This document shows positions 1-64,000 of a stretch of 64,000 bases of DNA, piece by piece; position 1 is the first letter of the stretch, and each line of letters begins with the position of its first letter. The DNA comes from Obelidium mucronatum (Eukaryota > Chytridiomycota > Chytridiomycetes > Chytridiales > Chytriomycetaceae), in the NCBI GenBank assembly GCA_025765595.1, contig JAIVFH010000009.1, positions 434,001 to 498,000 on the forward strand, written 5' to 3'. The notes under the pieces were generated by a model, which worked only from the letters and a program-made list of their open reading frames with translations, was not told where the DNA came from and ran no database searches. The position numbers and the translations under genes are program-made.

Positions 1-1170
1 CCAACTATTATATCACCGGCCATGGACCCCAACTTTGTCTTTGCCGAAATATTTGAGCCAACACTCAAGTTCATTCAAGGCGCTCTTCGTCAATACATTG
101 ACAATTCATACGACGCCGTGGGCGTACTCCTTTGTATTCGACTCAACACTTTTCATTTGAGGATGATGCAAAAGAGACGTATCCCCTGTTTGGAGAACTA
201 CATGAATTTACTCAACATTTTGTTGTGGCCTCGGTTCCAAGCAATCATTGATTTGCATATCGAGAGTCTGAGGAAAATTGGAAAGGTTTCTGTGACTAAG
301 GATTGTCATCCTCACTTCGTTGAGTTTTTTTTCTTCATCAAATTCTCGTTAATATTTTCAGCATTTTGACGGTTTTCATTTTTTGGGGTGAGATATTTCA
401 GATTACACGCAGATATGCGGAATTCGCGGCATCGGTTCTTGCTCTCAATGATGGATTTGATGATGCTCTTCTTTTAAACAGTCTGATTCGCTTACGAGTT
501 GAGTTATTGTTTCGATAGCCCCTTTCTCTGCGATAAAAGCCAACACTTAAACTCTGCAGAACGAAGTGGAATCGCTTCTGTTTCGGATGAGTGAAGAAGT
601 TCCTGACAGAACCGATAAACTTATCCTTTGGATCAACAACCACGACCTTGTTCACTCAATTCTTGGAGAATATAACATGCCTTGTTTTGACGAAGAGAAG
701 CAGTATTTTGCAAACAGTTTGGAATCAAAAACTGGAGAATATGTGGAAGAAGAATTGAAAAAGAAGGCTGGGTTTGGCTTTTTGATGGAGTTTGTGGATC
801 GAGCCGAGTTGGAGAAAAATTTGGATACGCTGGATACTGGTAAGACACCTGAGTTGCATTCCAGGTTTTATTCTTTCCCTTTTATTCACGTTCCAACTTA
901 TATACAGGCCGCTTCGAATCTGTGGCCTCCCAATTCAACAACTCCTGGAAGCAAGGCATTACAGACTTGAACGCATCTATTTTGCAGTCATTCCCAAACT
1001 TTCAAAACGGAGCACGAATCTTGCATGCCGGATTCACGCTTCTTCTTTTATTTTACAAGCGTTTCTTGAATTTGTTTGAGAAACGGTTTGTTGGGAAGGG
1101 CAGGAAGGTTCATCCCGTTGGATTGCAAGCAGTCCTGTTTGAAATCAAAAAGAATCAGCCAAACTTTTAA
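1..1170 (+). CDS. VPS52: VPS52-like subunit of the GARP/EARP tethering complex, 5' end outside window
   Basis: C-terminal part of a Vps52/Sac2 family protein. Vps52 is a core subunit of the GARP and EARP complexes, which tether endosome-derived vesicles at the trans-Golgi and recycling endosomes. The translation shows the family's IFEP, NSYDAVGVLLCIRL and MQKRRIP stretches, then ITRRYAEF, WINNHDL and finally KKNQPNF, which is the usual C-terminus of the family. Four exons are visible: up to about 318, 402-497, 561-839 and 908-1170, all with GT-AG introns of about 60-85 bases; the first two introns begin GTTGAG. The N-terminal half lies upstream of base 1. A polyadenylation-like AATAAA lies about 50 bases after the stop. 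Confidence 0.9.
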
Positions 1171-1274
1171 AGGAGGGTGCGTCTGTGTGTGACACTTTTT
1201 AGCACTTAAGTTTCCATCAAATAAAAAATTACACCAATCGGATTTTCAATCCCATTGTTTTCAAAAAAAAAAGT

Positions 1275-1700
1275 ATGACCTTCCTTGCATTATTCTTGCT
1301 TCTTGCGTCAACTGTACCATGCGAATGTCGTCCCAACACGAATCCAGATCCCGTCGTGAACCCCCAAAAAGCTCCAATACCAGTCCTGATTCCAGCCACT
1401 GCCACGCTACCTGTGAATAATAATCCTCCCGCCCAGCTTGTAACACCGACGTTCCGAATTCTGCATCCTCAAAAACCAGTTTATGTATCAGCAAGAGCTG
1501 TGGCTCAGTTTCCAACAGAATCGGAGCATCTACCCCCCAGTCATCTATTTGGAGCGAAAGGTGTGCGGGGTGGTGGCGGCAGTAATAGTCGCGTTCGCCG
1601 CAATCCGAGGTCTATGCCTTTGGCAAATGAAAGAGAATCCAAATGGTTTCGCGATGCGGGGTTGAGTGTTGAAATGGAAGCAATTTTGAAGGGGGAATAA
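1275..1700 (+). CDS. Small hypothetical protein with a possible signal peptide; reading frame uncertain
   Basis: An open frame of 141 codons starts MTFLALFLLLASTVPCECR, a plausible secretion signal, followed by a proline-rich stretch without a recognisable domain. A second forward frame (about 1483-1665) overlaps it and encodes a hydrophobic helix around VCGVVAAVIVAFAAI followed by a positively charged tail, which looks more like a small single-pass membrane protein. With single-base indels common in this window, the two frames could belong to one gene, or one of them is chance. No family recognised. It lies 105 bases after VPS52 on the same strand. Confidence 0.3.
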   Translation: MTFLALFLLLASTVPCECRPNTNPDPVVNPQKAPIPVLIPATATLPVNNNPPAQLVTPTFRILHPQKPVYVSARAVAQFPTESEHLPPSHLFGAKGVRGGGGSNSRVRRNPRSMPLANERESKWFRDAGLSVEMEAILKGE

Positions 1701-1835
1701 TGATCTCGCGAATAAATTTGGGACTCAAGCATCTGAAATTGTTAAATATTGTATTGGAATCATTTTTGAAAATTGCCTTTTGTCATGTGACACGATTTTT
1801 CCCTTCATTAAAACGAGTTTAAAAAAAGGCCAATT

Positions 1836-2297
1836 TTGCCCAAATTTGCCGCAAAAGAAAACATGACAGACGTCAAAGAATGCATCCATTTGTCGGAAGA
1901 TCAAGACATGGACCGCGTTCCCTCCACTCTTCCATCTCTTATTCAAGTTGCAGCAAGTGGGACATGCACACCTTTGTTGACGGCCCCAGAGGTGCCAATG
2001 GATCCTATTCTCTTTCGGGAAACTCTTCAAAACGCTTTCAACAAAAGCAAGAGCTATTCCTCTGAGATGTCCGTTACTTCTAGAACCAAGAGTATGCTCT
2101 TTACAATGCCTTGTGTTATTCCAACGCCACCGCCAACAGCAGCATCATTGGCAGCAACAAGTAAAGGAGGTAACGGAGTGTTACATAGTAGGGATCCAGG
2201 AGTTGCCATGATGAGAGATGGGTGGATGGTATCTAGCTTTCCAACTTGGTTACCAAAAGATAGTTTGGCATTGAAAGACGCTGAGTCAGAGGACTGA
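1836..2297 (+). CDS. Hypothetical protein, about 145-153 residues
   Basis: An uninterrupted frame with two possible starts, at 1836 (MPKFAAKENM) and at the next Met at 1863 (MTDVKECIHL). The product is soluble, rich in Ser, Thr and Pro, with an acidic end (LKDAESED). I see no signal peptide, membrane helix or known motif. An AATAAAG-like polyadenylation signal follows about 60 bases after the stop, and the gene converges on the large cyclase gene on the other strand. Function unknown. Confidence 0.45.
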   Translation: MPKFAAKENMTDVKECIHLSEDQDMDRVPSTLPSLIQVAASGTCTPLLTAPEVPMDPILFRETLQNAFNKSKSYSSEMSVTSRTKSMLFTMPCVIPTPPPTAASLAATSKGGNGVLHSRDPGVAMMRDGWMVSSFPTWLPKDSLALKDAESED

Positions 2298-2410
2298 ACG
2301 AATCCATATCCTAGATCCAAAAATCAAGAGAAACAGATTGTCAATGCATTAGTGAAATAAAGTTTGGAAAACAATATCAATTTGAGCAGTGATAATTCTA
2401 TAATCATGAT

Positions 2411-5400
2411 CTATTTATTCTCTGAGAAGACCCAATTTCGAGCTCCGTCAAACAGGATTAGCTCCCATTTTAAGCCTTCTGTTTCTAGACTTGTTCGAAT
2501 CTCTTTACCTTCGGAATCCCACAATTCAAAGTTTTTGCTGTTGCGCTTTTGAGTATCGGCAATCAGGCCCACTCCTTTCACTTGCCAAATTTTTGATTTC
2601 ACTATCATAAGATGCCGATCAGGTGCCAAGTTTGGCGGTATGGTTTTAACGTATTTTTTGGCATCCAACACAAATTTGCCATGTCGTCCATTACAAAGAC
2701 CGATCACAGCCTTGCTTAACTGTCGGTGGAAAGGCCAAATAGGAAACTCTGGAAATACAATCATTTTGGACAGGAATTTCAAGAGCCTCGCAATCGTAAC
2801 TTTGATTTCAGAAAATTCTTGACTCTTGACCCATGAAGCTTCTTTGTAAGTCTCAATCAATAGCTCGGAAATTATTGTGTTCAGAAGAAATGCCGCGCTT
2901 GAAAGAAATACGCGCAACGTAATCTTTGAAATACACCAAAATATGTTGTTGAGATGACTCAGCATATGGACTGATACCGTCCCCGTTCGTATTGTTTCGC
3001 AAATGCTGATATGAAACAAATAGAGGTATCCTGCGAGTAAATTGTTTTTCTCACACCCTTGGACTTTGTCGAAATCAAGACAAGAATAGTATTCGCGATA
3101 GATTGCAATCGCTTGATCGTATAAATCCAATTGGCACAATGCAGCAGCAACTGCAATTCGAGCGTCAGCTAGAGTATATGGATCGCGAGCGTTGGCGTAA
3201 AGTTCACTCGTAGTTTCCCACTGCTCCACCATTTCTTGAAATTCGCCACAATAGTAAAGAGAGTGTTGTCGATTCCGCGCAATATAAAATGCTTTCTCCG
3301 AGTATCCATGGCCATAAGCAACCAGGACGCCATGTGCTTTGATTTGGCACGAGCCCGCATACGTGTGGTGTCCATACAGTTGATGAGTGTACGATGATGA
3401 TTCGAGCACAACTGCATAATCCTCTGCTTCAGCAGGTGACATGCTTTCTTCCATGATGGGATTTGCTTCAATTTTTGCCAAATAATCATCGGACTGTTTT
3501 GAAGCTTCCTCGCTTAGGTTCAAGAAACCCATAAACGCAGATCCAATGGCAAGAGCAGAAGAATACGTTGCGATTCTCAAATCAGTGTTTCCTTTTTTCA
3601 ATGGAGCAATTAAGTCTATTAAAATAAGCAAGAAAACTTCAGGGCCTGGATTATAATGTTGGTGGGCAGACACCGTCATATACAAGATGTCTCGGATTTC
3701 AGTAAGCATTTCGTTTTCAATGTCTCCAGTCGCTGCGTCTATTTTCAAGTTTTGCGCGTTCGGATACACATTTTTGTAGAAATGCTGTAGCTCCTGCATG
3801 AATTTCTCTCGCTCGAGTTTTATGACTCTTCGTGCCACACCGCTAAGTTTGAAGATATTTGACAGTATGCCAAATAGCCCCGGAGAGTAAATGCTCTTTT
3901 TGCAGCCCAATATTCTGAGAGCCTCCCTGCTAAGATTAATGCATTTGGCATATTCTCTGAAAAAAAAGTGGTCAATTCAACCACCCCAAACCCTTCCGAA
4001 ATTTACCTTTTTTCGAAGAAAATTTGAATCAAAAGGCGTATTTCCTTAATTTTGACAAGAATATTCAATTCGGCCGTTGGATGAGTAGGCAAAGAACTGA
4101 ACATATTGTAGTATTCCAATGCTTCAACTACTCGTCTTTTCTCAGCAGCTTCTATAAAAGCTTGGTATAATTGAATTGCTTTTGTTGTTTCGTGACCCGA
4201 AACTTCCATGAGGTGACAAATCAACAATTGGCGAAGTCCTTCTTTCTCATTATAATCCAGGGCGGGATTTGTCAATCGTTCCTCATATATAGTAGCAAAT
4301 AACTCATGAATTTTCTCTCGCTTGGCAGGCACCATAGTAGCAAGAACGCCCTGCTGAATCAAGTAGTGACTGAACGACAAGATTCCCTCATTGTTCGTAT
4401 TTTTCAAGAATTTGTACTTATCACATGCTGTAATGATGTTCAAAATCAATTCCAGCGAAGGTGGAGTATCTCCGACTGACTCTTCACATTGAGATAATGT
4501 TAAAACTTCAGATATGTCTTCTAAAGCAAAGTATTGCCCGCTAATTGCTGCCACCCTTAAAATTGATTTCATTTGTAAAGGAAGTTTGTCGAATCTAAAA
4601 AAGGTTTCCATCAGTGTTTCATATTCATTCTCGGAGTGAAATGCACGTACTGCGCTATAACAACACCGGACAGTCCTGAGGGCCCGCTGCTAATTCGAGC
4701 ACTTGTAATTTTAATATTCAGCACTCCTTCAATTACTTGCAGCATATCTTCTTCGATCCAAGAACTAATAACAACACTCGCAACGAGTGGACTCCCTTGG
4801 CTTCTTTTTTGGATTGTTTGAATTAAATCTTTCGAAATGGTGGCAAATGTCAAACTCGTAATATTGCTTTTCAGCAGCGATTCTAGTCCCTGATCAGTCA
4901 AAGGCTGTAAGTTAATCAAATTCACATTTGTGGCAGATATTTGCTGAAAATATTCTTGCATTGAAAGTCTCCACTCCTTGAAAACGATTAACCAGCTGAT
5001 TGATCTTTTTACTGCAAAAAATTTACCTCTACTGGTCTGGATCCAATGAGAAAGCACAACTTTGGGCAGTGTTGGATAATTCCAAGTGTCAGCTGTAGCG
5101 AGTATGAGTCACACCATTGAACATCATCCAAAACAATCGAAAGCTTCAATCCAGCGTCGCAGCAGGCATTAAAGATATTTGCGAGTACGAATGTCAGTTT
5201 TGTAATAACATCATTTATGTCGGGCTTCTCTGCTATTTCGATAATTCCTGGAATGACACTCAAGGTAATCAGATGGAAGGAAGGTAGTTCAATAGCGCGA
5301 AAAAGTTCTAGTAGTAGTGCCGAATGAGGATTGTCACGCAATTTGGAACCGGAACTTTGGATTGACAACAATGATGTGTGAGACTTGCCCAGAGATCCCG

Positions 5401-7517
5401 GTGGGGCAAGTCCCGATGCCGACTCAAGGATAGAGCTACTATTGGGTAAATTTCGCAAGCGGTATTTTAGGGCCCCTCTCCTGTCCGAACGCCTTCGGTG
5501 CATAAATGTGGACAGCACTGATGAATCGATTTGATCCAGAAAGCTAAGAAGTATTTGGCTCCAAACAAATAAACAGCTTTCTTTTTTATGTTCTTGAGCT
5601 ATTCCTGTGCTGAAGAAATTGATGTTAGTGTCGCATGGAGCACGTAGATCCAATTCACCAAAGGATTTCAGAATTCAAGGCTTTGGCCTCAAACCAGCTT
5701 ATAAGCTGAGACTTCCCAATCCCACTTGGTCCAACAATCATTGTATTTTGACATATATTTGACGCTTCTATCTTTTTTCCGTTGCGCCAAACTTCTAACG
5801 CGGATTGCAAGATTACGATCTCCTCTTCTCTTCCCGCTATTGGCACAGCAGGCTGCAAAGACTTACGCGGCATAGTTCGATTTAGCCGTGAAATAACTGG
5901 ATAAACTTTAACTGGATGTGGGCTACCTGTGAATGGTCTTAGTCATCCAGCTCAAGAATTTCATCATCACATCACCTTTGAGAGACAATACAGGTACATT
6001 CAAGTCAAAGCTCGCAATATCGGTGACTTTCAAGTAAGTTTCCTCGTCGCATATAATTCTCCCATGACATATATCCAAACTCATCAATCGGGCAGCAGTA
6101 TTCACCGCCACGCCTAGCACTGTACTATCGCATCTCTCAGCGCATCCAACAATTCCGGAAAATACAACACCGGTTGTGACTCCAATAGCAAAGCCCGATC
6201 CAAGAACCTTTGTCAGGCCATTGGCTATATCAATTGCTGCTTGAACAGCCAGCTCACATTCACCCTTTTCAGTGAGACAAGCCATTGAGACCCCAAACAA
6301 GCAAAGCAGTGAGAGACTTGTCGTCGCAATTAAATTGGCGGATGCAGCCTTCATATGATTGAATGGCACGCACAATGATGCTCATTGAAGAATTTAACTT
6401 CTTCAAGTTTTCCGGTTGAGCTACTGATTCTGAATGAAAATCGGTAAATTTGATAAATACAACAGATACAGCGCGTAGCTGATCAAGTTCGGGTAGATGT
6501 TGATGCATCGTCGATGACAGGACAGATTTGGATATTGAATCATCCATATAAGAAGCCGACAAGCCAAAGTTATAGTCATTTGCCGGCAAGTTCTTTTCCA
6601 GTTTAGTTCCAGATCGCGGTCTTTTGGACCCCTTTAACAAATACGTTGAAAGTTGCTTTTGGAATTCCAAAAGTGCATCCGGCTCTCCAAGACAGAAGCA
6701 ATCCGATGTAAGCATTTTGCCCTTCAATTGCAAATGCGCTTTTAAGAATATACTGAAACGCCTTATTGAACACCATTTCTCCCTGCTTTCCCATATTCAA
6801 ACACTCGCCCGCAATCAAAAGCGCGTTTCCCGCAATAAAATACTCCCGTCTTCCATACTGCAGTGATTGATGGTTTAAATTGCTTCCTCTCCTCACCGAG
6901 GACAAGCCGTTGGATGCGTCGGCATTGTTTGTTCCGATGTGTATATGGTCGACAGATCCCAATCCCAGCCCAATGTGAATTTTAAGCGCCCGCTTTTCGT
7001 TATTATGTCCAATCTCAACATAGTAATTTTGAAAATGGAGCAGCAATTCCAGACAGCAACACATTACATTGGCACATAGAGTGTTTCTTCCAGAGAAGTC
7101 ATCCTGATTCTCCTCTTGCTCTTCTTCTTCTCCACCCTCTTCCGACTCTTGATCAGCTTGGAATCCACGACGCAATTACAGCGTCTCCGGCCAGTTTTAC
7201 TATGGATCCTTCGTATTTATGCACTACTTGGATAATGATAGCCATGGGCGGGTTGATGATGTCCTTGATTTTACCACCTGCATCGTTTCCTAAAACAGCC
7301 TCAAGTTCACTTGATAGCTTCGAATAGCCTGCATAGCGTGTTATCGTGCAATCAATCAAATGAACGAAGCTACAACATGTTTACCCGAGATATCGATTAT
7401 TCCAACTAACGCAAAACTATCGTAGAAAGAACGCGGCAGTGAAAAAGCAGCTTTCGCCTTGTGGTCGATGAGGTTGCGAACGTGTTGGGGAAGCAGGCTG
7501 ATTGGGAGTGAGAGCAT
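2411..7517 (-). CDS. Soluble adenylyl cyclase, ADCY10 type (two class III cyclase domains plus ATPase/TPR-like region)
   Basis: Multi-exon gene for a protein of roughly 1500 residues that follows the layout of animal ADCY10. It would make cAMP from ATP in cytosol, nucleus or flagellum. Start at 7517 (MLSLPISLLPQHV). The first cyclase domain has IIDISG and KLAGDAVIASW, giving both metal-binding Asp residues and the Lys that binds bicarbonate in mammals. The second has CDDKSLT, DSTVLG and VNTAARLM, matching the adenine-selecting Lys and Thr and the Asn/Arg pair that stabilises the transition state. Then come a P-loop GPSGIGKS, an LDDVQWCD Walker B-like segment and a long helical region ending near 2411. 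By eye, the second mammalian bicarbonate residue (Arg in DDVRLAQ) is not conserved. Exon borders are approximate. Confidence 0.88.
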
Positions 7518-7719
7518 TTATTCACACACAATGGCGGAAAACATTCTTGATTACAGATTGACTGGATTGATGATTGATTAGATCAAAATCTCCTTCAACA
7601 TCTACATAAAAGAAAGCCAGATTCCGGCGAAGTTCTCTTGTCTGTTTTCTCGTGTAGTCTTTTATAAAATGTATATTAGAACCAAAACAAAATCAGCACA
7701 GTTCCAACAACCGTCCGTC

Positions 7720-10700
7720 TCAAGCATTCAAAAGAGCTGTAACTGCTGCCTCAAATGCCGGAATAAAGTGAGTAGACAGCGACTTGCTTGACACCATGCA
7801 GTAGGCAAACTGCAAGTCAAATTTGATCTCAGACAATATCGTCACCCCATTCACCAGCTTGACATGAGTGTAAAACACATGCTAGCGATTTTTTTGTAAG
7901 AAAGCAACCAACTGAAAAACCTGTCAAAACTAGACTTACATTTGGATCGATCGACCTTTGAGCAATCGTGAAAATGTTGTTCAAAAACAATTTGTTCTTG
8001 ATATCATCCACGGATCCATATCGTGCCAATACTTGAAAGTTTGTAACACTTTCAGTGGATGGTGGTAGCTCGGTTCCCCAAGATCGTAACCAAGAATCCG
8101 CTTCAACAGAACTGTTTTCCAGAAACAAAATGTGGAGCGGGATAGACGCTTGGAAGTACAGAATTCCAACACTGCATTTAACGGCAACCTGAAGGTCTAT
8201 GCGAAAAACATTTCAACACACACACAACCTACCAGCCCATTACAAAAAAAAGAAGGACTCAACTATTTACAGGATTCGAAACCTGCGCAGCAGCACCATC
8301 CACTTTAACACCGACCGCCTTCATCGAGCTCTGCCCCGCGAAAATCGGCGCAGCCGTCAAAGGCTCGGCAGGACTCAACCCAAACGTGTTACGGTTAAAC
8401 AAGATGGCAAAATCACTGAGCGGTTGCATGCTTCCTTTGTTTGAAAGAACCAGCTCCATATAAATTCGACCAACACGACGACTGAAGGTTCCCATGATTT
8501 CTAAACCCTTTCCGGCTTGAACGTCCAAATAGAGAGATTGAGGAGGGACGTATCCAAGCGCTGGCGGTGGGGATCCAATGGCGACAACAGGTGATAATGG
8601 TGTTCCAAGATTTGATTGAAGCAACATTGTGTTTAAAGGTGCAGTGGCAGGAGTGGGCATCATCGGATTGGAGGCTCCTCCTCCCAATGATCCCAAATTT
8701 GTGCCCAATGGAGCGATAGAAGATTGCATACTTCCATACTGCTGAGCAACAGGTGCAACAGGCTGTGGCAACGGTGGAGCAATAGCGACTGCTTGTTTAG
8801 AGGGGCCAAACGGATCCAACTCAACAAGACCTCCCGAAATTCCCGCCACATTCTGAGTAGTGGAGCTACCTCGTCCAAAAATGGGCCCAGTAGATGGCTG
8901 CGTTGCGAATCCTTGATTAAGGTTTGCATTCTGGTTATTGTTGTTTCCAAAGGGAGAGTTGGGGTTGTTCAAATTCAGACTTCCAAGCATAGCAAGCGCG
9001 TCAACAGATGGTTGTGGTGCGGGCGCTGGAGCCGGGGTTGATGATAGAGAGTTCAAGAACATGTCAAACTGTTTGGAGTCAATTGGTGCCACATCAACAG
9101 CAGGGGATGTTACAATCTCTGCTTCGTCGTCGACATCTTCATCATCGTCACCACCAAAGCTGTTCATTCCGTAAGCATATGGATTGACCGCGACAGGTTT
9201 TGGTTCATCCCCAAAGAGACCATCGCTGCTTGGCATCTTGTTTTGTGCACTGAAAAAAAGGCATCACAATCAGTTTCCAGCTTGGAACAAATAAGGCGAC
9301 TTACAAAACATCTCCATCCAAATGCCTTCCATAAGCTGAAAAATCACGAAAAACGAAAGCAGCAGATGGCTCCACCTTCTTCTGCCTTAACCCACCAATA
9401 AAAGTTTGAGGCGTCTTGTGGTAAATAGAGGCCAAAGTTGAAATGTGCAAAAACAGTTCTTCCAGCGTCTGTGTTGGCAAATTCTCCATCTCGGCAGAAA
9501 TAGGCGCGGAATCACCAAATACAATGGCTTTTGCCGCTACAGGATCTGTGGACAAAAGACGCCAGTAAATGAATCCTCTATCGCGTAAATCAGGGTTATC
9601 AACGTCTTCGGTACTCCATTTTAAGATTTTTGGAATCAGCTCTTGTCCTTTTGTTGGTCGTTTGATGAAGAGTTTCACAACGGCAGTGAGGAGAGATAAC
9701 TGCACGTTGGGGGTTTCGTCTTTGAATCCATCCATAAAATGGTCCAAAAGCTCGTCCGCGTTTTCAATTCTGTCAGAGTAGTGACCGATAATCCAAATCA
9801 TGGACGCTTTGGCTTCTGATTCGTCCAAGCTATCTAAATTTTCGCAGAGAGTAGTGATAATTCCTTCGTACTTGTTTGGATATCTGCGGAAAATATCCTG
9901 CAAATCCAAAACGATAAACATAAAAAAGCCAAACAGAAAATACTGTAAGAAAAAATAAGCAAACCTTGATGACAATAATACTTTCTTGAACCACATAGTT
10001 GACTTTTGTTTTGATTAAATCAACAAGTGTACGAACGCATCGATCCGCAGATGACTCAATCTTGATGGCGCATTTCCCAATAGCTCGAATGGATTTTCTC
10101 ACAAAGTCAACATCAATCTCTGTGGCATATCTGAAAAGAAGTTTGACCACGTTAGACTCACACTGCAGAAAAAATAAATACAACACAAAACTCAACTCCT
10201 TCAGCTCCGGCAATACTTGCTCGATATTTTCGTCATTTACCAAACGAAACATAATTTCCAATTTGGCAATTTTGACATAGATTGGGTCATTGTATTTACA
10301 GAAAAATACTTTGATTTCATTCTTAAGGAAATCAGGCTTCCGCTGGAGAATCAATTGAATGTTTCGAAGGGCCACGTATTGAACTTCAGGTCCATTATGA
10401 AGAAGAGTGACTAAAATAATCCGTAACGAGTTTTTAGATTCTTTGCGAGAGAAATTGACAAAACACTACAGCAATTACCCAAGGGAGAACCAATACGCTT
10501 AAAAAAGGAGTTGACAATCTCGTCTTTCAAAATATAGTTTGTCATGTACAACACAACACGAATTGCAGACAATACAACTGCAGAGTTTGCATGCTGAAGC
10601 CGTGGCATGACACGCTCGGCAATCATTTCGGCGTCAGCGTGGTCTTGGGGAACAAAGTAAAGAAGCGCCTCAAGTATGTACACTTGGCCCCATCTTCGCA

Positions 10701-11626
10701 AGAAAAGAAAACACAGTCAGCCTATCTCTTTGCTTCTTTCATAATCTAAATGAATACTCAACTCAGAACATTCATTCAACGCGGTCAACAATTTGCTTGA
10801 CAAAGTAAAGTCCATTCGCATATCAAACTCTGGGGTCTTTTCGGCAATCTCCGTGAGAGCAGCAACAGCATTTGCAACGACCTGAAGTCAACACCTCAAC
10901 GAGTTAGAGTAAACCAGTTCCCTATATTTGTATCTTCTTACCATAGAGTTCTCATTGTTGAGTAGCTGGCGCAGCTTTTCAATCAACCCAACTCTTTCTA
11001 CAACCCCTCGATCGTGAGTGTACAGTTTGACGACGCTGATGGCAGCAGTTTTTGCAACGTAGGCGTCTTTATCGACAAGACATTTCAACAGTGCCGTAGA
11101 AAGGGCTTCAATCAGTTTGTCCACTTGCATGTATCCCATAGTTCGAAGAGCCAATGCACGAATCAAGGGATTCGGGTCAACAAGATCTCTCTGCGATTTT
11201 GAGATGGAGCAGAGGTGAGATCCAGTTGGCAATAAAATACGCCTCCCCTAAAAAGACCCCCCATCCCAAGAGGATGAAACCCTATTTTTTGTAGTACCTC
11301 GAATGCTGAGATGGTGAGTTTCGCAAGATCTGGCTTTGCTCGAGCGTAGGACACAATATAGAGGTACGCCATCTTCTTGACCTCAAGCATTGGAGCCTGC
11401 ATAACTGCAACGACATCGGCAAATAGAGGACTCATATCATTTCCCATCGTCATATTGGCGACGATCTAGTTTGGGTTAGTTAAGGTTTTTGTGCGCTTCC
11501 ACTCAAACATACCTTCTTGAGTACAATCCGCTTCTTTGTATGCTTCGTGTCTCTCTTGTCTGCTGCCGCCAACTCTTCGCGCAGCTCTTGGACTTTTCCT
11601 TTCGCAAAGAACTTGGCGTCTGCCAT
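7720..11626 (-). CDS. AP-1/AP-2 complex beta-adaptin
   Basis: Large beta subunit of a clathrin adaptor (fungal Apl2 type, or a shared AP-1/AP-2 beta). It builds clathrin coats on trans-Golgi, endosomes or plasma membrane. Start at 11626 ([19 protein letters not shown]), followed by the canonical trunk with [31 protein letters not shown] and [14 protein letters not shown] proline/glycine/asparagine-rich hinge follows (about 9240-8600), containing a possible clathrin-box-like LVELDPF. The ear contains [14 protein letters not shown] and ends [15 protein letters not shown] at 7720. About ten exons on the minus strand. The length and domain order are those of a complete beta-adaptin. AP-1 versus AP-2 cannot be settled from this sequence alone. 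Confidence 0.92.
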
Positions 11627-11685
11627 CTTTTATAAAAAGTTCTGTTTTATTTATTTAATTAAAATTATTTTATTTTCAAGACCCT

Positions 11686-13164
11686 CTACTGGAATGCTTG
11701 TAGCCCAGTGATTCCCCTTCCCAAAATCATCGCATGAACATCATGAGTACCTTCATACGTATTCACAGCTTCCAAGTTCATCACATGGCGAATAATATGG
11801 TACTCATCCTGAATCCCGTTACCACCCAAAATATCTCTCATTTCTCGCGCAATTGCAAGACTCTTTCCACAATTGTTTCGCTTTACCAGCGAAACCATTT
11901 CAGGCGCAAGTTTGGGGGCACCCTCCGCATCCTTGAGTCTACCCACTTGGAGAGACGCGTGCAACCCGAGAGTGATTTCAGTCACAGCATCAGCGAGTTT
12001 CTTTTGGATCAATTGGAAGCGAGCGAGGGGTCCTCCGAACTGGATACGTTCAAGGGCGTAGGATCTGGCCTGTGTCACACATGCTTCGGCTGCTCCAAGG
12101 ACTCCCCAACTGATTCCGTAACGGGCATTGTTGAGACATCCAAATGGTCCTTTGAGTCCTTGGACATTTGGGAGAATGTTTTCGGCTGGTACATGGACGT
12201 CGTCCATCACTATTTGACCAGTGATGGAAGCGCGAAGAGAGAACTTTCCCTCAATTTTTGGCGCAGTAAGGCCCTTCATCCCCTGTTGTTTACAGAATCA
12301 ATTAAGTTGTGAAAAGGCAATCTCCCACAGGATTCATACCTTCTCAAGTATAATCCTCGAATGACTCCATCCAATTTGGCCCAGACGATAAACACATCAG
12401 CAATAGGACTGTTTGTAATCCATGTTTTGCTTCCATTTAAAATGTATCCATCGCTGGTCTTCTTGGCATTGCTTTCCATGCTACCTGGATCAGAACCATG
12501 GTTTGGTTCAGTGAGACCAAAACAACCAATCAATTTTCCAGTAGCTGATGTTTCACGAAAGTTAGAACATTTGTAACCTGTTTTTGCACAAAAAATAGGT
12601 ACCCAAGTCTGGCAAGTACTTTTCGCGTTGGGCTTCAGACCCGTAGGCATAGATTGGGTACATCACGAGGGAAGACTGGACAGACATGGCACTGCGGTAT
12701 CCAGAGTCTACGCGTTCAACCTCGCGGGCAATAAGACCATATGCAACCGAGGAAACTCCAGCACATCCGTATCCGTCCAGAGTGGCGCCGAGCATTCCAA
12801 GTTCTCCCATTTCCGACATGATTTCTTTGTGGAAGACTGTGTGTCCATGTATCATCAGTATCATATACATGACTCAGACCAGACTTACTCTCGTGTCTGT
12901 TTGCCTCAATGACTCTTGGGAGCAGCTTGTTTTGGCAGTATTGTCTTGCAGAGTCGCGCACAATGACTTCTTCTTCGGTCAGTTGGCTTTCGAGGTTCAA
13001 CGCATCGGTCCAGTCAAAGGCGGCAAACTTGGCGGGAGCCTTTGCAGTGGCCAGCGTGCGGATGGAAGTGCGGGTGAGCGGCTTGAGCGCTGTCCGCCAG
13101 TCAGAAAGCGCCGAGAAACACTGCAGAGCAACGCACCTAGTGTTCGGTACAGAGACAGCGACAT
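11686..13164 (-). CDS. GCDH: Glutaryl-CoA dehydrogenase, mitochondrial
   Basis: FAD enzyme of the acyl-CoA dehydrogenase family that converts glutaryl-CoA to crotonyl-CoA in lysine and tryptophan breakdown. Family hallmarks are [26 protein letters not shown] (substrate-binding Arg), [35 protein letters not shown] and the catalytic Glu in NTYEGTHD near the C-terminus. I place the start at 13164: a 28-base first exon (MSLSLYRTL) joined over a 47-base GTGCGT...ACAG intron gives a basic, hydroxylated mitochondrial presequence running into KFAAFDW. Near 12355 the frame breaks just before the conserved LEKGMKGL; one base seems to be missing there. Short introns interrupt the gene. It is divergent from BMS1 across a 400-base gap. 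Confidence 0.92.
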
Positions 13165-13568
13165 GATTGTCGGTGGCGTTTTTTGGCTTTTTCAAATAAT
13201 CGCAAATAAAAAGACGCCTTCCTTTTGTTCTTCCGGCGTTTCCGATTTCGGAACACTTTAGATCTCCTTGCATCTCCCGCATCTAGGGGTATCAAAGCAG
13301 TTGACTACACGGTTATCCGCTAGATTCAGCGGCAGCAGGGTCTGCGGTGGGCCGAGGAACATTCTGGTTCTTTGGAGTCGTGATGGATATTAACGTATTC
13401 AAACACAACGTGATCCTTGGAGAGTGACATTACAGAAACAATTCATACGGTTCGATTCACTGTACATTTTCGAATCGCTGATTGTTTGATTGTTGGAACT
13501 TAACTTATTTCATTTTATTTGTTTTTTCTTTCTTTTCGTTTATTTCTTTTTTTTTTCTTCAACAAGAA
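13165..13568. promoter_or_regulatory. Divergent intergenic region between GCDH and BMS1
   Basis: About 400 bases without a convincing gene, lying between the starts of two divergent genes. The BMS1 side is a long T-rich tract (about 13500-13560) ending in CAACAAGAA just before the ATG. I see no TATA box or clear operator. It probably holds both promoters. Confidence 0.5.
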
Positions 13569-16500
13569 ATGGAAACTTCAAAAGAACGAACAACCAAAGC
13601 TCATCACAAGCGACACTCGGGTCCCAAGGCCGAACGCAAAAAAGGAGCGGGCGCTGCCCCAACACGCAAAGAACGCCGTGATGCAGAACCCAAAGGCCTT
13701 TGCGTTCAACTCTGGTGTCAGGGCAAACAGGACAATCATGCGGAACATGGATCTGTACGAGACTACTGGCTATTTGGCACTGATTACAATCTAACTCGTA
13801 ATTCTTGTTGTATCCAGCGACCAGACAAAGTTGCATGTTCCGATGGTCGATCGAACACCTGATATCCCTCCTCCCATTGTTATTGCCGTAGTCGGTCCTC
13901 CTGGGGTGCGTGATTTGTCCATCTTTCTTTTTTGCATCAACTGTATTGAGATTAATCTGATTCGTGGGAACATTATAGACTGGAAAAACAACCTTGATCC
14001 GCTCTCTCGTCAAACGATACACAAAACATAACCTCACCTGAAATCAATGGTCCCATTACAGTTGTCAGTGGAAAAAAGCAGCGTCTGACGTTCATGGAAG
14101 CCAACAATGACCTCAACTCTTTGATTGATATCGCCAAAGTGGCGGACTTGATTCTTCTACTTATCGACGCCAGTTTTCGGCTTCGAAATGGAAACGTTTG
14201 AAGTTTTTAAATATCTTGCAGAGTCATGGTTTCCCGCGCGTTATGGGAGTATTGACGTTTTTGGATAAATTCAAGGATGGGAAGCGAATGCGTAAAACAA
14301 AAAAGAGAATCAAGCAGAGATTCTGGACTGAAATTTATCAAGGCGCGAAGCTGTTTTACCTGAGTGGTGTCATGAACGGGAGATATATGAAGCAAGAGAT
14401 TCTGAATTTATCGAGATTTATTTCCGTCATGAAGTTCAGACCTTTAAGTGTAAGCTTTATTTCACTTTTCCTTAAATTATTTCTCATATTCCACCATCTT
14501 TATTTTAGTGGAGAAACGCACATCCATATGTTCTCGGCGACAGAGTCGAAGACCTCACAGACCCCGCCCTCCTCCACACATCCCCAAAATGCGATCCGCA
14601 CCATCGCCCTCTACGGATACCTCCGTGGAACCCATTTGAAAACCAGCATGAAGATCCACATCCCTGGATCCGGCGACCACGCGATCCACCACCTCAGCGC
14701 CTTACCCGATCCATGTCCACTTCCCGATAAACAGCGGAAACTCTTGACTGAAAAGCATAAGCTTATTTACGCACCTAGCAGTTCTGTTGCGGGAATTTTG
14801 CATGATCGTGATGCTGTTTACATCAATGTTCCTGGACAGTTGGATAAAGGAAGGAAAGAAGGGGTGAGTGATGGAGAAAGGATGGTTATTGATTTGCAGG
14901 ATGTTCAATCGACTTTGGAGGATGGCATGAAAAAGAGCGGTGGGGTGCGGCTGTTTAGTGGGAGTGAGGTTTTGCGAGGCGATGGCCCAAATATTACCAT
15001 GGATCTGGGAGAAGAAGATAATGAGGAAGAAAACGAGGATGATGAGGATGAAGACAACGAAGAGGATGTGGATGACCATTTTGGTGGTGGCCCTAACGAT
15101 GATGTCGACGATTCAGATGCTGAAGGATACGACGATGAAGATGAAGATGATGACGAAGAGGATGAAAATGAAGTGGACGAAGCGACAGGCCGTCGTCGCG
15201 CCACATCCGGGGTTATAGCACGCCTCGAAGGCGGTAAAGAAGAGGAAGAGGACCCTTCCGCACTCGACTTTGCAGACAGTGACAGCGAGCTCGGATTTGG
15301 CGGCGATGATGATGATGAAGAGCACGTGAATATCGACGGCAGACTTCGATGGAAGGAAGATATGCTCAAGAAGGCGGAAGAAACGTACACGGCAACTAAG
15401 CGATCCGTTCCTCTCATGCAATTTGTTTATGAGGCAGAGGAGCAGGCTCTTGCGACAGCGGAAGCCAAAGTCCTGGATGTTGAAGATGGTGGTGACTCGT
15501 TCTTCCAAGTTACCAAGAAAGTCGCAACCGGAGTGGTGTTATCTCTTGCTTTAATTGATACTTGCCGTGTCGAAGTTCCAGATGTTGAATTGGAAGAATG
15601 GGAATTTGAAGAGGTGTGTCTATTTTTTTTTGTACCTCTCATCTGTTTGTTGTTTTTAACGCTGTCCTGTCTGATAGAATTTGGACGCTATTCGCGGCCT
15701 CTTTGTTACTGGAGTAGCCGCATTAAATGCCAATGGTGAAGCAGAAGAAACGAACGGGGATTTTGAAGATTTAGAGAACCCCAACAACAACAAACCTGCT
15801 GGCGAAGAACAAGAAGACACATCAGAAGAAGCATTGGCCAAAAAGAAGGAGCAATTAAAACGCAAGTTTGACGCCCTCTACGATGGAGACGAAGACGAAA
15901 AGACAAACAACATCTACGAGTCTGCTAAAGAGGAAATGGCAAAGCAAAAAGAAATCAATGCCACGGAGTTTGATAATGATGATGCCGAGCTTCGTGCTCA
16001 AGTCGAAGGATTACGTGCAGGTGTTTATGTTCGGGTGGTCTTGAAGAATATGCCCTATGAGTTCATTGAGAACTATAACCCGAATTACCCTGTTATATTG
16101 GGCGGATTATTGGCTTCTGAAGAGGCTTTCGGATTCTGTCAGGTACTTGTCTTTTTGGCGCATTCCTGAATATTGGCATTCTTAATTGGGTTTATATAAC
16201 TTTTAGGTCCGTATCAAGAAACATAGATGGCACAAGAAGATTTTGAAAACCAATGATCCATTGATTTTCTCTATTGGTTGGCGTCGCTTCCAATCTCTTC
16301 CATTGTACTCGTTGAACGATGGAAACCGGAATAGAATGCTGAAGTATACACCTGAGCATATGCATTGCTTGGCGACATTTTATGGTACTATTAAGTTTTC
16401 TTTTTTGCCTTTCTTTTGACAATCGATTATTCCGACTGACAATTATGTTATGAATACAGGTCCAGTCACTGCACCCAACACTGGATTCTGTGCCTTCAAC

Positions 16501-17470
16501 TCAGTTGCAGATGGAACAAACGCTTTTCGAGTTAGCGCTACTGGAGTAGTTTTGGACATTAACCATTCCGTGGAAGTCGTAAAAAAGCTTAAAATGACGG
16601 GTGTGCCATACAAGATTATGAAAAACACAGCCTTCATCAAGGATATGTTCACATCTTCTCTTGAAGTAGCTAAATTTGAAGGTGCAAATATCCGAACTGT
16701 TTCGGGTATCCGTGGACAAGTTAAGAAACACATGTTGAAGCCTGAAGGTTGCTTTAGAGCTACTTTTGAAGACAAGATCCTGATGAGTGGTAAACTTGCA
16801 CTTTATTTTTTTCGAAGACTTGTGTTTAACTTTCATTGGTCTTCAGATATTGTCTTCCTGCGAGCGTGGTATCCGGTGAAGCCAAAGAAGTTCTACAATC
16901 CAGTTTCTTCACTCTTGTTGCAAGACAAGAAGGGATGGAAGGGAATGAGACTCACTGGTCAGATTAGACGAGATCAGGCACTTCGTGTTCCATTGAACAA
17001 GGATTCCCTATACAAGGTACTTATTTGGCGTTTTCCTCACATATCTTTTTTGTTTTTGTCCTTTGGCCTTTGTTCTAAGCGACGTCGTTGTTTGTTTCAC
17101 AGCCCATCGAGCGTACTCCACGTGTCTTTAGCTCCCTCCGTATTCCAAAAGCACTCGAAGCCAGTCTTCCATTCGCCAGCAAACACAAGGATCAAGCAAA
17201 GAACTCACGGACCTGGATACTTGGCGCGTCGTGCGGTTATTATGGAGCCACATGAAAAGAAGATTGAAAGTCTCATCACAGCCATTAATACGCTGAAACA
17301 CGAAAAGACGCGAAAAGAGAAAGGTCAAGAGGGCTGAAAGAGGCGCGAGATTGGCAAAGGAATCGGCCAAGATGGATGAGGCGTCGCTGCTTAAGCGGAA
17401 AGCCACTTCGAAGGCAATTTTCAAGAAGCAGGGCCAGATGGAGAAATCCGCATTAAAGAAGCGGAAATAG
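13569..17470 (+). CDS. BMS1: Ribosome biogenesis GTPase BMS1, frame interrupted by several single-base insertions
   Basis: Nucleolar GTPase of the small-subunit processome that helps cleave pre-rRNA and loads Rcl1. Recognisable blocks in order: [29 protein letters not shown], the P-loop GPPGTGKTT (split by an intron about 13909-13978), [56 protein letters not shown], a very acidic central region (about 15000-15350), [19 protein letters not shown] text, [38 protein letters not shown] and a lysine/arginine-rich tail to 17470. The frame must shift at about 13640-13685, 14039, 14184, 14202, 14600 and 17318, each time by one extra base. Since BMS1 is essential in yeast, sequence error is more likely than a pseudogene. 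Confidence 0.9.
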
Positions 17471-17653
17471 GGTGTCAGTTTTAATAAAATTGAATAAAAC
17501 GTTCAAAGAAATAATATGAGATAACTGCTAGTTCTTGACAGGTCGGTCCAATCATGCTGGACTATATTTTATTTAAACCACTCTACTTTCACTGTACTTT
17601 CAAATTCCCTATGACAGATAATTTTCCATCCAATTGCCTCCAATCCACGATAA

Positions 17654-18741
17654 TCACACAAGATGCCGTGTTTGTTCCTCATTGAGGAATATGTCGGCTT
17701 CAAAGGCAACATACGTCAGGCTACTTTGTGGTAAGTGATGTACCAAATCAGATATTTCTTGAGGATCAACGCATCTCGTGTCTATACATCGCACACTCTT
17801 GAGCTTTTTTGCATTGTGTCAAAACTGCCACAGACGGTGGATGATTATGAAGAAACAGCTCCTTCAAATTCCGCATGTTTGGCAACACGCATTCTTCAAG
17901 AAAACTAGGAACACGCCCGACAAACGATAATCCATAGATATTCAAATCCAGCAGCAAGCGTTTTGACATCGCTCAGCTCATACTTTGTCCTGGCCGATGC
18001 TGTCCATTCGCTTGGGAGCTAGAACTGATGGAATAGGCAGCATCTGAATTACAGAAACTTTTGACTCCTTCAGCTTCTCTAAATACGTCAGGAATTCTTC
18101 GTCGTAAAGCGACGGATCATCAGTCCAGGGAATGCATAATGTACACGTGTTTCGGTAAGAGTGGCAGTATGTTGTCCAGATAAGCCACATCACCCCCTGA
18201 AAAGCGTGCAGAGCCCCCATAGCGAGACAAAAGACTCGTCAAGTTGTAGATGCTGTACATAGTGGCGGACAGGTATCTCGCTCGGGAAGTAGTCTTGGTC
18301 GTTCTCTTCATCTTCCTCATCATCATCCTCACTGTATCCACGACCCCTCGACTCATCACCATCAGCCGCCACATGGAAATTCAAACTCTGGCCAAATCTT
18401 TTTCGGTCCCGCGGTAGAACCTCGGGAAGGCCATTGCTACGTCGTGAATGGTTCGAGAGATGTGTTTGAGTTCCGGCAGCGAATGGCAAAGTTGCATGAT
18501 TGACTCTGAGCCAACAAAAGACGCGATTCTGTCCAGGATTTCAGTTGGCATTGTTTGGAGGGACAACCGCTTGCCAGACGGCGTGGTTCTGTTGTGGCTC
18601 TGGCGGGATGCTAGCATGGACAGTCAGAGTGGACTGGGGAGGAAGTCGCAATAGTTTGCGGTAGATGTTGATTTCGTCCAAAGCTGCTTGGCGAAGAGTC
18701 TCAATCTCGAGAGCGGTTTGGCGGCAGTGGAAACACGACAT
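17654..18741 (-). CDS. F-box protein, frame disrupted (possible pseudogene or sequence errors)
   Basis: Starts at 18741 with MSCFHCRQTALEIETLRQAA, then LLRLPPQSTLTVH, followed in another frame by an F-box (MPTEILDRIASFVGSESIMQ). An acidic loop, then leucine-rich segments including HLQLDESFVSLWGL, YLDNILPLLPKHVYI, LDLNIYGLSFVGRVPSF and SLTYVAFEADIFL complete it, ending near 17654. F-box proteins recruit substrates to SCF ubiquitin ligases; the leucine-rich part would bind the substrate. About five changes of frame are needed, some perhaps introns. Related relics lie at 58.46-59.30 kb. The start is only 36 bases from the divergent FMN reductase start. Confidence 0.6.
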
Positions 18742-18777
18742 AAAATAATTAGAAAAAGAATCACCACCAACGAAGCG

Positions 18778-19494
18778 ATGGTAACAATTGGAGTGATCAT
18801 CGGGTCCGTACGTCCCGGAAGAAACGGAATGCGTGTGGGAAAGTTCATCCAAGCCGAACTTGCAAAGCGAGAAGTCAAGGCTGAGCTTATTGATCCAATG
18901 GCGTTGAATCTCCCCATCCTCGTACGTCGATACGATGCCATGAAGGACTCTCCAGACTGTAAGAAACAATCGGATAACAAAGATTTTGAATAATGTGAAC
19001 TGGTGGCACTGACGATCTGTCCACCTGCCCAGGCCCTCCCGCCTTGCACACTCTTGCAAAGACACTCCAAGCCTGTGACGGCTTTATGATTGCCTCTCCC
19101 GAATACAACTTTTCTGTTCCACCGGCAATCTCCAATACCCTGGGTATGTTCATCATCATTCGTTTGTTTGCCTCTGAACTTCAACTCCCCAGACTACTTT
19201 TACCACAGCGAATTCTACTTGAAGCCTGCAGCGATTGCTTCATATTCAATGGGCACTTTTGGGGGCGTTCGGGCAAGCGTTGCCCTCCTTCCCTTGTTGC
19301 ATGGTAGTTGGACTTGTTCCCATTCCAAAGTCGTTCCCGATTCCCACAGTTCAGAATGCGTTAGCTGAAGATGGGGAAGTCTCGGCTGCTACTTCTTATC
19401 CAAAGATTCGTGAAAACTTTGCTGGATTCGCAAACGAGTTGATTTGGGCAGCCAAGGTTTTGAAGGAGGGAAAGAAGGCAGAAAGTGCCAACTG
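18778..19494 (+). CDS. NADPH-dependent FMN reductase family protein
   Basis: Flavodoxin-fold protein that would reduce FMN or quinones with NAD(P)H in the cytosol. The start gives MVTIGVIIGSVRPGRNGMRV, the phosphate-binding loop of the family. SPEYNFSVPPAISNTL and SMGTFGGVRAS follow, and the C-terminal VGLVPIPKSFPIPTVQNAL is also typical. Two introns (about 18961-19032 and 19144-19195) fit GT-AG rules. The frame slips by one base near 19300, just before MVVGLVPIP, consistent with the insertion pattern seen elsewhere here. Length after joining is about 190 residues, normal for the family. Confidence 0.82.
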
Positions 19495-19801
19495 AATTGA
19501 CATTATTGATTGCTTACAATAACAAACTATCTTCAATTCGTTGTTGCTAACTCGAAACTTCAAAATAAAAATAGAATGAATCGCGGCAAACCCCCGTTTA
19601 TGTTCAAAACTTCAACTATTAAAAAATGATTCAAAAAAAGCATTATATATGCATGATGCCTTTGAATAGTTAATAATAAACAAATATCTACACACAATTT
19701 TTCTCGCTGCTTTTTTGCTCTCTGTTTGCCAAAACAGATTCTGCTGACAATTCTTCGAGTTGACAAACATAACTAACCAAAAAACAGATCACGCAGCAAA
19801 G
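19495..19801. other. Intergenic, no gene seen
   Basis: About 300 AT-rich bases holding the 3' end of the reductase gene and the promoter of the next gene. Several AATAAA-like words occur near 19560 and 19675. Nothing else stands out. Confidence 0.5.
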
Positions 19802-20780
19802 ATGCCGTTCTTCAAATTCAGAAAAGCCCTCGAGACCCTTACGGAAAAACAAGAACAAGTCGCCGCAAAGGAAGCCCTTATGAACAAGCTGGAAGCCAAA
19901 GTCCTCAAGATCGCCTTTCAGAATGGAGCCGTTGAAGGTGCCGCTACACTCAGAAGTCGCAATCACCGCGATACCGCCAATCACGAAGAAGAAGTTGTAC
20001 AAAAGGTACTCTATCCAGCCTTATAAGACTCAGGCTAATAGCCGCTAAAATGTTCCATTTCTATCTTTTCAGAAGTCCGTTTTTGACTTCTTCTCCAGTT
20101 CCAGGCTCCGTGAAGCCAAAAAATCCCTTGCCCTTCTACACCAGACTGACGCCTTTATGACCGCAAGAATTGAATTTCTTGAAAACTTTTTCCTTGAAGA
20201 CAAGCAGAAGTCTGTTGACGACAACACTGACAAGTTGTCTTGTCAAGAAACGCTTTTAGCAAGTGACGATGGCAACGAAGAACCAGCATGGGATGATGAT
20301 CAAGAGGATCCCTTACAATGCTACGACACTCACGGGTCGTGGAATTTCCCGCCGGATGCTGATGTTTTAGAATATGACGCTGATCGTCGCCAGGTTGTTG
20401 GGTTGAAGGAAGAAGGGAAATTAAATGGCTTGTACAAGATTACTGAGCAGCTGACAAAAGCCATCAAGCCGGCAAAGAAAGTAGCCTTGTAAGCTTTGAT
20501 TACTGTTTTTTATTTTTCTCCTTATATGCACAAAAATCCTAAAACCCCTTGCTTTCTTTTTGCTTCCTACAGTTGTTCCTACGCCGACGTCGCTTTCACA
20601 TACAGCAACGCGGAGTATGAAAGAAAGCCGGAGCCGTTAATCCGAGGAATCTCCGAGATTCTCGATAAACTCTTTGAAAAAGAAGAGGAAGGAGACCGGA
20701 ATCTAGGTTTCCTTATAAAATTATACCAATCAAAGCTTCTCTTCCCGGACCGTGAGTTGGATCCACTGTCGAATGCTTGA
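19802..20780 (+). CDS. Hypothetical coiled-coil protein
   Basis: Three exons joined by GT-AG introns near 20006-20071 and 20489-20572. The N-terminus (MPFFKFRKALETLTEKQEQV) and the following 100 residues are charged and helical, probably coiled coil. An acidic segment (DDGNEEPAWDDDQEDP) and a more compact C-terminal part with DVAFTYSNAEYERKP and LIRGISEILDKLFEKEEE follow. About 270 residues, no signal peptide or membrane helix. I do not recognise a family. Followed by a 535-base gap with T-rich and GT-rich 3' sequence. Confidence 0.6.
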
Positions 20781-21316
20781 TGATTTCTCTGTGTTGTGCT
20801 GTGTTGTATCTGGTTGGCCTGGAGTCACCAGTTTTTTTTTTCCATTCTTTTGTTTTTGGTTCCTGTCGCTATTATGTGTGTTAGTTTCCGTCTTGTATTT
20901 TTGATATGAATCATTTTTGGATTCATCGCGGTTTGGCCTGGGTAAGTTCGTGTTATACCTTTTGACGACCCCTCAACTTATTTTTCAACAAAAACAACAG
21001 GCTCGACGCGAATTTTTTCTGTTTGTTTGCATTTCTTCTTCTATCGTCATAATTTTATTGTTTGATTTGTTTGATTTCTTTATTTAATAATAAGTAATTT
21101 TTCCGTTTTCCTTCAAAAACCGAGCCTAAAAATGCTACCCTTAATCGGCATCAAACAAGATTCTCCTAGATTTCAAAATGAATTCCTATTGTGGGTATTG
21201 CACCGATAGTTTACTTTTAACGACAGACACTGAGATAATGAGGGGCAGTTGAACCTGTTGAGGCTTGTTATTCATAAATCGAAATTTTCTGTGTTCTTTG
21301 AAAGAAACCAAAAAAG
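20781..21316. other. Intergenic, no gene seen
   Basis: Over 500 bases of GT- and T-rich sequence. It probably contains the 3' UTR of the upstream gene and the promoter of the phosphatase gene. No open frame with coding character, repeat or RNA gene is visible. Confidence 0.5.
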
Positions 21317-23450
21317 ATGTTCGTACCGGCCGCCTTTGTTCTCAGCGCTGAAGAACCAGCTATTGAAATCGACATCTTCAAAGGATTTCGCCAGCCAGAC
21401 GGTCTGGGACCCCTCCTGCGGCTGGTGGACATGAAGAACGGGCTCTGGGAGGCAACGCTGTTGATCATGGCCCCCTTGGGAACCAGACCACAGCGAATGC
21501 AAATGAGTACTGGTTCGGTGTCTGACCCAGTGCTTCTCGATTCATTCGGGGCTCGCTCCTTCTTTCGTTACGACTTGTCACTGCCACTCTTGGACCAAAG
21601 CCAAAAGGTCTCTTACGCTGTTGACGTTGCGGGAAAGACATTCCAGTATTCGTTCCATGTGCCGGCTGCAAGTGAGAACAGCCATGTTGCCTTCTATTCT
21701 TGCAATGGGTTTGACTGCGATCAGGAACACCCTGAAAACTTTGGTGGTGTTTCACCCTTGTAAGTCTTGGAGCAGAGTGTTTGTGGCTGGTTTTAAAATC
21801 AAAATTGACTTTATCCTTGGTTGACAACACAAGGTGGAAGGACCTCCTGAGACATCATGCAGAAAAGCCTTTCCATGTTCAAATCGGAGGCGGTGATCAA
21901 TTGTACATGGACGGCACTGTCAACATTTTCGATCTCCCAACACTGAAACAGTTTTTGCAAACCGAAGACATTGAAGAACGCAGAAGCGTTTTGTGGACGA
22001 TCCAGCATGAAAGGGAAGTATCAGCGTGCTACTTTAGAGCATACACTTCACACTTTCAAACGGAAGCCATGCGTGATGCATTGGCATGTATTCCTTACAC
22101 GTTTACATGTGACGATCAGTTGAGTTTTTATTTTATTCGTTGCCTGTATTTTTCCCCCCCCCCCCCGTCTCTTGAATAAATAATACTAAATCTGCTTTGT
22201 ATAGCGATATCTTTGATGGTTTCGGAAGTTACCCAGAATCCCAACGCACCTCCCACGTCCACCGAAACATTGGCCGCATCGCATACCGATTCTACCTCCT
22301 CTTCAACACCACACCACATTCGCCTTGGCCGCCAAAGACCGCCTCTTCCCAGAAAACAAAGGTTTCAACTGGATCAAGCAGCTCGGACCCTCTACACTCT
22401 CCATTGCCTTTGACGTGCGCTCGCAGCGAACAGAGAAGCAAGTTGTCCCCGAAGAATGTTGGACCGCGATATTCCATGAATTAAACAAGAGACTGCAAGA
22501 AACACCAACGAAAATCAAAGCATATTCTCGTGGTTGCTACTGTACCTGTGTTGTATCCCGCGCATGGAAATGGCGCATCACGTGTTGGAAACAGTGGATG
22601 ATGTGCAGGATGGATTCCGCGGATTGGTGCGGAATTTTATGAGTTTGGTGGCGTTTTTCAGACGCGCGATTACGGGGCAGAAGCATGATACGGCGGTGGA
22701 GAATAAGGTGGAGCAGGTTATATTGAGTGGTGTTGGTCATTCAAGTGTGGCGGATCAATTATTGGGGCATTTTGGGCAGCCGGAATTGAGAGACGATTTG
22801 ATTGATGAATGGACACATCCGTTTCATGTAAGAGGGGTGGTACATCGTTTTATTATTTTATTTGAGTCCTGATTTGACGAAACACAGCTTCAAGAACGGA
22901 ATGCAATGATCCAACAGCTTCAAAACATTGCTCGCCAACATCAAACGCGTGTAACATTCACATCTGGAGATGTTCATATTTGTGGAATGGGTCGTTTCCG
23001 CACTGAAATTGAAGGAAACGATTTCTCTGATCTTTACGGCAATGACATTGTCACTGATCACCGTGCAATGTATCAGATTATTTCCAGTGCTATCGGAAAC
23101 GGTAAATGAAAAAAAATCTCCTCCGAAAAACAGAAAACTCATCAAAAACTCTACAAACAGCGCCTGGTCCTGAAGAAGTTATTGCTTTCCTTCACACAAA
23201 CTCTCGAATCTTGTCTCCATCTACCAGTGAACTTGAGAACACTGTTGAAGAAATGTTTGAACTCTTCCAGCATGATGTCGATTACACTGAAAAGACACAC
23301 AAGCGATTGATGGGTCGCAGAAACTGGTCTAGTGTCAAGTACAATCCTTTGGATGACTCATTGAATGCCGAGTTGCATGTTGAGAACGTGAATTATGAGC
23401 AGCCGTCGGTTTCTTATGGGTTGAGAATTCCCAAGTTGACGGTTGTGTGA
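21317..23450 (+). CDS. PhoD-like metallophosphatase, fungal type
   Basis: Matches the fungal PhoD-like phosphatase family, metal-dependent phosphoesterases of poorly known substrate. After an all-beta N-terminal part (MFVPAAFVLSAEEP), the catalytic domain shows HVQIGGGDQLYMD and TCDDHDIFDGFGSYP, then PENKGFNWIKQLG, ETVDDVQDGFRGL, VILSGVGHSSVADQLLGHFG and TFTSGDVHICGMGRF, where Asp and His residues should bind the metals. The tail ends VSYGLRIPKLTVV. Introns lie near 21762-21832, 22119-22203 (with a run of 13 C), 22830-22889 and about 23100-23160. The frame breaks at about 22297 (one base missing) and twice near 22520-22560 (one base extra each). Confidence 0.85.
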
Positions 23451-23577
23451 GATTTGCGATGATACAGAAGACAAGTGGTACAATATTATACAAAACGTTT
23501 GTGAAAAGATCCTATATTATATTTTATTTCTGTTTTACTTTCATCAATTCATGCATAATTTGTGTCATCCCTTCCCT

Positions 23578-24861
23578 TTAATCCCAGAATGAAGACCCAG
23601 AATCCGCAGCTTCCCAACTCGATGTCGACGATGAAGAAGCGCTTTCTCTTTCTTTTTTAAGTTTCGCCGCCTTTTCAAGCGCCGCAACAGCCGCAAGACG
23701 CTGCTTTTCCAGCGCAGCTCCATGTTTCATTGTTTCTGCGATTGCCTTTTCTTTGGCAGTTGCAGCAGCGGCTTCACGACGATATTCCTGTTTCCGATGT
23801 TCCTGCACAATACGCGCTGCTTCTTTTTCTTGGCGTAGTTTTTCGGCTTTGCGTTGGTTGTTGAGTTGGGTTTTTGTGAGTTGTGAGACGGGGGGTGGGG
23901 CTGGTTTCACGGGGAATGAGTGGGTTGATGTATTGTTGTTGTTTGACGACACGAGTCGAAGAGTGGGTGCCTTTTCTGCGTTTGTATTGATTGTTAGAAG
24001 ACGATGTACAAATAAAGAGTAATTCAATGCCCGCGGCAGTAGAAGAGGTAGAAGTCAAGAGAAATAAAACATAATAACACATCGCCTTCGGCTGTACAGT
24101 GTAGACTTCCGCCTACGGCGGCAATACGTACTTGTAGATGCCCCTTCTGTGACTCGAACCCAACCTTCTTCCAGCTCTTCCCTTTGATTGATTTTCAACA
24201 CACGCGCAGCAGGACCGGAATTATCATCATCTTCATCATCGTCTGAACTTGAATCAACAGCAGGTTTAGGAATAAAAATGGGCTCCTTCTTTTCCAAATC
24301 AACTTGTTGTTGTTTTGATTTCTGAGATGATGGTTGTTCATAGGCTCGAACAGGTTGATGAGAAGGAGTGGGTGCCGCTGGTTCTTTTTGAACAGGTGGT
24401 TCTGATTGCGCAACAAAGGCATAAGACGTTGCTTTATCCGCCTTTCCGCCCTTTTTCTTGAGAGGGATATTGTTTGGATTCAGTGCAGGAAAGGGATTTG
24501 CTTCGTCCACAGGTTGCTGTTGTGGTTGGATCGCTTTTGACTTGACCACCGGGGCTTGAACTGGATCAAGAGTGTCTTCCTTCCCAATCTGCACGTTTTT
24601 AACCTTCTTTTGTTTAGACTTTTTCGACTTTGACGATTTGGCAGCTTGCGGCTGGTCTTCGGGATCCACGTCTTTTGCGATCACGGTCTCTTGCAGTTTT
24701 TGTTGTTCTTGGTTAAGTGCGGCTTCGGGCTTCTTCTTTTGCTTCTTCTTTGCTTTGCTCTTTGCCTTTGCCGTCGAGTTGAGAAAAACAGCGACAAGTC
24801 CGGCCGCCAGCGCGCCGCCGAGCACAAAAGCCGAGAGGAGCGTCGTGAGAGACGTGTCCAT
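23578..24861 (-). CDS. Membrane-anchored lysine-rich coiled-coil protein, unknown function
   Basis: Two exons with an intron of about 150 bases (about 24149-24001). The product starts MDTSLTTLLSAFVLGGALAA, an N-terminal membrane helix, directly followed by lysine-rich sequence (KAKSKAKKKQKKKPE), a glutamine/proline-rich linker, an acidic patch (SSSDDDEDDDNSG), the segment EELEEGWVRVTEGAS, and after the intron a charged coiled coil (KTQLNNQRKAEKLRQEKE) ending SGSSFWD. The layout resembles ER membrane proteins with basic cytosolic tails, but I recognise no family. The start lies 61 bases from the divergent TRMO gene. Confidence 0.65.
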
Positions 24862-24922
24862 TTGTTTGTTTTTTTTTTAACAATTTATTATTTTTCTATT
24901 TATTTATTTCTTTTTCAAACAG

Positions 24923-26043
24923 ATGACACTCTCGCCCACACCAACGCTTCTCCTTTCGCTCTCTCTGGCAGCCGCAGTGGGCGCCCTCTCGTACACTCTC
25001 GGGGCGCAGTCGAGCAGCGCAAAGATTGCGTCGCTCGAACAAGTCAGCGCCAGCGAACGCGAGGGAAGAATCAAAATGCAGATTCAACTCGCGAAGAACA
25101 TCGAGCGCGAAAAGCGCGAAAAGTGCGCAAAGGACGAAAGCGGCGAAGCGAATGACAACAACAGCAACTACCTGCCCGTCGCGCTCATTGGCTCAATCAC
25201 TTCACCGTACTCTACCAGGAACGGCACGCCCCGCCAGCCTGCCCTTGTGCCTTCAGCCAGAGCCCGTCTCACTCTCCACAAAAACATCCCCAAAGCATCG
25301 CTCCAAAGTCTGCAAGAGTTTTCACACGCCTGGATCATCTTCCACTTCCACCAAAACACGAATGTACACAAGTCGCAATTCAAAGGGACAATTAAACCCC
25401 CCAGACTCAATGGTGTGTCTGTCGGCGTGTTTTCAACAAGGACTCCTCATCGACCCGCTCCTGTGGGTCTCTCTCCTTCGCTCGCATTTTGGAAGTTAAT
25501 GTCGAGAAGGGATACGTTCTTTTCGAAGGCCTTGATTTAGTTCATGGAACTCCAGTCATTGATATCAAACCATACGTTGCATTCAGCGACACGCCTGCAT
25601 GTCTCTTGAATCATTCATCGTCGCCCTCAGCATCTACTTCTTCAGCAAGCCACTATGCTCCAAGCTGGGTCACTAAAGAAGTCGTAGATGCTGAACCCCT
25701 TGCAGTCAGTGCCGTTTCCTTCACAACAAATGCAGAACTTGAACTCGCCCAAGTTTTTAATCGGCTTTCCAAGAAAGCAAAAGCGTCCGATGGAATCAGT
25801 TTATACCCAACAGTCGAGTCCTTTTTGGAATTTGTCGTTGATAATTTGATGTTGGACTTCAGGTCTACTCGAGAACGCAATGATCCCAAATTGACCGAGT
25901 ATCGAGTTACGTTGTGTAATGTTGTGGTTCGATATCACTTTGTGGAGGGTGTTGGTGGTGATGGCAGTGACATGATCCCGAGTGTTTGTGTGACGGGAGC
26001 TGAAGTTTTGCGGGATGATCTTGCACAGCCTTTGAATCTATAG
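24923..26043 (+). CDS. TRMO: tRNA (adenine(37)-N6)-methyltransferase, TrmO/TRMO family
   Basis: S-adenosylmethionine-dependent enzyme that methylates N6 of t6A37 in certain tRNAs. Family text is clear: IGSITSPYSTRNGTPRQP, LVPSARARL, EFSHAWIIFHFH, KPPRLNGVSVGVFSTRTPHR, LVHGTPVIDIKPYVAF. The N-terminus has a hydrophobic segment and then a charged coiled coil, as in animal TRMO, so a membrane anchor is possible. The C-terminal half (LELAQVFNRL, YRVTLCNVVVRYHF) continues to 26043. Near 25475 the frame slips between GLSP and ILEVNVEKGY, as if one base were missing. Confidence 0.88.
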
Positions 26044-26132
26044 TGTGTTCATAATATCCACGATTCCTTTTGTGTCCACTGACTTTCTTCTCGTACTTCG
26101 TCAGCTCAAGTTGTTTTTTCATGTATCTTTTC

Positions 26133-26180
26133 GGGCTTGTCGCGGCTTGAACCAATTCACAAAAAACCAAGCCTTAGCCA
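26133..26180 (+). promoter_or_regulatory. GGCTTGA promoter motif upstream of receptor copy 1
   Basis: Two GGCTTG words at 26134-26139 and 26144-26149, then an A-rich spacer and the inverse CAAGCC at about 26168-26173, so the second word can form a short hairpin. The ATG follows at 26199. The same arrangement precedes copy 2, and GGCTTGA words precede copies 3 and 4. Confidence 0.55.
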
Positions 26181-26198
26181 CTCCACACTCGCAAAACT

Positions 26199-28211
26199 AT
26201 GAACTACGGAAGCGCGTTGGCCGCAATGGTCGCAGTGTTTTTAGCGATCAGCGTGTCAGCTAGGAGCACTCTTGACCTCGGATCGCCGTGCTCAATGACA
26301 CCAGCAACGAAAGCCTGTTGGCCTCCAGTGCCGCAGCGATCTTCAGTGTATTCGCGGTCGTTGTGCTGCTCCGTTACTTCCCGGGGGAAGACTTCAGATC
26401 AGTCCAAACTTCAACTACGATTGCTCCAACTATGGATCGCCGTGCGTGGGCCAAGTCAACCCCACCATTCTGATGTGCGTCAGAATGCCAAACAACTCTA
26501 CAGGCCGTTGCATTAGCTCGGGACCAGGCATCGCCTTTGTTAACCAAGCTTGTGATAACATTGCGAATGTTTGTAGGTTTGGACTACGATGCATTAACTC
26601 CTATTGCCAAGGCAACTTTGTTGCTACGGGAAGTCCTTGTGATGTGCCACCATCCGGGGAAACGTTTATAAGTCGCTGCGAGGCTAGTGATACCTGTCTC
26701 TATCCCTCCTACGTCACGGCCGCCACTGACTTTTCCACGTATGAACCGTCGAGTGGGGTTTGTGTTCCCAGTGCGTTACCGCTTCCAATGCCGGTTCCAG
26801 CGGGATCCCCGCCATCTTGCGTCGAATGACGTGAATGGAGTTTGCCTTGGCCTCCAATTGTGTTTTTCACGGTTCAACGCGGTAGAACCCGTGTACAAGT
26901 GTGTTGGGACACCTGTTGCAAGTGAATGAAATGGTCCTCGCAACTGGGTCCCCGAAACGCAATCCCTTTCCATCCAGCAATGTAGGGACCGGACAAGTTT
27001 GCGATAATGTTCCGTATGCCATAAGTCGCTGTGGAGCCACCGACTTTTGTCTCTACACTGCTTCCAACAGCCAAAACAAGTCCGCTGTATGTACGCCTAT
27101 GTCAGCCAAAGGATCTCTCCCCCCTCAAATCACCAGTTTGGATTCCAGCAAGCCCACTTGTGTGCAAGATACTGGAAACGTGTGTCAAGGGTTCTGGATT
27201 TGTTACATTGGGAATAATGGAATGGAGCCGGTTTACTACTGTGATGGTGAAATCGACAACTCTAATGGGTTTTCAAACTATATTGGGTGGAATCATCCGC
27301 GCGAGGTTAAGTTGGTTGTGGGTGGGGTAAATACTACGGCCCCGTTAACTGGAGATGAGGGATCGCAAAATGTTGGGTTGATTGCTGGTATTGCTGTAGC
27401 AGCAGCTTTGATTCTTGCTGGTTTAGGATACTACTACTGGCGTTTGAAAGGCGGCAAGGACACAGACAGTATATCGGACGCTTCAAAACTTTCCCTCAAG
27501 TCAAGTAAAACGGTGGAATCTGCCTGTCCTCCAAATCAAACCGCGTCGAATCTTTATTCTGCTCACGCTTTGACCAGCCACGTCTTTCAAAAAGATGCGA
27601 CTGACGTGGAATCGTCAAACAACTCTACCGAGTATATTTCGGTATCATTCAACCAAAACCAGGAAGATTTGATTTCAACTGCTTCTCCGTCCAACCCAAA
27701 ATCCAACGCCGACCTTCCTGGCACTCCCACAACACCGGCAGCTCCGATTTCTGCCGTTTCTGCGGTTTCCATTTCTATCCCTTCAATTCCAATGCCGGGT
27801 GCTCCGGGTGCTCCTCCAAAATTATCGTCAGCAATTGGCACAACTCCCGCGCTTTCTCAAAACGAGCCGCCTGGAAACGCTCGCGCGTCAATGATTTCGA
27901 ATCCGACCGCTTCCACCACCGCTCGGTTGTCACTGATATCTTCTACTGGTAGTAGCGCGGTGGGTAGCGATACCTTAACTACCTCTACCGCCAACAACCC
28001 CAGATTCTCTGCCAACATCAACGTGCACTCTGTTCCAGGCTTCTACCGCTCGCTTCAAGACTATACTAGTGATGTGGATGGAGAATTGTCCTATACGGTG
28101 GATTCGCGTGTATACGTCACATCGAAGCCAGATGCGGAAGGATGGTGTAATGCGTTGATCGGATCTAGTGCGGGAAGAGTCCATTCGTCTTGTTTGGGAC
28201 CTATTGGGTGA
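26199..28211 (+). CDS. Cysteine-rich single-pass receptor with cytoplasmic SH3 domain, copy 1
   Basis: Type I membrane protein. The signal peptide (MNYGSALAAMVAVFLAISVS) is followed by a cysteine-rich ectodomain made of a 16-cysteine module plus a repeat of its last eight cysteines (ending NGMEPVYYCDGEID). Then come a membrane helix (GLIAGIAVAAALILAGLGYY), a Ser/Thr/Pro-rich cytoplasmic linker with runs such as PGAPGAPP, and an SH3 domain at the very end (VPGFYRSLQDYTS, VDSRVYVTSKPDAEGWCNAL). The SH3 lacks the usual second Trp and the PxxY ligand residues. Three one-base insertions interrupt the ectodomain frame at about 26312, 26826 and 26910; the nearly identical copy 2 shows where they are. 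No introns. Confidence 0.8.
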
Positions 28212-28414
28212 ACTTAAAGAATTAAAAGATACCACAGATATGCGAAATAGAGGGGGGGTCCGCTGTAAACAGTTTATAGATAAACTTCACCACATTTGAA
28301 TTATGAACGACACGGTCAAAATCACAAAGTAAGCTCTATTGTGGAAGATTGGTATTTGGCTACCACTTTGTTGACACTGTGCTTACGTCCAGTGTTGTAG
28401 AGATGAGAATTTAT

Positions 28415-28455
28415 GGGCTTGACGGGCTTGAATCAATTCACACAAAAAACAAGCC
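28415..28455 (+). promoter_or_regulatory. GGCTTGA promoter motif upstream of receptor copy 2
   Basis: Two GGGCTTGA words, at 28415-28422 and 28424-28431, followed by the same CAATTCACA/A-rich spacer as in copy 1 and an inverse CAAGCC near 28450. The ATG is at 28480, about 50 bases after the second word. The long match with copy 1 shows that the duplication included the promoter. Confidence 0.55.
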
Positions 28456-28479
28456 TCGTAACTCCACACTTCCAAAAGT

Positions 28480-30448
28480 ATGAACTACAGAAGCGCATTG
28501 ATCGCCATAGCAGCGTACTTTGTGATTAACGTGGCCGGAAGGAGCACTCTGGACCTCGGATCGCCGTGCTCAATGACTCCGGCAGCGAACCCTGTCGGCC
28601 TCCGGTGCCGCAGTGATCTTCAGTGTAAACGCGGTCGTTGTACTGTTCCGGAACCTCCAATTGTATTTGGAACCCCTTTTCCATCAGACTTCAGTTATGA
28701 CTGCACCAACTATGGATCGCTGTGTGTGGGCCAACCAGATCCCCTATTACTGGCAGTTGATGTGTGTCAGGATGCCAAACAACTCTACGGGTCGCTGCAT
28801 TCGTTCAGGACCAGGTATTTCACGTATAGGGCAACGTTGCGATGGCATTGCAAATGTTTGTGAGTTTGGACTGCAATGCGTTGAGTCCGTCTGCGAAGGC
28901 AACGCTGTTTCTATAGGAAGCGCTTGCAATGTACCACTATCCGAGGAAGCGCTGACAAGCCACTGTATGTCGGATGAAATTTGTCTCTTTCCCTCCTACA
29001 TCACTGCCGCTCTCGACTTTTCAACGAATGATTTTTTGAGTGGCGTTTGTGTTTCCAGCCCATCGACGCTTCCAGCGCAAGTTCCTCTCACAACATCCGC
29101 TCCATCATGCATTGACGATACGATTGGAATTTGTCTTGGTCTTCAACTATGCTTCGCTGGTGTCAATTCGGTGGAACCCCTGTACCGTTGTGTTGGACAC
29201 CTTTTGCAACTGAATGAGACGGTCGTTGCTATAGGTTACCCGAAACGTAATCAATTCCCATCAAGCATTGGTATTACGGGTCGAATTTGCGATAACGCTC
29301 CATTCACCATGGGTCGGTGCGGACCAAGCGACTTTTGTCTCTATCATGCTTCTAGTGCTCCAAACTTACCTGCAATATGTACGCGTTTACCAACCAAAGT
29401 ATCTCTTCCCCCTCAAATCACCAGTTTGGATTCCAGCAAGCCCACTTGTGTGCAAGATACCAGTAACTTGTGTAAAGGGTTCTGGATTTGTTACATTGGG
29501 AACAATGGAATAGAGCCGGTTTACTACTGTGATGGCGAAATTGACGATTCAAACGGATTTTCAAATTATATTGGGTGGAGTCATCTGCGCGAAGTTACCA
29601 AGTTGGTTGTGGATGGTGTGGCCAACAGTACGACGCCTCGTCTGAATTCAGTGGAAGATGGGGGGCCGCAAAATGTTGGGTTGATTGCGGGTATTTCTGT
29701 AGCAGCAGCTTTGATTCTTGCTGTGTTAGGATACTGCTTCTACTACCGGTTGAACGTCGGCAAAAATCCTTACAATTCATCAGATGGAACGTCAATTATC
29801 TCCCTCAAGTCAAGCAAAACAGTAGATTCTGTGCATAAACCAAATCAATCTGTGTCGAATCTTCCTCCTTCTTACGCCTTTAACGATGCCTTTCAATACG
29901 ACACAATCGAGGGATCCGTTAAATCTAATGAGTATCTTTCGAATCCAGAATCATTGAATCACCACAACACAGATGCTGTTGCATCTTCTTCTTGGACTCC
30001 AAATGCCAATACTGACTACAGTCTCCTACTTACCCCCACAGCACCGAAAGCTCCAGCTTCTTTCATTTCAATCCCTTCAATCCCAACAACTCTATTCTCC
30101 ACTGGCGGTGACAGTGGCGCAGCTAGCGATACCACCACAACCACAACCGCGTCTACCAATATCCCCAAATTCTCTGCCAACACCAACGTGCACTCTGTTC
30201 CAGGCTTCTACCGCTCGCTTCAAGACTATACAAGTAATATCCATGGGGAGTTATCGTATACGGTGGATTCGCGTGTATATGTCACATCAAAGCCAGATGC
30301 GGAAGGGTGGTGTCATGCGTTGATTGGAGCAAGTGCTGGAAGAGTCCATTCGTCCTGTTTGGGGACCTATTGGATAAACTTGAAGAAGAAATCGAAATAT
30401 AACAGATGTGCCATAGAGAGGGGAATCGTGTGGATTCCTTGTTTATAA
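28480..30448 (+). CDS. Cysteine-rich single-pass receptor with cytoplasmic SH3 domain, copy 2
   Basis: Tandem duplicate of copy 1 with the same parts: signal peptide (MNYRSALIAIAAYFVINVAG), 16-cysteine module, eight-cysteine half-module, membrane helix (GLIAGISVAAALILAVLGYC), Ser/Pro-rich linker and C-terminal SH3. One extra base near 28760 shifts the frame before MCVRMPNNSTGRC. Another extra G at about 30362 removes the normal end (copies 1, 3 and 4 all end GPIG) and lets the frame run on for about 28 more residues to 30448. If this G is an error, the true stop is near 30375. No introns. Ligand and partner unknown. Confidence 0.8.
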
Positions 30449-30923
30449 ATACAAAAAAGAGAAATGTCAATTAAAAGGTACTTTTAATAAGCTGCGATAT
30501 GATATTTGTTAATATTACTCATCCTTGGTTTCATTCTGTAATAAAATTATCAGAGACTGTTGTCAGGGTGACGAGTGAGAATGCACGATGGACTGGTTCC
30601 TTTCCAGAGTGCTCCGTCGAAGTTGCATGTGAATGTCTTAAATTGAGGTGGAGAGCAGTGCTCATGTGTCCCCCTTGCGGTTTTCTCTGCGGTTTCAAGA
30701 ATAGGGTGGTTCTCTTTATCATTCCTAGGATGCAGGATGAATAAACCAACTTCCAATTGTAGATTTAAAAAAAATCAACAGCTATATATAATTTTTCTAT
30801 TTGGAAGAGAGAAAACTTGTCTAAGATAGTTTCCAAACAAAATTCGTTCATAACACACCATACAACATCCTTCCAAAATCATCCCAACAAAAAAAAGTAA
30901 AAAAAGGACAAAAAAAAATACAT
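30449..30923. other. Intergenic between converging receptor genes
   Basis: About 475 AT-rich bases at the tail-to-tail junction of copies 2 and 3. Short open frames here have no coding character. Runs of A near 30890-30920 mark the 3' end of copy 3. No repeat or RNA gene seen. Confidence 0.5.
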
Positions 30924-32636
30924 CTAACCAATCGGACCCAACTTGGAGTCATGAACGAGGCCATAACTCCCAGCAATCAAAGCATGACACCAGCCCTCAA
31001 CATCTGGCTTGGAAGTAACGTACACCCTTGCATCTTTGGGATATGACAATTCATCCTCAATTTCGCTTCTAAATTCCTCCAATGTGCGATAAAATCCTGG
31101 CACTGATTGAACATTCCATGTTGCTTCCTTCGGCTTTTCGAACCGTGAGTTTCTTATAGCGGATTCAATGCCGCTGGGCGACAACGGAGCAGAAACCACG
31201 GAATCTCGAATACCCGTAGTGGCTGAGGTGGTCACGCTGGGTGGTGGTGGTTCTAGCATATGGAGAGAAATCGACGCGTCAAACGCTTTCTCGTCGATGA
31301 TACTTCCTGCAACCGCTGTGGTAGAATCGAAATTTTTCAGGTTGGCTCGTTTCTTTGCCAATATACTGATGGTGAGACCGATTCCGGCGGCCAAGAGGAC
31401 ACCAACAGCAACTCCGGCAATCATGCCAACATCGGGTCCACTGGATTGGCTCGATGTGCTTGCTGATTCATTGATAGTAGAAGGAGTGGTGCTGAGGACT
31501 CCAAACACAGTACCAAACGGATTATGCCAAGCGATAAAGTTGGGAGATCCTTTGGAGTAGTCGATTTGACCATCGCAGTAATACACCGATTCGAATCCAT
31601 TGTTTCCGATAAAGCAAATCCAGAGTCCGCTGCACGTTTCTCTGGTGTTTGAGTCTGGAATACATGATGGATTGTTGCTGTTTGTGCTTGTCACTTTTGG
31701 TGGTAGATTCGCTGGCCTCTTTGTGCAAACTGCAGGAGCCGTTTGGTTGGCTGGGGCTGGTGGATATAAGCAAATATCACCTGCGGCACAACGGCCGACC
31801 GCTTCGGGGAAGTTATCACAAACACCTCCCGTAGAGACAGTTGGAACGGTAAAGTTTGAAGTTCCCACGTTAATGTTATCAGTGATATTCAGCTCGTTGT
31901 TTGTTTGAATCAAGCTGCCATCGCAAGCAAACAAGCCTTCTACACTGGTTTCTTGTAAATAACAGAGCCCTAACCCGAGACAGATTCCTGAGGGGTCCGG
32001 GATGCATGATCGGATCGTTAGTGGAACCTTTGGTGGCCTTGGGGCACATTTGGAATAGGCGACTGTTGGGTTACTTGCAATAGTTAGGATTTTCCGAGCA
32101 CTACCAAGAGTTGGGCTAGTTGACGTTACTGCAGCCACAAGACAGATATCGGTTGTTTTGCAGACAGTCAAGATTCCAGCAACGGTTGAGTTACAGATAC
32201 TGCCCGTTTCAACCACTTTTCCGCGACACACCCCAGCGATACACTGCAGCCCCTTCTGACAAACGTTTAAAATATTGTCACACCTTTGATTGATGGAGGC
32301 AATTCCATCTCCTGACGCAATGCAGCGGCCAAAATCATCCGTTGGGTTCTTGACACACATGAGCGTAGAGGGGGTCCCTTGATCAATACAGGGACTGGCA
32401 AAGTTTGAGCAAGTCGATGAAAAGTTTGGGCCCGGCGGAGTACTGGGTTCGACTACTGCTGGCACCATGACACAATAGCCGTCCTTGCAAGTTAGGAGCG
32501 GGTTTCCACATTGCCATCCCTTTCCAGTGTTTGAACATGAAGAGGCATACTCGAGGACACTACGTGCCATAGCAGCTTGAATCCCACACTGAGCTAAAAG
32601 TGCAACAAGGCACAGCGGCAACGTGTCTGGCTTCAT
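30924..32636 (-). CDS. Cysteine-rich single-pass receptor with cytoplasmic SH3 domain, copy 3
   Basis: Intact single-exon gene of 570 codons, the best reference for the family. Signal peptide about 1-24 (ending in AAMARS), then four extra cysteines (SSCSNTGKGWQCGNP), a 16-cysteine module from STCSNFASPC to GLFACDG, an eight-cysteine half-module from GGVCDNFPEAVGRC to SVYYCDG, a membrane helix at about 400-424 (GMIAGVAVGVLLAAGIGLTI) with a basic stop-transfer, a linker with EPPPPSV, and the SH3 domain at about 505-570 (VPGFYRTLEEF, DELSYPKDARVYVTSKP). The SH3 ends GLVHDSKLGPIG where most SH3 domains have a PxxY pocket. Likely a surface receptor or adhesin coupled to cytoplasmic partners; the function is inferred. 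Confidence 0.88.
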   Translation of the reverse strand: MKPDTLPLCLVALLAQCGIQAAMARSVLEYASSCSNTGKGWQCGNPLLTCKDGYCVMVPAVVEPSTPPGPNFSSTCSNFASPCIDQGTPSTLMCVKNPTDDFGRCIASGDGIASINQRCDNILNVCQKGLQCIAGVCRGKVVETGSICNSTVAGILTVCKTTDICLVAAVTSTSPTLGSARKILTIASNPTVAYSKCAPRPPKVPLTIRSCIPDPSGICLGLGLCYLQETSVEGLFACDGSLIQTNNELNITDNINVGTSNFTVPTVSTGGVCDNFPEAVGRCAAGDICLYPPAPANQTAPAVCTKRPANLPPKVTSTNSNNPSCIPDSNTRETCSGLWICFIGNNGFESVYYCDGQIDYSKGSPNFIAWHNPFGTVFGVLSTTPSTINESASTSSQSSGPDVGMIAGVAVGVLLAAGIGLTISILAKKRANLKNFDSTTAVAGSIIDEKAFDASISLHMLEPPPPSVTTSATTGIRDSVVSAPLSPSGIESAIRNSRFEKPKEATWNVQSVPGFYRTLEEFRSEIEDELSYPKDARVYVTSKPDVEGWCHALIAGSYGLVHDSKLGPIG

Positions 32637-32666
32637 CCCAATTCAAAGCAGGAAATTTTTTTAATA

Positions 32667-32686
32667 GGTCAAGCCTGGGTCAAGCC
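32667..32686 (-). promoter_or_regulatory. Direct repeat GGCTTGACC upstream of receptor copy 3
   Basis: On the minus strand GGCTTGACC occurs twice with a two-base spacer, about 30 bases before the start of copy 3. It matches the paired GGCTTGA words of copies 1 and 2, although these promoters are otherwise diverged. Confidence 0.55.
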
Positions 32687-32831
32687 ATGGAGGATTTGCA
32701 AAATATTCCAATTTACTTTGCATTTAACACTCCACAAAAAAAAATTAGCAAGAACCATAACAAGAACAAGAACACCAACAAATATAGCTCTAATAAAAGG
32801 AGGGGAATCTTTAACCAACACGTCCGCCCCA

Positions 32832-32970
32832 ATTTCCCAGCAACGAGAGCACCCATTGACAAAACATACATGTGAAAATCCTTTTTGAATAACAGCGCAT
32901 CTTCTGTTGATCTAATGTGTTCAGCTGTAGAACCCAGGAATGAAAATGACATTGCAGACGCATTGTCACT
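32832..32970 (-). pseudogene. Decayed SH3-domain fragment (relic A)
   Basis: Minus-strand text reads STEDALLFKKDFHMYV, matching the SH3 segment EDELSYPKDARVYVTS of the receptors. It is closest to the relic at 35.4 kb (STEDELPFKKDSHIYF), and the DNA match extends about 130 bases. No membrane helix or ectodomain remains. It lies just upstream of copy 3, between the two minus-strand receptors. Confidence 0.6.
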
Positions 32971-33193
32971 TTTAGATTGTTTTTTTTGATGAGATGACAA
33001 AAGAAGACAAAATCGAAAATCAAAAGCAGGAACTTTTGTAACCAACGGGTTGCCAACGGGTCAGTGTCGTAAATCTCTTAAAAATATCAAGAGAAGTCAC
33101 AGTTTTAAATGTTCCAGAGTCTATCAAAGTCCAACCGCCTTATCTTTTTACCCTAGATTTGGTAGGGCTCAACGATTGCATTTGGTGCTACTC

Positions 33194-33216
33194 AAAAAAA
33201 AAAAAAAAAAAAAAAA
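33194..33216. repeat. Poly-A run of about 23
   Basis: A run of about 23 A between receptor copies 3 and 4. The length in an assembly is unreliable. It could be a retroposition tail or simple slippage; nothing adjacent supports an element. Confidence 0.7.
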
Positions 33217-33373
33217 GAACGTTCCAAATTAGAAACAGCTGCTGGATATTGAACTACTCGATTTATTAAAAGAGAATCCATCTCTTTATGATACTCTCTA
33301 AATTGACCATAGAACATGCTTACCCAGCAAAAAACCGTCAAAGAAAAAAAAGAGTGCCTTCTCTGATCAAAAT

Positions 33374-35023
33374 CTAACCAATAGGCCCCATTTTGGAATC
33401 ATGAACAAGTCCATAGCTCCCAGAAATCAAAGCATGACACCACCCCTCCGCATCTGGCTTAGACGTAACATACACCCTCGCATCTTTGGGATACGATAAT
33501 TCGTCCTCATTATCACTTTTGAATTCCTCCAAAGTGCGATAAAATCCTGGCACTGATTGAACGTTCCGTGCAACCTCTTTTGGTTTTTCGAAACGAGGTT
33601 TCACAACAACGGATTCGCTAGGTGGCAAGGGAATGGAATCTTGACTTGTTCCGAGCGCGCTGGTTGCAGTGGTGGTGGCAGCGTATGTAGGAGACATTGA
33701 AGAATCAAAAGGTTTTTCGTCGCCAACGGTGGCGGCAGCCGATACGGAATTGTTTAGGCTGGATCGCTTCTTTTTCGAATACAGCACACCGCCGATAACG
33801 AGTCCGATAATCACGAGGGCGCCAACGGCAATACCTGCAATCATGCCCGTGTTAGAAGTCCTGGATCCGTCAGAATTAGTTGACGATTCAATTGTAGTGG
33901 AAGTGTTGCTGACGCCAAACACGGCACCAAATGGATTATGCCACGCAATAAAGTTGGGAGATCCTTTCGAGTAGTCGATTTGACCATCGCAGTAGTACAC
34001 CGATTCGAAGCCATTGTTTCCAATAAAACAGATCCAGAGTCCGCTGCACGTTTCTCTGGTGCTTGAGTCTGGAATACATGATGGGTTGCTGCTGTTGGTG
34101 CTTGTCACTTTTGGTGGTAGATTTACTGGTCGCTTTGTACACACTGCAGGAGCCGTTTGGTTGGCTGGGGCAGGCGGGTACAAGCAAATATCATCTGTAC
34201 CACAACGACCAATCCCTTCAGGGAATTTGTCGCAAACAATTCCCGTAGATACAGTTGGAACGGTAAAGTTTGACGTTCTCACGTTGATGTTTCCAGTTAC
34301 ATTAAGCTCGTTGTTTGTTTGAATCAGGTTGCCATCACAATAGTACAACACTTCGACACTGGTTTTTTCAACAAAACAAAACCCTAATCCAAGACAGATT
34401 CCTGATGGGTCTGGGATACATGAGCGGGATTGTGGGACTTTGGGTGGCATTGGGGCACATTTTGCGTATGTTGGAGTTGGGTCGCTTCCAAGAGTTGGAC
34501 TGGTTGTCGTACCTGCAGCCACAAGACAGATATCGGTTGTTTTGCAGACAGTCAAGATTCCAGCAACGGTTGAGTTACAGATACTGCCCGTTTCAACCAC
34601 TTTTCCGCGACATACCCCAGCAATACACTGCAGCCCTTTCTGACAGACATTCTCGACGTTGTCGCACCTTTGATCAATGGAGGCGATTCCAGTGCCTGAT
34701 GCAATGCAGCGGCCGATACCGTCAGCAGGGTTCTTAACGCACATGAGTGTTGCTGGAGTTCCTTGGTCGAGACAGGGACTGGCAAAGTTCGAGCAAGTCG
34801 AAGAAAAGCTTGGTCCTCGCGGGGTAGTTGGTTCGACTATTGCTGGCAACATGACACAGTAGCCGTCTTTGCATGTGAGAAGTGGGTTTCCGCATTGCCA
34901 ACCCTTTCCAGTCGGTGAACAGGACGAGGCATACTCGAGGACACTGCGTGCCATCACCGCTTGCATGCCACATAGAGCGACAAGTGCGACAAGGTGCAGC
35001 GGCATAGTGTCTTGTAACTTCAT
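33374..35023 (-). CDS. Cysteine-rich single-pass receptor with cytoplasmic SH3 domain, copy 4
   Basis: Intact single-exon gene of 549 codons, a close duplicate of copy 3. Signal peptide (LHLVALVALCGMQAVMARS), N-terminal SSCSPTGKGWQCGNP, the 16-cysteine module (STCSNFASPCLDQG to EVLYYCDG), the half-module (IVCDKFPEGIGRC to SVYYCDG), a membrane helix at about 390-412 (GMIAGIAVGALVIIGLVIGG), KKKRS stop-transfer, a short linker, and the SH3 domain ending SYGLVHDSKMGPIG. The linker is the fastest-changing part between copies; ectodomain and SH3 are well kept, which suggests selection on both ends. The start follows a TTCAAGCC (GGCTTGAA on the minus strand) by 25 bases. Confidence 0.88.
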   Translation of the reverse strand: MKLQDTMPLHLVALVALCGMQAVMARSVLEYASSCSPTGKGWQCGNPLLTCKDGYCVMLPAIVEPTTPRGPSFSSTCSNFASPCLDQGTPATLMCVKNPADGIGRCIASGTGIASIDQRCDNVENVCQKGLQCIAGVCRGKVVETGSICNSTVAGILTVCKTTDICLVAAGTTTSPTLGSDPTPTYAKCAPMPPKVPQSRSCIPDPSGICLGLGFCFVEKTSVEVLYYCDGNLIQTNNELNVTGNINVRTSNFTVPTVSTGIVCDKFPEGIGRCGTDDICLYPPAPANQTAPAVCTKRPVNLPPKVTSTNSSNPSCIPDSSTRETCSGLWICFIGNNGFESVYYCDGQIDYSKGSPNFIAWHNPFGAVFGVSNTSTTIESSTNSDGSRTSNTGMIAGIAVGALVIIGLVIGGVLYSKKKRSSLNNSVSAAATVGDEKPFDSSMSPTYAATTTATSALGTSQDSIPLPPSESVVVKPRFEKPKEVARNVQSVPGFYRTLEEFKSDNEDELSYPKDARVYVTSKPDAEGWCHALISGSYGLVHDSKMGPIG

Positions 35024-35047
35024 CCAAAAAAAGACAAAATTTATTTG

Positions 35048-35055
35048 TTCAAGCC
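35048..35055 (-). promoter_or_regulatory. Single GGCTTGAA motif upstream of receptor copy 4
   Basis: Read on the minus strand, GGCTTGAA lies 25 bases before the ATG of copy 4. Only one word is seen here, against two in the other three copies. Confidence 0.45.
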
Positions 35056-35139
35056 AGAGGTGGACCAGAGTTCTGAAAATTTTCCAATTTACTTTAACTC
35101 CGACACAACAAAGGAAACATGAGCCAATAGGTTAGGTCT

Positions 35140-35230
35140 GAGCTAAGTGAGCTTAGAGGGATGGATGTACAATCCTCGAGCTCCCGGCAACAAGCACTGT
35201 GACACCAAACCGTCCCCTCATCTTTATGGA
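35140..35230 (-). pseudogene. Decayed SH3 tail (relic C)
   Basis: On the minus strand, TGGTGTCACAGTGCT followed one frame over by LVAGSSRIVHPSL resembles the receptor SH3 end GWCHALIAGSYGLVHDSKL. One frame change is needed. It lies just upstream of copy 4 and probably is the end of another lost copy. Confidence 0.45.
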
Positions 35231-35337
35231 TTCGAAAATCTTTTTACACCATTTTTTAATGAGATGACTATATAAAGACTATATAACGATAACGATGAAA
35301 ACTTAAAAGAAAAGACGAAAGTAAAAAAAAGTTTTTT

Positions 35338-35500
35338 TCATCCAAGAATGCAATATCCCCGAGTAAGCGCATGACACCAACCGTCTCCATCCCGAAAATA
35401 TATGTGGGAATCCTTTTTGAACGGCAATTCGTCTTCTGTTGATGCACTGTGCTCCTCCAGGGAATGGTTTCTCGAACAGAAGTGACATCGCTGACGCGTT
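35338..35500 (-). pseudogene. Decayed SH3-domain fragment (relic B)
   Basis: The minus-strand frame reads STEDELPFKKDSHIYF then DGDGWCHALTRGYCILG and a stop, matching the receptor SH3 region DELSYPKDARVYV...EGWCHALISGSYG. Signal peptide, ectodomain and membrane helix are absent. Its upstream DNA also matches relic A, so both derive from one older duplication. Confidence 0.65.
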
Positions 35501-35596
35501 TGAATGCTCTCGCGTTGTTTGACATGCCTTACGCCGGTTCGCGTTATCCGATTCGGGATGTGGTACAATGACGGGGGTGGTGCCTCGCTGGTCTCA

Positions 35597-35889
35597 ATGG
35601 CGCCAAAAGATTTTCCGCCGCCTTTGGTGCTTTCAACAAAAGATTGGGCTACGATAGAGTTCTTATTTCGACATTGGGTGAAACTTCGTCATTGGATGAA
35701 ACCTTGACGCAGACGAGCGCCGGCGAGGCGCCCGGACAGACGCGCCCGCGCGTAGTCAAAGTCCGCAGAGCCGCTGCCGCAGCCAAGGAACGGCGCTGCG
35801 GGACGCTCGATGCCGACGCGATCGGGGCGAGGCAAAGAGCGGCGATCAACGGGGCGACGGCATTCGTGTTCTTGCTATTTTTTTGTTGA
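35597..35889 (+). CDS. Possible small gene in a GC-rich island, frame uncertain
   Basis: An ATG at 35597 (MAPKDFPPPLVLST) opens a short frame; one base over, the frame continues through GYDRVLISTLGETSSLDETL and a GC-rich, arginine/alanine-rich part (KVRRAAAAAKERRCGTLDAD) to end with a hydrophobic tail (TAFVFLLFFC) at 35889. Joined, this would be a small tail-anchored-like protein. GC content in 35710-35860 is far above the surroundings. No family recognised, and it may not be a gene. Confidence 0.3.
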
Positions 35890-35956
35890 ATGCTGGTGCC
35901 AAGGAACGGGCTTGACTGGTTTTTAATTCAAGTTCAAATTGAGAAAACAGAAAAAC

Positions 35957-37704
35957 TTAAATCTTGCTCAAATGAACTTGCAACCCGTCTACAAAATGAA
36001 CAGTGATTCCGTCAACCCGCTTCAGGTTCTGCCCTTCAACAAGACTGAACTTGTATCGCGACAAGAGCCCAATCACAACCCCCTTCATCTCAACAAGCGC
36101 CATCTTCTGTCCAGGACACATGTGCGGACCTGCACCAAACGGTATGAATGCGCCCTCGGCAACCAGTCCGTCGAATCGGTCCGGGTTGAATTCAGCAGCA
36201 TCTGGTCCCCACACATTCTGCTGATAAACTCGTTGCTTGTAAATTGCAAGTGAACATGGAGCCCTTCTTGAATTTGTACCCCATGACTTCAACATCCTTC
36301 AATGCGACGCGGTCCAAAGCAAACACTACGGGGTTTATGCGTTGGCACTCTTTAATGACATTGTCCAAGTACTTGAATTTCGAGAGTTCTTCAAATGTTG
36401 GCATTACTAACGTCATTGCTAGTTCTACTGCCAAGAATGCTATCAATTTCTGTACGCAGCTTAGCCACGATTTGAGGCCGTTGGGCAAGTTGAAAAAAGA
36501 TGTTTGTCAGAGTCGTTGCTGTTGTTTCGTGACCTGCCAACAAGAGAGCGATGCTAACAAAGAAATAATAAAAAGGGGGGGGTGATGAGCGATGGGAACA
36601 CTGCACCACAAGCTTCTTCATATAAAACTACAAAAACCTTGAATCCCGGATTTCCTTGTCACTAAACTTTGGGCTCCCACTCTCATCGCGCTGTAATAGA
36701 ATCGACAACAGATCCGTCTCGACAACATCATCACCGCTAATCGCAGCTGCATCTGCTTCTTGCTTGCGTGGAATCAAAAACTTGTTGATCATGTCTTCAA
36801 AAAACTTGAATGGTGCCTTCATTGCCTGTCGGCTTGCCCCAAGAAGACCCCAGAATGCACTTGGTGCCAACGCCCGTATCAGAAGGGCATGCAAGAATTT
36901 ATCAAGGTTTGATCGAAGAGACGTTTTCGCGGCGACAAGATTCTTTTCCTTTGTTCTCGAGCGGCGGCTATTCCTTTGTTCCTGTTGTAGCTGTCGCTGT
37001 TGAACGACCAAGTCAAAATACTTTTCCAGAGATTGATCGTCATGTGAAAACCCAACCCTTCCAATCACATCAAGCGTTAAAGAACTGAGATACTGCGTAA
37101 CATTCACACTTGCTTCATCCTCCAAAGGAATCAATCCCATTTCCGCATCATCCTGCACCTTATTTTCCCCCTTCTTCAGCTTCTCCCTCCTGGTTCCGCA
37201 GCGTTTCTCCATGCCTTTGAATCTCCCAATCCCACATTTCACATAATCGACCCACCAACTCCACAGTCGCCACATACGCCCCCTTCACAAACTGAGCACC
37301 CATCCCTCTAGCAATCGCCCGTCGATGTATTTTCCAAGTTTCACCCGTGGGCATTGCAAACAGAGCCGATTCGATAAAGTCTTTCGAATGAGCGACAAGC
37401 ATATCAGAGCGGGCAAAGTCGTCAGGAGAGGAGAGGATCCGTTTCGATTCGGCGGGATCGCTGATGTAGTATTCGAGTTTGTGGAAGAGTCCGGAGGTTG
37501 CGATGGGGCCGTGGCGTTCTTGCATCTTTTTTGTTGTGTTTCGTTGTTAGTGCACACACTCACACACACACAAAAGAAAAACAAACATACATGGATAAAG
37601 TACAAATGCATCTGATCTTTGAACAGGTACTTTGCAAAGGATGGGAAGCATCCGATTCCTGGGTACAGAGGATCATGCGGTGGCCGATCCTTCATCTTGA
37701 ACAT
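35957..37704 (-). CDS. Cytochrome P450 monooxygenase
   Basis: Heme-thiolate monooxygenase of unknown substrate. Visible P450 hallmarks: helix C TGETWKIHRRAIARGMG, I-helix LLLAGHETTATTL (oxygen activation), the ExxR motif in IKECQRINPVVF, NPDRFDGLVAEGAF, and the heme loop FGAGPHMCPG with its cysteine ligand. Short introns split the gene. The translation starts MFKMKDRPPHDPLYPGIGCF, directly at the proline-rich hinge, so the usual N-terminal membrane helix of a microsomal P450 is missing. Either a further upstream exon is hidden before 37704 or the protein is not anchored this way. It sits head-to-tail behind the porin gene on the same strand. Confidence 0.88.
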
Positions 37705-37826
37705 TCAATTTGCTTCAATTTGTTTTCTTGTTGAAAAAATTTTGCTTCAAAAATGTTTTTTTTTTATTTTTAGAGAGAAAAAAAAACACACACACAAGAT
37801 GTATTTTCCTGTAAAACTTCTCAAGT

Positions 37827-39106
37827 TTAGTTCTCAAAGGTGGCAGACAAACCAACTCTGTGAACATTCTCGTGCAAACGAGTAGTATCAAAGCTACCAC
37901 CAAGACCAAGCTTAACTCCAGGTCTCAACACTTGAGTGTAACCCAATCCAAGGCGACCGACATTGTCAATCTTGGCCTTGACAAAAGTGTTTCCGTCCAA
38001 AACGTATTTGGTACCGACTTCAATAGAAACAGAGTCGGAGGCAGCCTTGTTCCAGATGGCCTTGGCACCGGCTTCGACAGACTTGTTGACCTTGTGGAAG
38101 TAGAAGGCGGTGAAGTGGGAGAACTTGTTGGTGGCGTGGAGACCGACTTGGTATTCAGAGGTGCTGTAACCGGCGGCGAGGTTGTAACGGTGGATGGTGG
38201 CGTCGTTGACGTTGTAGGCAACGTCTCCTCCGAGGACAACTCCATCATGTCTGGGAATAGTAAATTTAGATGAGCCATAACTCAATATAACCAAATAAAA
38301 AAATAGTAGTGGTACCCGACGAGGGCATCAGTGTGGATGGTTGGTCCGTTCTTGGAGAACAAGTCAACAGATGATCTAGTGAAGATGTTGGATTGCTTGT
38401 ACTCGACGACGGCCTTGGCGTTCTTGGCACTAGAAAAATATTGAAATTGGACACAGAAGATCACAGTTTAATATGTGCCGCGCAGAAGGCGTTTCAGAAA
38501 CAAAAGATGCCATACCCGTTGGATGGGTGGATGGAACCGTGAACGTCGAGCTTGACACCAGAGGCGATTTGGTCCTGGAGTTCGACTTGGAGACCAATGG
38601 TGTTGTTGGCGTTCCAGTTCTCAGTGACAGTCAATCCTAATTGGTTTTAGTGACGTGTTGGTTATGAACGAGAAAATGCAAATTGACAGAAAACAACCGT
38701 ACCACGGGACTTGTCAGAGTACTTGGTCTTGATGTCAGAGAGAATGGTTCCAGTCTTGTTTTCCTTGCTTCCAGTGACGGTGAATTTCTATTTTAATGAA
38801 CGTAGGGGTTAGACACTATTGGTGAAAAGGATAACAAGTTTCGACGTACGATTCCGTTGGAGGTGGTGGTGTTGACCTCGAGCTTAGCAGAGCCGACTGG
38901 GTAGTCCTTGGACTATAAAGGAAGGGTGATCGGGTTAGGTTAGTATTTTTTTGAAAGTCAGGTTGAGACTCTCGATATTAGATCCAAGTCTCCAAAGGCC
39001 GTCTTCGATGCCTGGACTGCATTCGTTTGCTAGGCAATTGGATAAAAACACACACCAAAAGGTCGTTGAGGCTCTTGCCGAAATCTCCGTAGTGTGGGAC
39101 GCTCAT
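37827..39106 (-). CDS. Mitochondrial outer membrane porin (VDAC)
   Basis: Voltage-dependent anion channel, a 19-strand beta barrel that passes metabolites across the mitochondrial outer membrane. Start at 39106 gives MSVPHYGDFGKSLNDLL, the N-terminal helix. Following exons read KDYPVGSAKLEVNTTTSNGI, GTILSDIKTKYSDKSRG, VVEYKQSNIFTRSSVDLF, GVVLGGDVAYNVNDATIHRY and end VKAKIDNVGRLGLGYTQVLR...LSATFEN, the conserved VDAC signature region. About six short introns. Length of roughly 280 residues is normal. It is the likely counterpart of fungal Por1. Confidence 0.92.
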
Positions 39107-39260
39107 TGTGAAGTTGGGATTGGGTTTTGGGGGTGAAAAAAGTACAATTTTCCATTTTGGGGATGTGGCATGATTGACCTTGTTACTTCTTATTTTTCAT
39201 CATAAGCTTACTTCTTTATATACTATCACTTGACATGCAAACTCTCCTTTAAATTCGTTT

Positions 39261-40393
39261 TTAGAACTTGACCACCTTTTTCTTGGCAGGTTTCTTCGCT
39301 GCCGCCACAGGTGCTCCGGCTGGAACTGCAGCATCACCCCTTTCCTTCTGGATACTCCTCAGATTAATAAACACGTCGTCGTCGTCTCCACCCTGGGCCA
39401 AATCAATTTTTCCCAGTGTAATTACACCGCGTTCCATCAGTGCTGGTTTGCAGTCTTTTGCCAGGTGTTTTACCGAGCCACAGAATTTACAGCCGCCTCC
39501 ATTTGGATACAGACCCTTTTCGTTCTTTGGACACGCGCTTGCCAGATGACCCTGTTGTTTGCAGACGAAGCAGGACGCAAAAGGGTAAGGGTTGTCTGGG
39601 AGTAAAACGAATAAGCCAAAAAACAAAACAAAGGAAAGGAAAGAAGATAGAAGAACGAACCCGAATTCATCTTCTTTTTGCACTTTGCACTCGAGTGGTT
39701 TGCCGAGCCACAGCGGTAACAGATTCCCTCAGCGGCTGGCGTCGAAGCTGCGTCCATTTCGGCTGCAATCGCATCGAGGTCGTTTGCATCTAGATCAGCG
39801 TCGCTTTTTGTCGAATTTGAACGCGGGCAGTTTTTAATCGAATGTCCGTTTTGGCGGCAGAGGAAACACGTCTTTTCAATGAAACGAATTAAAATTAGGC
39901 TTGGAATTAAAAGAATAAAAGAAAAAAAAAGAAATGTACCATCTTCTTTTCCTTCAGCTTCTCCTTCCGGCTGCGACGCTTCAGAACTTCCCTTTCTTTT
40001 TTTTTGTTGTTGTGGCAATAACTGAGTTCTCCTTTCGGGCAATCAAGAAGAATACAGAGAACAGAAACTAACCTTTGCGATTTAAGGTAGATTCAGAGTC
40101 TCTTTGCTGTTCAGCTGCTTCAGGTTGAGTAGTTTCAGGTCTGTTCGTCTTTAGCCAGCAAAGATCGATGTCTGACTCTCTTTGCCTTCTTTGCTGGTTC
40201 GTTCAGTTGGGTTGATTGTTGATGATCTACTTCTTCCTCAGCAGGCCTCTTTCGAGACTCAACTAACAGGTTCAGGTTGGGGACTCTGAGGAGGTTGACT
40301 GACACTAGTGGGTGCACTTGTGCTTTCGGATTCACTTTGTTTCAGTGGAACTACGTTGAATCCAGATGCTTCAACGTGCTTCTTTCTGGCCAT
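39261..40393 (-). CDS. CCHC zinc-knuckle protein, ZCCHC9 family
   Basis: RNA-binding nuclear protein with four CCHC knuckles: CFLCRQNGHSIKNC, CYRCGSANHSSAKC, CFVCKQQGHLASAC and CKFCGSVKHLAKDC, in the spacing of human ZCCHC9, and the same kind of basic end (KKKVVKF). ZCCHC9 proteins localise to the nucleolus and are linked to rRNA metabolism. The N-terminal part (start 40393, MARKKHVEASGFNVVPLKQ) is low-complexity and basic. Introns lie near 40071-40030 and 39940-39870 and between the second and third knuckle. Two frame slips near 40262 and 40143 look like single-base errors. Confidence 0.82.
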
Positions 40394-41204
40394 TTTTGTC
40401 ACTCGAGTCATTTCGTTTTGGTGGGTTGTTTGCTTTTATTCCAGAGTAAAAAAAAAAGAAAGAAAGAAAGAAAGAAAGCAAGACAGGAACTCAAAGCGGC
40501 CCTTCGCCGCCAGGAATCAGCTGTACAAAAAAGAAACAATAAGATGCATTAAATCGGATACAATTCAACTCATTAACAGACCATGCAAATATTATTTCCG
40601 TTCAGCAGAATCTGATCAAGTTTCGTTGCTACTTTTCCCTCGGGAGTTGTTTCACTAAATTGGAAAGAGGCGTTTTAACAAGAATTACAGCTTTGATAAC
40701 GGGGACGGAACGTCAAAAACTCAACTATTCAGTCACATCTTCCAAGACCATGTCTAAATAAAGCAAGAAGTTAACATCTTCACCAACGCGCAACACTACT
40801 TAAGAAAACGCAATCCCTAGAAAAAGGGATTCATATCCAACAGTCCCCTGCTCTTTCCCCAATTGACCAAAAGCTAAGCTACTGTCTCGAGCAAGACTAC
40901 CAAGCCAAACCAAGCACCCAGATGCACATATTGCTTGAAAGGTACTCAACTGACGAAATCATCAAAGCCTAGCAGAGTGCCTGTGAACTCCTTGTCTGAT
41001 TTCATAATGACCCAAATCTTGCTGCCAATGCATCTGTCCACGAGTTCTGTCGTATTGATAGATATCCAAGAGTTAGAATTCCGACTTGTGCAACATCGTG
41101 AGTCGATTCTCGGTTTTTACCGAGTGGAAGAATTGTGTTCACAGCTGCAGCCATTTTTAATGTTATTTATTTATTGTAAATAAAATAAACCAACAAAACA
41201 AATT
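40394..41204. other. Intergenic region with an AAAG microsatellite
   Basis: About 800 bases with no convincing gene. A tract of A followed by GAAA repeats runs about 40447-40478, close to the start of the ZCCHC9 gene. The rest is ordinary AT-leaning DNA; short open frames lack coding character. Confidence 0.5.
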
Positions 41205-42306
41205 ATGGAAACAACACCAACTGAAACTCTGTTGGCTGCAATCGCATCCCTCCAAACCCAGCTATCCCAACTGCATCAAATTCAACTACAAACTCTGGAC
41301 CAAGTGACTCACCTGAGATCGGAGAATGCGAAACTCTCCCAGAACAGTGTACTCCATTGCAACCACCCTATCAAACAAGGACCGTCGATTCTTTACAAGA
41401 CTGTCAGATCTCCCGAAAGAAGTGGTTTCTCAGATCCTCAAGTGGATCCAACCTGAAGTTGTGACTCGATACCGACGGGTGTCGAGGGCGTTTGATACCT
41501 TGATTCGAGAACCATCCTTCGCGAGAGATATTTTTCACTTGCATGGCATCGTTTCAAAAGGTGTGTGTTTTATGTGACGAAATGTTGTGTGTACACCTGC
41601 TGTAGAACCCGTGGTATATTCCGTTCAAACAAGGAACTCATAACAAAAAATTTCATCAGAAACAACGAGCAAAACAGCCACTCTTTACGACAAGGCGTAT
41701 TTCGGATGGCCGATTCAGTTTCAACTCGAATATACCCAGACGCGGCTCGCCCATTTGGAAGAAATAGACTGGAGAAGTACGACATTTGCTGTCAACTGTA
41801 TACCCCCTGGAATCGGACAGCTTTCATCTCACTTGGTGCATTTGACGTTGTATCGTTGTAGATTGACGGGGTGTATTCCCCAAGAGTTGGGCGATTTGCG
41901 TGGATTGGTTACTTTGAGACTAGATGATAATAATTTGACGGGGATTGTTCCGACACAGTTGGGGAAGCTTGTGCAGCTGGTATATTTGTGTTTAGATCAT
42001 AATAAGGTATGGCGGTAGCTGTTGGTTATATTTTTCATAAGTTGTGTCCAACACCAACTCCCCCCATAAAAAAAAATACAGCTGACGGGTCCGATTCCTT
42101 CTGAGCTTGGAAAACTTGTCAACTTGAAGCTGTTGAATTTGAAAGCAAATTCGGGTCTTGTTGGAAACGTGCCTCCAGAATTCAGGTTCTTGGAGAAGCT
42201 CCAGAATCTATATTTGAATGGGGAAGGTATCGAGCCCATCATTCCACCAGAGATAGTTGCTGGAACAGTTGTGTATAATTTATTGCGGAGGGATGGTTTT
42301 CGATGA
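41205..42306 (+). CDS. F-box protein with plant-like leucine-rich repeats
   Basis: The N-terminus is a coiled coil (LAAIASLQTQLSQLHQIQLQ). A one-base frame slip between about 41340 and 41380 leads into the F-box (LSDLPKEVVSQILKWIQPE). After an intron (about 41560-41707), LRRs of the type LTGCIPQELGDLRGLVTLRL, LTGIVPTQLGKLVQLVYL and LTGPIPSELGKLVNLKLL follow, with an intron at about 42006-42081. It probably serves as an SCF substrate receptor. It shares the general plan, not close sequence, with the F-box gene at 17.7 kb. Confidence 0.72.
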
Positions 42307-42476
42307 ATGAGGCTCTTGGCCGCAGTATCTTTTTTGTCTCACTGCATTGTATTATTGTATCGGAAAAAAAGCATATCTTTTACTATATCATCTCATTTTG
42401 TATGGATTCCTAGAATGGTGAGAAAGTCGTTATACAACAACATGGTTGACACATCCAGAATTGGGCGATTTTATTT

Positions 42477-44518
42477 TTATACTCTCCTCTTCAATAGACA
42501 ATATTTGCCCCAAACCCTCCCATCCCCACCCAGCCGATTCAAAACAATCTGAGGAACCCAAAATACCCTCCCAATCAGTCCCCGCGATCGCCCAGCATCC
42601 AGAAACGGTTCACACATGACTTGTTCCCATGTTGCCGTATCTAACAAGAACCGTTTTTCATACCCGGTTTCATTCAACTTACTTTCGTCATTTCCTGCGT
42701 TATTGCGGTCGTCATCGCCTCCAAAATCACTGTCTACCAAAAACGTGCACGATTCCAAAGAAACATATCGACTTGTGTCTTCTTGATTGAATTCATTCAA
42801 GTTGGGTGGGATTTGACGCGTGATTTCCCACCTTTTTGGTCCTTCAAGCGAGACCTTTACTTGACCATCACCAAAATGAGCTGGCAGCAAGCCACGGAAT
42901 TCGCTTTTTATGAACCGTACTTGGATTCCATCGTGTGGGGGCATAAAATAGTGGCTGGGGAATCTGTACCACTCTTTTCCGAGGCAGAGGGTTTCAGTTG
43001 ATGGTACTCCAGTTGCTGCGTCGGGACGACTCGCTGGTAAGGTGCTAACATGCGTGTAGATTTTGATGGGTGCGTTGTAGTTGGTGTACATTGCAAGTGT
43101 GCGACTGAGGGAGAGGGCAACGAATGCGAATACAAAACAACGTTGGATGATTGAGACAATGAATGGTTGCTTCTTTTGTGGCGCCACTTTACTTTTCTTT
43201 GATGGTTTAGAGCCTGTAGAGGAGATACAGTAATGAATCAGTGAGGTCAGAACAGATGAAGAGCTGTCCAGGGCAATGGCGGCGTTGAAACAAAGCATGG
43301 GGTACACAACAAAGAGAAATCGTTCCTCCTTGTGTGGTTGAGCGCTGAAGATGCACAGCCATAATAGAAATGGAGCGAGACGTGAGAAAGATTGACCGAG
43401 TGAAAGGCCCGAGTGATACACAGTTTTAGGTGCCGTAATGTGTTTAAGGAATACACACGGAATAGAAATGAGAGCTGCCAAGAATACAATATTGAAGTTT
43501 AAAATACCGTTGAGCAAGTAGAAGTACCACGGTTCCGTCCCTAGGGAAAAAAACGTTCAAGAAAACCTGGTATGCGAGTTTTGCACCTACAAACTCACCA
43601 AAGATATCAGGCCCTTTCCCTTCTTCTTTTCCGCTAAACACATTATAAAGCACAATATTCAACGGAACAATACTCCACAATCCGTAAAAGACGCGGTCCG
43701 AAATAATCGTTGGAAGCAGTAGCGTGACCAAGGCAGTTATCCCAGCATTCAAAGCAGACTTAAAACGGGACATTTGGGTGCTCACTTCAATTCGGCTGAG
43801 TTTCTCACGGGTGGAAGATGGAAAGACAAGTGTTTCAAGGAGGAATGGAATCGCGACTGCACCACTGAAAGGCCACCCAACAATCACGCTTGCTGCGATA
43901 ATATAAACAAACATCCATGTGTTTGAGTTGGATGGTATCGGTTGCAAAGTATAGGAGAAGGCGAGAGTCGCAAGGTACATTGAGAAAGATGATGGCAAAT
44001 ACGCTGTCATTTATCGAGCAAATGGGTTAGGAATATTACTCTGGTATGGTTGTAATTTACCCGTGGAAGCAGCCGTCATTCCTGAACCAAAGACCAAAAA
44101 GACAAGAAGCCAATTCGAAACGCGATCACCGCAAATCCTTCGAGTTTCGAGAACAAGCCGTGTTTCAACCAAGGAAGAAACAAGGGCGAATGCAGATCGG
44201 ACGCCATAAAAAAGGGAAAGTTTCGACAGTGTCGGAACAAGAGCTCTGGCCAGTGCGGTGGAGAGCAAAGAGTGAATTGCCGCATAGAACCACGAGCGAA
44301 TGTTGAATTCTGGAGAATATTCCCATGTTTCAAAGCCCGTTCCGAACTGAAGGAAATGCGAGGGTTCCCAGTAGTTGAACACCTCGTCACAGTCTTTTCA
44401 CCAGAGAGTCAGACGATCCTTGCAGATCCGAAAGAATTCTCTTCGTACCTGCAATGACAGTGTAGAACCAGGCCGAGAGAAGCCTCGCTGTGAATAGAAG
44501 GAGAAAGATGTAGTTCAT
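42477..44518 (-). CDS. ALG9: ALG9-type alpha-1,2-mannosyltransferase
   Basis: ER membrane mannosyltransferase (GT22) that adds alpha-1,2-mannose from dolichol-P-mannose to the growing lipid-linked oligosaccharide for N-glycosylation. A short first exon (start 44518, MNYIFLLLFTARLLSAWFYT) joins over a 55-base GTACGA...AAAG intron to DCDEVFNYWEPSHF, the loop with the acidic pair typical of GT-C enzymes. GFETWEYSPEFNIRSW, TAYLPSSFSMYL and QPHKEERFLFVVYPML are further family text. Multiple membrane helices throughout. ALG12 and PIGB are related, but the WEYSP/RSW text favours ALG9. The start is only 24 bases from the divergent PPP1R11 gene. Confidence 0.88.
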
Positions 44519-44542
44519 TTGAAAACAACAAATAAACCAAAT

Positions 44543-45077
44543 ATGAGTCAACCACTGCTAAACACAAACACGCCTCTTCAAGCAGCTGCGCCAAACTCAG
44601 CCTCAAATTCGAATGCAACGCAAAGTGCTTCTTCTTCATCAAATACTCAGACACAAACCCAGACTCAGACCCAAACCGAAATGGGATCCATTGTTGTCAC
44701 TGCCACCCAAACAGCAACAGCAGCGGAAACAAATACTGAACGGCGAGTTGTTTGGGACGAGAAAGTTGTCGACAATGAATGGCTGGGGCGAAAGAGCTCA
44801 AAGAGTTGAGTCCCCACAACCACTTGGTCACGAAAATCAAAACTCATGCACACTATTCAACTCAGTCTGCTGTATTTACCACAAACCAAAGAAGAGATTC
44901 GACGAATCCTCGGATGAATCTGATTCCTCCGAAGACGGGGATGGACCAAATGCGTACGAGCGACAGCCAGATTACACTGGCCGGAATAAAAAGAAGAATA
45001 AGAAAGGAAAGAGTGGTGGGGAACCTTCGCATGATCATAGCCATGATCACGAGGGTGGACACAGTCACAATCACTAG
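44543..45077 (+). CDS. Protein phosphatase 1 regulatory inhibitor subunit 11 (YPI1/PPP1R11 family)
   Basis: Small unstructured inhibitor/regulator of protein phosphatase 1. The diagnostic block reads RRVVWDEKVVDNEWLGRKSS, then after an intron KICCIYHKPKKRFDESSDES. The intron (about 44814-44870) again starts GTTGAG. The N-terminus is Ser/Asn-rich with a TQ repeat coded by a CAGACT-like microsatellite, and the C-terminus is basic and then His-rich (HDHSHDHEGGHSHNH), which could bind metal, as the CxH-rich tail of animal PPP1R11 may. A PP2C phosphatase gene follows directly downstream. Confidence 0.85.
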
Positions 45078-45196
45078 ATGAATAATGATAAAAGGATTCT
45101 AAGAAACAGCAGCAGCAACGCATCGTTTTAACCTCTTTTAGGACTGGATTAAGAGAAGGTAAAGCGAATAAATTATAAACAAAAAACGCAATAAAT

Positions 45197-47140
45197 ATGG
45201 GCCAAACTCTGAGTGAACCAATCACAGACAAACACACAACCACTGACGCTGACGACCGGCTGATGTACGCTGCGTCTTCGATGCAGGGCTGGAGGATTAC
45301 CATGGAGGATGCTCACTCGACTATCCTGAATTTGTTAGCATTGGAGGATCCTTCAAAGACCAGTCCAAGGTACATCTCACAAAAAAAACCCATCCCATGG
45401 CAGCACATCATACATACGCACTGTATGCGTCATTAGGCTGTGGGGCCTCCAGATGTAGGCGGGAAGGGCTGTTCTGGTTTCTAAAGGTTCAATTTAATAA
45501 GTGGTTTAATTCGCAATTGGTTTATGCGAAAAGCCGGCAGGGAAATCAATGTTTGCATTTTGAATCGGGGATTTTATAGGCGAAGCGATGGGTTTTATGG
45601 TGTACTGAGACGGTGGCCGTTGATGGATTGTGGGTGAAGGTGCCTCACAAAAGACAAAAGACACGTCAACACAAATACTCTCTCTTTGCCTCACTCCGAT
45701 CAGTGTATCTCGGAGTAAATTCTATGCTCGTCGTCCCCACGTCGATTGTTCAACTCCTAAAACTTATCCCAAACATCTCTTCTAACTCACATACCGAACC
45801 AAAAACTAGACACTCTTTCTTCGCTGTATACGACGGTCATGGTGGCTCGGCTGTTGCGAAATATTCTGGAAATCACTTGCACAAGAAGATTTTGCAAGAA
45901 CCTGGATTCAAAGCTGGAAATTACGAATTGGCCATCAAGAATGGCTTTTTGGCGACAGACGTTGATCTTAAAACTAGTTTAGTATCCCGATTTCTTTCTT
46001 TTTTTCATTCGTTTGTGGGTTTCCAATACGGGATGTGAAGTACCGGCGGCAATTCGCGGTAACTGAAGAGATGAGGTCTGGTTGATCCTCTTGAACTCAT
46101 TGGTGGGGTTGAGTAGTTTGTCAAGTGGGCGTTTTGAGATTGGACTTCTTTATCTTTTTTTGCGAAGAAAAAATTCGCAACTTACATTCTGGTTGGCAGG
46201 TCCCGAGTATCTTGCCGATCCTGCAGGATGTACTGCTGTAACGATTCTCATTACTGATGAAATGAAAGTCTATTGTGGAAACGCCGGTGACAGTCGTGCC
46301 GTTCTTTCCAGCCAAGGTCAAGCTGTAGCTCTATCTTACGACCATAAACCAACCAATCCAGGTAAGTTTAGGCCGTGTGAATCTATTGGAAACTTTCAAA
46401 ATGTGCCTCTACGCTTATTGCAACCCTCCTTTCTAACATCAAACTTAGGAGAAACTGCTAGAATTAGAGCGGCTGGTGGATACGTTGAGTTTGGCCGTGT
46501 TAATGGTGAGTTTGATAGAGGCATTTAACTTTGTGGACAAGAAGCTGATTCAAATCTTCTTAACTAGGAAACCTGGCTCTCAGTCGTGCCGTTGGAGACT
46601 TTGAATTCAAAAACAATCCCTCCATGTCTCCTGAGGATCAAGTTGTGACTGTAAACCCAGACATTGAAACAAGGCAATTGACTGTGAAGGAAGACGACTT
46701 TATTGTTGTGGCGTGTGATGGTGAATCTTCAATTTATTCTTTTTTCCTTTGAAATTGACACCATTCTTTACCACTCAGGAATTTGGGATTGTATGTCGAA
46801 TGACCAAGTCGTCGACTTTGTAATGTACCAAATTGCTGCGGACCAGCCCTTGGGCAACATTGCCGAACTCATGATGGAATACTGTCTTGCTGGCGACAGT
46901 GATGTCGGCGGTGTTGGTTGTGATAACATGACTGTTGTCATTGTGGCAATCTTGGGTGACGGAAAAGGTGTTTCCATGGGATATGAAGAGTGGGTTGCAC
47001 AAGTCAAGGAACGGTGGGCAGCGAAAGAGAACAAGAGCGTTTTTATGGCGAAGGAGGCAAGAGGGATGATTGGTGGTGTAATTCAAGGTGGACAGCAGCG
47101 GCAGCAACAGGTTGATGAAGATGGTGTAGTTGTTTTGTAA
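45197..47140 (+). CDS. PP2C-type protein Ser/Thr phosphatase (Ptc2/Ptc3-like)
   Basis: Metal-dependent phosphatase that reverses stress and checkpoint kinase signalling in yeasts. The start MGQTLSEP is the conserved Ptc2/Ptc3 N-terminus and a candidate myristoylation site. Catalytic motifs: GWRITMEDAHS, FFAVYDGHGGSAVAKY (metal-binding Asp-Gly), AGCTAVTILI, CGNAGDSRAVL, SYDHKPTNPGE, LALSRAVGDFEFK, VVACDGIWD and GCDNMTVVIVAIL. The first intron or non-coding insert (about 45371-45800) is much longer than others in the window, and a second of about 220 bases lies near 45980-46200. Ends QVDEDGVVVL at 47140. Confidence 0.88.
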
Positions 47141-47439
47141 TCATTTATGCAAGGGTAGGGATTGTGTTGATGAAGTGTTTTTTCATGGGGGGGAAGGAGG
47201 AGGAGTTAGAGAGTAGAATTGGTTGGGGCTGAGTCGTTCGTGATTGAGTTGTAATCTTCTGTTATTATGGCTTATTTGTAGGGATGTAGTTGATCTGTAG
47301 TGTTTACTTTATTTTGCTCTCTCTTCTTGTACTGCTCTCTCGCTCCTTTTTTATCCTTTTTTTGTCTTTAAGTATCTGTTATTTTCTTATTTTTTTGCGA
47401 TGTTTTCATAAACCGACTTCAAAAATGGAATTTGCCTGT
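47141..47439. other. Intergenic between converging genes
   Basis: About 300 bases of T- and GT-rich sequence forming the two 3' ends. No gene or repeat seen. Confidence 0.5.
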
Positions 47440-48257
47440 TCAACTTTTGACTGATGAACTTTCTTTCTTGCTATCGAAATATAGGAAGACCTTCAGCACA
47501 AACATTACAAGAAACAGTACTAAGTAAATAATGGGAGTTGCGGTCATACTCTCCATGTTTCCAAGTACCAGCGCATTAAAGTAAATCCAAGGCAAAGAAA
47601 CATACACCAAGGAGCCTAAAATACCAAACCGGGCTATAATAACGAATCTAGGCTCTGTTGTCAATCCAAATCGCGTCTTGTTCAAAAATACCATGAAACA
47701 GACCAACAAGAACACATCAAAGCACCCCATGAGCAAAATAGCGGCTAATGCCATAACGATTCCAATACGGTTCAACATCATGCTTGTGTCTTCTTGTTCA
47801 AGTGGCATCATGTTTGATAACGTTTGTAGAAACCCTGCAACAACGTACAAGATGCAAGTGAGCCTCAAGGCAATATCCAGTTTAAGATGATAGTCTGGAA
47901 GTAAACGCTTGACTACCATATCGGAGCGACGCCATCCAGATAAGACGTAGCATACTTCAAAGAGTACCCCAGTGATGTAGATTGCCATAAAAGTTGGCAA
48001 CGCAACGTGAACGTTTCGGTGGTACTATAATATCTGCACGCATAGGAAACCAAGAGCATTACACACATGCAAATTAGAAGAATGTTGATGGGTCTGAAGA
48101 GCGACTTGTAGTCGCCTTGGCTTTCATGAAGAATGAGCCAAAGGATGCAGATGAAGAGGGTAGAGGAAACAGCCGTGAAAATTTTCATAAGGATAATTCC
48201 CGCTTCGTCATTTACAGGGGCGGTTTCTGGAAATGGAGTGGAGGTATCGTTTGACAT
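47440..48257 (-). CDS. Seven-helix membrane protein, unknown family
   Basis: About 270 residues with seven hydrophobic stretches: IFTAVSSTLFICILWLIL, INILLICMCVMLLVSYAC, FMAIYITGVLFEVCYVL, LRLTCILYVVAGFLQ, IGIVMALAAILLMGCFDV, FGILGSLVYVSLPWIYF and IIYLVLFLVMFVLKVFL. The soluble N-terminus (MSNDTSTPFPETAPVNDE) has a possible glycosylation site and the tail is short and basic. This fits a seven-transmembrane receptor or transporter, but I recognise no family motif (no DRY, NPxxY or retinal Lys). One base appears extra near 48003, where ETFTL passes into LPTFMAIY. Confidence 0.65.
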
Positions 48258-48383
48258 AGTTTGCACTTTTTGTTTGGTTGGGGATTTTTGAAGATTTTCA
48301 TTCAAGGGGTCAATGGGAATACCCCTTAGAGATTTTCACAGCTGATTCTTATGCCTATTTTGTTGTTGTCAATCAATGCAAAA

Positions 48384-49572
48384 ATGAGCTTCCGACAACT
48401 CCAACGTCTTTCGAGAGCTACCCGTCCGTCCAGTGTCTTTTCGTGTGGTGGTTCGCTCGCCGTCCCTACTTCTGCCGCAATCTTCAACCAGTCCCACTCT
48501 GTCAAGCCAATTACAAGTCTGAACATCTTGGATTTCGCAAAGACTGCCAAATCATCCTCTTCTGACTCCCTTTGGCCCAAGCTCCAAGATTTCCTCCAAG
48601 AGGATAGCGGTCCGTCTGGCCACACCATCTCGCAAATCTCCACCAATTTGGATTTGGTTGACCTTCTGAAAGAAGTCAAGTGCATTCTGGCTCCAAACAC
48701 CCAAGGCCTACTTGAAGCGCAACTATCTCACTTGCAAGTCAACAGCGTAATGCAGAATATTGTGAAGAGAGACGAATCCAGCAACAAGAACCCCATCGGA
48801 AGTTTGATTCTTGAGCTTCCATCCTATTACACTGGTAGTACTCTTCACGTCCGTAATCCAACTTTGCATGGTGTTGGGTCAACAGCAAACTTCAACTCAG
48901 CTACCGCCAGCGATCCTCCAATTATCAAATGGACGGCATTTAATGCTGATTCATACAGTTTGGCCTCCTACGGTCACTGATGGATGCCGTGTTACTTTGC
49001 GCTACAGCCTCTTCCAAGACCCCCCACCACCACCTATTTCCGAGACGCGTTCTTCCAGCTCCATTGATGTCGAGCAAACTGAAATTTACAAGTCTCTCGA
49101 AGCCGTTATGCGCAATCCTGAACTCCGCGGCGCCAAGATCGGGATTCCTGTGCGTCAGTATGGCCAGCCTGGATGCAAGAGTAAATGCCGGCTTTCTGGA
49201 AAATGTGATTGTGCAAGATTCAGGGATGCCATGAAATGTGAAAAGCCCGTGGAATTTCAAGGTGGCGACAGGATTGTTCAATTGGCTGTTCAACAACTTG
49301 GCTTGGAGTACGGCATCTTTCCGATTTTCCGCAACTACGAATTTGGAGCTAATCAGGAAAATGAATACTTGTTGGGTAGTTGGAGTATGGTAGAGAGCAT
49401 GATTGAAAGTGAATATTGGGGTCACGACTATGCGCACGAAATGATAACAAACGAATGCGTAAATTGTGATGACATCGAATGGATTGAAGAAGGATGCTTT
49501 ACTGAAGTTATTTGTGAAGATCAAGATTGTTTTGAGATGATGGTCGGCTTTGTGATCGAGATGCCAAACTGA
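48384..49572 (+). CDS. Fungal 2-oxoglutarate/Fe(II) dioxygenase-like protein
   Basis: The central part (GSLILELPSYYTGSTLHVRN, IIKWTAFNAD, HTVWPPTVTDGCRVTLRYSL) resembles the fungal prolyl-4-hydroxylase-like dioxygenase family, in which a His and Asp upstream and a distal His bind iron and an Arg binds 2-oxoglutarate. The start at 48384 (MSFRQLQRLSRATRPSS) is basic and hydroxylated, so mitochondrial import is possible. The C-terminal half contains a Cys cluster (GCKSKCRLSGKCDCARF) and an acidic end with further Cys. One extra base near 48952 breaks the frame just at the metal-site segment. Substrate unknown. Confidence 0.55.
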
Positions 49573-49651
49573 ATACTTCAGGTTCCCGAAAAAAACTCTT
49601 GATAAATAAAAAATTGAATGCAACGAATTAACAGACAGTACCGTTGAAAGT

Positions 49652-50943
49652 CTAAGGGGATGCAAACTCTAATTCCTCCAACCGCACCAGAAGCATTTGC
49701 AAATATGCTTTGTTGGATTCTAGGCCAGGATGCAGACCATCTTTCCAAGAGTTGAATCCGGTTGTTACTTGGTCCCAATCAAGCACACCCCAATTCCTTT
49801 CTGAATCAGCTCGCCAAAGAGCACCGCTCCTCAAAACATTGTTCATTGCATGTATCCACAGATTTTTGTATTTTTGGTTCTTTTGGGTCGGATTAACGAG
49901 AGGAGTCGTCCGTACAAGGAAACTCGGAAACCAGTGAATTTCACCATTAGCTTCGAAGGTAACATCTTTTATAATGGAGCCGAACAATGTCGTCAATGGG
50001 GAAATCATATCACTGGACAGCTGTCGCGCCCAGTCAGCAATACCATCGTGAGTCTGGTTCATAACCTTTAAATCCCACACAGATGACTGGGCAACAATCA
50101 AGTTTGGGACGGGAAACCAGAACGGATTCTGTTCGTTGTTCCAGAATGGAGGATTTGGAATCATTTTCTTCCGGTGCGGGGTTGAATCGTTTCTCTTGGT
50201 TTCAAAGACTGGTGCTGGACACTTCGTGGAATCAATTGTGCCGTTTGACGTTGGACAGAAAGAGGGAAACAATTCTCTTGCGATAGATTTCAGCATATAA
50301 GGAAGCCACTGGATTCGGTCCTTGAGAAGCGGTGGGCTGTAATTGACATGCCAGTGTTTCGGCATTGACCATGCTCCCTTTGCTCCGTCCACAACTCCAA
50401 AGTGGAAAACACTGAGCAAAACAAACGAATAAGGGCCGCGTTTGATTGTGCAAATAGTGGTAGAACCCATGTAACCATTGGTTGCTGAGACCGCTTTTAG
50501 TACTTCTAGAAATAGAACGAGTTCTCCTTACCCCAAATAGTTCCATTTAAACTCGATAGTTTCACTTTAATTCCAGCGTGGGCGCACAGGTCTTCGACGA
50601 GCTTTCGGTCAAAGGAGTCACCAACCAATAGTATCAGTTTGTTCTTGAGGTATGATGGCAACGGAGCCGTTTGGTTCTTTAATATTGCCAAGTTATCAGA
50701 AAGCAGCCGAGGATTACAGATTGAAGATTGCTTCATTGGTTCGAACAGCGGTTTCCAGATGTGGTTACGGTCCAAGGTGCCAGGAATGGCATAGGGATTG
50801 CATTCGACCAATGGCACCAAGGGACTACCGCTCAGAGACAAGCGCTTCTTTGATCCAGCATCGATGAAGATTGTCAGCAGCAACGATACCAACACAAGTT
50901 GAAGAGCTGCAACAACTATACAGGCGCGGTTTGCAACCAACAT
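49652..50943 (-). CDS. Type II membrane SGNH/PC-esterase-like protein
   Basis: Start at 50943 (MLVANRACIVVAALQLVLVS) gives a signal anchor of a type II Golgi or ER protein. The lumenal domain has LILLVGDSFDRKLVED, a GDS nucleophile block, and near the C-terminus WKDGLHPG, the Asp-x-x-His pair of SGNH hydrolases, in the arrangement seen in PC-esterase and sugar acetyltransferase relatives. One intron near 50525-50455. The protein may add or remove acyl groups on cell-wall or secreted glycans; this is inferred from the fold motifs only. Confidence 0.65.
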
Positions 50944-51171
50944 TTAATTGAGTTATGTTTATGACATTGTAGTCACAAATAATACGGTTGCTTTGAACAG
51001 TAAAACGGCGGAAGTCAATTCTGTATTCGTTATAATCATGGGGCAAGTCGATCGTAGATCGTCGTGGGCCACCAAATTCGTGGGCGATTCCAGGGCGACA
51101 TTTATATAAAGGCACACGCTCAAATAACACTTGCAACACACCGTCAAAGCACTCAAGAAATCGAACCAACA
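50944..51171. promoter_or_regulatory. Divergent promoter region
   Basis: About 230 bases between the starts of the SGNH-like gene (-) and the beta-solenoid-like gene (+). A TTTATATAAAG word near 51102-51112, about 60 bases before the + start, is a good TATA-box candidate, one of the few in the window. Confidence 0.5.
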
Positions 51172-52005
51172 ATGACAAAGTCTGAGCAAATCATCATTTC
51201 ATCGTCAGTCGAAGCCCTTGAATTCAAGGCAACAAACTCGTGGCTTCCTGTGGATGTTACCGTACTTCGAAGTGAAGACCAGAAGGACGTTCAAATTTCC
51301 TACGAGTTTCCACAAAATGCTGGAGAAGACACCGCTGTGGACGCTCAAGTCAGCCCAAAGGGAACACTGGCTATTCACGTGACAGCAAGCAAGAAAGGAG
51401 GGATCTTAAACTTCCTGAACCCTGTCAAGAAGTTCACCGACAGAATCAAAATGACAATCATGTTGCCTCCAAGAGATGTTGTGTTTGTTTCAACTGTTGG
51501 AAATGGTGACTTCAACTGGGAAGGTCCAAATATTACATCCTCATTCAAAGCTGTTCTCGATATGGGATGTGTGAAACTTACAAGCCCCATAAACGTTGAC
51601 TCTTTGGATGTCACACTGAAAATGGGATCTTTTAATGCGACTGACGCGGTGGTGCATCAAACTGTAGTTTGCCGCGCAGAAATGGGTGAAGTGAAGGGCA
51701 AGTTTTCGGGATACAAGTCTCTCAATCTGCACACTTCTATGGGTGCTTTGAAATGCGACTTGGCTCCTGGACTGGATTCCAATAGTCTTATTAGTACCGA
51801 TATGGGAGAAGTCGTTGCAAACGTGGTTGGATTTGAAGGAAAATTCTGTGCCCAAGCCGAAATGGGATCTGTGCAGGTCACTGCTCCCGGGGTTGTTCAA
51901 AAGTCCAATCCTTGCTCTGGAGTTGTAGGTCCCAACGAGAGCCCTGTCTCTTCGTTGAACGTGAAGGTTTCAATAGGTGGTTGTAAAGTTAACTTTCTCT
52001 CTTAA
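51172..52005 (+). CDS. Beta-solenoid-like repeat protein (DUF4097-type)
   Basis: Single-exon gene of about 277 residues, no signal peptide. After a beta-rich N-terminal part, the sequence falls into short repeats around a Met-Gly turn: LDMGCVKLTS, LKMGSFNAT, AEMGEVKGKF, TSMGALKCDL, TDMGEVVANV, AEMGSVQVT, then SIGGCKVNF. Such spacing (about 20 residues) is typical of right-handed beta-solenoids of the DUF4097 kind known from bacteria and eukaryotes. No catalytic residues can be named. Promoter with TATA word upstream. Confidence 0.65.
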   Translation: MTKSEQIIISSSVEALEFKATNSWLPVDVTVLRSEDQKDVQISYEFPQNAGEDTAVDAQVSPKGTLAIHVTASKKGGILNFLNPVKKFTDRIKMTIMLPPRDVVFVSTVGNGDFNWEGPNITSSFKAVLDMGCVKLTSPINVDSLDVTLKMGSFNATDAVVHQTVVCRAEMGEVKGKFSGYKSLNLHTSMGALKCDLAPGLDSNSLISTDMGEVVANVVGFEGKFCAQAEMGSVQVTAPGVVQKSNPCSGVVGPNESPVSSLNVKVSIGGCKVNFLS

Positions 52006-52088
52006 GTATTATACCTGTTGAAAAACAATAAATGAATCAATCTTTGTAAAACACTTTATTCTTTGCTTTTATAAAGCCATTTTTTTTC

Positions 52089-53671
52089 TCAGGTACACTT
52101 GAGGATGAACTGATTCCCTTCGCGAACACATCTTGGCGTCACCATGAATGGCTTCTTTGAATTGATATCAAAGAAGCGCTCGGGAGTGACAGATCGTCCA
52201 ATGGGACCCAGCTTATTTTGGGTTTCTGGATTGTACGGACGAATCAAATCGCTCCCAGATTCGGAGGAAATCTCAAAGCAGTCTTGAGAAACTTTTCCAT
52301 AACCGACATAATGAACCATAAGCCTGACGTTCGAACTTCCACTCACTATGTAGTATAATGTTCGAGCCAGGAACCAATCACTAGTAATAATTCTGTTTAG
52401 GTCGTTTCAAGTTTGAAAAAAACTCTCACCCTTCTTTTTTGTAATACGCCTCCAAGTAATCTCCATATTGCAGCTCGTAGCGCCAGCCAGAAAATCGCAT
52501 CAGGCTTTTTCCAGTGGGAAAGTCGTTCGAATTTGATAGTTTGGAGCTCGTTGACGTTTGCTTGGACTTGGTGCTTTCGCGTCGAGCTTCTATCGGAAGC
52601 TCTCCTTCAGAAGTGGCACGATTATTGTCAGCGTAAACCAAAGAGTCAAACATTTTTTGAATCCCTGGATTAAGGTTTTCAATTGTGTGCAGAGGAGGAC
52701 GCGAGGACGGACGCGAAGGTAGTGGAGTCTCGAGAGAGGCCGGCGATTCGTCAACAGTAATATGGGCCTTCTTGATTTTCTTTGAGGCTGGCTTTTTTTC
52801 CTTCACGATGGACTTGGGAGCAGCGTCCTCTTCTTCTGAAGCATCAAGGACAATTGTGGTATCGGGCGATGCAGATCTTTTTTTGGATCTAGAAGTTCGT
52901 CGGCCTTCATCAAATTCGCGAGTTTCACGAGCTCCGCGAACTTGGGTATGTTTTTCGAACTCATCTTGCAGCTTTTGGATCTCAAGCTTCGTTCCCGCAA
53001 ATTCCAACTGGACGTACTGAAACAGCGCTTGTCCTTCTGTATAGATATCAAGCAGTTTGGTTTGAATTATAGCTTGGTTGTTTGTCACTTCAGCGAGATC
53101 CACTGTCAGGGTTTGTTGGGATTGAGGGTCTGGAGTCATTCGTTGGTCATCGTAAACACCCGACTCTTGCTTGATACCGCCACGCGGAATCGCGTCGATT
53201 TTGTATTCCAACATGTCTCTTAGATTTTCGTTGCGCAGAGACAGGTCTGAAATACTCTTTTGGAGTGATGTCTGGTTGCTTTGGAGTGTGTCCAGTTGCA
53301 ACTATACATATGATGAGGAAGCATAGAGAGGAACGAATTATAGAAATAGAAATATAGCGATTTCATTTAGCGTAACGAAAAGGTGCTGTATGTATTCAAA
53401 GGATAAAACCTTATTATGATCGAGTTTCGACTCAATCGCTTCCAGCCTTGTTCGGACCGATCGACCCATTTCTTCAATATCCCGTCGAATGAATTGCATT
53501 TGGTTTTGCTCCGTTTGCAGCTGGGCTTCAATTCGAGCCAGAGCAGCAGTAATTGCTAAGGATTCCCAAACGCGAATTCAGCAATCCGAGGGGAAATAAA
53601 CAGCTTTCTTGAAATTTAACCGCCGCACCTGAATCTTGGTTAGACCGTGACGTGGTCGCGTTGGGAGCCAT
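52089..53671 (-). CDS. Coiled-coil protein with basic Ser-rich linker, probably nuclear
   Basis: Start at 53671 (MAPNATTSRSNQDS). Exons then give a long coiled coil (ARIEAQLQTEQNQMQFIRRD, LQSNQTSLQKSISDLSLRN), a basic/acidic Ser-rich linker with RRTSRSKKRSASPD and KKPASKKIKKAH (nuclear localisation-like), and a compact C-terminal part (SLMRFSGWRYELQYGDYLEA, then MVHYVGYGKVSQDCFEI) that looks like a small beta-barrel of tudor or chromo-barrel type. Introns near 53628-53557, 53410-53305 and 52433-52347. Specific family not recognised; a chromatin role is a guess. Confidence 0.6.
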
Positions 53672-53964
53672 TTTTGTCGAGGCGCTTTGTGGTTGCTTGG
53701 AAAAAAAGAAAACGTCGCAATCCTCCTCAATTCTCCTCAATTCTATTTACAACTTTGAACTTTTTACTGCACAACCGCGCTTCGTACGACCAAGTTTCGG
53801 GTAGAGTTTTATTTCGTGTGCTTCTCTTTCAAATTCTTTCAATTCGCGAATGTAACACTCTTCACGAAAAAATAATTTAAAAAGATACATCTCGTGTTAT
53901 GAAGAACGAGCAAGTTGGTTTTTAATGGACTCCAACGATAATCATTTTGGGACAACAAATAAAC

Positions 53965-54387
53965 ATGACCACTCAACTTCCACCACATTTGGCGAGCTCC
54001 CGCAACGGTGCCAGCAACGATCCCCCCACAAAGATCGCAGCTTCAGAGATCATCTTCTACAGCAACCTGCAGTCCACGGATAAGATCCATTTCCTGAACT
54101 CGCAAGCGTACATGACATTGGAGGAACAAGTGACCCAGGTTGCCATGCAAGAATGGCTCCGTGACACCTTCATTGCCGTGCATGCGCCAAGCAGTGTTGC
54201 AGCTGGTATTTCAGCTGTCGAGGTGGATAGTTGGGATAGTGCATCAGGAGGGTGGTCAATCTCTCACAAAACCCGCGAGTTTCAGTCCGATGGTACTGGA
54301 TTGATGGTCGCTAAGGTCGAAGTCTCTTATCGTGATCAACTGGTTCGAGTTCGCATTCACCGTGGTGCAAACTGTACCGCAATGTGA
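53965..54387 (+). CDS. Hypothetical protein, 140 residues
   Basis: Single open frame starting MTTQLPPHLASSRNGASNDP with no signal peptide. The rest (EEQVTQVAMQEWLRDTFIA, WSISHKTREFQSDGTGLMV, VEVSYRDQLVRVRIHRG) looks like one compact mixed alpha/beta domain. I recognise no family. About 100 bases upstream of the carboxypeptidase gene on the same strand. Confidence 0.55.
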   Translation: MTTQLPPHLASSRNGASNDPPTKIAASEIIFYSNLQSTDKIHFLNSQAYMTLEEQVTQVAMQEWLRDTFIAVHAPSSVAAGISAVEVDSWDSASGGWSISHKTREFQSDGTGLMVAKVEVSYRDQLVRVRIHRGANCTAM

Positions 54388-54486
54388 AAACGGACTTGCG
54401 GAAAAGTATGAATACATGAAGTAACGACTGGAATTCCGAATGTATCTGGTTAAAGCCACTCAGGCTGTAGAAAATAAAATTAAAAA

Positions 54487-55588
54487 ATGAGCTTACCGGA
54501 ACAAACCCCACTCCTTCCGAAAGATGCTCTGGTTGAGCCTCCGCGCTATAAAAGGTACCATTGGTCTTAATTTAATAGTTAGATTGATTGAACATTATCC
54601 GGTCCCTTCTGGTCTCGTAGATTTAGTGTCATTCAGTGGCTCTGCATTGCAATCGTTCTTGTTTTTGGATCCATCGGACTCCTCGGATTGAGCTCCAGAG
54701 AGTCGAATGTTTCCGATAGTGGTAAAGATTGGATTCAAGAGGTCTGAATGTGATTGGCGCTAACTCCGGTTCCGATAGGAAAGGAATACTATCTCGTCAA
54801 GAACCTTCCTCGTGAAACCCCAGAGATCACGGCTTCTTTGAATGACCACTATGCGGGTTATATTCCTGTGGTATCTTTGACCCTTGGCTCCTATCAGACT
54901 CGGCTTACATGATAAATGATACACAAACAGACCGAATTTGGCCATCTCTTCTTTTGGTATTTTCCCACCGTCAATAAGACGTCAGATGAGTTAGTCATCT
55001 GGATTAACGGAGGACCGTAAGTGTATTCCTTTTTGGCTTGGCAATAATGCGACTAACATGAAGGGATTTGACTTGACCAATTGGCTTCAAAGGGGATGGT
55101 GCGAAAAATACTGGTTTTCCCATTAGCTTGCCACTGAACCCGTTTTTTTCTTCATATTATTGTAGCTCTTCCTTGATTGGGCAGTTCACAGAGAACGGGC
55201 CATTTTATGTTGCCGATGATGGTTCACTGATGGTAAACCCAAACAGTTGGCATAAGCGCGCAAATGTCCTCTACGGTAAATTTGAGAATATGCCTGTGTT
55301 TCTCGTTTGTTTTTTTTGAGAATTTACCCACTCACCTGTTTCAGTTGACCAGCCTATTGGAGCTGGCTTCTCCTTCACAAAACCAAAAACAGGGCCCCAC
55401 AATGAATACGAAGTTGGCGAGCAATTTTACACATTTCTTAAGCAATGGTACGCGATATTTCCGGAATCCCAAAAGTGGAAGTTGTTTATCACTGGCGAGA
55501 GTTATGCGGGAGTTTATGTTCCCTGGATTGGGAAGTATATTATTGAACATCCTGTACTTCCTTCCGGCCAGAAGGTTTTGTGTTTCAT

Positions 55589-55626
<38 letters not shown>

Positions 55627-56582
55627 TTTACTCTTGGAAATCAACAGATCAATTTGAAGGCTCTTGGTGTTGGAAACCCAGTCCTCTCATACAAATACCA
55701 ATTCGACATTGTCAGTTCCTTTGACTACCTCAAGACCGTTAAATTCTTTGGGCATGATACTGACGCATTGGGGCAAGCTGCAGAACTCACTGAACGCTGT
55801 CGATACGCGACCGACAAGAACAATTCCGCGTTACCATATCAATGCAACATGTACGAGTACGCAAACGAATGGAAAGTGCGCACGTCTGGAATAAAATGTC
55901 TGGATCGTTTGAATTACAAGAAGGAGTGTGTTCCGGATGATTTGATTGGTGGGCCTGGGTTGAGTGTGTATCTTGATGTATGTTTTTTTTTTCTTTTTAC
56001 ATTTGAGAGTATTTGGGGGGGGGGGGGGGGGGGGGGGGGTGGTAGACTTTAAAAACACATGGAATTTCTTGAAAACACTGAAATAATAGGATCCAAAAGT
56101 TCGACAAGCAATCCATGTGGACCCATTGCAACTCGAAAACGGCGGGCACATCAAATGGAAGGCATGCGACGAGCGCATGGACAACCTCGACGATACCAAG
56201 TTACCTGAACCCATCAAAATCATTCCAGGAATCATCAAGAGTGGTGTCAAGTATTTGGTATACGAAGGAGATCTTGATGTGTCCATCAATTTCGTTGGCA
56301 CAGAGAGAGGTATCGGAAATATGACTTGGGGGTCTGGCAAGAAGAAGTCTCCAGGGTTTGAAGGACAATTGAAGGAATATTTTGTCGATGGCGTTGCGGC
56401 TGGGAGATTCATTACAGAACGTGGAATGTCGTACGTTCGTGTTTACGATGCGGGCCATATGGTTTGTAAACATTTTTTTTATATATTCTGATTATGAATC
56501 GCTCAGCTGCGCTCTTTTATAGGTTCCTACCGATCAGCCGCGTCGCGGAAGTGATGTCTTGGAGAAGATTCTTGGGCAGTAA
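54487..56582 (+). CDS. Serine carboxypeptidase (S10), membrane-anchored
   Basis: Type II membrane protein: the cytosolic tail (MSLPEQTPLLPKDALVEPPR) precedes a helix (VIQWLCIAIVLVFGSIGLLG), as in Kex1-like or vacuolar peptidases sorted through the Golgi. The S10 catalytic triad is visible: Ser in LFITGESYAGVYVP, Asp in VYEGDLDVSINFVG, His in VYDAGHMVPTDQPR. The oxyanion region reads WINGGPSSSLIG. Many small introns; one (about 55575-55646) holds about 36 T and another (about 55980-56087) about 25 G, both likely unstable. Ends VLEKILGQ at 56582. It removes C-terminal residues at acidic pH. Confidence 0.87.
55590..55625. repeat. Intronic poly-T run of about 36
   Basis: Homopolymer within a carboxypeptidase intron, near the 3' splice side. 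True length is uncertain because such runs are poorly read. Confidence 0.8.
56015..56039. repeat. Intronic poly-G run of about 25
   Basis: Rare long G run on the coding strand of a carboxypeptidase intron; capable of G-quadruplex formation in DNA or pre-mRNA. Length uncertain. Confidence 0.8.
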
Positions 56583-56755
56583 ATTCGTTTTTTTTCACGG
56601 AAAAAAAAACGAAAATGAGTTGCTTTTCTGTCGAATTTAAACTCGTGAATTTATAACAAGTGATGGAGAAAGTTGGGCATTTGGGTGATTCAGTAAAGTT
56701 GTTTTTCAAGGATGATTTTTTCTGTCCCGAAAATTCCCGAACGCCTCTAGCCATC

Positions 56756-58384
56756 ATGTTTGTGTTTAAAGCATCATCCATGCTGAGTCGATCAAAAGCT
56801 GCTGCTAGATCACAGGTATTTTAATTTCGAGGAGCTATAACTGTCCATAAAAACGGGCGCTCGGCTATTGTACCTCATTCTGTTGACTTCCGGCTGGCGC
56901 CACATCGACTGGCGGGCAGCCTTTGCCCCGCCACTCTATCGAACATCGAAACCACCAACACGCTAACACTGCTTATTTCAGTCGATCCGATTCTTTGCGG
57001 CTGCCTCAGGAAACCCGCCTCCCGCTGAAGGATTTATGGCCGGCGTTGCCACGTCAAAGTTTATCAAATCTACAAAAGAGCAGTGTTTGAGTCATCTAGA
57101 ACTAGCGGCTGTGCGAAACTGTAAGTTGGGAGGATGTATGATTTTCTGGTTGTGATGTTATTCTTCCCTGGCTACGCGATCTAAAAACTTGACACAAAAA
57201 ACAACATCAACAACAACCAACAAAACTCTCACTCATCGAACAAAAAACTACAGCGGAAACTGTGAAAATGAACTACTTTACGGCTGTGAATGATGCCCTC
57301 GCGACTGCATTAGCAACCGACGAAAAAGCCGTGATTTTTGGAGAGGATGTTGGATTCGGAGGAGTCTTTCGATGTACTATTGGATTGGCAGAAAAGTTTG
57401 GTTTGTACCCTGCATGCTCATCCCCCAGAATAATATGCCATGTTTAGCTCATTGCACGCAAATTTCCAGGAAAAGACAGAGTCTTCAACATGCCATTAAC
57501 CGAGCAAGGAATCATTGGTTTCGGGATCGGAATGGCAGCCGTCGGACATACACCGATCGCTGAAATCCAATTCGCTGATTACGTGTTCCCCGCCTTTGAC
57601 CAAATCGTAAACGAAGCCGCCAAATACCGATACAGAAGCGGGAACGAATTCAACGTTGGTGGATTAACGATCCGTATGCCTTGTAACGCTGTCGGCCACG
57701 GCGCCTTGTACCACAGTCAATCGCCTGAGGCGTATTTCGCACACACACCTGGATTGAAAATCGTGTACCCACGAAGCCCGATTCAAGCCAAAGGGTTCTT
57801 GCTTGCGGCGATTCGGGACCCGAATCCAGTGTTGGTGATGGAGCCCAAGATTTTGTATCGAAGTGCGGTTGAGCAGGTTCCAGTGGATGATTATGTGCTT
57901 CCGTTGGGAAAGGCAGAGGTTGTGAAGGAGGGTAAAGATTTGACGGTTGTTGGATGGGGTGCACAGTTGTATGTTTTGGAGAATGCGGTGCAAGAGGCGG
58001 AGAAGAGGATGCCTGGACTCAGTGTGGAGATTATCGATTTGAGGTCCATTTTGCCATGGGATAGAGAGACTGTGGAAAAGGTAATGTATTCAATATTTTT
58101 CACTGCTGTTTCAAGAATAGCCAGATTTAATTTTTTTTATTATTGAATTGATCCAGTCTGTCAACAAAACTGGTCGATTGTTGATTGCTCACGAAGCCCC
58201 ACACACTGGCGGGTTTGGAGGGGAAATTGCCGCGACCATCCAGGAACGCTGCTTTTTGAAACTCGAAGCCCCTATTTCCAGAGTTTGCGGCTGGGACACA
58301 CCATTCCCGCTTGTGTTTGAGAAATTCTACATTCCTGGAATGATTAGGTGCATGGATGAAATTGAAAAAGTCATGAATTATTGA
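56756..58384 (+). CDS. BCKDHB: Branched-chain 2-oxoacid dehydrogenase E1 beta subunit, mitochondrial
   Basis: Beta subunit of the thiamine-dependent E1 of the complex that decarboxylates 2-oxoacids from Leu, Ile and Val. A presequence spread over short exons ([25 protein letters not shown]) precedes [115 protein letters not shown] and [19 protein letters not shown]. Two Met codons, at 56756 and 56780, could start it. Introns near 56816-56981, 57121-57251, 57403-57470 and 58081-58155. Together with GCDH it shows mitochondrial amino-acid breakdown. Confidence 0.93.
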
Positions 58385-58459
58385 GAGAACACAAGCGAAA
58401 TAAAATGCAGTATTACTGGATCATGATGAACCCACAGCTGTAAAGCTATATTTAAATTG

Positions 58460-58870
58460 GTTGCCAATGCAGTACGACCACACCAATCTCCAAATCGAGA
58501 CTCTTCGCCAAGCTGCTTTGGATGTAATCAATGTCATTGTCTACCGCAAACTACCGCGCCTCCCTCCCCAATCTACTCTGACGATCCACTTGAACGTCCA
58601 TCCAACAAGGATGCTCTCTTTATCATCAAATGCGTTTCTCGAGAAGCCTTGGATATTGCAACTTATTCGCTAGAAGATGACAAAACGTTGTTGTGAACAT
58701 CTACGGATTATCGTTTTTCAAACATATTTCTACTTTTCTTGAAGAACGCGTCCTTGCCCATACATGCGGAATTTTGAATGAGCTGACTCTTTGTAACAGT
58801 CTTACCGCCTGTGGCCGTTTTGACGAGTTGAAAAAAACAACTCAAGAGTTGTGAGATGCAAAGCCATGAA
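58460..58870 (+). pseudogene. F-box gene relic 1
   Basis: Text IETLRQAALDVINVIVYRKL and LPRLPPQSTLTIHLNVHP match the N-terminus of the F-box gene at 18.7 kb. From about 58690 the DNA instead matches its C-terminal part (ATCTACGGATTATCGTTT, then CTTGAAGAACGCGT and onward past 58840). The middle, with the F-box, is deleted, and frames are broken. Non-functional. Confidence 0.7.
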
Positions 58871-59147
58871 AAGTGTTTTGATTCTTGTGAAGTATCTGAT
58901 TTTGGTCACAAACCACCAGCCTGAAAAAACCAAAGGCAGTGTCTTAGTGATTACTCCAGATTGGAGGAAATAGGATGGAAGATATCCCGTAGTAAGGAAA
59001 CTGAAATTGGTGTGGCGGCTTAAATAAAAAGAAAGGTTTCCGAGGGTTCATTCAACATAGTTACGACCAAATGCACTCAATAGAGTTACCATCGGTCACT
59101 AACAGGGATCCACATGATTTATTGCTTAGACGAGGAAGGGTATTTAG

Positions 59148-59300
59148 AGAAGATCAAAGAGTCGAAAATGTCTGTGTTCTAGTTCCCAATGAGTAGACAG
59201 AATTGACTAGAACAAAGTATGCCAGTGAGCTGGGTGATGTCAAAATGGATTTGAATATCTACGGATTATCGTTTGTCGGTAGTTTTCTTAAACATTGCAC
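59148..59300 (+). pseudogene. F-box gene relic 2
   Basis: A 140-base stretch reading GTATTTAGAGAAG...AAAGTATG...GGTGATGTCAAAATGGATTTG (in three blocks) matches the F-box gene segment coding YLEKLKESKVSV through NIYGLSFVG, with an internal deletion and stops. It is a second, separate fragment on the + strand just behind relic 1. Confidence 0.65.
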
Positions 59301-59398
59301 AAACAAGTTTGAAAAGAGAATGCGCGAAATGAATAGCTGTTTATTTACTCTTGTTGATCATTGATGCATCATTGATGGGTGAGTGTTTAAGTTATCTT

Positions 59399-60286
59399 CT
59401 ACCGCTGAACAACAGTTTTTGGTGGCTTGGCAGCATTCGCTTTGGCGACAGTGTCCGCAACATGCACAGCAACTTGATGAGCGGCATCCGCAGCATTTGA
59501 AGCGGCTTGTGCAATTTCTTTGACTGCCGCCGCCACATCCCCCGCAACGACTTTCCCGGCATCAGTAACGCCCGCGCCAATGGACAACAGGCCGCCGGCG
59601 ACATCGCCGCCCGCAATGTCCGAGACGCCCGCGGCGACATCGGCGGCGTCGTCAATGACTTGCGGCGCGTGCTGGATAGGCAGCGGCGCGTTCGGGTACT
59701 TGGCGGTAACCTTCCGGGCGGCGTCCGCGGCGACGGGCAGCAGCACGGCGACGGCGTCGGCGGACGCGGCCACGGCCTTGGCGGGCGCGGCGGCGTCGCC
59801 GTTCGTGGCGGCGGCGACTGCCTGGGCGGCGGCGGCGGCGTCGGCGGCGAGGCGCGGCAGCGCAGCGTCCAGCGAGCCCTTTTCTGCGGGCTTGCCGGCG
59901 CGCGCGCGGTCGCTCGCAGCCACGACGGCGCGCGCCACGTCCGGAACAACGACGGCGCCGACGCCCGCCGCGCCCTGCGCGAGCGCCACGCTGCCCTGCG
60001 CCACGCCCGCGGCGCCCAGCGGGTTGCCCATCGACAGCGCCGCCGCCCCGCCCGCGATCGCGAGCGCGCCTTGCACGAGCTTGGGCGTCTGCGCGAGGAT
60101 CTGCGGCGCGTCGCCGAGGATGTTGCCGCCGGCGATCACAGCGGCGTCGAGCGCGACTTGGCCTGCTTGCACTGCGTCGGAGACCGCGTCGGAGACCGCG
60201 TCTACTGGAACTTGCAGAGGTGGCAGTGGGGCGCAGAGTACTGAGGCTAGGGCGGAGAGCGCAAGGAGGGCTTTAATCATCATCAT
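59399..60286 (-). CDS. Secreted alanine-rich protein in a GC-rich island
   Basis: Start at 60286 gives MMMIKALLALSALASVLCAP, a clear signal peptide. The mature protein of about 275 residues is made mostly of Ala, Val, Asp and Gly in amphipathic segments (DAVSDAVSDAVQAGQVALDA, AAVKEIAQAASNAADAAHQV) and has no cysteine. It may form helical bundles at the cell surface. GC content from about 59550 to 60240 is much higher than in any neighbour, with GC-biased third positions, while the last 150 bases and the signal region are normal. No family recognised. Confidence 0.7.
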   Translation of the reverse strand: MMMIKALLALSALASVLCAPLPPLQVPVDAVSDAVSDAVQAGQVALDAAVIAGGNILGDAPQILAQTPKLVQGALAIAGGAAALSMGNPLGAAGVAQGSVALAQGAAGVGAVVVPDVARAVVAASDRARAGKPAEKGSLDAALPRLAADAAAAAQAVAAATNGDAAAPAKAVAASADAVAVLLPVAADAARKVTAKYPNAPLPIQHAPQVIDDAADVAAGVSDIAGGDVAGGLLSIGAGVTDAGKVVAGDVAAAVKEIAQAASNAADAAHQVAVHVADTVAKANAAKPPKTVVQR

Positions 60287-60667
60287 TATTAAACTGTCTT
60301 GCTCTTTTTTTTCAAATGAGTGCTTGCCTTTTGTATAGCTTTTGAGTTTAATTAAACAAGAAGGGTTCAAGGTTTATCCGCTCCAAAATTAAATAGAATT
60401 AGATTTTTTTCATTGTGCTTTTTAATTGGTTTATACTATAAGCGGAAAAATGAGTAAAGATTTTTAAACAGAAAAAATTTCATATACTTTGTTGAAAATT
60501 TTTCAAATTGAATGAAAACGAAAAAATGTAATTCATTAACATTTTTCAAGACACTTGTTTGGGACAAATAAAAAGTAATTAATTTCAAGAAGGCTGTTAT
60601 AAATAGCCGTGAATCATTTTTTTTGCAACGAAAAATTAACAACAACATTATACATTATCACATCCCA
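60287..60667. promoter_or_regulatory. AT-rich divergent promoter
   Basis: About 380 very AT-rich bases between the alanine-rich gene (-) and the cysteine-rich secreted gene (+). A TATAAATAG word lies near 60598-60606, about 65 bases before the + start, and is a TATA-box candidate. No gene seen. Confidence 0.45.
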
Positions 60668-61339
60668 ATGTTGTCTCAAGCCTGTCTCGTTGTGCTTACG
60701 TTGACACTGTCTGCAGTGTGTGCTCCTGTCTCCAACACCAAATCTGAAAGCACTACTACAGCATCTACATTTACTGTCACAGCTGCATCCACATCTATTA
60801 CCACTGCATCACCCACACCGTCAAACCCTAAAATCGGCGACCCATGCCCCATCGTTGGCGACATTTGCGGCATCACAAACGATTCCACAATTCTCTGGTG
60901 TGGCGACTCTACAGGATCCGCACAAACAGACATCACCATCGGCACGACATCCCCATCCATCACTGGCCAATGCGGTGCAGCAGCCGGCCCCAACCAACCG
61001 TGCTCCGCAGGCACATCCGTATGCTACCCAGGAATGACATGCAACCCTAAAACAGCGAAATGCGACCCGCCCGTCAATCCCATCGGTGGCCTCTGCAACG
61101 CGCAGTGGAAATTTGATTTCCATGTCTGCGACTCGACAGTCGCTGTTTGTGCCAATGTGAATCCTAAATCAGAGAGTAATCTGTGCATTGAGCGGCCTGA
61201 GGTGTTGCCGAGTGTGCCTGGGGAATGTGTGTCTGTTGAAAAGAGTTGTGGTGGGAAGGTGGGAGCAGTGCTTTGTTTTGGTGCGGTTCCGACACGTGGG
61301 AATGGGTTGTCGGAGGCTTCTTATTATTGCAAGTTTTGA
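60668..61339 (+). CDS. Secreted 16-cysteine protein
   Basis: Signal peptide (MLSQACLVVLTLTLSAVCAP), a Ser/Thr-rich stretch likely O-glycosylated, and then exactly 16 cysteines: in DPC, DIC, LWC, GQC, QPC, SVC, MTC, AKC, GLC, HVC, AVC, NLC, GEC, KSC, VLC and YYC. Order and spacing match the first module of the SH3 receptors at 26-35 kb, including landmarks VCYPGMTC (receptor VCQKGLQC), an RP-x-LP stretch and the end EASYYC (receptor ESVYYC). Likely a secreted cell-surface or wall protein. Its 3' part is repeated three times downstream. Function unknown. Confidence 0.8.
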   Translation: MLSQACLVVLTLTLSAVCAPVSNTKSESTTTASTFTVTAASTSITTASPTPSNPKIGDPCPIVGDICGITNDSTILWCGDSTGSAQTDITIGTTSPSITGQCGAAAGPNQPCSAGTSVCYPGMTCNPKTAKCDPPVNPIGGLCNAQWKFDFHVCDSTVAVCANVNPKSESNLCIERPEVLPSVPGECVSVEKSCGGKVGAVLCFGAVPTRGNGLSEASYYCKF

Positions 61340-61420
61340 AAAAGTACTTTTGTAGTATTATGTAGTATATAAAAAAAAACTAGGCTTTCTATAACGTGTT
61401 TTTATTCTATAATGCACGAA

Positions 61421-61700
61421 ATGCGACCCGCCCATCAATCCCATCGGTGGACTCTGCAACGCGCAGTGGAAATTTGATTTCCATGTCTGCGACTCGACAG
61501 TCGCTGTTTGTGCCAATGTGAATCCCAAATCAGAGAGTAATCTGTGCATTGAGCGGCCCAATGTGTTGCCGAGTGTCACTGGCGAATGCGTGTCTGTTGA
61601 AAAGAGTTGTGGTGGGAAGGTGGGTGCGGTGCTTTGTTTTGGTGCGGTCCCGACACGTGGGAATGGGTTGTCGGAGGCTTCTTATTATTGCAAGTTTTGA
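61421..61700 (+). pseudogene. Headless copy of the half-module (unit 2)
   Basis: Open from about CDPPINPIGGLCN to SEASYYCKF and stop at 61700. It lacks start codon, signal peptide and the first eight cysteines. It could only be expressed by splicing from an upstream exon. Confidence 0.65.
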
Positions 61701-61780
61701 AAAGTACTTTTGTAGTATGATGTATAGTATATATAAAAAAACTAGGCTTTCTATAACAAGTTTTTATTCTATAATTCACG

Positions 61781-62062
61781 AAATGCGACAATCCCATCAA
61801 TCCCATCGGTGGACTCTGCAACGCGCAGTGGAAATTTGATTTCCATGTCTGCGACTCGACAGTCGCTGTTTGTGCCAATGTGAATCCCAAATCAGAGAGT
61901 AATCTGTGCATTGAGCGGCCCAATGTGTTGCCGAGTGTCACTGGCGAATGCGTGTCTGTTGAAAAGAGTTGTGGTGGGAAGGTGGGAGCGGTGCTTTGTT
62001 TTGGTGCGGTTCCGACACGTGGGAATGGGTTGTCGGAGGCTTCTTATTATTGCAAGTTTTGA
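61781..62062 (+). pseudogene. Headless copy of the half-module (unit 3)
   Basis: Nearly identical to unit 2, with a small deletion at the left edge. Open through SEASYYCKF to the stop at 62062. No start or signal peptide. Confidence 0.65.
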
Positions 62063-62145
62063 AAAAGTACTTTTGTGGTATTATGTATAGTATATAAAAA
62101 AAAACTAGGAATTTCTATAACGTGTTTTTATTCTATAATGCGCGA

Positions 62146-62426
62146 AATGCGATAATCCCATCGGTGGCCTCTGCAACGCGTAGTGGAAATTTGATTTCCA
62201 TGTCTGCGACTCGACAGTCGCTGTTTGTGCCAATGTGAATCCCAAATCAGAGAGTAATCTGTGCATTGAGCGGCCTAATGTGTTGCCGAGTGTCACTGGC
62301 GAATGCGTGGGGGGCGGGTCTGTTGAAAAGAGTTGTGGTGGGAAGGAGGGTGCAGTGCTTTGTTTTGGTGCGGTTCCGACACGTGGGAATGGGTTGTCGG
62401 AGGATTCTTATAATTGCAAGTTTTGA
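62146..62426 (+). pseudogene. Headless, decaying copy of the half-module (unit 4)
   Basis: Left edge shortened, an in-frame stop where other units code NAQW, a nine-base insertion giving extra glycines after GECV, and YYC changed to YNC at the end. Clearly non-functional as it stands. Confidence 0.65.
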
Positions 62427-62537
62427 AAAGTAGTTTTGTAGCATAAACATATTATATAAAAACCTATAAAAACAAGTATCTATAACGTGTTTTTATTCTA
62501 TAAAAAAAACCGACTTTGTATTAAATACTACACTGAA

Positions 62538-63323
62538 TCAAAACGCAAACAGCAGAGCCGCAAAGAGCAAAGCGGCAAGCGGAACAAAACTGCTGCTGCC
62601 GCTCTTTGCCGTGGTAACCGGAGCACTTGTTTTGGCGGTGGCAGTGGCGGGTGCCACGCTTGCGACTTCGGCGGCCGCCGCGGCAACGGCGGCCAGATCG
62701 ACGGACTTAGTGACGTTGGGGCCCTGGGCCGACGTGCCAGGAGTCCGGCAGAAGAAGGCGGCCTCGGACAGCGAGTTGTTTGGCGCGGGGGCGGCGCTGA
62801 AGCAGAACGGCGCGCCGCGACACACGGCGGCGCGCGTCGGGTCGGCGACGCAGAAGGCCGCGCCGTTCGCCGTCGGCAGCGGCGCAGCGCCGGGCGCCAC
62901 GTCGGCGCACGCGTTTGATTCCTTCGTCGGGTCTAAGTTGACGCACGCGGCGCCCAAGGGGCACACGTGGAAGTTGAACTGCCACTGCGCGTTGCACGTG
63001 CCGCCGATCGCACTGACCGGCGGATCGCAGCGCCCGGACACGCACCGCATCCCCGGGTAGCACACTGCTACCCCGCCGGCGCACGCGGCGTACGGCCCGG
63101 CCGCGAGTCCGCATGTTCCCGCGGTTGGTGCTGCGGCAGTGGCAGTGGTGGCAGTGGCTGCTGCGGCATTGGCGGATCCAGTGCTGTCGCCGCACCATAG
63201 CACAGTGTTGTTCTGGATCCCACACAGCTTGCCAACTCCTGAGCAAGTGTCTCCAATGTTGATGACTCGTGGTGGTGGTGCAAGAGTCGCTGTAGCAGCA
63301 GCTGCAAGCGTCGTTGTTGCCAT
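62538..63323 (-). CDS. 16-cysteine surface protein with probable GPI-anchor signal, GC-rich
   Basis: Paralog of the secreted gene at 60.7 kb, on the other strand, with the same 16 cysteines (from GDTC, KLC, LWCGDSTGSA to SEAAFFC) and landmarks VCYPGMRC and IGGTCNAQWQFNFHVC. After the module comes an Ala/Thr-rich stalk and a C-terminal hydrophobic tail (FVPLAALLFAALLFAF) with preceding small residues, as for GPI attachment. From the start at 63323 (MATTTLAAAATATLAPPP) the signal peptide is weak. About 62620-63200 is strongly GC-rich, unlike its paralog, so codon use has diverged greatly while the protein is kept. Confidence 0.75.
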   Translation of the reverse strand: MATTTLAAAATATLAPPPRVINIGDTCSGVGKLCGIQNNTVLWCGDSTGSANAAAATATTATAAAPTAGTCGLAAGPYAACAGGVAVCYPGMRCVSGRCDPPVSAIGGTCNAQWQFNFHVCPLGAACVNLDPTKESNACADVAPGAAPLPTANGAAFCVADPTRAAVCRGAPFCFSAAPAPNNSLSEAAFFCRTPGTSAQGPNVTKSVDLAAVAAAAAEVASVAPATATAKTSAPVTTAKSGSSSFVPLAALLFAALLFAF

Positions 63324-63497
63324 TCTAGGGAAATTTACGTAAATTGGTTTTGATTGTTTACTCAATTTCTCAAAAAACGAAACACAAAAAGGCCACAATA
63401 AATAATGAATAATAGTTTTAAGTTTTCATTTATTGTTTTTGTTTGCATTATAGTAGTATTAAAATAAAGTTAAATTAGATCAAAACAACAATGTCGA
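63324..63497. other. AT-rich promoter-side DNA
   Basis: Upstream flank of the 16-cysteine surface gene. Very AT-rich; no gene, no clear site. Confidence 0.4.
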
Positions 63498-63568
63498 ATA
63501 GAAAGCCATCGCACTTTCGAGTCGCAAATAAAACGAAAAAATGCGAGTCGTAAAATGGTGGCTTCTAT
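63498..63568 (+). repeat. Hairpin repeat 1
   Basis: Imperfect inverted repeat: ATAGAAAGCCATC at the left pairs with GGTGGCTTCTAT at the right, with a second inner stem TCGCA/TGCGA. The right arm holds GTCGTAAAATGGTGGCTTCT, shared with two further copies. Confidence 0.75.
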
Positions 63569-63678
63569 GAGACTTTGAAGTGTGTTGTTGATCTCGTGTG
63601 AATGTGTTTAGTGTGTGGTCAATAAAGTAGGTGGAATAGTCGATAAGGAGAGAGAGGGAAGATAGAGAGAGTGATCGG

Positions 63679-63747
63679 ATAGAGAACCAGCTCACTTTCG
63701 AGTCTTTTCAACTGTCAAGAGATGAGTCGTAAAATGGTGGTTTCTAT
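63679..63747 (+). repeat. Hairpin repeat 2
   Basis: Same layout as repeat 1. The left arm has AACCA and the right arm TGGTT where repeats 1 and 3 have AGCCA/TGGCT: a G-C to A-T pair change that keeps the stem. Inner stem weaker (TCTT/AAGA). Confidence 0.75.
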
Positions 63748-63797
63748 GAGATCATCCCTCATTGTTGTTGTGTGTGGATGATCCCATTGACTATCAA

Positions 63798-63883
63798 ATA
63801 GAGAGCCATCGCATTTCCGAGTCCTTCCCCATCTCCACAAAAAAAGGGAAGGAAGGAAGCAGTCGTAAAATGGTGGCTTCTAT
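63798..63883 (+). repeat. Hairpin repeat 3
   Basis: Left arm ATAGAGAGCCATC pairs with GGTGGCTTCTAT. The loop is different from the other copies but again forms its own perfect stem, CCTTCCC/GGGAAGG. An ATG in good context lies in the right arm (ATGGTGGCTTCTATGAGA), open for about 39 codons here but closed soon in the other copies. Confidence 0.75.
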
Positions 63884-64000
63884 GAGACAGCCAGCTCCAA
63901 GGAGATCAACCTGCGTTTCGAAAGAGTTTGTGTTTTTGCGTTTTTTGAAGTTTACAACGACTTTTTTCTTGTTCGGAGCTCTCAAATGACAATTTTTATA

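Follow-up and report, generated by a model that had tools for sequence, protein, structure and literature searches.

To our knowledge, little is understood of the means by which flagellated fungi perceive surfaces and their own wall, and a locus of the chytrid Obelidium mucronatum raises the question of whether one cysteine-rich extracellular module is used on both receptor-like and secreted proteins, and for what. We analyzed a stretch of 64,000 nucleotides (hereafter the window) that forms part of contig C9 in a genome assembly of 48.3 Mb and 694 contigs. The genes concerned and their parts are as follows.

26199..28211, plus strand: R1, a frame-broken TM-SH3 receptor-like gene, with an in-frame module piece at 26416-26826
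26886-28208, plus strand: piece of R1 that contains the second B repeat and the SH3
28480..30448, plus strand: R2, a frame-broken TM-SH3 receptor-like gene, with an in-frame module piece at 28757-29200
30924..32636, minus strand: R3, an intact TM-SH3 receptor-like gene (570 aa), with the 16-cysteine module at 31911-32420
~31569-31841, minus strand: second B repeat of R3
33374..35023, minus strand: R4, an intact TM-SH3 receptor-like gene (549 aa), with the 16-cysteine module at 34325-34804
~34856-34921, minus strand: 4-cysteine mini-unit of R4
~33983-34253, minus strand: second B repeat of R4
~33785-33841, minus strand: TM of R4
~33395-33544, minus strand: SH3 of R4
60668..61339, plus strand: S1, a soluble, secreted-looking protein (223 aa), with the module at 60836-61336
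61413..61700, plus strand: truncated copy 1 of the S1 3' half
61775..62062, plus strand: truncated copy 2 of the S1 3' half
62142..62426, plus strand: truncated copy 3 of the S1 3' half, with an internal stop
62538..63323, minus strand: S2, a GPI-type protein (261 aa), with the module at 62736-63257
62541-62597, minus strand: terminal hydrophobic tail of S2

The four SH3 receptor genes are arranged as two convergent pairs, with R1 and R2 on the plus strand and R3 and R4 on the minus strand. About 25 kb beyond them, S1 (plus) and S2 (minus) lie tail to tail with the three truncated S1 copies between them. When the reading frames were compared by eye, R1 could not be followed in one open frame, differing from R2 by three or more frame changes, and R2 had at least one frame change, leaving two of the four receptors (R3 and R4) intact. 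These breaks may reflect gene decay or an assembly error. The deposited protein P0002 represents the later part of R3 only and starts inside the ectodomain.

A sequence-only reading of the window had counted exactly 16 cysteines in both secreted proteins and aligned them one-to-one with the first cysteine block of all four receptors. The count holds for S2; S1 has 18 cysteines, two of which lie in its hydrophobic N-terminus, with 16 following. The first block contains 16 cysteines each in R3, R4 and P0003, a receptor from Siphonaria; R1 and R2 are frame-broken, and Cys14 of S1 is out of register with that of S2 (gaps of 6,8 vs 9,5). Spacing between the cysteines is similar across the two groups: the gaps are 6,9,26,9,6,5,4,10,10,5,11,18,9,5,17 in S2 and 6,10,10,13,6,5,4,10,10,5,22,12,7,5,12 in R4, so that 9 of 15 agree within one residue, a match equalled by 172 of 100,000 permutations of the S2 gaps. 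Over the six pairs of S1 or S2 with R3, R4 or P0003, between 156 and 6,622 permutations per 100,000 equalled the match, the weakest pair being S1 and P0003 (7 of 15 gaps; 6,622 permutations). The non-cysteine landmarks that had been proposed fared unevenly. The motif V-C-x2-G-[ILMF]-x-C, searched as codons in both strands of the 64 kb, gave six matches, one per gene, against 0.11 in shuffles. The others are missing or variable in members: P0003 and R1 lack G-x2-C-N, exact copies of RP-x-LP are limited to S1 and the second repeats of R3 and R4, and E-x2-YYC varies (EGLFAC in R3, EAAFFC in S2).

Profile and pairwise comparisons carried the question further. An hhalign comparison of the secreted profile with the receptor-module profile (five rows each) gave a probability of 94 over 141 columns, with a P value of 1.5e-7 for that single comparison. 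Both kinds of carrier are present in Siphonaria, the receptor P0003 and the secreted kind P0006 and P0007, and within that genus BLASTP matched P0006 to P0003 at an E value of 3e-7 and P0007 to P0003 at 3e-6. S2 matches P0006 at 55% over 194 columns and P0007 at 49% over 232 columns, and the receptor modules are 23-30% identical to S2. With modules as targets and five-row HMMs, the secreted HMM scored R4 at 19.0 bits, R3 at 18.5, P0003 at 16.7, the R2 piece at 20.4 and the R1 piece at 7.0, values that were equalled by 0, 1, 0, 0 and 11 of 1,000 cysteine-preserving shuffles, respectively. In the reverse direction, the receptor HMM scored S2 at 16.8 bits, P0006 at 18.8 and P0007 at 17.5, each equalled by 0 of 1,000 shuffles, and S1 and its copy on contig C227 at 3.0 and 1.3 bits, equalled by 16 and 39 of 1,000. 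Earlier, smaller profiles were weaker, with S2 at 9.7 and S1 at 1.0 bits (12 and 56 of 1,000 shuffles). A tree of block B, that is, of part B (Cys9-16) in our division of the module, in which part A is Cys1-8, separated four secreted rows from nine receptor rows (99/97); P3_B1, R2_B1 and S1_B have long branches and the internal order is unsure. Sixteen ordered cysteines together with non-cysteine similarity were thus found across the two groups, by spacing only for Cys1-4 and weakly for S1, which on these scores is a weak member of the module family. Together, the comparisons show, at the level of sequence, one homologous 16-cysteine extracellular module in O. mucronatum and Siphonaria sp. JEL0065 on both kinds of carrier, and to this extent the sequence-only proposal of one domain shared by secreted or GPI-type and receptor-like proteins was borne out in two chytrid genera.

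The signal is unevenly distributed along the module. We tested it by cysteine block with three receptor rows and five secreted rows, leaving out the partial R1 and R2 rows. Most of it is held by Cys5-12, where the receptor scores were equalled by 0 (R4), 1 (R3) and 23 (P0003) of 1,000 shuffles and those on the secreted side by 5 (S2), 50 (S1), 4 (P0006), 1 (P0007) and 59 (S1 copy). Cys13-16 follow the pattern C-[IV]-x-D-P ... C-x-G-x2-[FL]-C-F ... [FY]-C; the shuffles that equalled this block numbered 13 for R4, 66 for R3 and 3 for P0003, and 0 for S2, 2 for P0006 and 1 for P0007, against 911 for S1 and 946 for its copy. Cys1-4 showed no signal beyond spacing (at best 69 of 1,000 shuffles, mostly hundreds).

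A module HMM of one group had also been expected to recover the other group above background. This held with modules as targets, but with whole proteins recovery was weak and not specific. The secreted HMM scored whole R3, R4 and P0003 at 3.3, -0.6 and -5.3 bits and a GPI-type protein of the same genome, L057b, at 22.0 bits. The low receptor scores arise because the composition correction removes 45-50 bits; without the null2 correction, R4 (49.1), R3 (48.9) and P0003 (39.8) exceed L057b (34.4 bits). Among 852 ORFs, a set in which the other C227 copies and the window members were kept and 23 loci repeating window genes or C227 copies were excluded from the decoys, ORFs of the loci L057 and L058 scored equal to or above the opposite group in both directions. 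The proteins of these loci, encoded in gene arrays on contigs C247 and C1, have the Cys5-12 core in common with the module, with similar gaps. The profile of this core family aligned with the secreted group at a probability of 85.5 and with the receptors at 50.6, over 45 columns each. A genome search from one core-family protein gave further matches, including S2 at an E value of 0.0027; some are GPI-type proteins made of 4-cysteine units, and others comprise a frame of 154 aa and a Ser/Thr-rich one of 1,014 aa. The latter open frame (L074:2959-6003) has repeated 4-cysteine units of the same general kind. Judged by eye, the GPI-type cysteine proteins L057/L058, L076 and L077 have a C-terminal hydrophobic end, as the GPI-type module proteins do, but they are shorter, are made of 4-cysteine units and are alignable over 45 columns only; L077 matches the L057/L058 group and neither module profile. 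The 16-cysteine layout is best seen as a putative longer member, shared by the receptors and the S2-type proteins, of a wider Cys5-12 stock.

The view that no described family has this pattern was upheld in our searches: no Pfam family passed its cut-off on the module, no PDB sequence matched it, and no paper describing it was among the literature matches listed. The nearest named similarity was to the EB module (PF01683), which is likewise cysteine-rich, but at a best E value of 0.079 and scores of 10.6 and 11.2 bits it lies below the curated cut-off of 24.3. Structure models were poor, built from alignments of 7 and 6 rows: mean pLDDT was 48.6 for S2, with fair values confined to residues ~21-50 and ~71-100, and 32.5 for R4, and neither model yielded a usable fold match. 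No Pfam match to CFEM was found in the module proteins at E <=1 (one search, E <=10). CFEM is a fungal 8-cysteine module, and PMC9318983 describes its use on secreted and GPI-anchored proteins as well as on membrane proteins (Pth11, 7-TM). The likeness lies in one fungal cysteine-rich extracellular module being spread across secreted, GPI-anchored and membrane carriers, and the difference in eight cysteines vs the 16 found here and in a membrane carrier that here is of the TM-SH3 type. Both the module and the SH3-bearing carrier look new, whereas the mode of use, one cysteine-rich module on soluble, GPI-anchored and membrane receptor proteins, is already known from CFEM.

The receptors are built in the order 4-cysteine mini-unit, 16-cysteine module, second part B, one strong hydrophobic (TM) stretch, variable linker and C-terminal SH3-like domain. 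The second part B scored 46.0 bits in R3, 47.7 in R4, 57.6 in P0003 and 34.9 in the R2 piece. Two of the five SH3 regions, those of R4 (22.3) and P0003 (23.8), passed the SH3_2 cut-off of 21.8, and those of R3 (16.2), R1 (17.2) and R2 (16.1) fell below it. Yeast Fus1 and similar surface proteins have one TM and a C-terminal SH3; they resemble R1-R4 in this layout, and differ in that R1-R4 have a large cysteine-rich ectodomain.

At E <=0.001, R4 had 33 matches in its own genome, 7 in this cluster and 26 elsewhere, and all 26 of the latter were confined to query residues >=368. Several of these 26 loci are haplotig pairs (92-96%), so the gene number is lower than 26. All ten ORFs examined from TM-SH3 loci had an SH3-family match in Pfam (E <=0.1). 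The ectodomain of P0003 as a query gave six matches in the O. mucronatum genome at E <=10, every one of them in this cluster. For PAN_1 (cut-off 21.4), the ORF at locus L016 passed with 24.0, that at L024 fell below with 20.2 and that at L021 had weaker PAN hits; the other TM-SH3 ORFs scanned against Pfam had no named ectodomain within the scanned frame. Loci L016-L038 appear as a TM-SH3 family with differing ectodomains, PAN-type in L016 and probably in L024, the others unnamed, and they lie in small clusters on C19/C206, C55/C209 and C69/C228. That other ectodomains precede this TM-SH3 end points to a layout of receptors that merits a survey across chytrids. One could go further and speculate that chytrids of this group have a receptor system in which a standard TM-SH3 end is joined to interchangeable ectodomains (16-cysteine, PAN-type and others), at least one of which has soluble and GPI counterparts presenting its ligand, relaying it or competing for it, SH3 being used where plants use kinases; we consider this system as a whole rather improbable.

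Simple pairwise dN/dS estimates over short stretches gave, for R4 vs R3, 0.07 in part A, 0.19 in part B, 0.11 in the second B, 0.06 in the SH3 and 0.35 in the stalk and TM surroundings. For R1 vs R2 they gave 0.34 over the comparable piece and 0.17 in the SH3, despite the broken frames. The low values for R4 vs R3 suggest strong purifying selection, which speaks against a fast-diversifying recognition role.

From sequence alone, homotypic recognition, a decoy-receptor pair or a wall-binding domain had been suggested as the function of the module. Our tentative preference is for a module that binds the surface or the wall matrix and is borne by TM-SH3, GPI-type and soluble carriers in a CFEM-like way without being CFEM; it would fit best because the cysteine core recurs in other predicted GPI-type proteins of this genome and because strong purifying selection acts on the module of the receptors. 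The module would be disulfide-rich and would bind a conserved target at the surface, most likely the wall or extracellular matrix of the cell itself. Its soluble and GPI forms would reside in the wall, those of the TM-SH3 type would monitor the matrix or hold to it, and the receptor SH3 would couple matrix contact to cortical partners. Fungal wall sensors and yeast Fus1 are somewhat comparable. The module might instead bind an outside substrate, such as chitin or other surface polymers where the chytrid settles, and so serve in attachment and sensing; this would agree with the surface carriers, the conservation of the module and the PAN domain on other TM-SH3 proteins. However, no carbohydrate-binding family matched, CBM_1 having no match in the module proteins and none of its four genome matches above the cut-off, and we regard this reading as unlikely. 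A more basic doubt is whether the two groups share anything but generic 4-cysteine units, having been built separately, with the 16-to-16 match partly a coincidence. The GPI-type proteins with the Cys5-12 core do score as high as the opposite group, Cys1-4 carry no non-cysteine signal and S1 is weak throughout, but the profile alignment spans 141 columns, the receptors outscore the core family without composition correction, and Cys13-16 have a signal of their own in S2, P0006 and P0007 (0, 2 and 1 of 1,000 shuffles); we give this reading little chance.

The remaining alternatives concern partners among the module proteins themselves. GPI and soluble forms could act as ligands, co-receptors or decoys, binding the ligand of the TM-SH3 receptors, presenting it or competing for it, and the presence of the module on all three carrier types (soluble, GPI-type and receptor) within the window, like the occurrence of receptor and GPI-type forms in Siphonaria, would suit such a system. 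Yet the two groups lie ~25 kb apart and are distant in sequence (the 23-30% identity to S2), and the block-B tree keeps the secreted group separate from the receptors, which argues against a recent receptor-derived decoy; we think such a system unlikely. A module might also bind its counterparts, whether on a second cell or in the matrix. Such homotypic adhesion would account for a module on membrane and secreted carriers alike and for the repeated part B of the receptors, but the strong conservation between R3 and R4, with no sign of allotype diversification, speaks against it, and we consider it quite improbable. The module on SH3-tailed receptor-like, GPI-type and soluble proteins provides a small, expressible candidate set.

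Anchoring differs within the secreted group. In S1 the N-terminus is hydrophobic and there is no GPI-type tail, and terminal hydrophobic tails of the GPI kind, assigned by hydropathy and by eye, are present in S2, P0006 and P0007. A clear signal peptide was not seen at the modelled starts of S2, P0006 and P0007; an upstream exon is likely for the S2-type gene, and a search for that exon found none. Contig C227 has a 94% collinear copy of the region (locus L059 vs window positions 54719-64000) with S1 and S2 and without the three truncated copies, and this copy most likely represents the other haplotype. Pairs at 92-98% occur elsewhere too, which suggests an assembly that holds two haplotypes separate. 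The truncated tandem copies at 61413-62426, each made of the S1 3' half and 3' flank, are probably a recent polymorphic expansion because they are missing from C227. Adjoining S1, an Ala-rich secreted-looking protein is encoded at 59399-60373 on the minus strand, in a stretch that is present on C227 too. Upstream of S2, positions 63494-63888 contain two sets of three 28-30-nt repeats that alternate, and part of this repeat stretch matches C134 and C12 at 79%.
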